Source of the DNA: Eutreptiella sp. 'Long Island Sound 2002'
Lineage: Eukaryota; Euglenozoa; Euglenophyceae; Eutreptiales; Eutreptiaceae
NCBI GenBank assembly: GCA_964036045.1
Contig: OZ038391.1
Coordinates: forward strand, 43,473,621-43,537,620
Length of the DNA: 64,000 nt
Reading direction: 5' to 3'
Shown piece after piece: positions 1-64,000 of this stretch. The translations under genes were made by a program, and so were the position numbers. The number at the start of each line of letters is the position of its first letter. Positions within the stretch are counted from its first letter, which is position 1. A model generated the notes under the pieces. The model had not been told where the DNA came from, ran no database searches, and worked only from the letters and a program-made list of their open reading frames with translations.

Positions 1-1640
1 TCGCCCAAGGAACATGGAGGCAATATGTTGGGCGTTCAAAAGGTTCTTCAATAAGTCCACAACATGCCCAAAGCGCAACGCGCAACATTAGTGCACCTTG
101 ATGACCCAACAGGGCTAATCAAGCTGTCTCAGGGCAAAGCATTGACGAGCACTGCGGTGCACAAAAGATTAGCACCGCATTGAGTGCCACTCCAGATGCA
201 CAAAACTACTCACCTCCGTGCAGTCCTCGACTTCCCTCCTTCCAACTTATCTCTAAATGTCACTGGATTCTGAGATCAGGGGCTTCGTTGGGGGCGGATG
301 ATTGAAATGCTGCATGGGCCAGATGTGGGGGGTTTGTTGTGGTACTGCCACTGGAGGGGACAAAAAGCTGGAGGGTATGGTTGCCCACTCACTCAGATTG
401 AGGCTCCAAAAAATGCTCACGTGAAAGGGATGATGGGAAACCCTCAAGGATGCCGGGTACCAATGTGATTCAGAACGAAGGGTGACACACCAGGTTTTCC
501 AAATCTTGAACCAAACACCAGCGCACCACAACAAGGGATCACCAGTGACGGGGGTCCCCTTCCACCGGGACAGGTTTTGCACTGACAAGGCACAAGGAAG
601 GCAGCAAGTTGTGATTCTTCCGTTGCCAATTTCCACGAAAGACATGTTTTCGGCCTCTTCACCGTGCCGATATTATGTTTTTGGCGCAGCCACGCGCAGT
701 TGCCTTGGTCAGATGCTGGGCTTCCTTCCCATTCCAGTTGAACAGACCTGAACATCGGGCTGCGTGGGGGGGCTGGGTCCGTCCGTAAAGGGGATCAACG
801 GTTTTCGGGAACATGAAACCGTGGCTTGGGAGGGGAGGTAGTGAGGTATGGGGTAGCTGGTAATTTCTCCGTAGCATTTGTGAGCTCATCCTCGCTTGCC
901 TTGACAGTTACAAGTCTACAATAAGACTGCAAGAAAGTTAGACTTCGATTGCAACTGGCATTGCCCAAAGCCGCCTGCGCGCCAGACTGGTCAACGGAGA
1001 AGTTTTCCTTTCAAAGAATGCAGGTATGCATGCGTTTTTTTACATGTTTCTATTCAGTATCTCAACAGTTTTTATTCCGTAATCTTTTCTGGCCGGGATC
1101 GCCAAAGATGGCTTGTACCCATGTTACATCGAGTGTTGGCCATTTGTCGGAAGTGAAGATCAGGATTCCCCTCCCAAGAAGAGACAGATAATCCCTCCCA
1201 CCACTCCCCAAGCCTCGAAGGTTGAATTCCAAGAAAGAGAGCACCAACCTTGCGATTTGTGCACGCAAAAGAGACCATGGTTCTGCACTTTTGACCCATC
1301 CTCCAATGGCTTTGAATTTTTTGAAGCAATTATTGGATGGCGACAAGAGAGAGGATGCTTTTGCTGTTTGTAAGGTGTGTTTCAAAGACAATTTGTGCAT
1401 TAGGACGGCTTTGCAACAGTTGGGTTCCCGGCTTGGTTTTGAAGACCCTTAGGAAGCTTGTGTGATGGTAGTGGCAAGTTCTTTGATGGGCATGGCTTTG
1501 AGGTCCACGTGAGTTGGGAGGGGGGAACAGAGTTGCTATATTTAGTTGACCTCACTGATACGTCCGCAGAAGGTTGTTTAAATTGCATTTTGCTAAGGTT
1601 CGGAATTGGTTTCATGCAAAAATAACCGATTGTTTTCAAT
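1..1640. other. No recognised gene
   Basis: I see no open frame here with a recognisable domain. The short frames on both strands overlap one another and have no family motif. The stretch may be host intergenic sequence or old transposon sequence. Confidence 0.4.
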
Positions 1641-2010
1641 TATTTCTAGAAAAATAACCAATTGTTCCGATTATATGACATAAAAATAATTGGTCATTTT
1701 CGATTGTTGTCTCTACAAAATACAATTGTTGCCGAAAAACCGTGAACTTTTACCTAACGGATAGTAAACAGGAAAAAAGAGGTGAAAGACATGCTAAACC
1801 TTTGACTTTTATCCCAAATTGCCTGTGATTTTGCAAAATCCTCAGGTTGTTGATAAGAAACATTTCATGGTGCATCAATGAAATATTTCTTTTTCTTACA
1901 TGACTTGTCCGATTAATTGGTTTATACCGGTTTTCTAAATAATCAGTTTTACCGATTATTTGTCACATCAGACCCGATTATCCGATTAATTGGTAAAACC
2001 GATTCCGAAC
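1640..2010. repeat. AT-rich stretch with repeated CCGATTA-type words
   Basis: The words CCGATTA, ACCGATT and ATTAATTGG recur in direct and inverted forms near 1,626, 1,660, 1,910, 1,955, 1,975 and 2,000 within an AT-rich block just upstream of the hAT-like reading frame. Clusters of short motifs like these are typical of subterminal transposase-binding regions in hAT elements. That reading is inference, since I could not identify a terminal inverted repeat or an 8-bp target duplication. Confidence 0.4.
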
Positions 2011-2969
2011 CTTACATTTTGCTTATTTTGGGCGGTCTCAGCGACATTCAACGAGCGTTGGCCCGTCTTCTCACGCCGTTGTATGCTATTCGGACCTTGC
2101 ACGCGGACAACGCTAGCATGAACACCGGTGTGGCCGGGGGTCTTGCGGCACTCCTTGGGGAGGCTCGCAAAGCGGCTCATCCGCGGGATAATGCAGCAAC
2201 CCCTTACCTCCCTCTAAAGTTCAAAGGATGCGACGACCACATTTTGGCACTTGCTTTGACTTGGTTTAACACTCTTTTTTGTGAGTGGGCGGAGAATGCC
2301 GGTCTCTTGGACCTCATGCACAACCGCAAAGACAAGATTGGCGTGAAGGAGAAGGTTTCTAATATTGCAACCCCTTTGCATGCATTGAAGCGTATGCAAA
2401 AGCGTGTACATACATGGAACCGTTCGGCTTGGCGTGCTGCACGGCATGCGCATGATGCATTGCATCCTCCGCCACGTGGTAAACGCAAGCCCGTGGTTCG
2501 GTGCTCTTTGGGTCACTTCTGTACCTTCGGTGTGACAGCACGTGGTGTTCTGCAGTATCGCGAGGTTATTCGAGACAGTAGCCTAAAGTTCGATGTTGAT
2601 ACAGAGCTCATTGGTTGGTTGGATAACCCTTTATTTGTGTTTGTGTGGCCATTGTTAGAGGGGTATACGACCTCTTTCGAATTGCCATTTTTGTCCCAGA
2701 GCCACAAGCTTGGAGTATCACGAGCAATAGAGTACGAGAACTCCATAATAAGTTGGGTTGATTTTGTGAAAGATTGGTGGTACAACCCAGAGGGTGCCTT
2801 TTTTCATCTCCCACCACTAGAAACCCTTCCGGGTGACCAGCGGAGAGTGGTTTTGCTAATGATTGCAGCGGTGCATGACACATTTCAAACGCATGTGGTG
2901 CCCCATGTGAATAACGGTGATGGGTTTACGTCCACAACCAACCGGTTTGGGGAGATCGTGTTCCGGTAA
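1917..2969 (+). CDS. hAT-like transposase fragment
   Basis: An open frame of about 350 codons. Residues near 60-110 read D-N-A-S-M-N-T-G, then G-x-A-A-L-L, then G-C-D-D-H-I-L-A-L-A. This matches the hAT RNase H-fold pattern of an Asp-containing strand followed by a CxxH motif (C-D-D-H at 2,229-2,240). The frame begins at a TTG with no upstream ATG. A pyrimidine-rich stretch ending in CAG at 2,040 could be a splice acceptor, so the true exon may start there. No N-terminal BED zinc finger and no C-terminal dimerisation domain is visible. It may be a domesticated or decayed copy. The hAT assignment rests on the one motif block and is moderate at best. Confidence 0.4.
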   Translation: MVYTGFLNNQFYRLFVTSDPIIRLIGKTDSEPYILLILGGLSDIQRALARLLTPLYAIRTLHADNASMNTGVAGGLAALLGEARKAAHPRDNAATPYLPLKFKGCDDHILALALTWFNTLFCEWAENAGLLDLMHNRKDKIGVKEKVSNIATPLHALKRMQKRVHTWNRSAWRAARHAHDALHPPPRGKRKPVVRCSLGHFCTFGVTARGVLQYREVIRDSSLKFDVDTELIGWLDNPLFVFVWPLLEGYTTSFELPFLSQSHKLGVSRAIEYENSIISWVDFVKDWWYNPEGAFFHLPPLETLPGDQRRVVLLMIAAVHDTFQTHVVPHVNNGDGFTSTTNRFGEIVFR

Positions 2970-3378
2970 TTACATGCATGCATGCTTCAACCGCAATCAG
3001 AGCACACGCATGGCCCTGGTAGCATCTCATTCCATTGTCGCCCGTAGCAAATGTCTAAAACTGGTGGTTAGCGAACCAGGGCGCATGAAGCAGGTGATGA
3101 ATAGAGTCAGCAAGCGGCTTGATTCACCCGAGTACAAATACCTAACTTATTGCTACCTTCGGTTGTCTGAGTTAGTAATGGAGAATGAGAAGAAGAAGGC
3201 GAGGGCTGCAGCAAAGGATCGCGAGAATAAGCTTCAAGGTAGGCTGGTTGTGGCTAAGTTGTTGCCGAAAGATGTGGGTGATTTGAACGTAGAACATCTT
3301 AAGAAGGCCACTCGAGGGTTGCGGCAGCTTGTGCTTGACCTCATTGATTTGTTGCGCTTGAACGTGAACCGTAAGTAG
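2970..3378 (+). pseudogene. Continuation of the hAT-like protein in another frame
   Basis: Directly after the stop at 2,967-2,969 a different frame stays open to the TAG at 3,376. It codes for a basic, helix-rich segment with a charged stretch (E-N-E-K-K-K-A-R-A-A-A-K-D-R-E-N-K) and a leucine-rich end. The change of frame at about 2,960-3,000 could be a small intron or a frameshift. No domain is recognised. It probably forms the C-terminus of the preceding protein, because there is no independent start signal and the two frames abut. Confidence 0.35.
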
Positions 3379-3872
3379 TTGATGAACCAATTGGAGGGTT
3401 GGGTTGACAATGACAATGTCTGTTGACCATTTCATGCTTCTTTTGTACATATGAGTCTTGTGCTAGGGAGGTGGGGAGCCTTCTACGCCTTTCTTGCCCA
3501 TCTTTTCATTTCGGAGGTAGCCAGAAAATGGGGTCTGACAGGCAGCAAAAACTACCCGGACCCGGGCACAAGGCCACGCGACATCGAGTCGAAACACACC
3601 TTTGAACCCTCCACCTCAGAGTTCGGGTCCCAAGCTCGCCGTAGCAACTTTCGGAGGTGCTTTTTGAGCCGTATAGACCAAACGGCGGCCGGGGACATTG
3701 AGTCCATGAAAAGCAGGGGCTCGGTATCCCCTGGGCAGGTTTTGGACCTACTTCCCCTTTTGTCGCCCGGGGGTCTATATGGTCGCGTGTGTTGGCACAA
3801 CGGCCCCCCTTTTGTAATGCTGTACTAGCAATCGGCCCGCGCAAATGCGCGAGTTACAGACAAAATATATGA
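3379..3872. other. No recognised gene
   Basis: Short overlapping frames on both strands without family motifs. Nothing could be assigned. Confidence 0.4.
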
Positions 3873-4385
3873 ATATGGTGGCAAAGGAGCCTTACCTCCG
3901 CCCTTGACGACACCTACGCGCTCCACCGCGCCTACACTCTGTTCTCCCCGAAACTCACCATTTTCCAGCTCATTTGGCGGAGCGTCACCCCCACCCTCCT
4001 TCACTTTAAAGCCCACCACGAGGTGTGGTGTCCCGCCCAGCATGACACCCAGGACACACACGTGCTAGCCCCCCTCAATCGCGAAGCCCACCAGCTCGCC
4101 GCCCGTGGTGCCTCGACCCCAGCCCCATGGGCTATCCCCCTCCCCCAGCACCTCCCCTCACCCTAGCTGCTATACTACCGTGGAGCTCTGCCACTTGAAT
4201 CACAACTTGGTCTACACCAGGCATATGACGGCGCCGCGGCAGCGGCCTACTTCGCCGGCCGCCGCGGCCCGTGTCTCCAACCGGATAGAAGCCCCTTCTA
4301 CGACCTCTTGGAGTCTGACGAGCTGCCCACACGCTCCATCAAACGCGCGCTCGCGTATGAAGCGGATTGCTGGGGGTCACGCTAG
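3873..4385 (+). pseudogene. LINE-like reverse-transposon remnant, RNase H-like part
   Basis: One frame stays open from 3,873 to 4,385 apart from a single TAG at 4,164-4,166. It contains an I-W-R-S-V block, then H-F-K-A-H-H-E-V, then N-R-E-A-H-Q-L-A-A-R-G-A. These resemble the last part of the RNase H domain of some LINE elements, with its K-A-H and N-x-x-A-D-x-L-A pattern. An alanine-rich stretch follows (A-Y-D-G-A-A-A-A-A-Y). The frame runs into the first copy of the 1,356-bp tandem array at 4,358. A zinc motif on the far side of the array suggests that both belong to one element. No reverse transcriptase or endonuclease part is in the window, so the LINE assignment is tentative. Confidence 0.35.
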
Positions 4386-7300
4386 ACATCCTCCTTGGCA
4401 CCGCCGGCCTTGTTGCCTTTTGCCCGAGCTCTGCTGCTTTCAGTCAACTGATCGAAAACCCTTCGCCTTTGCGATGTCGATTTTTGACCAAATACTCCTT
4501 TTGCATTTTCTCCAAAACTGGTGAACCGGTCCAGTTTCTTGAAAACCCTCCAATGCTGTCCTCCATCAGCATAAGACACGGAGCATGAAGACCTTTTTAA
4601 GCAGATTTGGCTCAGTGTTGCACAAATTCTTGTACGGGCCTTGCCCACCCGGACACATCCTGAGCTGCAAAATGCAAGGAGGACAGAATGTATCAAAATG
4701 CATACAAAACACACAATGTATTTACATTTCATAATCAACGGGCGGTATATGCGAGTCCCTTCTTTTTTCTGCTCTGACGCTGGCACGGGGATTGCACATC
4801 CCCTTTTGCGGCGCTTGCGCGCGGCTTTCCTGTCTGTTGCCGAGCCTCTCGAACAGCCATTTGATGGCCAGCAGGGAGGAATACCAATGCTGCGTCACCC
4901 CCCTCCTTAAAAGCTTTGTGTGGCGCTATGCAAACACACATAGCTCCAGGAAGAGGCGAGGCTCACTGCTTATACCCGAACTGTATGGAAAAAAAAATCG
5001 ACTGGATACCCCATGACCCGAAGGTACACGGCTAACCACCATGCCCAGTATGCACCAGGCACGGGTACAGAAACCCAGCGGCACTGTGCAGAGCCAAGGT
5101 GTCACTCAAGCCATCTCCTGGCAGCCAGGGCGCTACTAAAATCGGCCCAGCTATACATGCGCCCATCTGGGCCATGCACGCACAGATGCTAAAAAAACCT
5201 CAACAGATCTTATCTCCCAGCCCATTCTCCGTGCGAGTCTCAACCAGTGCCCTGATACACTGGTCCTTCCTCTGTGTCTTGGGCCATCGTACTCCGTCGT
5301 ATCCGTACATCCGTCGTACTCCGTCGTACCGAAGCGTAGACCCCAGGTCTTGACATCGGCCGCACACTCTGTGGCATTCAACTGGAGTCCCACGTCCAGT
5401 CCTTCCTCTGTGCTTTGGCGCGGCTCCAACAAATTGGTACACCTCGCTGGGACTTGAGATCGATCGTGCTGCGTCGTAGTTTGACGCTGGTGCCCTGCCG
5501 AACTTGCTGGGACTTCGCACGCGTTGCTACAGCACTGCCAACGCTGGCAAGTGCACGTCGTCGACCGTGGCGCCTATCTGGGACATTCGCTGGCGTTATC
5601 GCGATTTGCCGCAAACCGCTGCGTGTCTCTCCTCGGACGCACGCTGACACTGATCGTCTCGGCATATTTCCACGTAAGGGCTGGGACGAGCGGACGTCGG
5701 CGTACAAAAATTTTGAAGCGGATTGCTGGGGGTCACGCTAGACACCCTCCTTGGCATCGCCGGCCTTGTTGCCTTTTGCCCGAGCTCTGCCGCTTTCAGT
5801 CAACTGATCGAAAACCCTTCGCCTTTGCGATGTTGATTTTTGACCAAATACTCCTTTTGCATTTTCTCCAAAACTCGTGAACCAGTCCAGTTTCTTGAAA
5901 ACCCTCCAATGCTGTCCTCCATCAGCATAAGACACGGAGCATGAAGACCTTTTTAAGCAGATTTGGCTCAGTGTTGCACAAATTCTTGTACGGGCCTTGC
6001 CCACCCGGACACATCCTGAGCTGCAAAATGCAAGGAGGACAGAATGTATCAAAATGCATACAAAACACACAATGTATTTACATTTCATAATCAACGGGCG
6101 GTATATGCGAGTCCCTTCTTTTTTCTGCTCTGACGCTGGCACGGGGATTGCGCATCCCCTTTTGCGGCGCTTGCGCGCGGCTTTCCTGTCTTTTGCCGAG
6201 CCTCTCGAACAGCCATTTGATGGCCAGCAGGGAGGAATACCAATGCTGCGTCACCCCCCTCCTTAAAAGCTTTGTGTGGCGCTATGCAAACACACATAGC
6301 TCCAGGAAGAGGCGAGGCTCACTGCTTATACCCGAACTGTATGGAAAAAAAAATCGACTGGATACCCCATGACCCGAAGGTACACGGCTAACCACCATGC
6401 CCAGTATGCACCAGGCACGGGTACAGCAACCCAGCGGCACTGTGCAGAGCCAAGGTGTCACTCAAGCCATCTCCTGGCAGCCAGGGCGCTACTAAAATCG
6501 GCCCAGCTATACATGCGCCCATCTGGGCCATGCACGCACAGATGCTAAAAAAACCTCAACAGATCTTATCTCCCAGCCCATTCTCCGTGCGAGTCTCAAC
6601 CAGTGCCCTGATACACTGGTCCTTCCTCTGTGTCTTGGGCCATCGTACTCCGTCGTATCCGTACATCCGTCGTACTCCGTCGTACCGAAGCGTAGGCCCC
6701 AGGTCTTGACATCGGCCGCACACTCTGTGGCATTCAACTGGAGTCCCACGTCCAGTCCTTCCTCTGTGCTTTGGCGCGGCTCCAACAAATTGGTACACCT
6801 CGCTGGGACTTGAGATCGATCGTGCTGCGTCGTAGTTTGACGCTGGTGCCCTGCCGAAATTGCTGGGACTTCGCACGCGTTGCTACAGCACTGCCAACGC
6901 TGGCAAGTGCACGTCGTCGACCGTGGCGCCTATCTGGGACATTCGCTGGCGCTATCGCGATTTGCCGCAAACCGCTGCGTGTCTCTCCTCGGACGCACGC
7001 TGACACTGATCGTCTCGGCATATTTCCACGTAAGGGCTGGGACGAGCGGACGTCGGCGTACAAAAATTTTGAAGCGGATTGCTGGGGGTCACGCTAGACA
7101 CCCTCCTTGGCATCGCTGGCCTTGTTGCCTTTTGCCCGAGCTCTGCCGCTTTCAGTCAACTGATCGAAAACCCTTCGCCTTTGCGATGTTGATTTTTGAC
7201 CAAATACTCCTTTTGCATTTTCTCCAAAACTCGTGAACCAGTCCAGTTTCTTGAAAACCCTCCAATGCTGTCCTCCATCAGCATAAGACACGGAGCATGA

Positions 7301-8966
7301 AGACCTTTTTAAGCAGATTTGGCTCAGTGTTGCACAAATTCTTGTACGGGCCTTGCCCACCCGGACACATCCTGAGCTGCAAAATGCAAGGAGGACAGAA
7401 TGTATCAAAATGCATACAAAACACACAATGTATTTACATTTCATAATCAACGGGCGGTATATGCGAGTCCCTTCTTTTTTCTGCTCTGACGCTGGCACGG
7501 GGATTGCGCATCCCCTTTTGCGGCGCTTGCGCGCGGCTTTCCTGTCTGTTGCCGAGCCTCTCGAACAGCCATTTGATGGCCAGCAGGGAGGAATACCAAT
7601 GCTGCGTCACCCCCCTCCTTAAAAGCTTTGTGTGGCGCTATGCAAACACACATAGCTCCAGGAAGAGGCGAGGCTCACTGCTTATACCCGAACTGTATGG
7701 AAAAAAAAATCGACTGGATACCCCATGACCCGAAGGTACACGGCTAACCACCATGCCCAGTATGCACCAGGCACGGGTACAGCAACCCAGCGGCACTGTG
7801 CAGAGCCAAGGTGTCACTCAAGCCATCTCCTGGCAGCCAGGGCGCTACTAAAATCGGCCCAGCTATACATGCGCCCATCTGGGCCATGCACGCACAGATG
7901 CTAAAAAAACCTCAACAGATCTTATCTCCCAGCCCATTCTCCGTGCGAGTCTCAACCAGTGCCCTGATACACTGGTCCTTCCTCTGTGTCTTGGGCCATC
8001 GTACTCCGTCGTATCCGTACATCCGTCGTACTCCGTCGTACCGAAGCGTAGACCCCAGGTCTTGACATCGGCCGCACACTCTGTGGCATTCAACTGGAGT
8101 CCCACGTCCAGTCCTTCCTCTGTGCTTTGGCGCGGCTCCAACAAATTGGTACACCTCGCTGGGACTTGAGATCGATCGTGCTGCGTCGTAGTTTGACGCT
8201 GGTGCCCTGCCGAACTTGCTGGGACTTCGCACGCGTTGCTACAGCACTGCCAACGCTGGCAAGTGCTCGTCGTCGACCGTGGCGCCTATCTGGGACATTC
8301 GCTGGCGCTATCGCGATTTGCCGCAAACCGCTGCGTGTCTCTCCTCGGACGCACGCTGACACTGATCGTCTCGGCATATTTCCACGTAAGGGCTGGGACG
8401 AGCGGACGTCGGCGTACAAAAATTTTGAAGCGGATTGCTGGGGGTCACGCTAGACACCCTCCTTGGCATCGCCGGCCTTGTTGCCTTTTGCCCGAGCTCT
8501 GCCGCTTTCAGTCAACTGATCGAAAACCCTTCGCCTTTGCGATGTTGTTTTTTGACCAAATACTCCTTTTGCATTTTCTCCAAAACTGGTGAACCAGTCC
8601 AGTTTCTTGAAAACCCTCCAATGCTGTCCTCCATGAGCATAAGACACGGAGCATGAAGACTTTTTTAAGCAGATTTGGCTCAGTGTTGCACAAATTCTTA
8701 TACGGGCCTTGCCCACCCGGACACATCCTGAGCTGCAAAATGCAGGGAGGACAGAATGTATCAAAATGCATACAAAACACACAATGTATTTACATTTCGT
8801 AATCAACTGGCGGTATATGCGAGTCCCTTCTTTTTTCTGCTCTGACGCTGGCACGGGGATTGCGCGTCCCCTTTTGCGGCGCTTGCGCGCGGCTTGCCTG
8901 TCTGTTGCCGAGCCTCTCGAACAGCCATTTGATGGCCAGCAGGGAGGAATACCGATTCTGCGTCAC
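4358..8966. repeat. Tandem array, 1,356-bp unit, about 3.4 copies
   Basis: Copies run 4,358-5,713, 5,714-7,069, 7,070-8,425 and a partial fourth 8,426-8,966. The first three are nearly identical, with exactly the same period. The fourth has more substitutions and ends where the LINE-like sequence resumes. A reverse-strand frame of 134 codons is present in all four, but since the copies are almost identical this is not evidence that it is coding. Inside each unit is a small cluster of CCGTCGTAC words. The array separates the RNase H-like and zinc-motif parts of the LINE-like element, so it probably arose by duplication within that element. Confidence 0.95.
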
Positions 8967-9829
8967 GTACCGGATGTTGCGATGGCAGCCCCCTCCGGAC
9001 CCCGACATAGCCATGGAGTGCCATTTCTGCGGCGTCTCAGAGCACCAGCTTTGGAGGCACGTCCACAGCCGCTGTCCCGCCGCGTACCTACATATCCTCC
9101 GCGCCGGTGCAATGCTCCTCCTCGATGTGACCCCCACCTCTGGAGCTGCCGTCACCGCCGAAGGGGTACTCCTCGACCACGACAAGCGTCCTGTTCTGCA
9201 GTGCTCATGGGATGCCCAACATGACACACCACGCCGACGGGTGCAATGTGCTCACACACTCCGGCCTGTGGTAGCACATGCCCGGCAGCGACCAGTCCGA
9301 CCTCTCCACCGCCGCTAAGCGACGCGCCGCACGAGTGGTCTTGAGCCTGTTGGCCCACCCTGCACTGACCCCGCATGTTGTGCTGGCCCTCTGGGCCTCA
9401 CTGCCGTAGCTGCTTTGCTCCCCAGACCGGCCCCCGCCACAGGCCCCAGCCGTCACCATCCGTGACGGTCAGGGCTACATGCCCTGGATTTATTCCGTAG
9501 CGACGGCCTACCTTGTGCGCGTCCTAGTGTCGTGGCACGTATGCAATGCAGGTCAGCTACATCTTTCTCTTCCAGTGGAGCCACACTGGCACCCTAGACT
9601 GTCAGTGCACCTTATAGTATCACCGCCAGAGACCCTGTACTGGGTGCTCGCACTATTGGCGGAGTCTGACTGGCAGCCCGCGGGGACTGGCGTGGCCTTG
9701 CTTACGGCCGTACCTCCTGGGGATCGCGCCCTGAAGCTCCCGCTGCCACTGCAACCTTTTGCCCTGGGCCCACTGTGGCAGTTCGCCACTGCCGGTGTGG
9801 GCCACCGCTGGGCCCTCCAGCCTGTGTAA
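8967..9829 (+). pseudogene. LINE-like C-terminal zinc-motif region
   Basis: Right after the array the + strand reads E-C-H-F-C-G-V-S-E-H then R-H-V-H-S-R-C-P (9,016-9,084). This is a CxxC...H...C arrangement like the zinc-binding tail found after the reverse transcriptase or RNase H of many LINEs. Downstream the likely coding frame shifts at least twice: one segment reads C-S-A-H-G-M-P-N-M-T-H-H-A-D-G-C, then another open frame spans 9,479-9,829. The sequence is GC-rich like the upstream RNase H-like part. Element E1 inserted at 9,824/9,825, and the flank resumes at 48,970, so the original element continued beyond. It is clearly decayed. Confidence 0.35.
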
Positions 9830-10090
9830 TGGTTCTTGTCCTTGGTCTGATTTTGATCATCCTTGTCCAAATCCTTCATTTTGATCTATCTCCTTCTAAC
9901 GTCTGCGAAGCACTCAAGAACAATGACCAAAACTTAATATCATCCCGTCAATCTGTACAAACATTTTGAGTGTAAAATACATACCTAATTTATGCTTTCT
10001 GATATGCCTACTTTATTCTGATCGGGCCTATGGTACGCATGCGCGACACACGCGATCGCACTAGCGATCTTTACTCTGTGTCCTATTACA
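9825..10090 (-). repeat. E1 3' LTR
   Basis: This copy is uninterrupted and therefore shows the empty site for E4: the word GTGTAAAATACATAC at 9,971-9,985 is the sequence that E4 split in the other LTR. A TAAAATA word (TATTTTA on the minus strand, 9,973-9,979) lies 26 nt upstream of the segment at 9,942-9,953 that is complementary to the primer-binding site. Confidence 0.9.
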
Positions 10091-10103
10091 CTCCTTTCCC
10101 AAG
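10091..10103 (-). other. E1 polypurine tract
   Basis: On the minus strand this reads TTGGGAAAGGAG directly against the TG start of the 3' LTR. This is the expected plus-strand primer and fixes the element's orientation. Confidence 0.75.
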
Positions 10104-10205
10104 CTATTTTCTGGGGTTTACCTCAGCAAATGGCTGACTAAAGAAAAAAGACACTGAGATCTTTACACTAGTGTGGGGGGGGGGGGGGGGCTGAGCTGCT
10201 GTAGG
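10104..10205. other. E1 internal sequence, left piece, with G16 run
   Basis: About 100 bp of E1 between its polypurine tract and the E2 target duplication. It contains an unbroken run of 16 G (10,175-10,190). No coding potential. Confidence 0.7.
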
Positions 10206-10210
10206 CAGCC

Positions 10211-10689
10211 TGTAATCTTTTGACTCTGAGTTGATGAGTGTTATTCTTTAACCCTGCCACCATGCAAGCTGTTTGTTTTCTCCGAACACCAAATGTACCA
10301 GTATACCTGCAACAACCCTGCAGCACGAAGTAATTGCAAATCAATCCAATCTGCCAGTGATCTCGAATTCCAGAGACATGAATAAAACGTGGTCATACTG
10401 CAGAGCAGCATGAGCACATGGAATACAAACACGAATGGTTGTAACGACAAAATAATGCAACAGATTTAAGTATTGTGCTGTATAGATGCTGCATGTCACT
10501 GCATGTCACTCTGTATGTCAATGTCTGTAAGATCGCTGATGAATGCGCGACTTATAAAAACACCAGATCATTTGGAATCTTGAATGAACTATAAAAACAC
10601 CAAATCATGACTTAGCTATAAAACATCAGAATGATGAAATAGCCCTGCATGTAGCCCTGTCTGTTAATGGGACTGTACTGGCCATTACA
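10211..10689 (-). repeat. E2 3' LTR
   Basis: Matches 32,951-33,429 over its whole length. It contains the 14-nt segment 10,386-10,399 that is complementary to the primer-binding site, with a TATTCC word on the minus strand 26 nt upstream of it. Confidence 0.92.
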
Positions 10690-10702
10690 CCACCCGCCCA
10701 AG
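10690..10702 (-). other. E2 polypurine tract
   Basis: The minus strand reads CTTGGGCGGGTGG immediately before the LTR. It is a purine-rich tract in the expected position, though not a perfect one. Confidence 0.55.
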
Positions 10703-12045
10703 ACATGCAACACGCATGCTGATAACCAAACTAGTGGACAGTGCTGTCAAAATAGACACTCAGTAAACAAATTCGCGTAGCATGACAGTGGAGAAAAAAC
10801 CCTGCAAGGGAAAAAAAAAACACCAGCGCATACCATGCAATTTATATACACATATTTGTGGGCAGGACTGTCAGTGGCAACAGAGGCCAGTGGCAACGTG
10901 AACGTCGCATTTTTGAAAACAGGCGCTGCAGTGCAGCGCGGTGCCATGCAGTGTCACTGACTGAGGAAGGTTAGCACAGACTGAGCAAGGTTAGCGCAGA
11001 CTGAGCATGGATACAGACTGAACACTGCAGGTATCCTGAGGGGGGGGGGGGGGGCTGCAGAGACTGAATCGCAGTCTGGGAGGCTTGCAGACACTAAAGG
11101 TAACGCCGCAGAGGGACCTGTCACTGAAATGCAGTCTGGGGGGTCCGTCTGTCACTGAACTGCAGCCTGGGGGGGCTGTCTGTCACTGAAATTCAGGCTG
11201 GGGGGGCTGCCTGCGAGTGGCTTGGGGGGGGGGGGGGGGGGGGCTGCAGACACGCGTGACTTCCCTGACCGTCGCTGGGCTTGTCGGGCTTGTCGGGCTT
11301 AGGGCTTGTCGTTCGCCCACCGTAGAGCTCGCCCACTTTAGAGGTGTCCTCTCGCCTACTTTAGAGGTGAGGGTACGAGTAGGAGGGTTAGGCGTGTTCC
11401 GAACCGGTCCGACTGGCTCGACGTGGTGGCGGACTTCGGCGCCCCTTTGGATGTATTCGGCGTGGCTACGGCGTTTGTTCCGGCCCGTCCTGAAATGTCG
11501 AGAAGGCATGGGAGAAGGCTCGGGAGGGTATGGGAGATTGTGAGAATGGTGATGGGAAGGAGAGGGGAGAGGGAGAATGGAAGGACTATTGGGCGTGACT
11601 TCCGGTAGGACCCTTCAAGGGGGGTCCAACCGTTGGTCCTCCTCCGAGCACAGGGCCCCATACCCTTGAGGGTGGGCCTAGCCTCTTCGATTCCCTCACC
11701 ACGTGCTAATTCTTTACGACGCGGCGATAGGGCCCACTCGGGGGGGCCTAATGCCTTGTCAACCCCACATGCCGTAAGGCCTCATACCCCCAAGGTAGGG
11801 CCTAAAAGCACATGGGTGTTTGAGTGTGCTATTGTCGGAGATGGATGACGGCTATGCTAGGCGTGACATGGTGCTAAGGCTCACGACCCGGAAGGGGGCC
11901 TAAGTACACGTCTACCCCGCGCGTTAGGGCCCCGAACTCCTCGAGCGGGCCTAAATGCATCATGGGTGCCCGCATGCATTTCAGATTCTCTGTTTTTGCT
12001 CCATTACCATCCTAACTCTTCTATGCTATACCATGCTAAATCATC
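10703..12045 (-). other. E2 3' non-coding region with G runs and short repeats
   Basis: No protein is recognised between the end of the chromodomain frame and the 3' LTR. On the plus strand there are degenerate repeats of a GCAGTCTGGG...CTGTCACTGAA type between about 10,940 and 11,215. There are runs of 15 G (11,040-11,054) and 20 G (11,224-11,243). Recurring GGGCCTAA words lie between 11,660 and 11,955. Confidence 0.6.
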
Positions 12046-12852
12046 CTAGAGGGGCATGTCCTCTATGGACATTCCCATGTCCCACGCAAGGAGAGAGTAA
12101 CATAGCCGGACCGCACGGCGCATGTCGTGGGAACCGGTAGACGGGGGAGGGGAGGACATATGACGAATACCCGCCGTGAGTGAAAGGGCTTTCACCTCGG
12201 CCAAGGACACATTCACTTTGTGCCTTTTGTTGTACTTGACCCACTCGTCAGTGAGGTGGTGTACAAAGCTCCTCGCGGGTTCCCACTGTTCCTCGGCATG
12301 TCCTTTATACTTAACCCTCCACTTCATCACCTTGTTTTGCCCCCTACCGAACTCTTGGTGTCCGGTGATGCGCTCGACAACCCATTGGTCGTCTTCAACC
12401 AAAAAATCCACATCCGTCTTGGAGCAGAGGGGTATCCGCTCCCCGGTGTGCTTTGCAAGGTGGGGCTTGAGGCGGGCGCTGCTGAGCACCGTTAGGACAT
12501 CATTGAGGTACGAAATTTTGTACACCCCGTCCGACACCACTTCCATTACCTCAAAGGGGCCCTGCCAGATTTGCTTGATTTTGGCCGCAGTGGACTTGTC
12601 ATCAACATTGCGGACCCAGACCCAATCACCCGGCTGGAACCGCTGAGGAGGATGCTTTTTCAGGAATTTTGCCTCCTCTTTCTTGTGCAGTGCAGTCAAT
12701 TTGCACTGGACATGCGCGCGTTCCTCGACCAATCGGTCAAAAAATTGTTCGGCGTCCTCGGCCCCATCAAACTCATCGACCAGTGGCGCCACATCACCGA
12801 AGCCAACAGGCTCGCGGCCAAACAGCAGCCTATGTGGTGAAAACCCGCTCAT
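12046..12852 (-). CDS. E2 integrase C-terminal part and chromodomain
   Basis: This holds the C-terminal piece of the E2 integrase. It starts with S-G-F-S-P-H-R-L-L-F-G-R-E-P, the usual end of the gypsy integrase core. A G-D-W-V-W-V and G-P-F-E-V-M SH3-like module follows, then a chromodomain (about residues 155-210: W-V-V-E-R-I-T, K-W-R-V-K-Y-K-G-H, Q-W-E-P-A-R-S-F). Chromodomains target integration to marked chromatin in chromoviruses. The rest of the integrase is at 23,623-24,336. When E3 and one copy of its CCCCG duplication are ignored, the two pieces join in frame. The frame ends with TAG at 12,046-12,048. Confidence 0.85.
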   Translation of the reverse strand: MSGFSPHRLLFGREPVGFGDVAPLVDEFDGAEDAEQFFDRLVEERAHVQCKLTALHKKEEAKFLKKHPPQRFQPGDWVWVRNVDDKSTAAKIKQIWQGPFEVMEVVSDGVYKISYLNDVLTVLSSARLKPHLAKHTGERIPLCSKTDVDFLVEDDQWVVERITGHQEFGRGQNKVMKWRVKYKGHAEEQWEPARSFVHHLTDEWVKYNKRHKVNVSLAEVKALSLTAGIRHMSSPPPSTGSHDMRRAVRLCYSLLAWDMGMSIEDMPL

Positions 12853-12860
12853 AACCCCCG

Positions 12861-13392
12861 TGTAAGTGCGGCTAGCCCCATCTGCTCAGATTTTCAGACA
12901 TTCTGCCCAGATTGGCTACATTTTGGTCATTTTCTTTGCTTCGGCGGAATTGCCGCCTCGCAGCTCAGTCACAGGATATTTCCTATATATTTCTGATATG
13001 CCGGATTTGATTCCGCGGTCCATTTCCCGTAGATCCGCCGCATTCCGCTATTTTAGCTGGAATCGCCATTTGCCGCTGACGCGCGCTCGCGGGCCAGATC
13101 GGCCAGACAATTTTACATAAATGGATTATTTAAATTCATTCGGACAGTTTTGGACACTCAGATGTATTTAGAATAATTCCCCTCAATTTTCTTCATAGAC
13201 TGGGATTTTCTGCCGGACCACAATCAGCATGGACCTTGCTTCTGTTGTCGCTGCTCTCGCCTCCGTTGGTGTTCGTGTATCCGGTTCCAACCCCAATAAC
13301 AACATCCAGGGAGACTCCTCGCGTGCCTGCCCCACTGGTCTTGCCGGCCCCGAGCCCTCCGGCACCCACAACGACCCAGGGCAGCACTTTCA
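12861..13392 (+). repeat. E3 5' LTR
   Basis: TG...CA ends. A TATATAT box at 12,984-12,990 predicts transcription from about 13,015. The gag frame begins with the ATG at 13,229 inside this LTR and reads on through the LTR end and the primer-binding site. Confidence 0.95.
12984..12990 (+). promoter_or_regulatory. Candidate TATA box in E3 5' LTR
   Basis: TATATAT in the LTR, the only strong TATA-like word upstream of the gag ATG. The same box is in the 3' LTR at 23,217-23,223. Confidence 0.5.
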
Positions 13393-16264
13393 TGGTAGCA
13401 GAGGCTACCTGAATGTTGTTCCTTTGGTGTCCCAACCACAGCCAGCCCCTCAGTACGGCCCCGTAGACTCCGCAACCTCCGGAGACGTAACGATTACGCT
13501 GCCGTGGTGCTGTGCGAACGAGGCCTTGAGAGGAATGCCTTGCGCAAGCCCAAATTGTCCAAGAAGGACACAAATCAGCAGCTGTGGAGGCCCAGATTAC
13601 AATCAAGATCCCAGTCGAAATTGGCCATCAAGCAGCTGGAATCTCCCAGCTTACGCTAATGGCAGCGCTCCGGTGGAGCTTACGGACCTGGCAGGTACTA
13701 ATCCTCCGTACCAATGTTCACATTTCGTGACCATCGATGCCGACATTGACGACATTGAGATGGGTGGTCCAGGTGAGGTACCTACCTATAATCGACCAGC
13801 CTCATGGGCACAATGGGACAACCATTTGTCTTCGGAAGTGGCCCGTAACCTTGAGGCGCTTGAGGCCCTGTGTCTATTAGCCACGTCTAAGCTGATAGGA
13901 CAAGAAAGAATCGCCTCTGATTTTTTATTTGAATATTTTTTCCTCCTTCAAGAAGAAATTAATACCAGGATGGGGTGGTGTTCTCAAGAAGATGAATCTT
14001 TTGCCATTTTCTTGCAGATCTGGGAGGCAAGCCCCTTCCCGAAGGAGAAGACCAAGGCACCGGTTGCCGGGCCCTCCGCCCCTCATCCCTCTGTTTCCAT
14101 CCGCGACGATCTAGCCGCCGCGGTCGAGGAAGGAATCTTAGAGGCAGCTAGGCAGGCAAGCCTGGAAATTAGGACTGAAGGAGCTCCCCAAGTGGACTCC
14201 TGGCTGCGAACCACTGAGATTAGCGGTCCGACAGCCTGCTCAGGCCCTTCAGGACACGGTATGTACTGTCCTGCCGACTGCTCTTGCAGATCCCAGCGAG
14301 ACTCTGAGCTCCAATTGCTCAAAGATCAAATGCAACTCATCATTCAAACGCTGGGAATTAAAGATCTTTTCAAGACACACATGCGATCTGAGGGTGCATC
14401 ATCGGTGGATCAGACAACAGAACCGTCGGAGGAGGCGACAGAAATTTTTTCGATTGCTCCTTCGGTGGACTCTAAGACCACCGATGCACGGATCAGCAGG
14501 ACTAAGCTAAAGGAAAGGGTTACAATCTCTCGATCACAGAGTAGATCGGCGAAGGCTAGGACTGAGGTTCAGAATGCCAAAAGAACTGCCTCCCGTACTA
14601 CCCTTCCTGCTGTTGATTCCAATGCAATTGCCCAGATGTTGCTCGCCCAGACCCTCGCCGGAGCTGGTGTGGCTAATGATGCCGCCAAGGTGTCTACCAT
14701 TACGGCCGGTGTTGGGCTGGATTCACTCCTAAATCCCACTTCATTGCGACTTCGTCAGGTTGCCAAGCAACCGAAGTATAATGGGAACCCCAGACGTTGG
14801 CCTCAGTTCCAACGGGAATTTAAACTGTGGGTTAAGACTCAAAAACTCCAGGATGATCAGTTCCTGATGGCTCTTCTGGACTGCCTTGAGGGAGCGCCGG
14901 CCAACACTTGGCTCAGGACCTGGAGTGATCGTGAGGATTCAAGTTCCCCCCTTACCTTTGATGAGGTGTGGGAACAGTTGGAGGTACGTGGATCCCGACT
15001 GCCTGAGGACCATTACCACCAGATGTTGAAGAATTTTCCTTCGTTCTCTCGATTAATCTTGCACGAGGTGCAGGACAAGAGACAGCGCTTCTGGAATCTC
15101 GTAGAAGAATCTGAACATTCAGGCGAAACATTTTCCAGTGCCGAGTTGAAAAATCTGATTTTTGACAAGATCCCCTCAGAAACCGCCGCCACCCTTCGGA
15201 ATCGACAGTCCGAAGAAAAGGTCAAGACCTGGTGGGCGGAGATCGATGGCTTTGACGCCTCGGCCAACCGGTTTACCGTCAGGGAGGCACTTCAAAAGTG
15301 CTCCCCCACGTCGTTTACCAAGGTGAAATTCACTGAAAACACGTGGAAAATCAAGTTTAATGAACACGAGGATCGGGACTTGTTTGTCCAAGTCCTCAAT
15401 AGGGGAGTAAGTTTCCATGGCAATCGCCTGAAGGCCAGGAACTGGGTGTTTTCGTTTACTCCGCAGGAACTGTGGGAAGAGGTTGAGAGGCTCGCTGACG
15501 CCGCCAATCAAAATTTCCATGAGGGTCTTGGGGGAAACAGGAATACCCAGCAAAACACCCAAAATGGGGCCCAAAAGGGCAACAAAAAGGTGAATGACAC
15601 CCGGAATGTTCAGGATCATTGTAGCATCTGTCTTCTGTTAGGTTCTACGAACCGAGCTAAGACGCATTCCACTGCTAATCACCGATGGTCTGCTTACGAT
15701 CACAAGGTGATTGGTGAAAATGTCAGTAATCCTCAGAATTCAGACAGGAATGACAGACAGGTGCATGGTGCCAAGGGGGGAAAGGGTAATTCGACTCCCT
15801 CCGGTGGGAACAAAAATACTGGAGGCCCTGGCGGGTCCCAAGGCAAAGGAAATCGGACTCCATCCGGTTCCGGTGGGCAGCCGAATGGCCAGACAGGTCC
15901 CAATGTCAACGCCGGAGGCGGAAATCGAAATCCAGGCCAAACCCCTCAATCCGGTACAAACAAAGGAAATGCTCCAGGATCACAGGGTAAAGGTAAGGGA
16001 AATCCTTCGGGAACCCCCTTCTCTGGTAAGGGCAGAGGGCGTGGCGACGGTGGTGGCCCATCATCCGGCGGCCGTGGCCGTGGACGTGGAAAGGGAAACC
16101 ATCGTGTGGATCAGGTCTCAGGTGCAGACCAGGTGTCTGATGCGGATCGAGATTACGTCGAAAATGCTCTGAATCCAGCGGATGATCCGTTCCAAGATGA
16201 ATGGATCGACGAAACAGGCTGTGTTCACAATGTTAACGCAGCCGCTGGAGGTCAGAACGCCTAG
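13229..16264 (+). CDS. gag: E3 Gag
   Basis: A polyprotein of 1,011 codons. The ATG at 13,229 lies in the LTR, and the first 54 or so residues are encoded there. The middle (about residues 505-720) resembles a retrotransposon capsid: Y-N-G-N-P-R-R-W-P-Q-F-Q-R-E-F, L-E-G-A-P-A-N-T-W, T-F-D-E-V-W-E-Q-L. A cysteine/histidine segment near residue 795 (C-S-I-C...H...H) is not a standard zinc knuckle. The C-terminal 200 residues are rich in Gly, Asn and Lys, with RG repeats, and probably bind RNA. It ends at TAG 16,262-16,264, and the same frame stays open into pol. A second ATG downstream of the primer site could be the true start if the LTR part is leader. Confidence 0.85.
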   Translation: MDLASVVAALASVGVRVSGSNPNNNIQGDSSRACPTGLAGPEPSGTHNDPGQHFHGSRGYLNVVPLVSQPQPAPQYGPVDSATSGDVTITLPWCCANEALRGMPCASPNCPRRTQISSCGGPDYNQDPSRNWPSSSWNLPAYANGSAPVELTDLAGTNPPYQCSHFVTIDADIDDIEMGGPGEVPTYNRPASWAQWDNHLSSEVARNLEALEALCLLATSKLIGQERIASDFLFEYFFLLQEEINTRMGWCSQEDESFAIFLQIWEASPFPKEKTKAPVAGPSAPHPSVSIRDDLAAAVEEGILEAARQASLEIRTEGAPQVDSWLRTTEISGPTACSGPSGHGMYCPADCSCRSQRDSELQLLKDQMQLIIQTLGIKDLFKTHMRSEGASSVDQTTEPSEEATEIFSIAPSVDSKTTDARISRTKLKERVTISRSQSRSAKARTEVQNAKRTASRTTLPAVDSNAIAQMLLAQTLAGAGVANDAAKVSTITAGVGLDSLLNPTSLRLRQVAKQPKYNGNPRRWPQFQREFKLWVKTQKLQDDQFLMALLDCLEGAPANTWLRTWSDREDSSSPLTFDEVWEQLEVRGSRLPEDHYHQMLKNFPSFSRLILHEVQDKRQRFWNLVEESEHSGETFSSAELKNLIFDKIPSETAATLRNRQSEEKVKTWWAEIDGFDASANRFTVREALQKCSPTSFTKVKFTENTWKIKFNEHEDRDLFVQVLNRGVSFHGNRLKARNWVFSFTPQELWEEVERLADAANQNFHEGLGGNRNTQQNTQNGAQKGNKKVNDTRNVQDHCSICLLLGSTNRAKTHSTANHRWSAYDHKVIGENVSNPQNSDRNDRQVHGAKGGKGNSTPSGGNKNTGGPGGSQGKGNRTPSGSGGQPNGQTGPNVNAGGGNRNPGQTPQSGTNKGNAPGSQGKGKGNPSGTPFSGKGRGRGDGGGPSSGGRGRGRGKGNHRVDQVSGADQVSDADRDYVENALNPADDPFQDEWIDETGCVHNVNAAAGGQNA
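13393..13404 (+). other. E3 primer-binding site (initiator Met tRNA)
   Basis: TGGTAGCAGAGG directly follows the CA end of the LTR. It is the complement of the 3' end of an initiator Met tRNA ending CCTCTGCTACCA. Confidence 0.85.
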
Positions 16265-19093
16265 GGGAGCCACGAAAATCGCCCCTCCCCAGGCGATTTC
16301 AGGCATGATCCTCAAATTCCTGATCGACCATTACTTGATGTAGGGTCGCTTGTCTCCTCTCCCCTGGATCCGGCAGCGGATCCTTCTGTTGTAGTGGACG
16401 AGGTTGGTGTACAGTCCAAGCACAGGGCTCGTCAGTTTGTCACAAAGCTGTGGGTCTCTGATTGCAAGGGAAATTTCCACCTCGCCACTTGTTTGTGTGA
16501 TAATGGATCAGAGGTAAATCTCCAATCCAATGCATTCTTACCCGACGACTGCGTGTTCGAGTCGCCTCATCCTGTTACCCTCGAGGGAGTTTCTGGACAT
16601 TCTCTCGCAGGTGGGCAACGCGGTTGTTATATATCAACCCATTTGGTCGCTCAAGACCTTTGGGAGGAGCAAAATGTGGAAGAAGTTGTCCTTAAGGATG
16701 ACTACTTCTACCGTGCTGACATAAAGTATGACCTTTATTTGGGGCATCCTTGGCTTCGCAAGAACAGGGTAGCGCCCGTAGGTCATCGTCGTTGTTTTTT
16801 GCTGGAGTCAGGTCCCTTGGAGCGTCCTGAATTTCGTTTTTTGCACGCAGGGTTTAAAAGTGCAGAAGAATTTTTGAAGCAAAAAGTGACACCAAAATTT
16901 GGTGAAGATGTCACCATTGCAGAGGTGAATGGGAGTGCCGATTACTCTCAAGAGTTAGAATGTCTTCGTAGGGACTCCCAGCCACGACGCCCTTCGCGCT
17001 GGCACTCTTCATCCTACAGAGTTGTCGACAAATGGCGCGATGCAATTTGTGAATACTTTCATGAACATCATTCTTTTTGGCCCCAGTATGATGCATTTGC
17101 TAACCGCACGAACAAGCGCTTTGATAAGCACTTCAGCGACGCTTGGACCCACAAATGGGACAAGAAGTTGTGGATTAATCCTCCGTTTCACTTAATCCAG
17201 CAGGTCATCCACAAAATCAAGCAAGATAAAACCCAGGCAATTTTAGTTGTGCCCTTGTGGGACGACAAGCCTTGGTTTCAGGAATTACAAGACATTTGTG
17301 TTGATTACATCGAACTTCCCAGGAAGATTAAGCTGTATGCCAGGGACGACACAGGTCCCCTGCCACAGCGGTCCTGGAGTTCGCTTGCATTCCTGGTGGA
17401 TGGAAAGCTTTCTGACTCTAATTCTGCCGATTCTAGTACAGATTCCTGTGTTGGGTCTGAATCTGAGGTTGAGCGTGGTACTGATAATGAATCTATTTTT
17501 TCTGATTTTTGTTCGTCAGATACCCAAGGTGATTCAACGTCCAATGGATCCGCCTCGTCTCCCTCTTCCCCAATACGGTCGACATCGAAAAGAATCTTCA
17601 GTGCACGGGCGAGGAAAAATCTCCAATCGCGCCGCAAATTCAGAGTTTTTTATGAAAAACCCCCTGTGGAAGCTTTCATGGATCCTTTCGAGGAGCTGGA
17701 TCGCGAAGAAAATCTCTGGGATTTCGACACAAGACCCACCTATCTTCAAGAGGCAGTTGATACGGACCTGTTTAGGGACATCCGTAAGAAGATTCTTCCT
17801 GCCAAAGCCGAAGAAGTCGCCAAAGTTTTTTCGACAGTAATTCCTGGCGATCAGGTGGACACTGAATTGTGTTCCAAGTCAAGAGAAAGGATTTTTGAGG
17901 AACGGAAGGACACAACCCTTTCAGGGAAGTTGATCAAAGACCCCCCTGTCCGTGGACAGTTCGGTGAAGCCTTCATCGAGCTTCGTGAAGGGTACAAGGC
18001 AAAAAAACAGCGCCCTTATGAAAATCATGGACACAAACATGAGATTCTCAGAAAAATCATCGAGAGAAATCTCAGGGAATTTGGTTGGCTTGAGGGTTGT
18101 ATGACCAGCGAATGGTGCTGTTCACCCTTCACAGTCCCGAAGCCACCGCCTGCAGACCAGAACACCATTGATGGTTGGCGAATGGTGGTTGATTTTCGCA
18201 ATCTCAACGCCGAAACAAAGGCGGATTCACACCCCCTGCCCCTCATTGAGGAGGAAATCGCCAAGAGGGCAAGAGGTCGTTTGTTCTCTGTGCTGGATCT
18301 CCGTCACGGCTTTCACCAAATGCCGTTGAGGAAGGACAGCAGACCTCTCACCTGTATGTGCACGCCATGTGGCCCAGTCCAGTGGACCGTCATGCCCATG
18401 GGATTGAAGAACGCCCCCTCATTTTTTCAAAGAATGATGGAGGATGTGCTGTTCACAACCCATCCTGAGCTTCGTGCCTTCGTGAGTGTGTACATAGATG
18501 ACATAATCATCGCGACGGAGGGGGAGGGACTGACCGAAGCCGAGCTGGTGGCCCTACATGAGAAGCAGCTGAACCAAGTTTTGGATATTCTTGACGCCAA
18601 TCAGCTGATCTGTGGGCCAAAGAAGGGAAAATTATTTTTAAAATCAGTCGAATTTTGTGGTTCTCTCCTAGAGAATGGCACTCGACGACCCAGTCCAGGG
18701 AAGCTCCTCGCTATTCAGAAGTGGAAGCGCCCTGAGACGATCACGGAGTTGAGAGGATTCCTGGGTTGTTGCAATTTTTACCACACTTTTGTGCCGAATT
18801 ATGCCAAATTTGCTGCCCCCCTCACTGAATTTTTGAAGGTAGGGAGAGATGCAGGCAAGGCAGGTTCAAAGGTTCGTGTCAAGTGGACTGACGAGTGCGA
18901 GGAGGCCTTCCATCACTTGAAGGCAGCCCTCTGCGAAGTCGCCACGTTGCATGTGCCCCAATTTGACAGACCCTTCTACATTAGAACCGACGCATCTAGG
19001 TACGCGATCGGAGCTGTCCTTGAACAGGTTGATGAAGCCACCGGCGATCATTACCCTCTTGCATTTTGGTCTCGGAAGCTAGCCCCACGCTAA
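16265..19093 (+). CDS. pol: E3 Pol part 1: protease, methyltransferase-like domain, reverse transcriptase, start of RNase H
   Basis: The frame is open from the codon after the gag TAG, so expression by stop-codon readthrough is likely. No ATG is needed: the first start-like codon is a GTG at 16,394. The protease reads C-D-N-G-S-E-V-N-L (16,499; D-N-G where D-T/S-G is usual) and L-G-H-P-W-L. A Dam-like region follows, with D-A-F-A-N-R and W-I-N-P-P-F (17,171-17,188). Next come an acidic/serine linker, then reverse transcriptase with V-V-D-F-R-N, M-P-M-G-L-K-N-A-P and the catalytic Y-I-D-D (18,491). RNase H begins R-T-D-A-S. The frame is cut by TAA at 19,091-19,093 inside RNase H. Confidence 0.9.
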   Translation, partial: GSHENRPSPGDFRHDPQIPDRPLLDVGSLVSSPLDPAADPSVVVDEVGVQSKHRARQFVTKLWVSDCKGNFHLATCLCDNGSEVNLQSNAFLPDDCVFESPHPVTLEGVSGHSLAGGQRGCYISTHLVAQDLWEEQNVEEVVLKDDYFYRADIKYDLYLGHPWLRKNRVAPVGHRRCFLLESGPLERPEFRFLHAGFKSAEEFLKQKVTPKFGEDVTIAEVNGSADYSQELECLRRDSQPRRPSRWHSSSYRVVDKWRDAICEYFHEHHSFWPQYDAFANRTNKRFDKHFSDAWTHKWDKKLWINPPFHLIQQVIHKIKQDKTQAILVVPLWDDKPWFQELQDICVDYIELPRKIKLYARDDTGPLPQRSWSSLAFLVDGKLSDSNSADSSTDSCVGSESEVERGTDNESIFSDFCSSDTQGDSTSNGSASSPSSPIRSTSKRIFSARARKNLQSRRKFRVFYEKPPVEAFMDPFEELDREENLWDFDTRPTYLQEAVDTDLFRDIRKKILPAKAEEVAKVFSTVIPGDQVDTELCSKSRERIFEERKDTTLSGKLIKDPPVRGQFGEAFIELREGYKAKKQRPYENHGHKHEILRKIIERNLREFGWLEGCMTSEWCCSPFTVPKPPPADQNTIDGWRMVVDFRNLNAETKADSHPLPLIEEEIAKRARGRLFSVLDLRHGFHQMPLRKDSRPLTCMCTPCGPVQWTVMPMGLKNAPSFFQRMMEDVLFTTHPELRAFVSVYIDDIIIATEGEGLTEAELVALHEKQLNQVLDILDANQLICGPKKGKLFLKSVEFCGSLLENGTRRPSPGKLLAIQKWKRPETITELRGFLGCCNFYHTFVPNYAKFAAPLTEFLKVGRDAGKAGSKVRVKWTDECEEAFHHLKAALCEVATLHVPQFDRPFYIRTDASRYAIGAVLEQVDEATGDHYPLAFWSRKLAPR

Positions 19094-21448
19094 ATGCAAT
19101 GGTCGCCGCGTGAGCAAGAAACGTATGCCATCATCTGTGCTTTAAAAAAGTACCAATCGTGGGTTGGCACCAATCGAGTCGAGGTCCTGACGGATCATCG
19201 ATCTCTGGAGTATTGGGCCACCGAACACATTGATACTGTCGCGAGCCCAGCTGGTCGACGGGCCAGATGGCACGAATTTCTCTCTCTGTTTGACCTCCAT
19301 GTGTCGTATTTGCCTGGTAAACATAACACGGTAGCGGATGCTCTGAGCCGATGGGCTTACCCCGCCTCAGAGGGGCTGCAAAGTACCAACATCCGTGGTA
19401 CGGAGCAGGACCGCCATGTAATCATCGAATGGGATCAGGAAGAAAAGAAACTCATTCGACGTGCATGCATGCAGTGCGCTGTTAAACAGCACGCATTGCC
19501 GTGTCACGACATCACGGCCATCACAGATCCAGCGCATGCTCACGAGATCTGCACCAAAACGCTGAAAGTCGTGGAAAAAGTCACCGATCCCTCCTCAGGG
19601 AGTGTGAAACGGTTTGACTATACCCGACAAGTAAGTCGATTTCGGTTGATCGAGGGCATTAAGCGTCGAGATCCGGCCAAAACTCCACCCCTGCCTAAGG
19701 ATTCCCTGATCATCCGTGACTGGACGTCCGGTTACCTGCAGGATCCCATGTTTAAAGAGGTCTTTGGAAATCTCAAATCCAAAGATGCTCATAGGGATGG
19801 GATTTTTGCAGAGTACTCGTTGGATGGGGGGAAGCTGTGGATGGAGGGTAAATTGTGTGTGCCAGACGCCCTAGCCCCCCGAGTGTTAAACTGGTGGCAC
19901 AAATGGGAGTCTCCCCACACACATGGCCGTCGACTGTGGTCGATGATTAAGCATAGGTTGTTTGGATCGAGGCTCTACACTCATTGCATTAAAGTAGCTG
20001 CCGGATGCGCCCAATGTGCTGTCTCGGCGCCTCCCAGCGCGAAGAAGCACGGCCATCTGAGGCCTCATCCTATTCCGGAGCGTCTCTTTAACAGAGTCAC
20101 GAGTGATTTTTTCTATCTCGGTGAGCTCGATGACGAAGAGTGCCATTGGACTAACAAAAAAGTCAATGGTGTGCTCCTTATTCAGTGCCGTCATTCCGGC
20201 TACATTCAAGTGTTGCCTTGCAACATTGAGTCGATGACTGGCAAGGCTGCCGCCAAGTGGTGCGCGCAGACCTGGATGGGAGGCTGGGACGTCCCATCCG
20301 AGGTGGTCACGGATTCAGGCAAAGAGTACACCTCCGAATGGTGGAGAGAATTGTGTGCTCGCCTTGGAATTCACCACCTCCGATGTGAAATCCACTCGCA
20401 TCGAGCGCTGCCTGGCGAAAGAGCCGGCCGCTCTATAATTAATATGCTTCGTAAGGAGCTCGCGAGTGAAAAGGATTTCCATTGGATGGAAGTTCTCTTC
20501 GCATTGCTTCGCCGTTACCACAACACGCCTTTGTATCATGGCCTTTCTCCAAATGAAATTGTCTTTGGACGAAAGAAGTGTTGGTGGAACATGCCGTTGA
20601 ATAATCCTCGCCCCTGTAAGGATGCTTCGCTGTTTTTGGACGAAGTCCAACGAGCAGATAAATCTGTGTCGAAATTAATCGAGAAGCATCAAGCTGACTG
20701 GCTTTGGGTTCAAAATCAAGGTCGAAAAAACCCCCACAATTTTGGAGTCGATGATCGAGTTTGGCTTCGAAAATCCGAAACCACCCTGGACGGAGATGAC
20801 AAGCTTCTTCCCTTGTGGGAGGGGCCATTCGCTGTTACAGCGCGTCTTGGGGAGAACAGGTGGAGGATTCGTGTGGATGTCAGCAGGGAAATTGACGTTT
20901 CGGGCGATCGCCTTAAGAGAGAGATCCCCTCCCCCAAGGATCGAGTTAAACCCCTTTTTTGGACTGCAAAACACTTGTCCGATCGGGTAATCGAAGGGGG
21001 AAAGTACGAACTCAAGAGGATTGTTGAAGCAAGACGTGACGCCAAGGGCGAATGGGAATTTCTGTGTGAGTGGAGGGGCTTTGATTCCAGTCACAACAAC
21101 TGGGAGCCAGCCCAATCTTTTGTCCATGGATACACCAAGGGGTTCATCGACTTCCTCAAGAAGCACCCTGAAATTGGTGTACTCCTGACAGATTGTTTGT
21201 CGAAACCAGACAGACAAGTGGAGAGCGACGGAAAACGACCTGTGGTGAATCGAGATCCAGCCTTTTACGGCCCTCAGCAGCCACATTCCAGGGCTGATCC
21301 GTCGATCCCCCCTCCTGCGGTCAGGTCAGCCCAGGAACCAAATGAGGACCAAGCTTCGAGTTCGGCCGCTGATTTGCAGCGCCCAAGCCGTACCAGGGCC
21401 CGACCAGACAGGTTGGTGGTCACCTGTATTCGTGCTTGGCCGAATTGA
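19094..21448 (+). CDS. pol: E3 Pol part 2: RNase H remainder, integrase, chromodomain
   Basis: It continues in the same frame after the TAA. RNase H: E-T-Y-A-I, T-D-H-R-S-L and A-D-A-L-S-R-W. The integrase zinc region has a histidine pair (H-K-W...H-T-H-G) and C-A-Q-C. The integrase core has S-D-F-F-Y, T-D-S-G-K-E-Y and P-G-E-R-A-G-R, which keep the D, D and E. The C-terminus has D-R-V-W-L-R, G-P-F-A-V and a chromodomain (Y-E-L-K-R-I-V-E-A-R, F-L-C-E-W-R-G-F, N-N-W-E-P-A-Q-S-F). The final stop is TGA. Aligned with E2, the TAA replaces a Glu codon, so it is probably an inactivating substitution rather than a boundary. Confidence 0.9.
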   Translation: MQWSPREQETYAIICALKKYQSWVGTNRVEVLTDHRSLEYWATEHIDTVASPAGRRARWHEFLSLFDLHVSYLPGKHNTVADALSRWAYPASEGLQSTNIRGTEQDRHVIIEWDQEEKKLIRRACMQCAVKQHALPCHDITAITDPAHAHEICTKTLKVVEKVTDPSSGSVKRFDYTRQVSRFRLIEGIKRRDPAKTPPLPKDSLIIRDWTSGYLQDPMFKEVFGNLKSKDAHRDGIFAEYSLDGGKLWMEGKLCVPDALAPRVLNWWHKWESPHTHGRRLWSMIKHRLFGSRLYTHCIKVAAGCAQCAVSAPPSAKKHGHLRPHPIPERLFNRVTSDFFYLGELDDEECHWTNKKVNGVLLIQCRHSGYIQVLPCNIESMTGKAAAKWCAQTWMGGWDVPSEVVTDSGKEYTSEWWRELCARLGIHHLRCEIHSHRALPGERAGRSIINMLRKELASEKDFHWMEVLFALLRRYHNTPLYHGLSPNEIVFGRKKCWWNMPLNNPRPCKDASLFLDEVQRADKSVSKLIEKHQADWLWVQNQGRKNPHNFGVDDRVWLRKSETTLDGDDKLLPLWEGPFAVTARLGENRWRIRVDVSREIDVSGDRLKREIPSPKDRVKPLFWTAKHLSDRVIEGGKYELKRIVEARRDAKGEWEFLCEWRGFDSSHNNWEPAQSFVHGYTKGFIDFLKKHPEIGVLLTDCLSKPDRQVESDGKRPVVNRDPAFYGPQQPHSRADPSIPPPAVRSAQEPNEDQASSSAADLQRPSRTRARPDRLVVTCIRAWPN

Positions 21449-23083
21449 GGAAGCCATCCTACCACATTCTGCTCAATCCACTGTTCATTCTTTCTGTTTA
21501 TGTCATGATGTGGAGAACTGCGAATGTTTGATAATTTGACGTCAATCAACTTTTCTTTGGTCTCCGTTCGGCAGACAAGGCGTAGATACGCTGACGGAGT
21601 GTGCTGCCGTGTTTAGAAAAAACCAAACTCAGGCTTAATTCAGGCAGATTCGGGGTAATCTTGTCTCTGTTGGTCTGTGCATCTTTGGAATTTGGCTACT
21701 CGTGCAGATGGAAGCAAATGTACATAATCCAAACGCTGGCCAGCGACATTCACCCCTACAGGCAACCCCTGTAGTACTGGCTGCCCTAGAGGCGACGCCA
21801 GGAACCCAGATCTCATCTTCATTTGCTGTGATGCTGACGCCAAAGTCCAGATTCAGATCCAGGATCCTCAAATTTACCTTGAATTTCTCAGGTTTGTCCA
21901 TCATTCTGCCACTGTTGTACGAAACCCAGACGTCAATTGTTCAGACAATCTTCATCTAGGAGCTCTAGGGACTTCTAACAGCAACCTCTGAAGTCCGTAA
22001 GCTTCGTTGTATTTTTGGCACACGCCAATGTGAGCTCAATCCGACCTGAAACTGTCGAGAATGGTGAATCCAAGTGTCTTGTGGGACTTCATCGAAAGAT
22101 TGGCCTTGTCCAAGTCGATTGACACCACCGCCACTGTAAATTCGGTGTCTCTCAGTTATATACTGTCAGTAAAGTGCCTTCAGTGAACCTTCGGCGCGTT
22201 ACATGCCAAGGATCCAGGGCCAGCATGTCCCATCATGATGCATCATCACATGATCCACATTTTGATAGAATCTGTTAGATGCTCGCGAACCAACGTGCCG
22301 GAAAGCACAATTGAGCTGAATAAACGACAATATATATTAACTTTAGTCTAAACGAAGGTGTTGGTAGTTTCAGTTGTACACATTCCGCTTCATTTCACCT
22401 TCATCTCAGGGAATTTACTCATGTTAGGACAATTTAGATTGATTTCCTTGTCATCTCCCATCATTCCTCGAAGATCTGTTTAGATCTAAGTGAACGGAAA
22501 GACATTTATACCTTCGGTGGTTCACTTAGGGTCTGTAGACTACATGTGTAATTGTTTAACCTCTCTGTGATTGCTTAATCCCCTCAATCTCTGCTCAAAT
22601 TCATTCTCATTTTTGCTGAATCTTGTGATCATCCACCAGATGCGCCAAATCTGAGTCACATGCTGTACTTTTCAGAACGAGAAAAGCGGGATAACACGAT
22701 GTAGAGTTCGGCGAGGACACCGTAGCGTGCCCGCGACAGCGAAACTGTGCCAGAGCGCTGAGATGTCACTCCAATTCTTGATCCCCCCACTCAATCCACC
22801 AATAATCTACCTCATTCTCAACCAATGCATGGTTTGGTATTGATTCTCGATACGTTTACATGCTTTTTAGCCCGTGACCTAATGTTTCACTGCACGGAGG
22901 ACTGTTCGTCACTTCTCATTCTGTCTCATTTCAGGTTCATCTAGCCTGATTCAGTGCCAATTCAGCCCAATTCAGGTCAGATCAAGCAGATTTCGCCCCA
23001 TCGAGGCTACATTTCTATGTTTTTCTGGGACTTACCCGCACTACGTTCTTCGTTGACGTAGCGACACACCCCAGTGTGTTTTT
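21449..23083 (+). other. E3 3' non-coding region
   Basis: About 1.6 kb between the pol stop and the polypurine tract. No protein motif was seen on either strand. It is unusually long for a gypsy element 3' end. Confidence 0.7.
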
Positions 23084-23093
23084 GGAGGGGGAG
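23084..23093 (+). other. E3 polypurine tract
   Basis: GGAGGGGGAG abuts the TG start of the 3' LTR. Confidence 0.85.
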
Positions 23094-23625
23094 TGTAAGT
23101 GCGGCTAGCCCCATCTGCTCAGATTTTCAGACATTCTGCCCAGATTGGCTACATTTTGGTCATTTTCTTTGCTTCGGCGGAATTGCCGCCTCGCAGCTCA
23201 GTCACAGGATATTTCCTATATATTTCTGATATGCCGGATTTGATTCCGCGGTCCATTTCCCGTAGATCCGCCGCATTCCGCTATTTTAGCTGGAATCGCC
23301 ATTTGCCGCTGACGCGCGCTCGCGGGCCAGATCGGCCAGACAATTTTACATAAATGGATTATTTAAATTCATTCGGACAGTTTTGGACACTCAGATGTAT
23401 TTAGAATAATTCCCCTCAATTTTCTTCATAGACTGGGATTTTCTGCCGGACCACAATCAGCATGGACCTTGCTTCTGTTGTCGCTGCTCTCGCCTCCGTT
23501 GGTGTTCGTGTATCCGGTTCCAACCCCAATAACAACATCCAGGGAGACTCCTCGCGTGCCTGCCCCACTGGTCTTGCCGGCCCCGAGCCCTCCGGCACCC
23601 ACAATGACCCAGGGCAGCACTTTCA
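23094..23625 (+). repeat. E3 3' LTR
   Basis: Identical to 12,861-13,392 except for one C/T difference near the right end. Followed by the CCCCG duplication. Confidence 0.95.
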
Positions 23626-24336
23626 CCCCGGTAGGTCATTCAGGCCCCAAAGTGCCTGTGGGAGCAGTTGCGGCCAGGTGGAACCCTCGCGTCCACTTTG
23701 CTCCAAAAAATTGCGCAGTGTGTTGGTGACGGTCTGTACCGCCCTCTTGGCCCTACCATTGCTGCTGGGTCGATAAATTTCCGTCTTACATTGCTCCACC
23801 CCCGAAAGGGTGAACAAGGTGTCCCAAAATTTCCCATTTATAATACCGGCATTGTCGGCGGTAATATCCTTGGGCAAGCCCATGAGGAATACACACCGTT
23901 CCAGAAATAGCTCTGCGGCTTTCTCAGCCGTGAGCCCCTTTTTACGACAAGGCAGGGCCAACACGTAGCCTGTAAGCCTGTCAACGATCACCATGAGGTA
24001 TTCATATATTTCACCGCGAAACTGTGTCGCCGGTAATTCCACGAAATCAATGGCGATACTGGCAAACGGGTATGCAGGCACGGGGAAAAACTTCTGGTTG
24101 TCCGGATGCGCGCCAAGTCGGGGCTTAGTGGTGGCACACGTGCACCCTTGGACAACCTTTTGTGCCCTGTCGCGGAGTGCTGCCTGAGTAAGCGGAGAGT
24201 AAAATTTGCGCTGAAAAGCCTCCACTGTCTTACTCACCCCTGGATGCGTGTAAGTATGGACCGCCTCTATGACTTTATTCACGAGGCCATCTGGTACCCA
24301 TACCCGTCCATCACGACGAATTTTACCGTCGTGCAT
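23623..24336 (-). CDS. E2 integrase, zinc region and catalytic core
   Basis: The E2 integrase upstream of the E3 insertion. The N-terminal zinc region has H-T-Y-T-H-P-G and G-C-T-C, where the CxxC is imperfect. The core has the first Asp in A-I-D-F-V-E and the second in T-A-D-N-A-G. At the third catalytic position, the conserved G-x-x-E-R reads G-R-A-K-R, with codon AAG at 23,746-23,748, so the glutamate is lost. The frame runs into the E3 LTR at its 3' end. Upstream it is continuous with the RNase H frame except for a TAG at 24,439-24,441. Confidence 0.85.
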   Translation of the reverse strand: MHDGKIRRDGRVWVPDGLVNKVIEAVHTYTHPGVSKTVEAFQRKFYSPLTQAALRDRAQKVVQGCTCATTKPRLGAHPDNQKFFPVPAYPFASIAIDFVELPATQFRGEIYEYLMVIVDRLTGYVLALPCRKKGLTAEKAAELFLERCVFLMGLPKDITADNAGIINGKFWDTLFTLSGVEQCKTEIYRPSSNGRAKRAVQTVTNTLRNFLEQSGREGSTWPQLLPQALWGLNDLPG

Positions 24337-24438
24337 GCCTAGGCGGTAGTCCCGCGTGTGTAAAAAATTTTCTTGCTCAAGGTACGTCCAATAGGGAGCA
24401 GTAGTGGGATCGGCTTGGTAGTGGAAAGCCCAATCATC

Positions 24439-26028
24439 CTACAACACGGCTACAGAAGGGGGGAGTTTTTTCCGCAAGAAGGCATTAATCATGAGAAGAG
24501 ACTCCCTATCCCATGAGAGCTTGGGAACTGTCTGTAACTTATGGCGTGCGTGCCGCCTTTCCTGTTTGTCTGCCCGCCTCCGCCTAGCTAAATCTTTTTT
24601 GTCCGAAGGGCTGTGCTGGTCCCGCCAGCCCCTGTTGAAAGCCTCGAGTACGGGCCGGCTCAAACGAGCCTGAAGGCGGCGGAGGTACCGGGAGGGGATG
24701 GTGTCTGAAGAAAGATAGTCGGCCTTCGACGCTGGTGTGATATGAAAAATGGCCGCCGAGGAAATGGGAGGGGTCTCTGAGGGCAGGTTCGCCTTCTGCC
24801 TACTATTGTAGAGTGCCCTATCGGCCTCCCACTCTGTGGACATGTGAGTAACCCAGTCGGCGCGGAGCCGTCGTACTGCCAGTTCTTCGCCCTGCTGCAC
24901 ATAGGCCCTAGGCTCCCTGGCTTCTCTATCAGCCTCCTTCTGTTTGTCTAGGAGCCACTGCTCCTGACTAACAGCACTACCATGCATGGTGGTGTCCTCT
25001 CGTACCCCCGCTGGATAGGCCCACCTACTCATGACGTCCCCAAGGACGTTGTCTTCACCCTTGGTATAGTTCAACCTAATGTCGAACCTGCCCAGAAATT
25101 CATGCCAGCGCCCCCGACGCCCGAGGGGCCCCGACATGGTACACAGGTCTTCCCGGTACCACTTCAACAGAGCCTGGTGGTCAGTGTGGACAACAACGAC
25201 CTGGCCCCCACCCACCCATGGCTCAAACTTTAGTAGGGCAGTCACCAAGGCATACGTTTCCTTCTCCCGCACCGACCAGTCGCATTCCCCATTTTGGAGT
25301 TTGCGGGAGAGATACGCTATGACTTTCCACACCCCAGGAGAAATTTCCTGTTCCAGGACTGCACCCACAGCAAAGTCACTGGCATCCGTGTGCATCCGGT
25401 ATGCGCCACCGGGCACAGGAATGTGAATGACGACATCATCACTGACCAGTGCCTGCTTGATGGCCTCGAATCCAGCTTCCATTTCCTTGGTCCACTGTAT
25501 AGTATTGTTTTCCGGCTTCACTTTTATTTTGTGGCCCTTCTGCCCTTGAGGCCGTGCCTCGGAGTACTTTCCTTTCAAAGACTCCATCAGTGGGGCCGCA
25601 TGCTGGGCGAAATTTTTTATGTAAATGGCGTACCAATTGGCATGCCCAAGGAAGCCCTTCATTTGTTTTGGGGTCTTTATCATTTCCTTGGTCCACCCAG
25701 TTATGGCCCCGAGCTTAGATTTGGCCGGACGACGGGTGCCCCCTTCAAGGATATGACCACAATATTTGACCCGTGTGCGAAAAAGATGGCACTTATCAGG
25801 CTTGACTGTCAAATAACAGTCATGCAGTCGTTGAAACAGCCGTCGGACTCGCTCCCAGTGCAGGTCGAGTGTGTTTTGGCAAATTTCACCGTCCACCGCC
25901 GGTGTGCCATTGAGGATATCATCAATGTACGGCTCAAAGTCCGTATCATTTTCTCGGTGAAGACAGTCCGCCACCATGCGTTGAAAAGCCTGAGGACCAA
26001 TTTTGATCCCATCGGTAAGACGTTCCAT
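24439..26028 (-). CDS. E2 reverse transcriptase C-terminal half and RNase H
   Basis: Begins in the reverse transcriptase after a frameshift (G-I-K-I-G-P-Q-A-F-Q-R-M), with catalytic Y-I-D-D near residue 35 and L-F-R-T-R-V-K-Y-C-G-H. RNase H has M-H-T-D-A-S, K-E-T-Y-A-L, H-T-D-H-Q-A-L-L and D-V-M-S-R-W. A charged linker of about 160 residues precedes the integrase. The frame ends in TAG at 24,439 but continues open, and in the same frame, into the integrase, so the stop may be read through or may be a CAG-to-TAG change. Confidence 0.88.
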   Translation of the reverse strand: MERLTDGIKIGPQAFQRMVADCLHRENDTDFEPYIDDILNGTPAVDGEICQNTLDLHWERVRRLFQRLHDCYLTVKPDKCHLFRTRVKYCGHILEGGTRRPAKSKLGAITGWTKEMIKTPKQMKGFLGHANWYAIYIKNFAQHAAPLMESLKGKYSEARPQGQKGHKIKVKPENNTIQWTKEMEAGFEAIKQALVSDDVVIHIPVPGGAYRMHTDASDFAVGAVLEQEISPGVWKVIAYLSRKLQNGECDWSVREKETYALVTALLKFEPWVGGGQVVVVHTDHQALLKWYREDLCTMSGPLGRRGRWHEFLGRFDIRLNYTKGEDNVLGDVMSRWAYPAGVREDTTMHGSAVSQEQWLLDKQKEADREAREPRAYVQQGEELAVRRLRADWVTHMSTEWEADRALYNSRQKANLPSETPPISSAAIFHITPASKADYLSSDTIPSRYLRRLQARLSRPVLEAFNRGWRDQHSPSDKKDLARRRRADKQERRHARHKLQTVPKLSWDRESLLMINAFLRKKLPPSVAVL

Positions 26029-27245
26029 TGGAAATTCCCAAATGGCGTCGAGAATGTGGTGTATTTCTTGCTGTCCTCGTGCAGGGGCATTTGATGGAAC
26101 CCATCCTCCAAGTCCACAATGGTCCAGAGGTGGTTCCGGGACTGCTTTATAAGCTGGTCCTCAATGACCGGCAACGTAAAATTATAATTTTTCATCTGCG
26201 TGTTGACATAGCGGTAGTCTATGACAAGACACCATTTGCCGTTTGGCTTGGGCACTAAAAAGGCCCGGGAACACCACCCAGACCCCGCATCCGTGACTGT
26301 CTCAATAAACACCTTGCGTATAAACTCAGCAATTTTGTCACGGACGGCCTGGTGTCGGTGTCCTACCGCCCGAATCGCCCGAAATTCCCTGGGGATAGCC
26401 CCCGGAATTTCCTCAATCTTACAAACCCCATATTTACCTCGTTTGAGGCAGTTATCCATAATGTCCTTGTATGTCTTCGACTCAAAGACTTGGGGAAACA
26501 ACTCGAGAAGCTTGCGTTTGTATTCGGGTGCCAGGGGATGCTCATGTTCGGATTCAGAGCCCACCACGGACCGAATCAGGCGCCCCCTAAAATGATGGGC
26601 TTGGACACCCGTAGTCCACATGTGTTGGGCATCCTCAGACAAGGACAAGCGGTGTAGAATACGCCGCATTCGTCTAGGGAGTCCTGGTGAATCCTCTGTG
26701 TCAGCGGTCTCTCCTTCCGACACATCTGAGGCGGGTGGCACACAAGACTTCCCCTCATTGGTTATAGTTTTGTTAGGCGTTTCGAAAACATGGTGTGGGT
26801 CATCATGAGCGGCAAAACATGCATCCAACAGCACCACGCGGGTGCCCCACTCTCTCTGTGGATATACCGTTCCGGAATCATCCCGGAAAACTGGTATGTC
26901 GTGCAGAAGGTCCACCCAATCAATGGCGGCCTGGCCCAGAGCCCAATACCAATCTTGTCGCTCCCACCTGGGGACTATGGCTATCCCCCTAGCCCCTTGT
27001 AGAAAGATCTTCTCCACCACTTGAGGATATAGACTGAAGGGAGGGTTAAGCCAGAGGCAGTCCTCCTCACTCCAATCTTGTCGTAACGCATTGTCCATTT
27101 TGGACCAATATTGTCTAAACTGTCTATTTGCCCCGGATGCAAAAGCATCTATAGTGGGCAGAAACGGCGCAGGCTTTTTCGCCTCAGTGTCCTGGGCAGG
27201 GCGGTTAGCCCATTGCAATATCCACTCTCGTAACTTCGGAACCAC
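25809..27245 (-). CDS. E2 methyltransferase-like domain and reverse transcriptase N-terminal half
   Basis: Residues about 25-150 form a domain with D-A-F-A-S-G-A-N-R-Q-F, W-L-N-P-P-F (27,036-27,053) and I-A-I-V-P-R-W. This follows the pattern of phage Dam-type N6-adenine methyltransferases (PF05869-like), including the NPP[YF] catalytic motif and the hydrophobic strand after it. Reverse transcriptase fingers and palm follow: V-I-D-Y-R-Y-V-N, D-L-E-D-G-F-H-Q-M-P, V-L-P-M-G. After that the frame shifts near 26,025, and the rest of the enzyme is in the 24,439-26,028 frame. Upstream, this frame connects to 27,333-27,821 across a TGA at 27,333-27,335. Confidence 0.8.
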   Translation of the reverse strand: MVPKLREWILQWANRPAQDTEAKKPAPFLPTIDAFASGANRQFRQYWSKMDNALRQDWSEEDCLWLNPPFSLYPQVVEKIFLQGARGIAIVPRWERQDWYWALGQAAIDWVDLLHDIPVFRDDSGTVYPQREWGTRVVLLDACFAAHDDPHHVFETPNKTITNEGKSCVPPASDVSEGETADTEDSPGLPRRMRRILHRLSLSEDAQHMWTTGVQAHHFRGRLIRSVVGSESEHEHPLAPEYKRKLLELFPQVFESKTYKDIMDNCLKRGKYGVCKIEEIPGAIPREFRAIRAVGHRHQAVRDKIAEFIRKVFIETVTDAGSGWCSRAFLVPKPNGKWCLVIDYRYVNTQMKNYNFTLPVIEDQLIKQSRNHLWTIVDLEDGFHQMPLHEDSKKYTTFSTPFGNFQWNVLPMGSKLVLRLFNAWWRTVFTEKMIRTLSRTLMISSMAHRRWTVKFAKTHSTCTGSESDGCFNDCMTVI

Positions 27246-27332
27246 ACTATATGCTTCCTCTTTATCCCCGAGGGTATGGGCCCGAAGTGTAGAACATGGG
27301 GTACGTGGAGGACCATTCGCAATGGCCTCCTG

Positions 27333-27821
27333 TCATACCTCCCACCAAGCGCGACGCTTGGGTCGTTGGCGCTGGTGATGTTTGTGAGAATTCCGCTTGT
27401 CACCCCCCTCCAAGGTGCTGCGGTATGCCAGTCGGGTATGACCGGAATGTTCAGAGGTTGGGCTTTTTCCTGCCGCTTTTTCTCCTTTTGTTTTGCGCAT
27501 TTTGCGCTTTTTTGCATGCTGAAGGATAGGATCATTCGTCCCATTTGAAATTTGTGAATCAGCCTCGAGGTCCGATGGGGGGGACTCGCCGCCCGAAAAG
27601 GTGGGAACTGAAAGCACCTGGACCAGTCGGTGGGAAGACCAGCCTTGAAGTCCTGTAAGACTGGCTCGTTGCGCGCCATCCGAGTCCTCAGATATTCCCT
27701 CATCCGATAGTGCGCATTCACTCTCCTCGTCTGGCGCGGGTTTGGATGACAATGCCCGAAGGGCCAAAAAGGGTATGTCCTCCGGGGCCGGTATTTCAGT
27801 GTCCCGGGGAGGGTGCAACAT
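27333..27821 (-). CDS. E2 acidic linker region
   Basis: No known domain. The first half is acidic and serine-rich (E-E-S-E-C-A-L-S-D-E-G-I-S-E-D-S-D); the second half is basic. It lies in the same frame as the preceding linker (separated by TAG 27,855-27,857) and as the methyltransferase-like frame (separated by TGA 27,333-27,335). It appears to be part of one Pol polyprotein. Confidence 0.6.
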   Translation of the reverse strand: MLHPPRDTEIPAPEDIPFLALRALSSKPAPDEESECALSDEGISEDSDGAQRASLTGLQGWSSHRLVQVLSVPTFSGGESPPSDLEADSQISNGTNDPILQHAKKRKMRKTKGEKAAGKSPTSEHSGHTRLAYRSTLEGGDKRNSHKHHQRQRPKRRAWWEV

Positions 27822-27854
27822 GGGTAGGGAGGGGCGCCTGTCAGAAGCAGTTGG

Positions 27855-28544
27855 CTACGACGGGGAGGGGTGAGTTTCATCCAAGTAATGCGCGACCTGC
27901 CCCCAAGACGCATCAAGAGCCCCGGGGCTATGGGTCGGTCGTATTGAAGGGTTCCAGGCCGAATTTTTGGGCATTCGCGGCCGCGCCTCACGCTTGCCAA
28001 GTGGGCAGGACAGGGCCGCGAACATGCACGCATAGAGGCTCATGTTGTAATGGTTGTCCATCGCAACCATGGTACTGCTGGCTTGCTCATGTATCCTGGG
28101 CACGGTACAGAGTCCGTCCCTATGTGACGCGACAGCGTCAGAGCATGTATGGACCATTAGTGTCCTAGGCCGTTTGGCCCTTTTTCGCAACCGACGGACA
28201 TGTGCTACACACTCCTCAGCGGTATATTCACACCTATCACCGCCGGGACACTCACTACCCTTATGGTGGAACTCCAGTGTGGCATCGTCCAGGCTATCAA
28301 TGGACTCATCAGACAAATATCCCCACACTGGACCTCCAACACTGTACTCTACTCCATACGTGGGACCCTGTGGTGACCCTATACCCTGTACTTCTGCGGT
28401 GGCTTGACCTGAACCTGAAGCCTGTGCCGACTTGACGACCTGCCTGGTCTGGGCTATGAACTCTGAACCCTGTACGGAGTCGGGCTTCTGGCTGAGGAAT
28501 AGGTTAGATGCGGGCGGCTGTGCCACCACACTCGCGTGTTCCAC
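27855..28544 (-). CDS. E2 Pol linker after protease, unknown
   Basis: No family recognised. A cysteine-containing segment (E-C-P-G-G-D-R-C-E-Y-T-A-E-E-C) precedes a basic block (R-R-L-R-K-R-A-K-R-P-R). It overlaps the end of the protease frame by 41 bp in another frame, so a frameshift lies near 28,510-28,545. It ends with TAG but continues in frame. Confidence 0.55.
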   Translation of the reverse strand: MEHASVVAQPPASNLFLSQKPDSVQGSEFIAQTRQVVKSAQASGSGQATAEVQGIGSPQGPTYGVEYSVGGPVWGYLSDESIDSLDDATLEFHHKGSECPGGDRCEYTAEECVAHVRRLRKRAKRPRTLMVHTCSDAVASHRDGLCTVPRIHEQASSTMVAMDNHYNMSLYACMFAALSCPLGKREARPRMPKNSAWNPSIRPTHSPGALDASWGQVAHYLDETHPSPS

Positions 28545-29385
28545 CGGTTCTCGGCATTTGACCCTCTACCCTTGGTTTATAAATATACGTTCTTTGAGGA
28601 GCCGGTATCTCTGCTAACCGAGGCGCCTGTGACCGTGCGGGAGAAAGAGGTCTGGAAAGAGGGGAAGAGGAGGGGGGGGAAGGAACGGAAGGGAGGGGTG
28701 AGAGGGGAGAAGCTGGTACGATTGTAGCTTGAGCCGTTGAAGGAGTCTCGCAACGGCAATGTCCCTGTACCCGGGAACACATTGCCTGCACAGGGGGGAG
28801 TGGTACATGCGGCACACATGCATGCAGGCATTCCTCGTATACCAGGTGCTTGCTGGAGGGGAGGAGTGCGAACCAATACCTGGCGAGGAATGGAAAACCT
28901 AAAATTATACGAGGTCCTATGTCCGCCTCGTGTATAAAGAGATCGGTACAGTATGCCGTCGTGACCTCGTCCCCTTGTACCGCTGGCAGCCTCATACTTA
29001 CCCAATGCCCCCTGTAACCCCCTTGTAGCTGATTGGGCCCCACCCCCATGAGTGCGAATTTATGAGGTGCCTGTGTGCGAAGCGAAAGAGGAAGGACGCC
29101 GAATCCGGCAACCGCTAAAACCTGACTACCTGAGTCGATAAGTACCTGGGTGCTCCTACTAGAGTCGTCGGTTAATGTAATCCGGACTGGAACCTCGAGC
29201 TCAATGTCGCGCTCGTAGGCGTTTCCCCCACGTGGCGGGCGTAGAACTTCACGTCCCACCCCAACCTGGAGGGTGCATAGTTGTCTATCGAGGGCTGTAG
29301 ACAAACTACGGACTCGTAAAGGACATAACAACGCGGACGGATGGTGCGGCGCTTGGGCGTCCAGACCCAACCACCCGCCGCGGCT
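28504..29385 (-). CDS. E2 protease
   Basis: Directly follows the gag TAG (29,386-29,388) in the same frame. A retropepsin core is visible: V-L-I-D-S-G-S-Q-V-L-A (D-S-G active site, near residue 80) and R-I-I-L-G-F-P-F-L. A proline/serine-rich tail follows. The aspartic protease would cut the Gag-Pol precursor. It ends at TAA 28,504 because of the frameshift to the linker frame. Confidence 0.8.
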   Translation of the reverse strand, partial: SRGGWLGLDAQAPHHPSALLCPLRVRSLSTALDRQLCTLQVGVGREVLRPPRGGNAYERDIELEVPVRITLTDDSSRSTQVLIDSGSQVLAVAGFGVLPLSLRTQAPHKFALMGVGPNQLQGGYRGHWVSMRLPAVQGDEVTTAYCTDLFIHEADIGPRIILGFPFLARYWFALLPSSKHLVYEECLHACVPHVPLPPVQAMCSRVQGHCRCETPSTAQATIVPASPLSPLPSVPSPPSSSPLSRPLSPARSQAPRLAEIPAPQRTYIYKPRVEGQMPRTGGTRECGGTAARI

Positions 29386-31947
29386 CTACTGCCCCTTGCC
29401 AATTCCGGCGCCTCTGCCCTTGCCGGCCTTACCAGCCCGCATGGCTGCTTCACGCAGCTCCGGGTGCTTTTGCCAACAGAGCTCCGGCGGGTGCCGTCCC
29501 CTGCCACACTCAGGGCAGTACGGAACTCGGGGCCACGGCCCTCCCGGCGGTGGGTTTCCGAGTGCCGCCGTTCCAGGTGGGATGCCGTCCCCTGCCCCTG
29601 TCACTTTGCCTTTGCCCGCGGGCCTCAAATGCGGGTGTCGCTCCCAGCACTGAGCCTCCGTGTGGCCTGTGCGCCCGCAGGCTGTGCACTGGCGCGGGTC
29701 GGGTGCCCCGGTGCCCCCATCGCCTGGCGTAGGGTTTGGCGTGCCGGTGTCAGCACCTCCTTTCCCTTTGCCACGCCCGCGGGGCTGGCCCCGGCCATGT
29801 GGCTGCATAGCGTTGACGGCACGCGCCTCGCCCACAATGTTTTGCTTCGTCACCTTGGCCCGCTTTTTGCTGACCAGGCGTGGCAAAATGAAGCAGAAGG
29901 CCTCCAGATAGGAGAACTTGCCGTTCTGCTTGGCCTCCTCGAAGACCATTGCGTCCAAATGCCCTTCGTAGGCATTGGATACATACAGAGCCTTGAGGAA
30001 CTGCCTCTTGGCCATGTGGTGACTCACTCCACCACGCACGCGAGCGCCCGCCTGGCACCAATCATCGAACCACTCAGTGAGTGAGTCGGCCACGGCGGGG
30101 TGCGGCGGAACAATGTCCTCCCAGTTTTTGGAGGCGCCATAATTCGCCAGTGCCCGGTCTATTTGTGTTTTAACCAGGGCTTTCAGCTCCTGGTAACCAA
30201 TGAGGCGGCGGGTGCATCGCTTCCTTAAGACGTTTTGTCTCGATGCGGGCAAGCTTTGAAGCAGGGCCTCCTTTTGGAGGTGCTCAGGCTGCATATGGTT
30301 CACATTGTTTTCATTAAGCAGCCAATCTCGCCAATAGTCGCGGGCAGTGGCCCCCTCACCATCCCGGGTTGGACGATGAGTGTTGGCCTGGGTGGCCTTC
30401 AATTGATTGGGGTCCAATAATGCCGCCAGCTGTGGGCCCAAAAGACCCGCCAACAGGCTGCCAGGGGCGGTCGTTGAGTTTGTTGACGGGATGTCGTCGA
30501 GCAATACTTCCTCGAATGCTCTCCCATTATCCGGGACCCCAGATGGCCTGACCTTAAGGGACACACCCACTTCCCCATCCCCGACGTTTTCCAGGTGATC
30601 CAGGAAGGCGAAGGGGTCGAATTTGTCCTGGGAATCAAGCCAGTCACGCAGACAAAAAAATCGAATCTGGCCTACGTGGCCACCACCCCCCGCCCAGGAG
30701 TCTACGCCCGGGTGCCGCGGAGCCGCAGGTTGGGGCACGGGCTGTCTCTCAGGGCCCTCACCTCCGTGCAGGGGGGGCGGCGCCGGATAGGTAGTGGTGT
30801 GGGTAAGCGGGGCCTCTCTGGCGTATGACCCTGCGGCGTATACACCACAAGACGCACCGACGGGCTCTACGGTGGTAGCGGGGGTCGCCGATGGCACCTC
30901 TGCCCACAAAGGAGACGCCGTATCCACGGGCGCTCCCAGTCCCCACACCGGGGCGGCGCTTGCCTGTGGTTCCCCTGGCGACCTGGTCAAGTGAACCAGT
31001 CCCCCCACCGTGGCTTGTAGTTGCCACAGGTCGTCCTGGACTCCGATCCCCCGAGAGTCCAACTCGCACACTCGGTGCTCCAGGGGCTCATAGCCGCTGC
31101 CAGTCGTCGGGTCCGGAGGAAGAGCAACCTCCGGTTTGGCCTGCCAGGCGGCCTGGGCCAACTCTACCGACGTGACGCGTCGGGATACTTCTTGCTCGAG
31201 AGATGTGAATCTCTCATGGAGCGTGGTGTAGTGCTGACGCACACATTGCTCTGCCGCGGTCTGCATGCGCCCTTCAGCTTCAAGAAGCTTGGACGGGGTG
31301 ACTGTAGCAACCCGTGTAGGCAGCATGGTCGAATGCACGGCTTGTGGTACACGCTCCAACTGTGCTACCTTGTTCTCGACGGACTGCAGGCGGACGTTGT
31401 AATCCGCAGTAGGGTCTGGCACTACCCTGGCCCGTGCATCGGGTCCTTCCAGGGTGTAGACGCGTGCTTGCAGATCCGTGAGGTGTTCCGGAACGCCCCT
31501 AATGCTGCTCAAAAAATGTTGCATTGCCGCAATTTCCCGCGTATGCTCCTGGAGGCTCTGCTGAACCTGACGCTGGTTTGCGGTTGCGGTGCGTTCCACC
31601 TGCTCCACCTGGCCACGCAGGCCACCTAGGGCAGTGTCCAGACCATTCACTCTGGATTCCAGTGTGGTGGCCCGCTCCTCAAATTTACTGACTGCGTGCA
31701 CAAGACTATCTTGGTGAGCCTGCAGTGTGGCCTTGACCTGGGCGACCGTAGACTCCAAGGCTAAGCCAGCGGCCTGAAGGTGTTCCCGTGCCGTGGCAGC
31801 CTGGCGGAGGTTGGTGGTGTGGTCATCCAGGACCTTGACACACTCGTTGACTATACCGCCTACGGTCCGGGTTTGCCCATGGCAGTGTTCCAACTGGGTG
31901 CGTATCTGACCCGTGGCGCGCACCAGGTCTGAACCTAACCCCTGCAA
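29386..31947 (-). CDS. gag: E2 Gag
   Basis: 853 codons counted from a TTG; no ATG starts this frame. About the first 260 residues are a long heptad-type coiled coil rich in Q, E, A and L. A proline-rich hinge follows, then a capsid-like region (F-C-L-R-D-W-L-D-S-Q-D-K-F-D-P-F-A-F). Two CX2CX4HX4C zinc knuckles lie near the C-terminus (C-T-A-C-G-R-T-G-H-T-E-A-Q-C and C-P-E-C-G-R-G-R-H-P-P-E-L-C). It ends with TAG in frame with protease. The N-terminus is probably at 32,153 in another frame. Confidence 0.85.
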   Translation of the reverse strand: MQGLGSDLVRATGQIRTQLEHCHGQTRTVGGIVNECVKVLDDHTTNLRQAATAREHLQAAGLALESTVAQVKATLQAHQDSLVHAVSKFEERATTLESRVNGLDTALGGLRGQVEQVERTATANQRQVQQSLQEHTREIAAMQHFLSSIRGVPEHLTDLQARVYTLEGPDARARVVPDPTADYNVRLQSVENKVAQLERVPQAVHSTMLPTRVATVTPSKLLEAEGRMQTAAEQCVRQHYTTLHERFTSLEQEVSRRVTSVELAQAAWQAKPEVALPPDPTTGSGYEPLEHRVCELDSRGIGVQDDLWQLQATVGGLVHLTRSPGEPQASAAPVWGLGAPVDTASPLWAEVPSATPATTVEPVGASCGVYAAGSYAREAPLTHTTTYPAPPPLHGGEGPERQPVPQPAAPRHPGVDSWAGGGGHVGQIRFFCLRDWLDSQDKFDPFAFLDHLENVGDGEVGVSLKVRPSGVPDNGRAFEEVLLDDIPSTNSTTAPGSLLAGLLGPQLAALLDPNQLKATQANTHRPTRDGEGATARDYWRDWLLNENNVNHMQPEHLQKEALLQSLPASRQNVLRKRCTRRLIGYQELKALVKTQIDRALANYGASKNWEDIVPPHPAVADSLTEWFDDWCQAGARVRGGVSHHMAKRQFLKALYVSNAYEGHLDAMVFEEAKQNGKFSYLEAFCFILPRLVSKKRAKVTKQNIVGEARAVNAMQPHGRGQPRGRGKGKGGADTGTPNPTPGDGGTGAPDPRQCTACGRTGHTEAQCWERHPHLRPAGKGKVTGAGDGIPPGTAALGNPPPGGPWPRVPYCPECGRGRHPPELCWQKHPELREAAMRAGKAGKGRGAGIGKGQ

Positions 31948-31955
31948 CTGCTGAA

Positions 31956-32153
31956 CTACTGCCCCATGTCACTAAGGCGTTCTGCCAGCTGGGGGTCCTG
32001 GGACGCCACGTCTGACCACTCAAACCGGCGAATTTGTTCGGCCGGCAGTCCTAACTCAGTAACACACCTAACCCGTTCGGTAGCTACAAACCGGGGAGGG
32101 GCTCCTGTGTCGGCATCCATTGGGACCGAAGCTGGGGGGCTTGTGTGAGCCAT
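31956..32153 (-). CDS. E2 Gag N-terminal segment, frameshifted
   Basis: From an ATG at 32,151-32,153 (M-A-H-T-S-P-P-A-S-V-P-M-D) the frame is open to TAG 31,956-31,958. The gag frame resumes within a few codons in another frame at a GGGG run, so one lost base would separate them. This is the most likely start of E2 Gag. The function of these 65 residues is not known. Confidence 0.5.
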   Translation of the reverse strand: MAHTSPPASVPMDADTGAPPRFVATERVRCVTELGLPAEQIRRFEWSDVASQDPQLAERLSDMGQ

Positions 32154-32485
32154 ACTATTGAAGTAGCTCACTAAATTTCTCACCGGCCCTTGTGTTTGTT
32201 GTGGGTCCGGGAGTTGTATTCTGGGGTGAGCGTGCCCCCACACCGCCGACGAGCACGGGGGGGAGAACGGTTGTTCATAAGCAACCTTGGGCCCTCCGAA
32301 TGCTCCATGGTTCAGGTATAAAAAAATTGCCCGAAACTTCAAAGTCTCAAAGTGCACAAAAAAATGACAGACTCAAGGTTTCCCAAGAAATCAGAAGAAT
32401 CAAGAAATCCCAAGAACTTCCAACAAAGGCCTCTCAACCTCAGATCTATGCGATGATCCACGAAGTCCCGAGAAAGAAGGATGAC

Positions 32486-32832
32486 CTTTCAACCTTGGAT
32501 CCACGCCAAGATCCACAAGCTGCCACGCGCGCAGGCGAGATGATGATGCCAAACGAAGCAAAGGCAGGTCCAAACGACCCAAACGAAGCGTCGCGCGTCG
32601 ACGGCGACCTTGGACCTTTCAACCCTGGATCCACGCCAAGCTGCCACGCGCGCAGGCAAGATGACGGTGCCCAACGAAGCAAAGGCAGGTCCAAACGACC
32701 CAAACGAAGCGTCGCGCGTCGACGGCGACCTCGGAACTTTCAACCTTGGATCCACGCCAAGATCCACAAGCTGCCACGCGCGCAGGCAAGAGGACGGTGC
32801 CCAACGAAGCAAAGGCAGGTCCAAACGACCCT
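32486..32832. repeat. Tandem repeat in E2 5' leader, about 2.7 copies of 121-130 bp
   Basis: Units start at 32,486, 32,616 and 32,737 with the word CTTTCAACC and share a CTGCCACGCGCGCAGGC block. The second unit lacks a 9-bp AGATCCACA segment. The repeat lies between the primer-binding site and gag on the minus strand. Confidence 0.9.
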
Positions 32833-32936
32833 GCTCAAGTGCGGATGCTCGCCAGCAGATTCAATTGACTCACTGGAGTTGCTTACACACTGCCGCAGGC
32901 TCAAAGGATCAGAAGATGACAGTCGGCAAAGCAGGA

Positions 32937-32950
32937 AGTATGACCACGTT
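32937..32950 (-). other. E2 primer-binding site, self-complementary
   Basis: Adjacent to the inner end of the 5' LTR. On the minus strand it reads AACGTGGTCATACT, the exact reverse complement of AGTATGACCACGTT inside the same LTR (33,126-33,139). No tRNA match is apparent. This is the arrangement known for Tf1 self-priming. Confidence 0.75.
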
Positions 32951-33429
32951 TGTAATCTTTTGACTCTGAGTTGATGAGTGTTATTCTTTAACCCTGCCAC
33001 CATGCAAGCTGTTTTTTTCCTCCGAACACCAAATGTACCAGTGTACCTGCAACAACCCTGCAGCACGAAGTAATTGCAAATCAATCCAATCTGCCAGTGA
33101 TCTCGGATCCCAGAGACATGAATAAAACGTGGTCATACTGCAGAGCAGCATGAGCACATGGAATACAAACACCAATGGTTGTAACGACAAAATAATGCAA
33201 CATATTTAAGTATTGTGCTCTATAGATGCTGCATGTCACTGCATGTCACTCTGTATGTCAATGTCTGTAAGATCGCTGATGAATGCGCGACTTATAAAAA
33301 CACCAGATCATTTGGAATCTTGAATGAACTATAAATACACCAAATCATGACTTAGCTATAAAACATCAGAATGATGAAATAGCCCTGTATGTAGCCCTGT
33401 CTGTTAATGGGACTGTACTGGCCATTACA
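32951..33429 (-). repeat. E2 5' LTR
   Basis: Matches 10,211-10,689 with 10 differences. Followed by the CAGCC duplication at 33,430-33,434. Confidence 0.92.
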
Positions 33430-33434
33430 CAGCC

Positions 33435-36400
33435 CAGAGCAGGGTGTCAAACAAAAAAAACTGTCAAACACACACCCTAAAAAAAATTTACTGTGGTGTG
33501 CTGCAGTGCAAGAGTGCACTGCAGCCCTACATGCTGGTTAGAGTGGGTGTGGGGGTAGAAATGTGGGTGGCCTAAGTTGCACAGCAACCCTACAATACTA
33601 ACCTGCCTACAAACAGCTAACTGCCTGCAGCAATGGCTAAGCAGGCATCGCACTGCACTAGACCTTGTGCAGAGGAGGCGGGGGGGGGGGGCTGTCAGAA
33701 AAATCTGTAACAACTTTCTGCCTGCCTGAAAAGGTTAGAATATTTTACAAATAAAAATTTGTATCGCTGCACCTGCAACCCTGCAGACAGTAACAGCACC
33801 ACATAAAAATTTGTTCTCTTCTTAAAACTTCTCAGAAGTTTTTCAAACCTGAAGTAAAGTACAAAACCCGTTAACCTGATTAACCTGACTTCTGGGTTCT
33901 GTCTTCACTTGTTTTCGGTCTTCAGTGGCGCTGTAGTCTGCAGAGCAAGCAAGGCAAAGAAACAAGCGGAGGGGGGCTCTACGAGATGGGGGAGGGCAAT
34001 GTGCGGGCTGCGATCGCCTCTGAAGGGCATCTGTCGGACGACGAATTCAGCTTGCACAATATGCACGTGCATGATCAGCAATTTATAGCAAAGAACGATG
34101 AGCATGTTGAGGAAATTTCAATGAAGCAATGATACATGATTTGTTGTGGAGGGTGTGGAAAAGTAAGGTTAAACGAATCCTTTGTCTTTCGTGCTTGGTC
34201 TGGCTTTTTCTTTGTTGGTGCGAAGCACCATCAAAAGAAAAGCCTTATTACGCTTTTAGCCATTTTCGGATCACATTTCTATGTCGGAAATGGAGCCGGG
34301 CGGTGACAAACAAACGGAAAAACACTCCTTTGCCTTCTGTTTAAGCTAGCAGCGCAAGGACAGGGAGGGTGCATTGGGCAAGATTAGCGACACAGGGTGC
34401 AGATAGCATACAATTGACATATTCATAACTCAGGCCTATTGTATCGGATTTTGATGAAATTAAGGGTAATTTTGGTCAATTTGGGGGTGTTCTTTGCATT
34501 TATGAGCTTAAAAAGGCACCTGAGTGCGCTGAAAACTGTCAAATCGAAAAGCAGTGCTAAAACGAAATGACGGCGGTTTCTCAATTCAACAAAAAGACGG
34601 GGCTTTTAGCATCATTTATAAATCTGGTCTTAGATTGAAATTTCGTGCATTGTAGCCCGATTTCACTTTGGACAGTCAAAATGAAAGATCGCAAATGCCG
34701 GCGACTGCAAAATGCACGTGTGCACAGCAAATAAATAATATGGCAAATAGATTTCTTGAGATTTGGGGCCTGTGGCTTACATATAGTGTTGTTCGGCACC
34801 CCAACTTTGCTAGTGCATCTTCAAATCGCATCCCTAGCTTATATGGAATTAGTGGATGCTGGTAAAGAAGTTAAAACCTTGTAAAGGTCCTAACTTTGCA
34901 AAACAGCCATGATTGATCGAAACAAATTTGAAGGCACGAATCAGCTCTTTGAGGCGGTCATTTAGAGGGGCTGCATCGTAGACTTTTGGGATATGTTTCA
35001 TTTCGGCGCGCGGATTGTATATAATGGCATAAGGACTGCTTTCAGAGGGGGGCGGGGCCCCATTCCCCGGCCCCCCAATTAAAAGCCCCCCATGGGGGGG
35101 GAGAGTGAACAAGGAGAGAAGAAAAAAAAAAGGAAAAGACCGAAAGCGCAGAAAAGCGATGCAAAGCAACAGCTCGCGCACAAACGACCGAACACTGCAG
35201 AGCAGCAGAAACACACCTGAAGTGCTCTGCTCCCGCGTTCTGTGTCGCTCGTTGTCATGAACTTCTTTGCACCTGTGCAAAGCAAAAGAATAGAAAGAAA
35301 ACACACATGTCATATAAAAAAAAACGACGTGTCAGATCGTCAGTCATACCTGATTAAAATTCCATACTGAAACTCCTGATTCCCACCTCTGATTCCTGAA
35401 CAGCCTGCAGAGCACACACAGAGGTCAGAAAATACGCACAACACACAAACGACAACTATGCTAATGCACATGACGTGTGAAAACGCAAACGAAAATGTAC
35501 CTAAACGCAGCATGCAAACTTTTTATTATTATTTTCTGTTGTCAAACGCGTAACTGTAGTTGTGCAATCTATAACAAAAACTGAGCAAGCTGGACTAAAC
35601 AAACCTACGCAAACGCATTCACACACATTGCGCACGCAAAAATGCACTCTCGAAATCGAAACAAAATGAAAACACTGAAAACACACATGATAAAATTTAC
35701 CTGGACAAGGACAGAAATGAAAGACTGAAATTAAAAAGACTGAAAGTAAAAGACTGGGCGACACAGCAAAACAAAACAACTGCATAAGTTAAAATGAACA
35801 CATACACACACGGGTCATTGTTTATAATATAATCGAAGAGCCTACCAAACAGCTGCAAATAAGCTGCCTGAAGCAGCGGTAACACTTCTGACCGCCTACG
35901 CCCCCGCAGACAATCAGGGGTCGTGGCCAATCACCCGCCCGACCCGAGTAGGCGCCACCCCCCGAAAAAGAATCGCCCTTCAACTCAAGGTGGGGTCTCC
36001 TGCCTTACAAACCCAAGGCCAGGACTAAAAAAGAAGGGCTTTAGAAGGCACCCGAGACCTCAAGGCTTTAAAGGCGCCTTGGCGGGAGGACTATCCCTGC
36101 CTACAGTGGGGGTTACTGTCTTACCTAAGCAAGTGCTCGCCAAGCACTCAAACAAACTCTTAAGCAAACTACAAAAAAAAAAGGCTAAGAGTGAAACGTA
36201 GAAGTAAAGACCACAAAACAACACAAACAGAAATTGAAAGGAACAAAGAGGAAGCAGAAGCACCCAAACTGGGTCGTGCGTGTTCGCCAAGGGCGAAGGG
36301 ACGCAACTGCAACCCAACAAACAACTCAAAAATGCCCAAAAAGACAGAAAAACACCAAAATGAGAAAAGCTGAAAAAAATACAAAAGGAGGAAAAAGAAG

Positions 36401-36930
36401 ACAAACCTGTATATACATACACACATACAAACACACTGCACACTCAAAAACACACAAACTGAGCACGCAGCACATACTCAATTTTCACATTCACTCATGT
36501 GCATCCTTGATTCCTGGCTGCTCCACCTGCAAAAGCAGGAGCAGGAACGCCAGAACGGCAGAAAAAAGACAAGACAAAAAAAACAAAACGAAGCAAACAC
36601 AGCAGGCATGCAACACATGACACACCTGTAAACAGGACGTGTCCATGTGTGCTCACCCTTCGTGTCGCGTCTCGCTGCGTTGGCTGGTGCTGCGCTGCTG
36701 CACCTGCACACACACACACACACACTCAAAGGCAAAACCAAAGAATAAAGCCTTAACAACGAACGCGTAAGCGAACGAAGCAGGCGACGAAAAAGACAAT
36801 ACGACACGAAGCAAAAGCTAAAAGCGTCCAACGCTGAAAATTACCTACTCCTCAGGGCGGCGCTTGCAAGGCCTGGGCGCCACTCCTTCAAAAATCTCTG
36901 CGCCCCCTCAAGTCTTTGCTGCCTCACAAA
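33435..36930. other. E1 internal sequence, no gene recognised
   Basis: About 3.5 kb of E1. The frames present are short and of low complexity, with no protein motif. A CA dinucleotide run lies at 36,707-36,726. It is presumably filler or a packaging region of a non-autonomous element. Confidence 0.65.
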
Positions 36931-36934
36931 GTGT

Positions 36935-37590
36935 GGGCAGTGTCCACCACGCTGCTGGGCTTACCCAGCGCGTTTGCAAGCAGCGTCCACAACGCTGCAT
37001 TGATATCCCAACGCGGTCTTCGCAGCGTCCACCACGCTGCTGCTCGGCCAACGCGTTTGATGCAGCGTCCACTACGCTGCGTTGACGACTCATGCGTTGT
37101 TCGTAGCGTTCACCACGCTGCATTGAGGGCAAGCAGCGTACATCACGCTGCGTTGTTCATCCTCACTGTGCTCGGCAGCGTCCAGCACGCTGCTGTGATG
37201 CCCCAGCGCGGTTTTTTGCAGCATCCACCACGCTGCCTTGATAACCCAACGCGCTGCTCACAACGTGCTTCATACTGCTGCAAAGGCATGGGCTGTCAGA
37301 TGCTCCACTGTTGACGACGGTGACCAAAGCTCTGTTGGCTGCATAACCACGCTGCCATGATCACCCACGCTGTTCTTTGCAGTGTCCACGACGCTGCTGT
37401 GATCAGCCAAACTCTGGATCCGGCAGCGTCCACGACGCTACTGATCCCCAAGCGCGTCCTGTGGCAGCGGTCACGATGCTGCTGTGATTTCCCAACACTT
37501 CCTTGGCAGCGGTCCTGACGCTGCTGTCCTCCCACTCGTTGATGGCAGCGTTCAGCACGCTGCTCTTTTCTGCCCACTCGTTGTTACTGA
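36935..37590. repeat. Array of about 15 hairpin-forming units, period about 41 bp
   Basis: Units contain GCAGCGTCCACCACGCTGC or variants, in which GCAGCGT and ACGCTGC form a 7-bp stem with a 5-nt loop. Starts are near 36,938, 36,980, 37,021, 37,061, 37,103, 37,133, 37,175, 37,218, 37,337, 37,379, 37,423, 37,464, 37,507 and 37,546. The linker carries a CCAACGCG word in many units. It lies just inside the E1 5' LTR and primer site, where retroelement RNAs carry packaging or dimerisation signals. Confidence 0.9.
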
Positions 37591-37656
37591 CCCTCATCGC
37601 ACAGCAACAAAATACCTCTTCGATCATTGGGACAGCATAAGCAAGACCTCTTTTTT

Positions 37657-37668
37657 GATTGACGGGAT
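37657..37668 (-). other. E1 primer-binding site, self-complementary
   Basis: On the minus strand ATCCCGTCAATC directly follows the 5' LTR end. Its exact reverse complement GATTGACGGGAT is in the LTR on the minus strand (37,786-37,797 here and 9,942-9,953 in the other LTR), 26 nt downstream of a TATTTTA box. Confidence 0.75.
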
Positions 37669-37821
37669 TGTAATGGTTTTTGTCCTTGGTCTGATTTTGA
37701 TCATCCTTGTCTAAATCCTTCATTTTAATCTATCTCCTTCTAACGTCTGCGAAGAACTCAAGAACAATAACCAAAACTTAATATCATCCCGTCAATCTGT
37801 ACAAACATTTTGAGTGTAAAA
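37669..37821 (-). repeat. E1 5' LTR, left piece
   Basis: The first 153 bp of the 266-bp LTR, ending at the TAAAA duplication (37,817-37,821) created by E4. Confidence 0.9.
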
Positions 37822-38530
37822 AGAAAGATGTCCTTGAATTATGCCCTAGATCTTTTGATGTATTCCTGCAGGTTTTGTAGTTGAAAACCCAAACCAAAGC
37901 AGCAAGTAGAGCAAGAACAGGATATGGATCGAATCAATGATTGGTTTTGGAATCCAGTGTAACACAGAAGGGCTGCAGATAGACAAAGCAGGTTTATACA
38001 CAAAGATTCAATCACAAATGGATAATACAAAAGATTTTATATGAAAATTGGTCTGACTCTTGCCTCAGAGGTTGCATTAGGCACTTCATGTGCACTCTTT
38101 TGGGTGAAAGGGTGCTGGTTAGGACTGAGGGGCATAGATGTCAGGACCACACAGAAAATGACTTGGCCAAGCAACTGAATTCAGAAACAGTTACAAAGTA
38201 GGACCACAATAAGTGGTAGAAACAATTGAGTATAGGGGTCTTGGGGTGGGAGACCACTAGGCTTAACCTCCAAGGCCTAAAGCATGAAATGCCTGTTTTA
38301 TTTCGGTATATCCTCCATGAAGGAAGGTACCTCCGCTCAGTTGAGTGGTAGGGGTGAACTTCATGGGGGGCTAGGGTCACAACCCTAGTTACTTTGAGAA
38401 AGTGTACTTTAGGCAACAAAAGAGAGATAAAAACACTTAAGTTTGTCCTAGCATCAACAAAGGGTTTTAAAGGGGGGCTTAGCCTGGATCAAGCCCTCCA
38501 AGAAAGACATGGCAGTGACTTTTTCTTACT
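37822..38530 (-). repeat. E4 3' LTR
   Basis: Matches 48,143-48,851. It is bordered inside by a polypurine tract (minus strand CCAGGGGGG at 38,531-38,539) and outside by TAAAA. Confidence 0.93.
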
Positions 38531-41077
38531 CCCCCCTGGAGTACTAGTTAGCTAAGCTAGTAGGACCAAGGAAAAAGGCTCAAATGTTCCCAAAATTACC
38601 TCAGAAAATGCATTAAACTTACCAAAAACATCCTCATCACTTCATAGAAGCCTATCACACTGTAGGTACCCTTGAAAAACAGTGTAATGTACCGTGAATG
38701 ATGTCCCTTCGATGGGGCATTCCTCAAAAGTCGCCGGCGTGCGACGAAAACTTTTGGAAAAAGTTTGGGGGTAGTGGGGTTTGAACCCAGGACTCCCTCC
38801 CTAGAGCACATATGCTTGCCCACTAGGGTACAGTCGAACGCTCTAATGCGGACGGCTATCGCTGTATAAACAGTGTTTTAGTATACGTCCTGACCAAGGG
38901 CCAGGGCGGAGCAATACTCCCAATGGAGGACACAAACCCCCAGGAGCTGGAAAAAATAGAAAATGTAACCAGCAGGGAGTTATTCCTGCGGTTTAGCGGA
39001 AGGGGTTGCGATTTAGCAAGTGAAATCGTTAACAATCGACGAAACCACGCGGGAAATCGTCATTTTTACACATAACTCAAAGTCGCAGACAAGCGCAAAG
39101 GAAGCGGACTCCAAGAAAAGGGTTGCGCAAGCGTAAACGGCTTTTGGAAAAGAAGGTATGAGCAGTAGTTTTTAAAGTTTTAAAGGAAATTTTTGCACAG
39201 TTGCATCAAAATTTTTATAAACTTCAGAGTCAAGTATTCAAATTCAGCCCACACCACAGAGCAGGTCAACAACCCATCTGTCAGGTATGTCAGTGTCACC
39301 TCACACTCACGCATTGCGTTCGTGTTGGTTGTTCCGTCAAAACGTTAGGGTTGTCAACGCTGTGCTCGTTGGGGGGTCGGGTGTTCTTCTCTCGTGCTCT
39401 GCACAGGTAAAAACAGGAATGAAAGGTATGTGATGCGAATGGAGCGCGCAGCGCGCACGTAGGGTTAGAATATGCGCTGTGCTCGCGATGCATGTGCCTA
39501 ATCGAGGCATCCACACGCTGTGACGCTTTACCTGTACCCCAAATTCACCCTTGTTTTCTTCTTCACAGGTAAGTAAAGAAAGCGTTTGTTCGTGTGCGGC
39601 CGTGGCGTTAAAGTAGGGTTGCTTAAAACGCTTAGGCTTGTTTTGTGTTCGTTTCAATTCGGCATTCACACGATGCATGGTGAGTAAGGTAGGTTAGCCC
39701 AGGAGGAGCTCACCTCCTGGTTGAGTCAGTGGTTCAGCCTCCCTTCCCTGCGTGCACATGATGCATTAAAGGGTAGGCCACGAGAATTGCGCACGGTAAA
39801 CCTTGTTTAGGTTACCCAGAGGCTCCTCGGTACGTTCTTTAAGAGAACCTGAGGAGTCTCTTAAAGCTTGCTTGCTTGACAGGGGAGCTGATCCGTCAGC
39901 GTGTTTGCGGACAGTGTATTATAGGTCACACTGAGAAGGGTATAATACCTGGAGTGTGGCTTGGTTCCTCCGCCGCAAACACCCCTTCATTTGCCTCTGT
40001 TGTACAGGTGGGAGAGGTTAAGGGTGATTGGTGCACGCAGCAGCTGCCTTCGGCGGCTATCCATTTTTCTGCCCCAGCAAAACAGGGGCGCTGATCACAA
40101 ATCAAATCACTGTGCCTCAGCCAGTACTGGCGAGGGCAGTTCGACTTCAACGACATCTGCGCTGTGCACGCAACGAGACCACCCCTTCCCTCCAAGCCCT
40201 AGCAGGGGAAACGCGTTGTGGCGTCCCCTGTTAGGCCACAGCTGCTTAGGAGCGCTGTGTTCTCCTGTCTTCTTCACAGGAGGGCCATTAGGGCCTGCGT
40301 GATCTTCGACAGCAGCACCCAGTAGCGTGTGTAGGGGTTAGGGTCAGCAGGCCTGGCAGGAGGTGGGTGCAAGTGATGAGTGCTCACCCTGCCTTCGAAG
40401 GGTGGTGCTGGCGTTAGTGAGTGTAGCGTAGTGGTGTCTCCTGTCCCGCGTGCTTTTCCTCGTGGGCAGGGGAGTGCGTTAGCTTTTGGCTTGTAGCAAA
40501 AATGGGCGTTTTGTATGCCCTTAGCACACTTGGCCACCCCTCCCCTCTAGTAGGTAGGGCTTTTGCCGTCTTACCCCAAGGATAGGCGCCAGCACAGCAA
40601 TTGGGCGCCATAGGAGTGGTAATAGTACCTGATTAGGACCTTCGGTCCGACGTCAGCGAAGCCCGGTCTCCGGGAGCCACGCTGGGGAGAGAAGTGAGAC
40701 ACACACAGACATACGTAGCACACATAGGGGTATGGTAAACCCTGTAAGGAAGGGTAGAACCCCATGGGTCTGGACCAGTCAGGGGTCCTAACTGTGGGCT
40801 CGCTTGTCCCCAAGGAGGGAAGACACACCTTGCCTCATAACACCTTGCTTGTCATTCCCCCCTGGTGTAGTAAGCCACCGTTCTTCGTTGGCTCACCAAG
40901 GTCATTACATTAGGGCAGTACCCATGTTACACATGGTCAACAAGGCACACACTCGCTGGGTGGCTGCAATCCTGATAAGCGGCCACCTGGCTCACGCTGG
41001 AAACCATAGGCATGGGTCTGCAGGGCACAGACAGGGTCAGTGCAGTGCTCACCTGTCAGTAGACTGACACAGGGAGA
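38531..41077 (-). other. E4 3' non-coding region
   Basis: About 2.5 kb between the chromodomain frame and the 3' LTR with no protein motif, apart from a tRNA-like segment at about 38,756-38,837. A 10-bp stem-loop AGGAGG...CCTCCT lies near 39,700. Its length is unusual for a gypsy element. Confidence 0.65.
38756..38837 (-). ncRNA. tRNA-like RNA polymerase III unit (tRNA pseudogene or SINE)
   Basis: On the minus strand, TACCCTAGTGGG (38,819-38,830) fits the A-box pattern and GGGTTCAAACC (38,777-38,787) fits the B box, about 31 bp apart. The T arm can pair (TGGG with CCCA), and a run of five T follows. The acceptor stem does not pair, so this is not a functional tRNA. It may be a tRNA-derived repeat captured by E4. 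Confidence 0.35.
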
Positions 41078-42100
41078 TTAGTTTCGCTTCTTACGCTGGG
41101 ACATAGTCTCAGCACGGGTTAGGAGCTGCCCCTCGTTGTTCTCAACGAGGTAGGTGCGGAAGATGGGGTTGATGCTCCCATCTGGTTGTATGAAGGCTGA
41201 CATAGGTTCCCAGGTCGCCTCAGACAACCCATAGTGATCCCACAGGGTAAGGAATTTCCAGCCCTGTTTATACTCGTGGCGAGCAATACCTGCAACCACG
41301 TAGTAACCATCGACTGCCATCTCATCGGCAGTCATCCCTTCGAGTTCGTCTGCCTCCTCTGGACTGGCAGCGTTTTCTAGGTCTATACGTTCAATCTCAC
41401 TGTCGCTGAGGCGCCACTCATCCCAAGACAAGTCGTCAGGGGAGTGATAGTGCCTCAACTGCTTAGGTGCACATAGCAGTTCACCACCTAGACGTGGCCT
41501 GCACCTGACATGGATCCTGGATCCATCTATCCTGATGATACGATAGGGTCCAAAGTAAGGGTCCTGTAGGCAGTTACGTGGCCAGGAGGGTAGGCGTGAA
41601 TGGTGTACCAAAACAAGGTCACCAACCTTGAAGCTGGCAGGTCGCCGTAGGCGGTTCTGTCGGCTCTGTTCACGGTCACGAATGTGCCTCAGGTTAGTAC
41701 CAGCCTGGTTAGCCAGAGACTGCTTGTGTTCCAGCCAATCTCCCACAGGGCTCTTGAAGTCCTCAGGAAAGGGGGTTTTGAAAAACCAAGCAGGTCGTCC
41801 TCCATGGAACAGTTCTTGGGGGGTGAAACCCGTAGAAGAGCTCCGCTGTGAGTTCATGGACAGCACTGCCCAGGGCACTAGGCGTACCCAGTCCTTGATG
41901 CGCTCCTGTTTCATCAGGATTCTTAAGTTTTGCTCCACCACACGGTTCTCTCTCTCACAGAGAGGGTTAGACGTGTGGGTATAGGGCACACCTGTGGTTA
42001 CCTCTACGTTGAGGGCATTTAGCACTCGTTTGTACCAACCACCCAGTGTCACTGCGGATGCGTACATTTTCATCAGAGTGCACCTGCTTAGGTGCTCCAT
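41078..42100 (-). CDS. E4 integrase C-terminal part and chromodomain
   Basis: The frame takes over from the upstream integrase frame after a one-base shift near 42,080-42,095 (G-W-Y-K-R-V-L-N). It holds the catalytic Glu context S-N-P-L-C-E-R-E-N-R, then F-T-P-Q-E-L-F-H-G. A G-D-L-V-L-V-H-H module and G-P-Y-R-I-I follow. Last comes a chromodomain (Y-Y-V-V-A-G-I-A-R-H, F-L-T-L-W-D-H-Y-G-L, A-T-W-E-P-M-S-A-F). It ends with TAA. Confidence 0.85.
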   Translation of the reverse strand: MEHLSRCTLMKMYASAVTLGGWYKRVLNALNVEVTTGVPYTHTSNPLCERENRVVEQNLRILMKQERIKDWVRLVPWAVLSMNSQRSSSTGFTPQELFHGGRPAWFFKTPFPEDFKSPVGDWLEHKQSLANQAGTNLRHIRDREQSRQNRLRRPASFKVGDLVLVHHSRLPSWPRNCLQDPYFGPYRIIRIDGSRIHVRCRPRLGGELLCAPKQLRHYHSPDDLSWDEWRLSDSEIERIDLENAASPEEADELEGMTADEMAVDGYYVVAGIARHEYKQGWKFLTLWDHYGLSEATWEPMSAFIQPDGSINPIFRTYLVENNEGQLLTRAETMSQRKKRN

Positions 42101-43529
42101 AGGGTTCGAACCATTGTTCGACCAACATTTTCACAGTCTGCTCACCTGTGATTTTCTTATTACAAGGGAACACACGGGTGAAGCGGGATAGACCACAGGT
42201 GACCACGAGGCAACTATCATAGCCGCCAAAGCGTGGTAGGCCGTGGATGAAATCCACGTAGAGAAGAGAGTTAGCACAATAGGGTATGGGTAAGCTGGAG
42301 ATCAGGCCCCTATCCCTACTGTCGCTCTGCTTGCTGGCGTGACAGCCACAAGCATCCACAATGGTCTGCATACGCGACCTCAGTTCAGTCAGGGTTAGAC
42401 TAGAGTAGAAACACTCACGGAAGAAGTCCACTGAGCGATTAGCGCCAGTGTGACCAGAACTGAGATGGGACCACTGTAGGCACCCATCCAGTCGTGCCTC
42501 AGGCACCACAATTCGGTCCTCGTAGAAGAGGTACTGATTGTTTTTATACCATTGGTGCCCGTCAATGACACGGGGTTCGAGACCAGTGCTGAGGGTTTGG
42601 AGAATTTCTTCATACTCTGACTGATAGTCGGTTAGACTCCAACCCTCCAGGATTCCAGCAGTGCGCATGGACAGGTCAAGCTGGACATCCATACGCTGGA
42701 AAGCCTCTTTGGCGAGCGCCTCAGAGCTCTCACCAATAAGCGCATCGAAGTTGTTGCGCGATATATAGTCAGACAGTTCATTCTTAATCCCGGGGATATG
42801 ATGCACTGTCAGCCTGAACTGGCTCAGGTAAGTCCACCACCGTTTTAGCTTTGCTTTTTCTGGTGGTGGGCCCTTCTGAAAAGACTTCACAGCCTCCTGG
42901 TCACACAGCCAGACAGTAGGGTTAGATCCCAGGAGCCGGGATTGTGACGATAGCACCAACATACCGGCCAGGAGTTCCTGGTCATAGGTGCTGTAGTTGG
43001 AACGCGCTTGGTTCCATTTCCAGTTCCAGTGTCCTAGTGGTACTAGTCGCCACTCACTGGTAGGATAGTCATGTTTCAACGAACCATCACGGTTCAGTCC
43101 AGTAGTACGATAATGGCAGTGGGTTAGTTCAGCGGGGTTAAGCTCCTGCAATTGGTAGATCGTACCACCCCCCCCTACATCACTGGCATCAGTGATCAGG
43201 ACTATCTCGCCCTCAGGGCGGGGCACTCCCAGGGAGTTGGAGGAGGCAATCTTCTTCTTCAACTCCTGGAAACACTCTTCCTCTCTGGAGGTCCACCTCC
43301 AGGGAGTAGTTTTCTTGATCAGGTCAGTGAGGGTTGCAGAGGAGTAAGTAAAATTGTGGATGTGACGCCGATAGAAATTACAGGCGCCCACAAAACTCCT
43401 CACATCGTGTAGACCCTTCTTAGGGTCATCGCGAATCTGCATGTCCTGTAGGGGCTGCATCTTAGACGCGGCTGGTTTCCACCAGCCATACCCCGCGTCG
43501 AAACCCAAATACTCCATCTCCTCTTTCAT
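41967..43529 (-). CDS. E4 reverse transcriptase end, RNase H, integrase N-terminal part
   Basis: Starts within the reverse transcriptase thumb (E-E-M-E-Y-L-G-F-D-A-G). It is in the same frame as the upstream reverse transcriptase, separated by TAA 43,569-43,571. RNase H: L-I-T-D-A-S-D-V, S-T-Y-D-Q-E-L-L-A, C-D-Q-E-A-V, E-L-S-D-Y-I-S-R. The integrase zinc region has H-L-S-S-G-H-T-G and C-G-C-H. The integrase core has the first Asp in Y-V-D-F-I-H-G and the second in H-S-D-E-N. After this the frame shifts and the rest is in the 41,078-42,100 frame. Confidence 0.88.
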   Translation of the reverse strand: MKEEMEYLGFDAGYGWWKPAASKMQPLQDMQIRDDPKKGLHDVRSFVGACNFYRRHIHNFTYSSATLTDLIKKTTPWRWTSREEECFQELKKKIASSNSLGVPRPEGEIVLITDASDVGGGGTIYQLQELNPAELTHCHYRTTGLNRDGSLKHDYPTSEWRLVPLGHWNWKWNQARSNYSTYDQELLAGMLVLSSQSRLLGSNPTVWLCDQEAVKSFQKGPPPEKAKLKRWWTYLSQFRLTVHHIPGIKNELSDYISRNNFDALIGESSEALAKEAFQRMDVQLDLSMRTAGILEGWSLTDYQSEYEEILQTLSTGLEPRVIDGHQWYKNNQYLFYEDRIVVPEARLDGCLQWSHLSSGHTGANRSVDFFRECFYSSLTLTELRSRMQTIVDACGCHASKQSDSRDRGLISSLPIPYCANSLLYVDFIHGLPRFGGYDSCLVVTCGLSRFTRVFPCNKKITGEQTVKMLVEQWFEPYGAPKQVHSDENVRIRSDTGWLVQTSAKCPQRRGNHRCALYPHV

Positions 43530-43568
43530 AAACTCACATTTTTCGAGTTTGATTCGGAGATGGTTTTC

Positions 43569-43973
43569 TTAACAGACAATGAAAAATTCACGGAGGAGAA
43601 GGACGTGGTCCTCTTTGGTATTAGTACCCAAACTCACGTCGTCGATGTGAGCCTCCATTTCTGCACCCCGAGAAATCAACTCTTGTACTAGAGGCTTGCG
43701 CCTCAGTATGTATAAAATTTTGTTCATAAGCTCCTGGAAGAGCGCTGGGGCATTAGCCACCCCGAAAGGCATAACCTTCCACTTGAAAACACGACCCTTA
43801 GGGGTTATAAAGGCCAACAGCTCCTGAGCTGCGGCGGTTAGGTCCACCTGCCAGAAACCAGAGCGTTTTGTCCATTTTGGTCTTATACCTGCATTTGGCA
43901 ATACGCTCCAGGGTGTTTTCCATGTTAGGAATACTCCCTGAGCGGTTCTGGGTTTTCTTGTTGACCTCACCAT
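43569..43973 (-). CDS. E4 reverse transcriptase middle part
   Basis: Reverse transcriptase palm: S-G-F-W-Q-V-D-L, F-K-W-K-V-M-P-F-G-V-A-N-A-P-A-L-F-Q. The catalytic motif is H-I-D-D (the usual Y-I-D-D with His at the first place, both Asp kept). The N-terminal half is in another frame upstream, with the shift near 43,866. It ends at TAA in frame with the thumb region. Confidence 0.85.
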   Translation of the reverse strand: MVRSTRKPRTAQGVFLTWKTPWSVLPNAGIRPKWTKRSGFWQVDLTAAAQELLAFITPKGRVFKWKVMPFGVANAPALFQELMNKILYILRRKPLVQELISRGAEMEAHIDDVSLGTNTKEDHVLLLREFFIVC

Positions 43974-44922
43974 AGTCTACAACAAGACGTAGGGCAGTCG
44001 ACCCTGGTTTAGCAACAAGGAAACAGGGACTGCAGTGATGGGGATAGTCCCCGTGTTTATACTCTTCAACGAGGCCAGCATCAATGCATTCTTGGATCTG
44101 GCGCTCGATTTCTTCAACCTGTTCCTGTGGAGCGGGATAGGGACGACGCCTCACTCGCGTCTTTTCAAATTCTGGTTTCAATTTCAGGTCCATCTGGACC
44201 AGTTTTTTACAAGAAAGGGGAGGCGGCAAAGCGCCGAACACCTCCTCATAGGTTATCAGCAGTTTCTTCAGGCGGGGGTCAAGGTTAAGACTCTCGAGTT
44301 TCTGAAGGAAATCCTCCTCAGCATGGAGGTTGCTTTTTCCATGTTCTTTCTTTTTCTGCCGATCAGCAGTTTCCGCAGGCACAGTACCATCGTCCCACTC
44401 AGGGGGACATTGCTGCCCATAGTGTAGAGAATACACTAGAGGTATCTCAGGATCAGGCAGCGTATAGGACTCATCGTCCTCCTCAGACCAGATGGAGGAT
44501 TTCCAGGTCTGTCTGAGGTATTGCAGCCGTTCTTGGCGCTCAATACCTTCCGTCTTCAGGTACAACAGCCGCCGGAGTTCTTGAGTGTCATGCTCAGACA
44601 ATGGCATGTTATTAGCAGCAGGCCGCGCCAGAGCATCAGCACTCCGGGCCACGGGTTCACCTGTGTGCACAGGCTGCATGTGTAGCACTGGCTTCCCAAC
44701 AGGGGAAGCGGGTTCAGAGGTTGACTCTAGATCTACTTCCTCTAGCAACAGCTGGGCTAGGAAAGCACTATGTTTTAGGTCAACACAGCTGGGATCAACA
44801 GAGGGAATAGTGCTGGCGATCTCAGACAGTTGGTCGTCAGCATCCTCTTTTACAGCTGCAGGTTCCAGATGTTCATCGGGAGACTCACACCCTGTAAGTG
44901 TGGCAGATAGGTGCTCAGGAGA
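43798..44922 (-). CDS. E4 Pol linker and reverse transcriptase N-terminal half
   Basis: Open from the codon after TGA 44,923-44,925, in the same frame as the methyltransferase-like region. An acidic linker is followed by V-R-R-R-P-Y-P-A-P, C-F-L-V-A-K-P-G and L-R-L-V-V-D-Y-G-E-V-N-K, the fingers of a gypsy reverse transcriptase. The frame leaves the enzyme near 43,866. Confidence 0.8.
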   Translation of the reverse strand, partial: SPEHLSATLTGCESPDEHLEPAAVKEDADDQLSEIASTIPSVDPSCVDLKHSAFLAQLLLEEVDLESTSEPASPVGKPVLHMQPVHTGEPVARSADALARPAANNMPLSEHDTQELRRLLYLKTEGIERQERLQYLRQTWKSSIWSEEDDESYTLPDPEIPLVYSLHYGQQCPPEWDDGTVPAETADRQKKKEHGKSNLHAEEDFLQKLESLNLDPRLKKLLITYEEVFGALPPPLSCKKLVQMDLKLKPEFEKTRVRRRPYPAPQEQVEEIERQIQECIDAGLVEEYKHGDYPHHCSPCFLVAKPGSTALRLVVDYGEVNKKTQNRSGSIPNMENTLERIAKCRYKTKMDKTLWFLAGGPNRRSSGAVGLYNP

Positions 44923-45483
44923 TCAATTTTTGAGATCATAAAGGGTCAGGCCACGATTTTTGGCCATGACCTCTTTCAGTAGCACCTGGTCTAGGTCACA
45001 CAGGGGTACAGGATTGAGAGATCCATCGACGATGGACAGGAAACTGGCCCACTCAGGGGCCTGCATAGCTGTGTCTGACTCCTCAGGCACATAGATGGGG
45101 CCGTCGGGGAGTTGCACTCTTCCCACGGTCATTCGATCTAGCATACGGCGCCAGTAAGCATGTTCACCAGAGCAACCCCAGTCAGGGGTGCACATAACAA
45201 CCCTTCCCCCCTCATAAGCGATTTTGGTTAGAACCTTCGCGAGCAGGGAGAAGGGAGGGTTAGCATACGCTAGGCCCATTGCTTTCCAGAAGAAACGGAA
45301 AGCATTGTTCAGTTGTTTCGAGCAGTACAACTGCATGATGTGCTGTTGTTGGCTCGCAAACGATTCCACCTGGATCTCATCCAGGTTTACCTGAAGGGCC
45401 GCCAGTCCATTTTCAAGAACGTGACGGGCCAACTGGTAGTTTTCAGTACGATAGTTCGTCTTGGCTGCGTAGCGCAGCCCAGA
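44923..45483 (-). CDS. E4 methyltransferase-like domain
   Basis: In frame with protease, after TAG 45,484-45,486. It contains E-S-F-A-S-Q-Q-Q-H, then Y-A-N-P-P-F-S-L-L (NPPF at 45,250-45,261), then G-G-R-V-V-M-C-T-P-D-W. This is the same block order as in E2 and E3 and resembles phage Dam-type adenine methyltransferases. It has no other assignable motif and is followed by TGA. Whether it binds S-adenosylmethionine or has activity cannot be read from sequence. Confidence 0.6.
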   Translation of the reverse strand, partial: SGLRYAAKTNYRTENYQLARHVLENGLAALQVNLDEIQVESFASQQQHIMQLYCSKQLNNAFRFFWKAMGLAYANPPFSLLAKVLTKIAYEGGRVVMCTPDWGCSGEHAYWRRMLDRMTVGRVQLPDGPIYVPEESDTAMQAPEWASFLSIVDGSLNPVPLCDLDQVLLKEVMAKNRGLTLYDLKN

Positions 45484-45885
45484 CTATTTTCGTCCTGACA
45501 GCTCCAAAGGAACGGAGAATAGCCCACTGCCAAAGTCGCAGTGCAAAGAGTAGGGACGCTGTAGGGACAGCATTTTTACCTGGGGGTTTCTCCGTAGAAA
45601 GTCGGTGCCAATGACTATGTCAAAGGCGTCAGTGTCCAACACTCTGCAGTGTTGGGTCACGGTTTCGTCGCGCAGACATATAGTCACATCGACCTCCCCC
45701 AAGGAATGGAAGGTACGCCCATCCCCTACTCTTATGGCCACTGTCTTAGTTTTCCTGAAAGTCTTAAGCAGGCGCCGGGCCACTATGCAAAGTGTTGCAC
45801 CGGTATCAAGCACCGCTCGAAAAACCTGATCCCCGATTTTCACGAGGATCCAGAAAACCAAGTCCTCCTCTTCGGAGCCGCCCCC
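45484..45885 (-). CDS. E4 protease
   Basis: Follows the gag TAG (45,886-45,888) in the same frame. Retropepsin motifs: A-V-L-D-T-G-A-T-L (active site), V-R-V-G-D-G-R-T, and F-D-I-V-I-G-T-D-F-L. The size is normal for a gypsy protease. It ends with TAG in frame with the methyltransferase-like region. Confidence 0.88.
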   Translation of the reverse strand, partial: GGGSEEEDLVFWILVKIGDQVFRAVLDTGATLCIVARRLLKTFRKTKTVAIRVGDGRTFHSLGEVDVTICLRDETVTQHCRVLDTDAFDIVIGTDFLRRNPQVKMLSLQRPYSLHCDFGSGLFSVPLELSGRK

Positions 45886-48030
45886 CTATTCCTCATCAGG
45901 GAACTTCACATCCACCCCTGCAGCCATGAGGGACTTGGCCATCCAGGCCAAGCGCCTCTTCTTGGAATTATTCCCCTCAGGGGTAGCGTTATCCCCTTGG
46001 GGGCGTTTCTTAGGGTCACCTGCGGCAGGAGCGGGTGTTGCAGCAGGAGTGGGTGTTGCAACGGGCGCTGATGAGCGCCTCTGGGGGTTAGGGGGTCCAG
46101 TTTTGCCACCCTCCTTGCCACCTCCTTTACCACCTTTATCCCCGTTCGGGGGATTTCTGGCGGGCGTCTGGGTCTTCTGGCGCTCCGCCTCCTGACGCTT
46201 GAGTTTGTCACTCTCGCGTTTCTTGATGTGGCATTCGTCCTCGTAGTGACGACGTTTGCCACAGTAACCACAGGTGATGGTACACCTGAAATGGTCCTGA
46301 TGGGTCACAGTTTTCCCATCTTTGGTATGCTGCTGACGTTTCATCTGCAGCATACAGCCACTGCGGAGATCGCAGTCAGAGGCATGACAAGGTCCCCCCT
46401 TGTCATTGACAGGTCGGCAGTAGAACAGGGGGGGTGTACCTGCATCAGGTTGAACCTCGTTCATGGCACGTAGGTTGCCCCTCCCTTTACCACCTCCCTG
46501 GTTGGTGTTAGTGGGATTTTTATGCCCCTTCCCTTCGCCACGTTCGGGGGTAGGGGTACCACCTCGTCCCAAATGCTTCTTGAGGAATTTCTCCATGTGG
46601 GAGTCATCCTCTTTCTCAAGGGCTAGCTCAATCAAGAGATCCACCAGTTCATCGTACGAGTGGGTCCTGCTCTTCCTCTCAGAGGTGGAGCGGCAATCAT
46701 CCCACGTACGCTGGGGGATCTTACTCATGAGCCACAGGAAGGGCTCAGTGGCTCCGTAGGAGCCCACGTTCATCCTCGAAAACAAGTACTTCAAGTCGCA
46801 CACATACTCAGAAATTCGCGCAGCGGATGGAAACTCAGGGAGCATAGGTAGCTCCTCGATCTGTGTGCGTACGCTGAGGTCAGTCTCATAGACTGGGAAT
46901 GTTTTCTCCAACCTCAGGAGTACCTCTGCCCAGGTAGAACAGGTTTTCACAATCTGTTTAACCTGTTTTTGCAAAAACTTCTTTTTGCATGAGGGTTTTA
47001 GCAGTGAACATTTGGTGGCCACATCCACATGGGATTGGCCAGTCAACAAAAGGAACTCTGCAAATTCTTCTGCCCATTCCGGCAGATTTTTGGGGTCGAA
47101 CTCCGGCAGTTCCAGCTGGATGTTCGCCTGGGCTATTGGTCTGCCCGTCTTCCCACCCCCCAGAGTTAGGCCTGAAGGCGACACGCTGGCAAGAGGTGCC
47201 AGGGCTGACAGGCCTCTTCTCTCAATCTCTGTGACAGGCACGTCCTGTAGATCAGCCATAGGCACTGTCCTGGCACGGGGGTGAAAGGGGCTGGGGCAGG
47301 TAACCTTAGGCAACAGCCCTGAGACCCTTGATCTCTTGAGATCTTCGGCCAGGGTACTCAGTCCTGGAGAGAGAGAGGGCAACTCTGGCTTGGGTAAGGG
47401 TTCTGCAATACCCAGTTTAGCCTTAATGGCCTCCGATAGGGCCGTCACATCTGGATCTTCAGATCCAGACAGGAGTTTGGCCAACAGCTCGGCCGTCTGA
47501 TCCAGGGCACCGTAGGTTGGCCTTGGATGATGTTGTTCTTCGACTCGTGTCGGGCCCACTTCGGGAGCCCTTTGGGTTGGACAACATGGTCTTGGATACT
47601 CAGGTCTTAGTCGTCTTGGCAGGGATGCAGTGGACGGAGCACCAGAGTGTGCGTAGGACCCTAGGTCTGTACGTGGTCTGGATCCATGTACAGCCAGTGG
47701 CTCCCCTCCATCTTCCCCACGGATGGATTTGTAGTACTCCTCACGTAGGATGTACTCATCCATCTTCTTCCTCAGCTCCTCATACTCCTCAGGTCCTTCA
47801 ATGGCAGTTGAGGATGAAGCTGGACAATTGGATCTTGATACTGAGGCACCTACACGTCTGTGGAGGTGACTGAAGCTGTCTCCGCCGTGTGCTGCTAAGG
47901 CCTCGGTGGTAAGGCCTTTATTTTCTTCCGCCCTTCTGCGTTCTGGATCTCCTTGGGACCCAGATGCGCCACTGAGATGATGTGGAGCTCGGTACGGTGG
48001 TTCACTCATTGGGTGGGCCATGCTGCCCAT
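45886..48030 (-). CDS. gag: E4 Gag
   Basis: The ATG at 48,028-48,030 (M-G-S-M-A-H-P-M-S-E) is the first in frame, about 110 nt from the LTR. The N-terminal region is disordered and rich in Pro, Ser and Arg. A capsid-like region follows (about residues 310-500: P-E-W-A-E-E-F-A-E-F-L-L-L, T-C-S-T-W-A-E-V-L-L-R-L-E). There is a CX2CX4HX4C zinc knuckle (C-G-Y-C-G-K-R-R-H-Y-E-D-E-C) and a basic tail with an alanine/proline stretch. It ends with TAG in frame with protease. Confidence 0.88.
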   Translation of the reverse strand: MGSMAHPMSEPPYRAPHHLSGASGSQGDPERRRAEENKGLTTEALAAHGGDSFSHLHRRVGASVSRSNCPASSSTAIEGPEEYEELRKKMDEYILREEYYKSIRGEDGGEPLAVHGSRPRTDLGSYAHSGAPSTASLPRRLRPEYPRPCCPTQRAPEVGPTRVEEQHHPRPTYGALDQTAELLAKLLSGSEDPDVTALSEAIKAKLGIAEPLPKPELPSLSPGLSTLAEDLKRSRVSGLLPKVTCPSPFHPRARTVPMADLQDVPVTEIERRGLSALAPLASVSPSGLTLGGGKTGRPIAQANIQLELPEFDPKNLPEWAEEFAEFLLLTGQSHVDVATKCSLLKPSCKKKFLQKQVKQIVKTCSTWAEVLLRLEKTFPVYETDLSVRTQIEELPMLPEFPSAARISEYVCDLKYLFSRMNVGSYGATEPFLWLMSKIPQRTWDDCRSTSERKSRTHSYDELVDLLIELALEKEDDSHMEKFLKKHLGRGGTPTPERGEGKGHKNPTNTNQGGGKGRGNLRAMNEVQPDAGTPPLFYCRPVNDKGGPCHASDCDLRSGCMLQMKRQQHTKDGKTVTHQDHFRCTITCGYCGKRRHYEDECHIKKRESDKLKRQEAERQKTQTPARNPPNGDKGGKGGGKEGGKTGPPNPQRRSSAPVATPTPAATPAPAAGDPKKRPQGDNATPEGNNSKKRRLAWMAKSLMAAGVDVKFPDEE

Positions 48031-48131
48031 TTGCACTGGTCCTGACGCTTGGCGTGGACATGATGAACTTGTTGTTGAGCTTTTGTGCTGCACTTCTTCT
48101 CAGGGTCGGTTCAAAAGGTCACAAGGGACTG

Positions 48132-48143
48132 CCTCTGCTACCA
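48132..48143 (-). other. E4 primer-binding site (initiator Met tRNA)
   Basis: The minus strand reads TGGTAGCAGAGG at the LTR edge, the same 12 nt as in E3. Its first T coincides with the last base of the LTR. Confidence 0.8.
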
Positions 48144-48851
48144 GAAAGATGTCCTTGAATTATGCCCTAGATCTTTTGATGTATTCCTGCAGGTTTTGTA
48201 GTTGAAAACCCAAACCAAAGCAGCAAGTAGAGCAAGAACAGGATATGGATCGAATCAATGATTGGTTTTGGAATCCAGTGTAACACAGAAGGGCTGCAGA
48301 TAGACAAAGCAGGTTTATACACAAAGATTCAATCACAAATGGATAATACAAAAGATTTTATATGAAAATTGGTCTGACTCTTGCCTCAGAGGTTGCATTA
48401 GGCACTTCATGTGCACTCTTTTGGGTGAAAGGGTGCTGGTTAGGACTGAGGGGCATAGATGTCAGGACCACACAGAAAATGACTTGGCCAAGCAACTGAA
48501 TTCAGAAACAGTTACAAAGTAGGACCACAATAAGTGGTAGAAACAATTGAGTATAGGGGTCTTGGGGTGGGAGACCACTAGGCTTAACCTCCAAGGCCTA
48601 AAGCATAAAATGCCTGTTTTATTTCGGTATATCCTCCATGAAGGAAGGTACCTCCGCTCAGTTGAGTGGTAGGGGTGAACTTCATGGGGGGCTAGGGTCA
48701 CAACCCTAGTTACTTTGAGAAAGTGTACTTTAGGCAACAAAAGAGAGATAAAAACACTTAAGTTTGTCCTAGCATCAACAAAGGGTTTTAAAGGGGGGCT
48801 TAGCCTGGATCAAGCCCTCCAAGAAAGACATGGCAATGACTTTTTCTTACT
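48143..48851 (-). repeat. E4 5' LTR
   Basis: Matches 37,822-38,530. On the minus strand it begins AGTAAG and ends CTTTCT. Confidence 0.93.
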
Positions 48852-48856
48852 TAAAA

Positions 48857-48969
48857 TACATACCTAATTTATGCTTTCTGATATGCCTACTTTATTCTGA
48901 TCTGGCCTATGCTACGCATGCGCGACACACGCGATCGCACTAGCGATCTTTACTCTGTGTCCCATTACA
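48857..48969 (-). repeat. E1 5' LTR, right piece
   Basis: The remaining 113 bp of the E1 5' LTR. With 37,669-37,821 it adds up to 266 bp when the E4 duplication is counted once, equal to the intact copy. Followed by CCTG, the E1 target duplication. Confidence 0.9.
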
Positions 48970-48973
48970 CCTG

Positions 48974-51583
48974 CAACTGGGCCCACACAGTGAACTGCCA
49001 GCGAATATCTGAAGCGACTCCGGGCTCCTCCAGGTGCGCAGGGAGGCAAAGGTAAGACGAGTGAACACCCCCCATTGCACCCACCCCTGCAAACAGGGCC
49101 CACCGCCACAGGTGCGGACCCGGACCCAAAGCAACGAGCTGCAGCGAAGGAAGCCAGTGACACCGGAGCAGCACCGGCACATGCGGGCAGGGCCAGGCGC
49201 GGCACAGCCGTGTGACCCGTCCTGCCCCGCAAGCACCACCAGCATGCATGCCCCGCCCTCCCGCCCCACGCGCGCCACACACACAGGCACGGCGGCATCT
49301 CCTTCCCGTGTGTGCCACCGCGGGGTACGGGGGCGGTCAACAGTCCAGCAGGCCTTGGGACCAGACAACCGCGATTCGCCTAACCCAGTCGTGTCGGCAC
49401 GAAGACAAGTGCAGACCGTGGGCCTGGGCGTCCGGCACAGGCCTTGACCCAGACCAAACCAACCCCCCCCCCTCCCCGGGTCTTGCTTTAATTTTCGTTC
49501 CGCCCCCCCCCCCCCCGAAACCCCTTGCCCCTCTCCCCCCTCAGCTCGAGGTCAGCTGGAAAAAAAAACCCGGTGTTCGGGACATTTCTCAGCGACACCA
49601 AGGATATTTTCTTGGGCAGCTGTACTACCATTGGAGGTGGGTTGCTTTTTCATCAACATCCCCCCTGCTCTGTTACAGATACAATGTCCCAGCACCTGTT
49701 GACTGACGATGACAACACCGACACAGACGATGGTGACGACGACAACAACAACGACGACATCAAGTCATACAAAAATGAACAGTTGGCTCAAATTTAGAAA
49801 ATAATTCTGCAAATCACGCAATCTGCAAAATGGAAAGGCAGGAAAGAGGCTGTGATCGTGCTTGACCTTGACAAACGCCTACAATATTGTGCAGGGGCCG
49901 ATAAATATTCGGCCATGCCAACTCATGACGACCCATGCCAATGCATATCGCCCCGCGGGACAGACTCGGGTGGCACACATATCACACCATGGCATATAGT
50001 AATGTGGCATAGCAAACCATGACATACCATGCCATGCCATTGGTAAAAGTGGGTTTTTTCAAAAACAAGTCAATCAATCTAACAGAGTCAGTCCAGTAGG
50101 CAAAGGTGGTTTGTACCAAAACAAGCTCAAGACGTCGCAATGCGCACAGTAGTGGCAGTAAAGTCCCACGTGCAGGTGTTGGTTCGAATCTCTTATGGTG
50201 TGGGTTGGAAACCCACTCCATGGGTCTGGTGCTTGAGGGTGGAGTGATAAAGCAGTGGAGATGAACTAGCCCAGTACCTGGACAGCGCATGCAAGGAGGG
50301 AGCTGTGGACATATGGATCAGCAAAATCACGCCCCCTGTTTTGTCTGTGTAAAACGTGGTAGCCCCGGGGAAAAGCTACCTCCTGAACAGAAAATCGTGT
50401 GGGGTTCCAATAAGGGTTGGGTGTTTTGGTGCCGGACAGTGGCCGCGTGAGGAGGATGGGATGGGGAGGTACTTGGCGTTTGACCATGGTGAGGTACGGC
50501 AAAGGATATTCACAGGCCTGGTGGAGAGTGTGTTGCCGAATTGCAAACCCGTGTTAATGAGCTCAACATCTCCACAAAAAATGTACAAAATGCTGGCGGC
50601 TTCTCTCAAAGTCGAGCTGGAGTCGTCTCAAAAGCCATGTATATATCCTGTGAAGCACCTTCGAACTCATAACAGCAGTGCCAAGTGGATGCACTATTGA
50701 TTTCACTTGTGACAGGCACATAGGTTGACATGCGCCGTATGCGACACACCAGAATGTGGCTATTTGAGCAGGTTCCAACTCATAGATACGGGACCAGTAT
50801 AGGGTGTAGCTCGGTGACCTCGGTGTCCACCAGAACAACGACCACAACGAACCCACCTATTTTACAGAGCTAGAGGCTCTAGGCTCAGGTGTCGCCCGAT
50901 GATGCCTGTCCGTGGGCCTTGGGTGAAGCCATTTCAATCTAAAATCAGAAATGGCACATAAACAATAACATATATAGAGAGTGCTCCACACTTTCCTCGC
51001 ATAGCTCTTCCTTGGCAGCGATGATAGGGTTCTGAAAGCGGCACACAAAGCGTCAGCGATGGGGCTGCGGTCAAAAACACCAAATCAGAAAGAGCAAATC
51101 TTGAGTGCCAAAAAAATGTCCAAAAAACACCCTAAAAATACTGTTTTTCTTGTAACCGAGAAAAAAAACTTTCTTCCCCGTGAATTGACCACCAACCACC
51201 GACGATTGGCAGCTAATCAAGAAACCACAAATACCGGAGGCAGTCGTCGTTGGTGTAGATCTTAAAGCCCCCCAACCACTCCTGCCTGGGGGATGAAGCT
51301 TTGTCATCTGCTTGGGGCCCTCCAAGGCTCCTCAGCAGTGGTCCTGGCGGCCCGCAGGCAAGGTCCTCCTGCACGTCCGCAACCCCTTTTGAGCGCAGAG
51401 TCAGCCTCCTACTCAGGAGCAAATCGGGTTGCGCTGACTTCGATCGCCTCTCTTCCATCTCAGCGTCATCCCGAGGCATGGCAATCCGGTGAGAGCCACG
51501 CGACAACTCCTGCCCGTCAGCAGCCGACCGCGATCGATTCGCAGCCGGGAACTGTTGGCCCGCGATTCCCGAGTTTAGGGGAA
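48974..51583. other. Flank of E1, no recognised gene
   Basis: The first few hundred bases are GC-rich and continue the LINE-like sequence that E1 interrupted at 9,824. A C run lies at 49,503-49,516. A plus-strand frame at 50,356-50,700 (114 codons) and a short Asp/Asn-rich frame at 49,684-49,797 have no family motif. I would not call either a gene. Confidence 0.5.
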
Positions 51584-52266
51584 TCAGGCGCCTGTTGTCT
51601 CCCGAAAGTAGACCCCAGGAGTAGCCGGGAGCCCCTCGCCGTTGTAGACGGCGAGCTGATTTCCGTAAAACAGAGAAGGCATGTCATCAAAAGCGTAGCG
51701 TACCGCACCGATGGGATTGGAAGATGAGAACCCCGAAAGTGATGGTGATGGTGGTCCGGGTCGACGCGGCGACGGCTGCCGGCCTCCAGACCGCCGGGTC
51801 CGACGCGGTGGCGTTGCAGTCAGCGCCACAAACCTCGAAGCCGTAGCCGCTCCGCAGCGCCAGCCCCTTGCCCTCGGTTCCAACGCCGTATGTCAGGGTG
51901 ACGCTGCAGCCGCCAAAGCGCACGTGCTCGACCCGCGGCCCGGAGTACACTAGGGACATCTCCCCGTACACCACGCTCCGGGCAGCGAGGACCAGGCGGT
52001 GCGCCACTGCCTGTTTGTTGAAGAGGTGGACGCATCCCGCAAAGCATTTGGTGCCAGGCGGGTTGGCAAGGTCAAGGGCCGTTGCCATGAAAACCTTGGG
52101 CCAGACAATGTTGGGTGCGTACCCGTATCCCGCGGTTTGCCCCATCCGGATCAAGAATGTCGCAGCTGAAGGCGGCGGGCTGTTGGGCTCGCTGGAGGGA
52201 CCAACTTGAACGATGCCGAAGGGAAATTCGGCATCGGTGCCCCCCCCAGTGCCGATGTACCATTCC
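51584..52266 (-). CDS. Sialate O-acetylesterase-like gene, 3' exon
   Basis: A CAG acceptor just before 52,266 starts the exon at E-W-Y-I-G-T-G-G-G. Then come F-P-F-G-I-V-Q-V-G, D-L-A-N-P-P-G, V-H-L-F-N-K-Q-A-V-A-H-R-L, F-E-V-C, and at the end A-V-R-Y-A-F-D-D and Y-N-G-E-G-L-P. These follow the C-terminal half of SIAE-family (SASA domain) esterases, including the His of the H-x-x-N-K-Q block. The last 45 residues are in a different frame. The change falls at a GGGG run near 51,730, suggesting an extra base. The enzyme family removes O-acetyl groups from sugars. The substrate here is unknown. Confidence 0.7.
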
Positions 52267-53349
52267 CTGAGGCAGAGGGGGAGAAAGAGCATGTCAGGGA
52301 ACGAAGAACCGGATGCATAGAGGGCGCGAACGCACCGCACTAGCACAGCGCACACACCGGGCTCTTATCTCGGATACTGTACTAGAACCAACTCCAAAAC
52401 CACCAACCATTCAAAACACCACATGCAAACAAGGCTAAAAGCTAAAAGAATAAAGATCTCGAAGCGGTGCAACTGCAACGGGCAGGTTTTGCATTAATTG
52501 CAATGATGTGCTATCTGGAGTTTTCTCTACTGTACCAAAACCATCCCCTGTGATGGGCGGTCGTGTTTATGAGGACTCCACATCCCGGCTCATATTACCT
52601 TGCGCACAGAAGGCCTTATCATTTGAGCCAGTATGAACCCCTGGGCTCTTATGGGTGTTGACTGTCGAGGGTTGAGAGCAGGCAAGGCCCTTGTGTCTGA
52701 TCCAGGGGCCCAGCATAGGTAGTCTCCTGCGTTCTCACACACACCACCTGCAGCTGTTGTTCAGTGCAAACTAATACTTCTGCTTTGTCCCCGGGGCACC
52801 CACCCCCCGTTTGCTCCGACCTGCCTGATACTTGATCCCATAACGGGGCTTGTTGTGGGGGGTTGCAGATCTATGAACCATCCACCTCTGGTCTCCTGCC
52901 ACGGCATGAAATCCCCGCGGTTTTGTGGCAGCAAACAGGTCCAGCTTCCCACTGGTATCCATGCTGACGCGGTGCGCACCTTGGGATTGCTGAAGGGCTG
53001 CTCTGTGGTACCAAACGGCTTTGCTGCGCTGTGGCAAAGGAATAAAAAGCTCGCGGCAACAAAGAGGTCTGCTACCAGGCCTCCAAGCAGTATGAGTCTG
53101 AAGCTGTTCGCATTGCCTCTGAGCAAACATGGGAGCGAGGCAGAGAGGGAGGGAGGAGACAGGAGCCAGGAGAGCGCGATGGCAGGGGAAGGCGTGGTGG
53201 AGAGAAGATAGTATGAGAGATACAGAGGGAGACAAAAAGAGGGAGGGGGAGAGGGAGGGTGAGGGAGCGAGGGAGCGAGGGAGAGGGTCTGTGTGTGTGT
53301 GTGAGTGAGTGAGTGTGTGTGTGTGTGTGCGTGTGTGTGTGCCAGAGAC
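52267..53349 (-). other. Intron of the esterase-like gene, with GT and GA microsatellites
   Basis: Joining 53,350 to 52,266 keeps the frame (CGA AG|G GAA). The donor reads AAG|GTCTCT and the acceptor CTCAG|GG. The intron has a GT-rich tract (53,285-53,341) and a GA-rich tract (53,140-53,284). Long open frames within it are not supported by homology. Confidence 0.55.
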
Positions 53350-53618
53350 CTTCGCCACTCTGACATCAGGCGGCCAAATCGGCATGAGTACAGTTCGTTC
53401 TGCCCCTTATTGCTCTCTCCCTGGTACCAGATGACGCCCTTGATATTCATGTTCATTAGAGGGCGTATTTGCGCGTTGTATTGCTGTGTGGGAAGCCCCA
53501 TCGTACCCATGATGGGCCCAGGGCACGGGCCGGACTTGCCATCTCCCAGCGTCTCCCTCGAGATCCAGTCCTCTACGCTGGTGCCCCCATAACTCGACTG
53601 CACCAGGCCGATGGGCAC
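53350..53618 (-). CDS. Sialate O-acetylesterase-like gene, middle exon
   Basis: After a TTTGCAG acceptor the exon reads V-P-I-G-L-V-Q-S-S-Y-G-G-T-S-V-E-D-W-I-S, then G-V-I-W-Y-Q-G-E-S-N, then L-M-S-E-W-R-R. These are hallmark blocks of SIAE/SASA esterases (V-P-I-G-L-I-x-S-S-x-G-G-T and W-Y-Q-G-E-S). The exon that should hold the catalytic Ser (G-Q-S-N-M) is not found upstream before the tandem repeats begin at about 54.6 kb. The gene is either truncated here or has a long, unrecognised 5' part. Confidence 0.75.
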
Positions 53619-54646
53619 CTGCAAAGCAGTGATGGGAGTAACTCCTGAGGAGGACCCCAGTCCCCAAGGTCACCCCACACCCTCACGACACTAAGCACAC
53701 TCTTTCGCACAGGGTGTCCCTGATCAATGTTGGCGCTCCCTGCCACTCACGGAAACATTTTTCATAGAATTTGTCGTGCACCCTGGAGCCGCTTATAGAC
53801 TTACCCATGTTGTGGACCAAATCGGTGCACTGATTGATCTACGAAAGTAACAAGCACAAACTCAGCGCATAAGTCACAAAGGTGTGCACCGCCGGGTGCA
53901 ACACATCAACCAGTTTGCGTGGCGGTTGGCAAGCCACGGACTGACGCGCTGACCAACTGTTCACTCGCACCACCAACGAGACTCACCAACTCCCCACCGG
54001 ACCCCGGGAAACGGGGGTGCGGTGGGGAAACTGGGAAACAGGCGAGAAGAAGAAGAGTCATATTGACAGCAAGCGACGGATAATGATGATACCCCGGATG
54101 CTCCTAAAGAAAGAGGCGAAGAGGCTTTGAGCTGTCGGAAATCACCCGACGGCGGTTGGCAGTCGCTTACTTAACGAGGATTGGCCAACCGCCGGCGGTT
54201 GACAGGGAAACACAGGCTCGGCTTGGGGTGGCGGGTTGGCTGGGTTGGGTATGTGTCAACCACCAACCTTGACTGATCCTGAAGCGCCTTCCACAGAGGT
54301 ACCATGGCAGACATATCAGGTCGTCTCAGGCTCCCCCGGACCTTGACTCAGGGCTACCGCAGACCCTGCGCGACGACCCAGGCGCAGTGAAGCCCAACAC
54401 ATACCCATGCACATGCACACATGCGTACACAACCATTTCAATTCATGGTCCTGACAGGGGGCACTGAGGCCCTACGCAAAACAGTCAGTGGAGTATCTGC
54501 GCTCACCCGCAAGCAGTGGTAGCCACTGCAAGTCTCACAATGTAGCACGGTGTCGGAGACACACGGGCGCACAGTCCGAGACATGATGCAGAAGGTAAGG
54601 GCCGAGCCACTAGTGAAGCCGGTTCGCCTGCCCCACGACCGTCTTC
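53619..54646. other. Upstream of the esterase exons, no further exon assigned
   Basis: Possible donor words (GTAAGT near 53,805; GTGAGT near 53,750 on the minus strand) may mark small exons. The sequence beside them does not match the esterase family, so none is called. Confidence 0.4.
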
Positions 54647-54850
54647 GGACGGACGGTCGGACGGACGGACGGACGGACGGACGGACGGACGGACGGACGG
54701 ACGGGCAGACCGACGGACAGACGGACCCACGGACCGACGGACCCACCGACCGACCGACCGACCGACCGACCGACCGACCGACCGACCGACCGACCGACCA
54801 ACCGACCGACCGACCAACCGACCGACCGACCGACCGACCGACCGACCGAC
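54647..54850. repeat. GACG then GACC tetranucleotide tract, copy 1
   Basis: About 200 bp of (GGAC)n changing to (GACC)n with few interruptions. It reads as PTDR or SVGR repeats in some frames, which is an artefact of the repeat. Confidence 0.95.
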
Positions 54851-55777
54851 CTCGTAATGGTCAGCGCCGTGTTTAATATTTCTATTTTTTCTGTCTACTT
54901 TTTATATATGCTTTTGCATATTTTATTATTGTTTGCGAGCTTGGAGACAGAGCGCGCTGCAAAGCGCGAGACGCGGTCGCCAGATCAGAGATGTGACCGT
55001 CAGCATTGACTACAGAGTTTATGAAACTCACGGATTTATAGTATAAGAAGCATTTTGAACGCTGTAGTTATAATTATTGCGAATGCCCGAATTTATAAAG
55101 ATGATTCTCGAATGTTGTAGAGTAGATCGTTCATGAAAGGGCCAGGTGCGTGCCCTGTTCTTTGTACGTTACGTGTCTGCAGGTATGCGCCAGTGGTGAG
55201 GCCCGGCAAGGGTCTATGAATCTTTCGTACAATGGGTATGGATGAACCTCATGCAGAAGGATGCAAAAGACGACATGAAACGTGTTGAGCTTGCATGCCA
55301 CTGACGGGGTTCAGGTGTTGTTTGCAGGATTTCTGGATAAAAGCAGCATGGCTTTTCCGCAACAGCAGGTGGAGATCAGCGGAACAAACATGGAGTGAAC
55401 AAGTCCACGTGGGAGAGGAACAAAGAAGTTCAACCCAAACAGGTCCCAAAGGGTAATGGGTAGGTATTGAACTCCAACGGTGGAGAGACCCAACCCTCAA
55501 GGACCCGCCAGACAACTCCAGCTTCCAAGAAATGGGCGCCAAACACCAAGACAAGGAGAACCCAAGGGGCTAGGGCTCTGGCCCTGTTACAGAAAGATTC
55601 ATAATTGGTCTTGCATGTCTTGCACCCACCTTGCCCAGGCCACACCGCATGTCAGACGACGACGGTGACTTTCATTCTCCACTGCCCAGCTCAGATTCGC
55701 GTGCAACGAGTCCATCATCGCGTAGCGAGTGGGAGTCACACAGCGCTGCAACTACTGAGGATGCGCGGAGCAACGGC

Positions 55778-56096
55778 TGTAATGGAATTGCCACTGGCAG
55801 TGCTGGCGTGCACGCGCTGAACATTGCGAGATCAGATTACAGATCACGCATCGCGCGCACAGCGCATGTTGAAATGTTTGAATAATGAAATGTGTATGGA
55901 TTTTATTATCTTGTCAATATTTCTCTTATTGTTTGTGCACAGGAACTGCCAGCTTATCATGTAGTGATACCGTTATCAAGGATTGACAATATCAAGGTCT
56001 TCTGCAGTTCCTGTGCACGTCCGGATTTCAGCATAAGGTGTGGTTCTTGGTTACAAAGCGGGGAAAGATAGACATAAACACAACGGTGTTATTACA
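55778..56096 (+). repeat. E5 5' LTR
   Basis: TATTTC at 55,918-55,923 lies 27 nt upstream of ACTGCCAGCT (55,945-55,954), which can pair with the primer-binding site. Confidence 0.9.
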
Positions 56097-56107
56097 AGCT
56101 GGCCAGT
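56097..56107 (+). other. E5 candidate primer-binding site, self-complementary with one bulge
   Basis: AGCTGGCCAGT directly follows the LTR. It pairs with ACTGCCAGCT in the LTR over 10 base pairs with one unpaired C. Confidence 0.5.
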
Positions 56108-56131
56108 CCGTTTCCGTAGTGACCAAGGAGC

Positions 56132-56425
56132 ATGCCATGCTCAGCATGTGAAGATTGCCGCTGCCAAGGAGCTGAAAGGCTTCGTTCAGAGCGAGACGAG
56201 AAGTCACGCGAAGCGCAAAGACTCCGTGGCGAGCAAGATGACAAGCGGCAAGCAGTACAGGAGCTGGAAAAGACCGCGGTGCTGCTACGAAGTGAACGAG
56301 ATGCTGCAGCGGCCGAGTTACAAAAGCTGAAGGAGCTGCTCAGTCAAGGCAAGCCACCACGCCAAAAAGAAGGACCGCGCAAAACTCACAGAGGAGTTCG
56401 TGCAGTGAAGGCGAACAACGGCTGA
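56132..56425 (+). CDS. Coiled-coil-like frame inside E5
   Basis: 97 codons, strongly charged with heptad-like spacing (E-R-L-R-S-E-R-D-E-K-S-R-E-A-Q-R-L-R, Q-E-L-E-K, A-E-L-Q-K-L-K-E-L-L). Similar charged repeats continue in another frame to about 56,630 (S-K-E-R-A-Q-R-S-V-E-L, G-A-R-A-A-L-S-S-E-Q-E-A-R-A-A-L). It is not a retrotransposon protein family that I know. It may be a captured host gene fragment. Confidence 0.4.
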   Translation: MPCSACEDCRCQGAERLRSERDEKSREAQRLRGEQDDKRQAVQELEKTAVLLRSERDAAAAELQKLKELLSQGKPPRQKEGPRKTHRGVRAVKANNG

Positions 56426-56639
56426 ACTGTTCAACAAAGGTACGTGCACGCAGATCAGTGAGCGCATTCAGCGATCGAACGCGTTGAGGGCGTGAGGATC
56501 AAGGAGCGCGCGCAGCGCTCAGTGGAGTTGGACAAGTGCAAGCAGTCCGTTGGAGAGCAAGGAGCGCGGGCAGCGCTCAGTAGCGAACAAGAAGCGCGTG
56601 CAGCGCTTGGTGTGGGCAAGGAGCGCGCGTAACTCTCAC

Positions 56640-57895
56640 AGGAGAGCAAGGAGATGGTTAAATAAGCCTTTGTTTGTCTGTAAGCGCTTCTTGACGCGCC
56701 TGTATGCTTAGCAGCTGTGAAATTTCTTTTGGAACTGATATGAATTGTTTATATTATTAAACTGTAAGGGTGAACGGAGTGCGAAGCACGCCTCCGTGTT
56801 TGTTTGTCTTTGCCGGCAGCGTGTTGAGTGTGTCTGTGCGAGAGAGCAAGCGTGTGCGAGTATGAGCGTGAGCCTACGTGCTAGTGCGACAAGCGTGTGT
56901 GCGAACAAAGCGAGTGGTTGCCTGCGACTGTGCGCGTGCAGCAGCCTGCTGCAGTGGTGAGTGTGTGCGCTGGCGCTTTGTGCATGCGCGCTGCTGTTTG
57001 GTTCGGCCTGCGTGTTGTTGGCCTTTGCGTGTGTGCGCGTCCGCCGACTCGCCTGCACTGGCTGCAGCAAAGGTGCTTACATGAAAAGATTTACGACAAC
57101 TTTGTATGTTGATTATGTTTGTCAGTATGCAACAGCTGTGTAGACCTGCAGGCAGCGGATGCTCATTCAAATGAGCAGATGACAAAATTCGCTATGACAG
57201 CCAAGCCAGTTTGGGGCTCTGCAACACTTTTGAAGGTGCTGCATAGCCATATGGAGGTATGGGCTTGGGTTGGTTTGCCTGTTTCAGGCAACGTGTTGGC
57301 TCTGTGATGAGCAGTCTTTTTTTGGCTATTTGACTTGTACAGCTCACAGTCTTTGCACCAGCACGTACACTGATGTACATTGTTGTGCACGGCACAAACG
57401 CAGCCTTGCTGTGCACGTGGGAACTGAGGTAGACAAACGACACAGTTTGTTTTTGTGTCTTGTTGTTTTCCACTCAGTGTTCGACTGCATTCTTGTGTGT
57501 GTCCAAAACTGCAGGTTTTGCGAAACATGCAGGATTTTCCCATAGGTTGGGAAACTTTTGCAGGTTTTTCGAAATGGTGGCAGTTTCTCACACAAAAGCA
57601 GCATGGTTTTTCATTATATTGTCAGACAAGTTCAAGTAGAACTGTTGTTTTTTTATATAGTGTGAACCAGCTTAGCAGGGGAGTGTTCAGCATAGCCCCT
57701 GATATGGAATGGGGTTTTGGAGCTTTAGGCATTTCAGGCTTTCCCCAACCCAACATAAAAAGCACAATGATTAGTATAGGCACACTTTCTGAATGTCTAT
57801 TTTGTAGGCATTTTAGAAAAAGAAGCCAGTGACAACCCCACTATTGGGTTATCAGTCCAGCCCTGCCTCTGACCTTCAGAGGTATGGCTGAACTT
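56640..57895. other. E5 internal non-coding region
   Basis: No protein recognised. It is T-rich toward the 3' end and ends in the polypurine tract. Confidence 0.6.
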
Positions 57896-57905
57896 AGGAG
57901 GGGAG

Positions 57906-58224
57906 TGTAATGGGATTGCCACTGGCAGTGCTGGCGTGCACGCGCTGAACATTGCGAGATCAGATTACAGATCACGCATCGCGCGCACAGCGCATGTTGA
58001 AATGTTTGAATAATGAAATGTGTATGGATTTTATTATCTTGTCAATATTTCTCTTATTGTTTGTGCACAGGAACTGCCAGCTTATCATGTAGTGATACCG
58101 TTATCAAGGATTTACAATATCAAGGTCTTCTGCAGTTCCTGTGCACGTCCGGATATAAGCATAAGGGGTGGTTCTTGGTTACAAAGCGGGGAAAGATAGA
58201 CATAAACACAACGGTGTTATTACA
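57906..58224 (+). repeat. E5 3' LTR
   Basis: Matches 55,778-56,096; preceded by the polypurine tract and followed by CGGC. Confidence 0.9.
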
Positions 58225-58859
58225 CGGCAATCGAAGTCAGGACAACTTCAGCCATGTGGATTACGAACACCAGTCCGATGACAGCGCAGCCAAAGGAGAT
58301 CCCTGGTGGACGGATTTGGATGAAGCAACGCTGCAGGAGGTCTTCGAAACCAGTCCAAGGGAGTCCATGGAGATTCGCGGGGCGAGTGAAGCAGGATCAA
58401 CGAATTCAGAGTCTGTTGAGGATGCAGCAGACGCCATGCAGCGACTATCCATGACGGTGCCGCTGTGGGCACCTATTGTTCAAATGCCTTTGATCCCGGA
58501 GGACCAGCAGCATACTCGTGATGCAGCGGGTCACTGCAAAATATGTGGTCCAGATCTGTTCTACATGTGCCTGCCATCGAAGTGTCCGTTGAGGAAGCGT
58601 TGGTAGAAGAAAGCCGTCGCCAGCAAAGTCTTCGTGAGCCACACAGACCAAGCACAACGTCCCACGCCACAGGGACTTCGTCAAACCTGGGGAGCGAGTA
58701 CTCCGGCGTGAGGAAGGGGCGTCCACGCGTGCCGGCTGCCGAAGCGACGTATGAGCGACGTTGGAGTGGATATGATGGAGTGGATGTGCGTGAACGGCCG
58801 GTTCCAAGGCCGTCGGTTCACTTCTAAGAAGGGGGGAGAAGCCGGTCCGCCTGCCCCAC

Positions 58860-59037
58860 GACCGTCTTCGGACGGACGGTCGGACGGACGGATGGACCGA
58901 CGGACCCACGGACCGACCGACCGACCTACCGACGGACCGACGGACCAACCGACCGACCGACCGACGGACCGACCGACCGACCGACCGACCAACCGACCGA
59001 CCGACCAACCGACCGACCGACCGACCGACCGACCGAC
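58860..59037. repeat. GACG/GACC tetranucleotide tract, copy 2
   Basis: Same structure as copy 1, with more interruptions. Confidence 0.95.
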
Positions 59038-59834
59038 CTCGTAATGGTCAGCGCCGTGTTTAATATTTCTATTTTTTCTGTCTACTTTTTATATATGCTT
59101 TTGCATATTTTATTATTGTTTGCGAGCTTGGAGACAGAGCGCGCTGCAAAGCGCGAGACGCGGTCGCCAGATCAGAGATGTGACCGTCAGAATTGACTAC
59201 AGAGTTTATGAAACTCACGAATTTATAGTATAAGAAGCATTTTGAACGCTGTAGTTATAATTATTGCGAATGCCCGAATTTATAAAGACGAATCTCGAAT
59301 GCTGTAGAATAGATCGTTCACGAAAGGGCCAGGTGCGTGCCCTGTTCTTTGTATGTTACGTGTCTGCACGTATGCGCCAGTGGTGAGGCCCGGCAAGGGT
59401 CCATGAATCTTTCGTACAATGGGTATGGATGAACCTCAGGCAGAAGGGTGCAAAAGACGACATGAAACGTGTTGAGCTTGCATGCCACTGACGGGGTCAG
59501 GTGTTGTTTGCAGGATTTCTGGATAAAAGCAGCATGGCTTTTCCGAAGCAGCAGGTGGAGATCAGCGGAACAAACATGGAGTGAACAAGTCCACGTGGGA
59601 GAGGAACAAAGAAGTTCAACCCAAACAGGTCCCAAAGGGAAATGGGTAGGTATTGAACTCCAACGGTGGAGAGACCCAACCCTCAAGGAGCCGCCGGACA
59701 ACTCCAGCTTCCAAGAAATGGCCGCCAAACACCAAGACCAGGAGAACCCAAGGGGCTAGGGCTCTGGCCCTGTTACAGAAAGATTCATAATTGGTCTTGC
59801 ATGTCTTGCACCCACCTTGCCCAGGCCACACCGC

Positions 59835-60341
59835 ATGTCAGACGACGACGGTGACTTTCATTCTCCACTGCCCAGCTCAGATTCGCGTGCAACGAGTCCA
59901 TCATCGCGTAGCGAGTGGGAGTCACGCAGCCCTGCAACTACTGAGGATGCGCGGAGTAACGGCAATCGAAGTCAGGACAACTTCAGCCATGTGGATTACG
60001 AACACCAGTCCGATGACAGCGCAGCCAAAGGAGATCCCTGGTGGACGGATTTGGATGAAGCAACGCTGCAGGAGGTCTTCGAAACCAGTCCAAGGGAGTC
60101 CATGGAGATTCGCGGGGCGAGTGAAGCTGGATCAACGAGTTCAGAGTCCGTTGAGGATGCAGCAGACGCCATGCAGCGACTATCCATGACGGTGCCGCTG
60201 TGGGAACCTATTGTTCAAATGCCTGAGATCCCGGAGGACCAGCAGCATACTCGTGATGCAGCGGGTCACTGCAAAATATGTGGTCCAGATCTCTTCTACA
60301 TGTGCCTGCCATCGAAGTGTCCGTTGAGGAAGCGTTGGTAG
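59835..60341 (+). CDS. Small acidic protein, intact copy
   Basis: 168 residues from the ATG M-S-D-D-D-G-D-F. The first 110 residues are acidic and serine-rich (S-P-L-P-S-S-D-S-R-A-T-S-P-S-S-R-S-E-W-E). The C-terminus has C-K-I-C-G...C...K-C, a possible small zinc site, and ends K-C-P-L-R-K-R-W. No family recognised. The same frame is kept in unit 1 apart from E5. An overlapping frame (60,278-60,562) is also open in both units and could be a second exon or an overlapping gene. No intron signals confirm either. Confidence 0.45.
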   Translation: MSDDDGDFHSPLPSSDSRATSPSSRSEWESRSPATTEDARSNGNRSQDNFSHVDYEHQSDDSAAKGDPWWTDLDEATLQEVFETSPRESMEIRGASEAGSTSSESVEDAADAMQRLSMTVPLWEPIVQMPEIPEDQQHTRDAAGHCKICGPDLFYMCLPSKCPLRKRW

Positions 60342-60598
60342 AAGAAAGCCGTCGCCAGCAAAGTCTTCGTGAGCCACACAGACCAAGCACAACGTCCCAC
60401 GCCACAGGGACTTCGTCAAACCTGGGGAGTGAGTACTCCGGCGTGAGGAAGGGGCGTCCACGCGTGCCGGCTGCCGAAGCGACGTATGAGCGACGTTGGA
60501 GTGAATATGATGGAGTGGATGTGCGTGAACGGCCGGTTCCAAAGCCGTCGGTTCACTTCTAAGAAGGGGGGTGAAGCCGGTCCGCCTGCCCCACGACC

Positions 60599-60748
60599 GT
60601 CTTCGGACGGACGGACGGACGGACGGACGGACGGACGGACGGACCGACCGACCGACCGACCAACCGACCGACCGACCGACCGACCGACCGACGGACCGAC
60701 CGACCGACCGACCGACAGACCAACCGACCGACCGACCGACCGACCGAC
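60599..60748. repeat. GACG/GACC tetranucleotide tract, copy 3
   Basis: About 150 bp of the same tetranucleotide repeat. Confidence 0.95.
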
Positions 60749-61490
60749 CTCGTAATGGTCAGCGCCGTGTTTAATATTTCTATTTTTTCTGTCTACTTTT
60801 TATATATGCTTTTGCATATTTTATTATTGTTTGCGAGCTTGGAGACAGAGCGCGCTCAAAGCGCGAGACGCGGTCGCCAGATCAGAGATGTGACCGTCAG
60901 CATTGACTACAGAGTTTATGAAACTCACGAATTTATAGTATAAGAAGCCTTTTGGACACTGTAGTCATAATTATTGCAAATGCCCGAAATTATAAAGACG
61001 ATTCTCGAATGTTGTAGAGTAGATCGTTCATGAAAGGGCCAGGTGCGTGCCCTGTTCTTTGTATGTTACGTGTCTGCACGTATGCGCCAGTGGTGAGGCC
61101 CGGCAAGGGTCTATGAATCTTTCGTACAATGGGTATGGATGAACCTCATGCAGAAGGGTGCAAAAGACGACATGAAACGTGTTGAGCTTGCATGCCACTG
61201 ACGGGGTCAGGTGTTGTTTGCAGGATTTCTGGATAAAAGCAGCATGGCTTTTCCGAAACAGCAGGTGGAGATCAGCGGAACAAACATGGAGTGAACAAGT
61301 CCACGTGGGAGAGGAACAAAGAAGTTCAACCCAAACAGGTCCCAAAGGGAAATGGGTAGGTATTGAACTCCAACGGTGGAGAGACCCAACCCGCAAGGAG
61401 CCGCCGGACAACTCCAGCTTCCAAGAAATGGCCGCCAAACACCAAGACCAGGAGAACCCAAGGGGCTAGGGCTCTGGCCCTGTTACACTA
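60749..61490 (+). repeat. Tandem unit 3, truncated
   Basis: Matches the first 742 bp of the unit, then diverges sharply after CCCTGTTACA. The gene part is missing. Confidence 0.9.
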
Positions 61491-64000
61491 GACACAGGAC
61501 CAGGTCTGCAGGTCTTGGGACTGGTTATCTTGCTAGAGGACATCACACTCAACGCAGCCCCTGGACTTGGATGGGTGGGTGGGTGGGGGGGAGGGGGAGG
61601 GCTGCCGTGGAAACACCGGGAAATCCTGACAAAACGTGCAGAAACCAGACCCCGCCGTGTCCCAACCATTGTCCTGCAGGTGCTTTGGTCCCAAGTCCGA
61701 ACACCGGTGGTCCAGGCGCGGCCGCCCGTGTGCTGCCCAAGAACTGTAATTGCCTCAGGCAGCCCCCAGGGCGTGAGCATGGCACTGGACGAAAATCAAG
61801 CTCAAAAAGAAGCAGAGAGCAACGCACTGGAAGAGTCGGTTTGCTCTGCCATGCGTCCACTGGTGCAGCAAGTTCCAGAGACCAGGTGGATGCAGCACTG
61901 TCTCGCTGACAGTCACAGTCACAGTGGCATCGAGAGCAATGACAGGCAAGTGGCCAGCATTGATCGTGGGCCTTTCTTGCACGTGTCCTTTTCTCTTGCC
62001 GCTACGGAGTACATTTCATGCACCATTTTCCACCTTGGTCCAGTGTCTTCCATGGCCGATACCCTTGTTGGGGGGGGGGGGGGGGATAGACACCTGTGGC
62101 TAGACCTGGCACTCGCAGGGACAGGGAGAATGCGGAGGACATGGGTGCACAAATACACCCCAGTTGCTGTCAGCGTCCCTCGTACTGCGGGACTGTGGCT
62201 GAACAGGGGCCCCGACTCCCCGGAAGCTGGTGTCTTTGCTGTGGCTGCTCGGGGCAGCTGGGTCGTTTTGGGACTGCGTCGACCCACCTACGTCAAAAAT
62301 CTTTCCGGAGGGGGCAAATAAAATGTACCAGAGGATTCAGCTCTTTGAGCCAACCTTCCCACGGACCATTCATCCACCCACCCACCCAACCCCCTCCTCC
62401 AGGCACGCGCTTGAACGCGAGGAGGGGCACCCCGCCCACCCCTGTTCTTCAAGATGACCGCTCATTCTGCCCCGTCCCGATCGCCGCCCCCCATTGGCGA
62501 GCGATGGTCACGGAGATCTTAACGCCCTTCATTACAAAACCCAGTTTTGTATTTCGCGTGCTTGATTTCGGGTCGTATTGTTAAATCTTTCAAGTAAAAC
62601 TCCTTCAACCCGTCCTCAACGTGCAAGAACTCCAAAAACAACGAATCTGAACTTAATTCTCAGCAGACATTGTAAATAATGCTGAGATCTTAACGATCCC
62701 TTTGCACACTAAAGCAATGCACAATAAATGACAACCAGAATTTATGCATGCATCCACATACTAAATTCCTACAACATCAGATCTTTTTATAATAAAAACA
62801 AAGCTTTTCAAAAGCTGCTTCTATGCACGAATCTGTGCGCGCGCGTGTTCTGCAGTGCCCAAAAAGGCGGCATCTGCGACGCACCACAACACATAACTTA
62901 TATGGGGCTATGTCATGCACAACAAACAAAATTTGGACATAATTGCTGTAATCCTGACCCTGCCAACTGCAGAGGTCCACAGAAGAAATCAACCTTGTCA
63001 TGTCCTGTCCTGAGCTCCCCTTTACACTCCCCCCCCAAGCCCACACATACCCTGATGCGTGGCTGAGACCCCAAAACAAAAGGGTGCGAAGGGTTTTACC
63101 ATAGGGGTGGGAAAAGCTCAGACAAAGCTGGGTGGGTGTAAAACGCAAGCACCCAAAAGGCTGCCTTGCATGTTTACACTCCCCCCCCAGGCTCAGCACT
63201 CCCCAAATGAGTTGCTGACCCGAGAAAAAAAATAGCAAAACATGCAGGCTTTAACCTACAATAATATACAGATATTATTGTCTGTGATCTGGCTATTTCT
63301 ACCCATTCCAGGTAAAAACAGCTACTATCTATGTGCAGATCATGCTAGTGGAATACCACTGGTACCATAGATAGTTTTACCCTCCTGAAAGGGATTTCTG
63401 TCACAAAACAGTGCCCTAAGGGAGTCGTGAGGTGGTGCTTCAACCTATACCCAGTCAAACTCCTCAAAGGGTGTAAAACCTTATAAGTGCTCATGGCACA
63501 CAGCCTGAAGTGCTCATGGCACAGGAAAAACATAGTATAAAAATACTGAAACAAAACCCCTGCTTTTTCCCAACAAAAGCAGAAAAACCAAAAGGAAAAC
63601 CACTCTGCTTTTTCTCAAAGACAGAAGCAGTTGAAAAACAAAAAAAGACACACTGCTCACAAGCAGGCAGGTGCACAGCAAAACAAAAATGAAAAAACTG
63701 AGTAAACAGTAGTTCACTCAAAGTCCCAAGCAGGGTGTACCCCACCACTGCTCATCAGAGATACAAAATAATATCTACAACGAAAAAGAAAGCAAAGGCA
63801 CATGTCAGTGCCAGCAAACAAGGCGCTTGGCGCCCAAGAAGAGGCCAAAAAAGACCTCGTTGACATACTGAAAATGTACATGCCAGGGAATCTAAATCAG
63901 ATTCCTGCATATATGCAGCCAAACAGGCTTCACACTGTGCAAGGCACAGTGGTTGGCGTAACAAAGCGCTCGCAGGGCGCGAATGAGCACATACAGCGCC
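61491..64000. other. No recognised gene
   Basis: Contains a run of 16 G (62,070-62,085) and C-rich stretches near 63,030 and 63,180. The 268-codon plus-strand frame at 61,515-62,321 crosses the G run and has no domain. Nothing else is assignable. Confidence 0.45.

Follow-up and report, generated by a model that had tools for sequence, protein, structure and literature searches.

The locus analysed here, a stretch of 64,000 nucleotides (the window), holds three LTR retrotransposons, E2, E3 and E4, each of which, by the original prediction, has a Dam-like adenine methyltransferase domain that separates protease from reverse transcriptase (RT). This raises the question of whether the segment is truly of Dam type, whether its carriers are gypsy elements, and what such a domain might do for a retrotransposon.

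Architecture of the three elements

E2, E3 and E4 are bounded by paired LTRs with 5-base target duplications (Table 1). The E3 frame runs from the protease region through Dam, RT, RNase H and integrase to a chromodomain. E2 has the same order, its chromodomain lying on the far side of the E3 insertion; the remainder of its integrase also appears to lie beyond this insertion, together with the chromodomain at 12226-12399 (E 8.9e-4). A protease-RT-RNase H-rve integrase order with chromodomain is that of Ty3/gypsy elements, and the assignment to this type was based on LTRs, target duplications, domain order, RVT_1 and RT_RNaseH_2 profile matches, rve and chromodomain, with rve under the Pfam cut-off in E3 and E4 and the E4 chromodomain weak. 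The gypsy identity claimed at the outset is borne out by these features. They also exclude a DIRS element mistaken for gypsy, based on the LTRs, the target duplications and the rve integrase; no phage integrase profile (tyrosine recombinase) was found among the window ORFs scanned.

Table 1. Features of E3, E2 and E4 in the window.
Feature	Position	Strand	Details
E3 5' LTR	12861..13392	+	1 mismatch in 532 vs 23094-23625; target duplication CCCCG
E3 likely primer-binding site TGGTAGCAGAGG	after 5' LTR 12861..13392	+	
E3 gag frame	13199..16264	+	TAG at end, pol continues in same frame; gag by position, no gag profile match in Pfam scan
E3 protease region	16385..16834	+	immediately before Dam and in frame with it; motifs DNGSEV and LYLGHPWL
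E3 Dam-like domain, 156 aa	16961..17428	+	motifs DAFA, INPPF
E3 RT	18065..18754	+	RVT_1 E 7.2e-26; borders are those of the similarity-search query
E3 RNase H, rve integrase, chromodomain	18875..21445	+	RT_RNaseH_2, RT_RNaseH and Chromo above cut-off; rve E 6.9e-7, slightly under its own
E3 3' LTR	23094..23625	+	pairs with 5' LTR
E2 5' LTR	32951..33429	-	pairs with 10211..10689
E2 protease region	28852..29151	-	DSGSQV, IILGFPFL; phmmer E 1e-6 from the E3 and 1.2e-8 from the L002 protease-region query
E2 Dam-like domain, 150 aa	26796..27245	-	motifs DAFA, LNPPF
E2 RT	25687..26285	-	RVT_1; two frames in window copy
E2 RNase H and first integrase part	23701..25500	-	Pfam and similarity searches
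E2 3' LTR	10211..10689	-	10 mismatches in 479 vs 32951-33429; target duplication CAGCC
E4 5' LTR	48143..48851	-	48144-48851 pairs with 37823-38530
E4 likely primer-binding site GGTAGCAGAGGC	after 5' LTR 48143..48851	-	
E4 protease	45487..45885	-	LDTGATL, IVIGTDFL; gag-asp_proteas 31.6 bits (above cut-off), RVP 27.0
E4 Dam-like domain, 186 aa	44926..45483	-	motifs ESFA, ANPPF; in-frame stops at both borders in window copy
E4 RT piece, RNase H, rve integrase, weak chromodomain	41081..43865	-	RNase H above cut-off; rve E 7.5e-5 and Chromo E 0.059 under theirs
E4 RT piece	43701-43865	-	E 3.5e-9
E4 3' LTR	37822..38530	-	37823-38530 vs 48144-48851: 2 mismatches in 708; target duplication TAAAA

When the protease regions of the three elements were compared, only that of E4 matched a Pfam protease profile above cut-off. 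The E3 and E2 regions, which gave no Pfam protease profile match, owe the name protease to their alignment with E4 and a further element, L049, at D-x-G and at a later [VIL]-[LIV]-G...L motif; E3 and the profile-confirmed E4 protease, 22% identical, align at both motifs.

All three window copies are damaged: E3 has an in-frame stop at 19091-19093 within RNase H, and E4 retains RT as a short piece only. RT lies downstream of Dam in 7 of the 8 loci of the E4 family (L053-L060, L053 being the window copy); the domain scan, in which every piece carries the E-value of its whole ORF, found no RT in L060. The same scan found no RNase H or integrase in L047, a relative of E2, and showed a few stray pieces in unexpected positions; in another locus (L050) the sequence near the beginning of Dam is rearranged. 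The domain order in E3 and E2, with RT downstream of Dam in the E4 family, supports the predicted position after protease and before RT. The segments sit where they had been predicted and are slightly longer.

The segments are Dam-like

In E2, E3 and E4 alike, the segment that lies between protease and RT was confirmed as Dam-like and related to PF05869. Compared as isolated segments with the Pfam Dam profile (curated cut-off 28.1 bits), E2 scored 38.8 bits (E 1e-9), above the cut-off, as did a further family represented by L002 (45.8 bits); E3 (21.5 bits, E 2e-4) and E4 (17.1 bits, E 4.5e-3) scored under it. Searched in isolation, the segments matched no Pfam family other than PF05869 at E<=10, which excludes a cytosine methyltransferase. 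In PHROGs, phrog_111 'DNA methyltransferase' was the top row for all four segments queried (E 4.3e-12 for the L002 family, 1.2e-11 for E2, 9.8e-4 for E3 and only 0.16 for E4). An HMM built exclusively from phage Dams and run against the 738 window ORFs of at least 50 aa ranked E2 (32.5 bits, E 1.8e-9), E4 (15.3 bits, E 3.6e-4) and E3 (14.2 bits, E 7.5e-4) at the top; the fourth ORF reached just 3.3 bits, and the best score across 50 shuffled versions was 8.0 bits. A profile-profile comparison with phage Dams (98.2%) agreed with these searches, and the three segments retrieved one another in phmmer. Sequence searches of solved structures with the Dam segments returned no related chain, and viral contigs, searched likewise, yielded no confirmed Dam of the retroelement type.

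AF2 models were obtained for the Dam domains of E3 (pLDDT 79.4, pTM 0.77) and E4 (pLDDT 77.4, pTM 0.75). In a BFVD search the first row for the E3 model was a DNA N-6-adenine methyltransferase, and the E4 model matched phage DNA N-6-adenine methyltransferases; since the alignments used for modelling included phage Dams, this structural resemblance does not count as evidence separate from the sequence match. Foldseek against PDB gave nothing below E 0.001.

The three-motif pattern on which the prediction rested was found complete in E3 (DAFAN...INPPF...ILVVPLWD) and E2 (DAFAS...LNPPF...IAIVPRW). E4 (ESFAS...ANPPF...VVMCTPDW) has the first two motifs, but its third strand is unlike the patterns that had been quoted. 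A DxFA-like block and NPPF are kept in four families, namely E2, E3, L049 (all DAFA) and E4 (E[SL]FA), all of which show the order of D-x-x-A followed by NPP[YF] seen in phage T1-type Dam; the L002 family has DAFA with NAPF instead of NPPF. The phage enzymes (PF05869, phrog_111) and the gypsy Dams share the core D-x-x-A, N, W, NPP[YF], K, P, W in this order. Unlike the phage enzymes, the gypsy Dams have NPPF in place of NPPY, are fused into a polyprotein and lack the N-terminal WxTP, which is present in 14 of 14 phage rows and in none of 3 retroelement rows of alignment A5, and is also missing from 6 retroelement rows of a second alignment (phage rows L099, L141 and L144 were left out of alignments A5 and A6). 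With WxTP gone and NAPF in place, catalysis may have been lost at least in the L002 family. NAPF alone is no proof of such a loss, because one phage row (L088) reads NAPY.

Copies, constraint and descent

The Dam segment is a genome-wide trait of these elements, with at least 300 near-identical copies. At 150 of 150 scored genomic places the Dam protein was identical to that of E3, and at 150 of 150 it was 97-100% identical to that of E4; there were zero internal stops in these 300 copies, which often lay within a long open pol frame. PF05869 places in the genome numbered 93, and the sequence was examined for 14 of them plus the window E2.

Protein-level constraint on Dam was detected, subject to a sampling bias: the pN/pS of 0 in E3-type copies is no evidence because these copies were picked by protein identity. 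For protease and RT the dN/dS values lie at 0.03-0.05. For pN/pS a similarity filter dropped L005 from the L002 family and L017, L021 and L039 from the E3 family, of which 27 of 30 loci and the window copy were kept. The comparison of E2 with its nearest relative, L047, gave 7 replacement changes and 1 silent change, with no constraint signal. Identity of the Dam domain between families goes down to ~19%. The Dam and RT trees of five families branch alike, which fits one old gain; both are unrooted, with one split supported at just 69 and 72. The domain was probably gained once and retained through deep divergence of the elements. The proposal that retention points to a function is supported by the constraint, biased sampling noted, and by the co-descent with RT.

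Relation to known retrotransposon enzymes

DIRS1-like retrotransposons combine RT, RNase H and a Dam-type (PF05869) methyltransferase with a tyrosine recombinase, and they have neither a DDE integrase nor target duplications, according to the available parts of two descriptions (PMC3783388, PMC3266345). They thus share with the window elements a Dam-type domain in a retrotransposon Pol. The window elements, by comparison, have LTRs and target duplications and encode a protease, an rve integrase and a chromodomain; the Dam domain of DIRS sits after RNase H, not between protease and RT (PMC3266345). A DNA methyltransferase inside a gypsy or DIRS polyprotein is also known from KnitGypsy-Dnmt3 of Klebsormidium nitens and from SymbioDIRS-Dnmt3 (de Mendoza et al. 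2018; PMC5890265). In the accessible text of that work, the KnitGypsy domain is under purifying selection, and it is a cytosine Dnmt3, to which the adenine Dam family is called structurally unrelated; in contrast, the window domain matches the adenine Dam family only. Ty3/gypsy elements of Phalaenopsis orchids likewise acquired an enzyme of N6-methyladenine chemistry, although theirs, in the part of the report at hand, is an AlkB m6A demethylase in a separate additional ORF (PMC9289625). PCIF1/CAPAM is a cap-specific adenosine methyltransferase, and the Dam segments gave no sequence-level match to it in Pfam or in sequence searches of solved structures. In the literature as available, Dam was reported in DIRS elements, and one gypsy lineage was described with a cytosine enzyme; a Dam between protease and RT of gypsy elements was not found. 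Retrotransposon Dam-type domains have so far been reported mainly from DIRS.

Proposed function and alternatives

We propose an old chromodomain-bearing Ty3/gypsy lineage whose Pol gained a Dam-like adenine methyltransferase domain once and uses it to methylate the element's own nucleic acid, a reading to which we assign a probability of roughly 0.55. Homology, place, genome-wide spread, protein constraint and matching trees are described above; what follows is inferred. The domain would be packaged into the particle together with Pol, where protease would free it from RT or leave it adjacent to RT. It would bind S-adenosylmethionine (AdoMet) and methylate N6 of adenine. Its likeliest role would be to methylate cDNA or RNA of the element itself, the target most likely being new cDNA prior to integration; the methylated cDNA might evade host defence or enter the chromosome with a chosen mark.

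The domain might instead act on RNA, placing m6A or a cap-near methyl on element RNA and so aiding translation, packaging or escape from RNA surveillance. We consider this unlikely. Hardly credible is the reading that the resemblance arose by chance or is an artefact confined to three decayed elements: E3 and E4 do score under the Pfam cut-off and the window copies are damaged, but the families are mutually similar, and the stop-free genomic copies, together with ranks 1-3 of 738 ORFs in the phage-only HMM search against its shuffle control, refute it.

It is possible, at somewhat under even odds, that the domain moved into these elements from DIRS-type elements by recombination and not from a phage or bacterium. 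The RT of DIRS elements is close to that of Ty3/gypsy. DIRS elements have a PF05869 domain (PMC3783388, available part), but in the part of PMC3266345 at hand it follows RNase H. That the domain is a relic without catalysis, retained for its structure or because it binds nucleic acid, perhaps as a spacer or an RT cofactor, seems rather improbable to us. Two features speak for it, the loss of WxTP from the aligned retroelements and the NAPF of the L002 family, and the DIRS methyltransferase was likewise of unknown function in 2011, as far as the accessible text goes (PMC3266345). Against it, across families whose Dam identity drops to ~19%, the small set of fixed positions includes N-x-P-F and the alanine of DxFA, a pattern more like that of an active site than of a scaffold.

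Extending the preferred reading of self-methylation, a Ty3/gypsy lineage of at least hundreds of copies might write 6mA on cDNA, or m6A on RNA, during replication, as an independent or ancestral counterpart of the DIRS methyltransferase, with adenine self-methylation as a general retrotransposon strategy; this wider claim is doubtful as it stands. These elements may thus place a chemical mark on DNA or RNA of their own. With a related domain elsewhere in Pol, in at least 300 near-identical copies, they form a second retrotransposon class of different build and so a natural replicate, and if both the DIRS and gypsy classes write adenine methylation, a common reason (cDNA protection, chromatin state at birth or RNA fate) becomes testable. 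A self-marking retrotransposon would concentrate 6mA in new insertions, which bears on the source of eukaryotic 6mA.

As a separate observation on the host, the genome's plastid contig carries a green-type rbcL adjoining rpl2-rps19-rpl22, whose first PDB rows were 9hvm and 1gk8, the latter presumably a Chlamydomonas structure; by this rbcL, the host has a green plastid.

A Dam-like domain in three gypsy elements

E2, E3 and E4 belong to the LTR retrotransposons. The LTRs of E3 are 532 bases long, with a single mismatch, and are flanked by the target duplication CCCCG; those of E4 measure about 708 bases (2 mismatches; TAAAA on both flanks) and those of E2 479 bases (10 mismatches; CAGCC on both flanks). 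E3 possesses a likely primer-binding site, TGGTAGCAGAGG, which we take to be complementary to the initiator methionine tRNA, and the likely primer site of E4 is of the same kind. The original prediction placed a methyltransferase domain between protease and reverse transcriptase (RT), and this order was indeed read in E3: gag (assigned by position), protease, Dam, RT, RNase H, rve integrase and chromodomain. Only the E4 protease was confirmed by profile (gag-asp_proteas, 31.6 bits, above the cut-off), and none of the protease profiles matched the corresponding regions of E3, E2, L049 or L052, the latter two being other Dam-bearing loci of this genome. We call the regions of E3, E2 and L049 putative proteases on the strength of their alignment with E4 at the two retropepsin motifs. 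The gag frame ends with TAG at 16262-16264 in E3 and with a stop at 45886-45888 in E4, and in both pol follows without a change of frame, resembling elements that produce Gag-Pol via stop-codon readthrough.

Dam-like segments in the window and plastid gene copies in the genome
Feature	Place	Strand	Remark
E3 Dam-like segment	16961-17428	+	open stretch
E2 Dam-like segment	26796-27245	-	open stretch
E4 Dam-like segment	44926-45483	-	open stretch
rbcL-rpl2-rpl22 copy	L012, contig C2
rpl2-rps19-rpl22 copy	L016, contig C20
rpl2 piece	L014, contig C5

The predicted identity of the three segments was also supported. When searched in isolation against Pfam at E≤10, they matched Dam as the sole family reported, with no unrelated family; scores were 38.8 bits for E2, 21.5 for E3, 17.1 for E4 and 45.8 for L002, from a further Dam-bearing family, at a Pfam cut-off of 28.1 bits. 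A phage-type HMM trained on 75 distinct Dam proteins, from viral contigs only, ranked E2 (E 1.8e-9), E4 (3.6e-4) and E3 (7.5e-4) as the top three of 738 window ORFs of at least 50 aa; the next ORF reached 3.3 bits, and 50 residue-shuffled control sets yielded no more than 8.0 bits. When the profiles of retroelement and phage Dams were compared with each other, the probability was 98.2% across 97 columns. The resemblance is therefore not due to chance. In the L002 family (L001-L008, L048, L050-L052), NAPF replaces the NPPF motif, with NTPF once, in L005; because of this replacement, catalysis may have been lost or changed there, with the rest of the domain retained.

Spread, descent and constraint

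Searching the 2.28-Gb genome with PF05869 gave at least 93 matches at E≤0.001 (among the best 150 of 3,813 first-look candidates). When the E3 domain served as query, all 150 scored places (best of 25,383 candidates) were 100% identical in protein, the commonest open frame being 1727 aa; with that of E4, all 150 (best of 30,201) were 97-100% identical, the commonest frame being 1600 aa. These candidate totals should not be read as copy numbers, and scoring covered the best places. RT lay downstream of Dam in six of six other PF05869 loci and in 7 of 8 E4-family loci; the six also showed RNase H (five, L050 marginal), integrase (four) and an upstream protease region (three); the 5.2-5.4 kb taken at each locus could leave out either element end. 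E3 Dam copies are dense in the first 1.7 Mb of contig C2, with six pairs exactly 8,513 bases apart among the matches listed and recurring open-frame lengths of 1370, 485, 486, 489 and 552 aa, as though an element block had multiplied close to the end of the contig.

Five families could be distinguished (E2, E3, E4, L002, L049), sharing 19-53% identity in Dam and 29-68% in RT. Because the Dam and RT trees branch in the same order (five taxa, unrooted; supports 72 and 96 for Dam, 69 and 98 for RT), they fit a single gain of Dam in a common ancestor followed by joint descent with RT, which is as far as five unrooted taxa can take it.

Within the E3 family (28 rows), pN/pS came to 0.034 for RT, 0.049 for the protease region, 0.101 for the terminal portion of gag and 0.156 for the Dam-RT linker; Dam itself gave zero, a biased figure, since copies were selected on Dam identity. 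Dam-based picking likewise applies to the E4 Dam (0.161, seven loci) and to the L002 family (seven rows; Dam 0.344 vs 0.63-0.91 in other parts). For L002 vs L051, with unsaturated pS (0.36), ratios were 0.188 in Dam, 0.278 in RT, 0.303 after Dam and 0.245 before it. Silent sites are at or close to saturation in comparisons between families, while in the two closest pairs about half of the Dam residues are conserved. Contrary to constraint, E2 and its relative L047 differ by 7 replacement and 1 silent changes, a pattern that two decaying copies might give.

Comparison with known systems and proposed role

DIRS elements have a Dam-type domain behind RNase H and a tyrosine recombinase, and lack protease and DDE integrase (PMC3783388, PMC3266345), whereas Dam in E3 lies between protease and RT, together with an rve integrase. 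Klebsormidium gypsy elements contain Dnmt3, a cytosine enzyme (PMC5890265), whereas our segments match Dam, of the adenine type. In orchids, one gypsy lineage encodes an m6A demethylase in a further ORF (PMC9289625). A Kuafuortervirus paper, in the passages covered, names an N6-adenine methyltransferase only in a legend of architectures (PMC11673190), and in Ectocarpus a different DNA methyltransferase is reported within a DNA transposon (PMC12477816). Titles, abstract openings and selected passages of open-licence papers yielded no description of a gypsy element with Dam placed between its protease and RT; an earlier description, for example in subscription papers, preprints or Repbase, is possible.

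The original observation is confirmed, its interpretation is supported in identity and place, and a function of the domain in the element appears likely. Most likely, Dam would enter the particle with the rest of Pol, near RT, and would methylate the element's own nucleic acid, with cDNA ranked first and RNA second. For the cytosine methyltransferases that DIRS elements carry in Pol, de Mendoza et al. make the case that cDNA is methylated, and they mention DIRS adenine methyltransferases as possible analogues (PMC5890265).

Window copies and other repeats

All three elements are damaged in the window: RNase H of E3 contains one stop, the E4 Dam segment has stops at either edge, and RT of E2 is split, with E3 inserted. 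Pol frames open over greater length were found elsewhere in the genome. The young E3 (12861-23625; 1/532 LTR mismatches) is nested in the older E2 (10211-33429; 10/479); judging from the LTR pair and target duplications, the missing part of the E2 integrase frame, with the chromodomain, would occupy 12046-12860. Units of about 121 bases are tandemly arranged immediately inside the E2 5' LTR (32483-32887). E4 is nested as well, in a different repeat whose fragments lie on its two sides, at 37668-37821 and 48851-48970.

Plastid gene copies, some decayed, occur in the genome; the original is on contig C2205, and further rpl2 matches are on C7 and C25. Within the window, 4358-8725 holds four copies of one stretch, spaced by exactly 1,356 bases and 97-98% alike (300 bases compared). 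The direct repeats at 54646-61502 are long, irregularly spaced and for the most part 93-98% alike; in places they show an internal periodicity of 8 and 12 bases.
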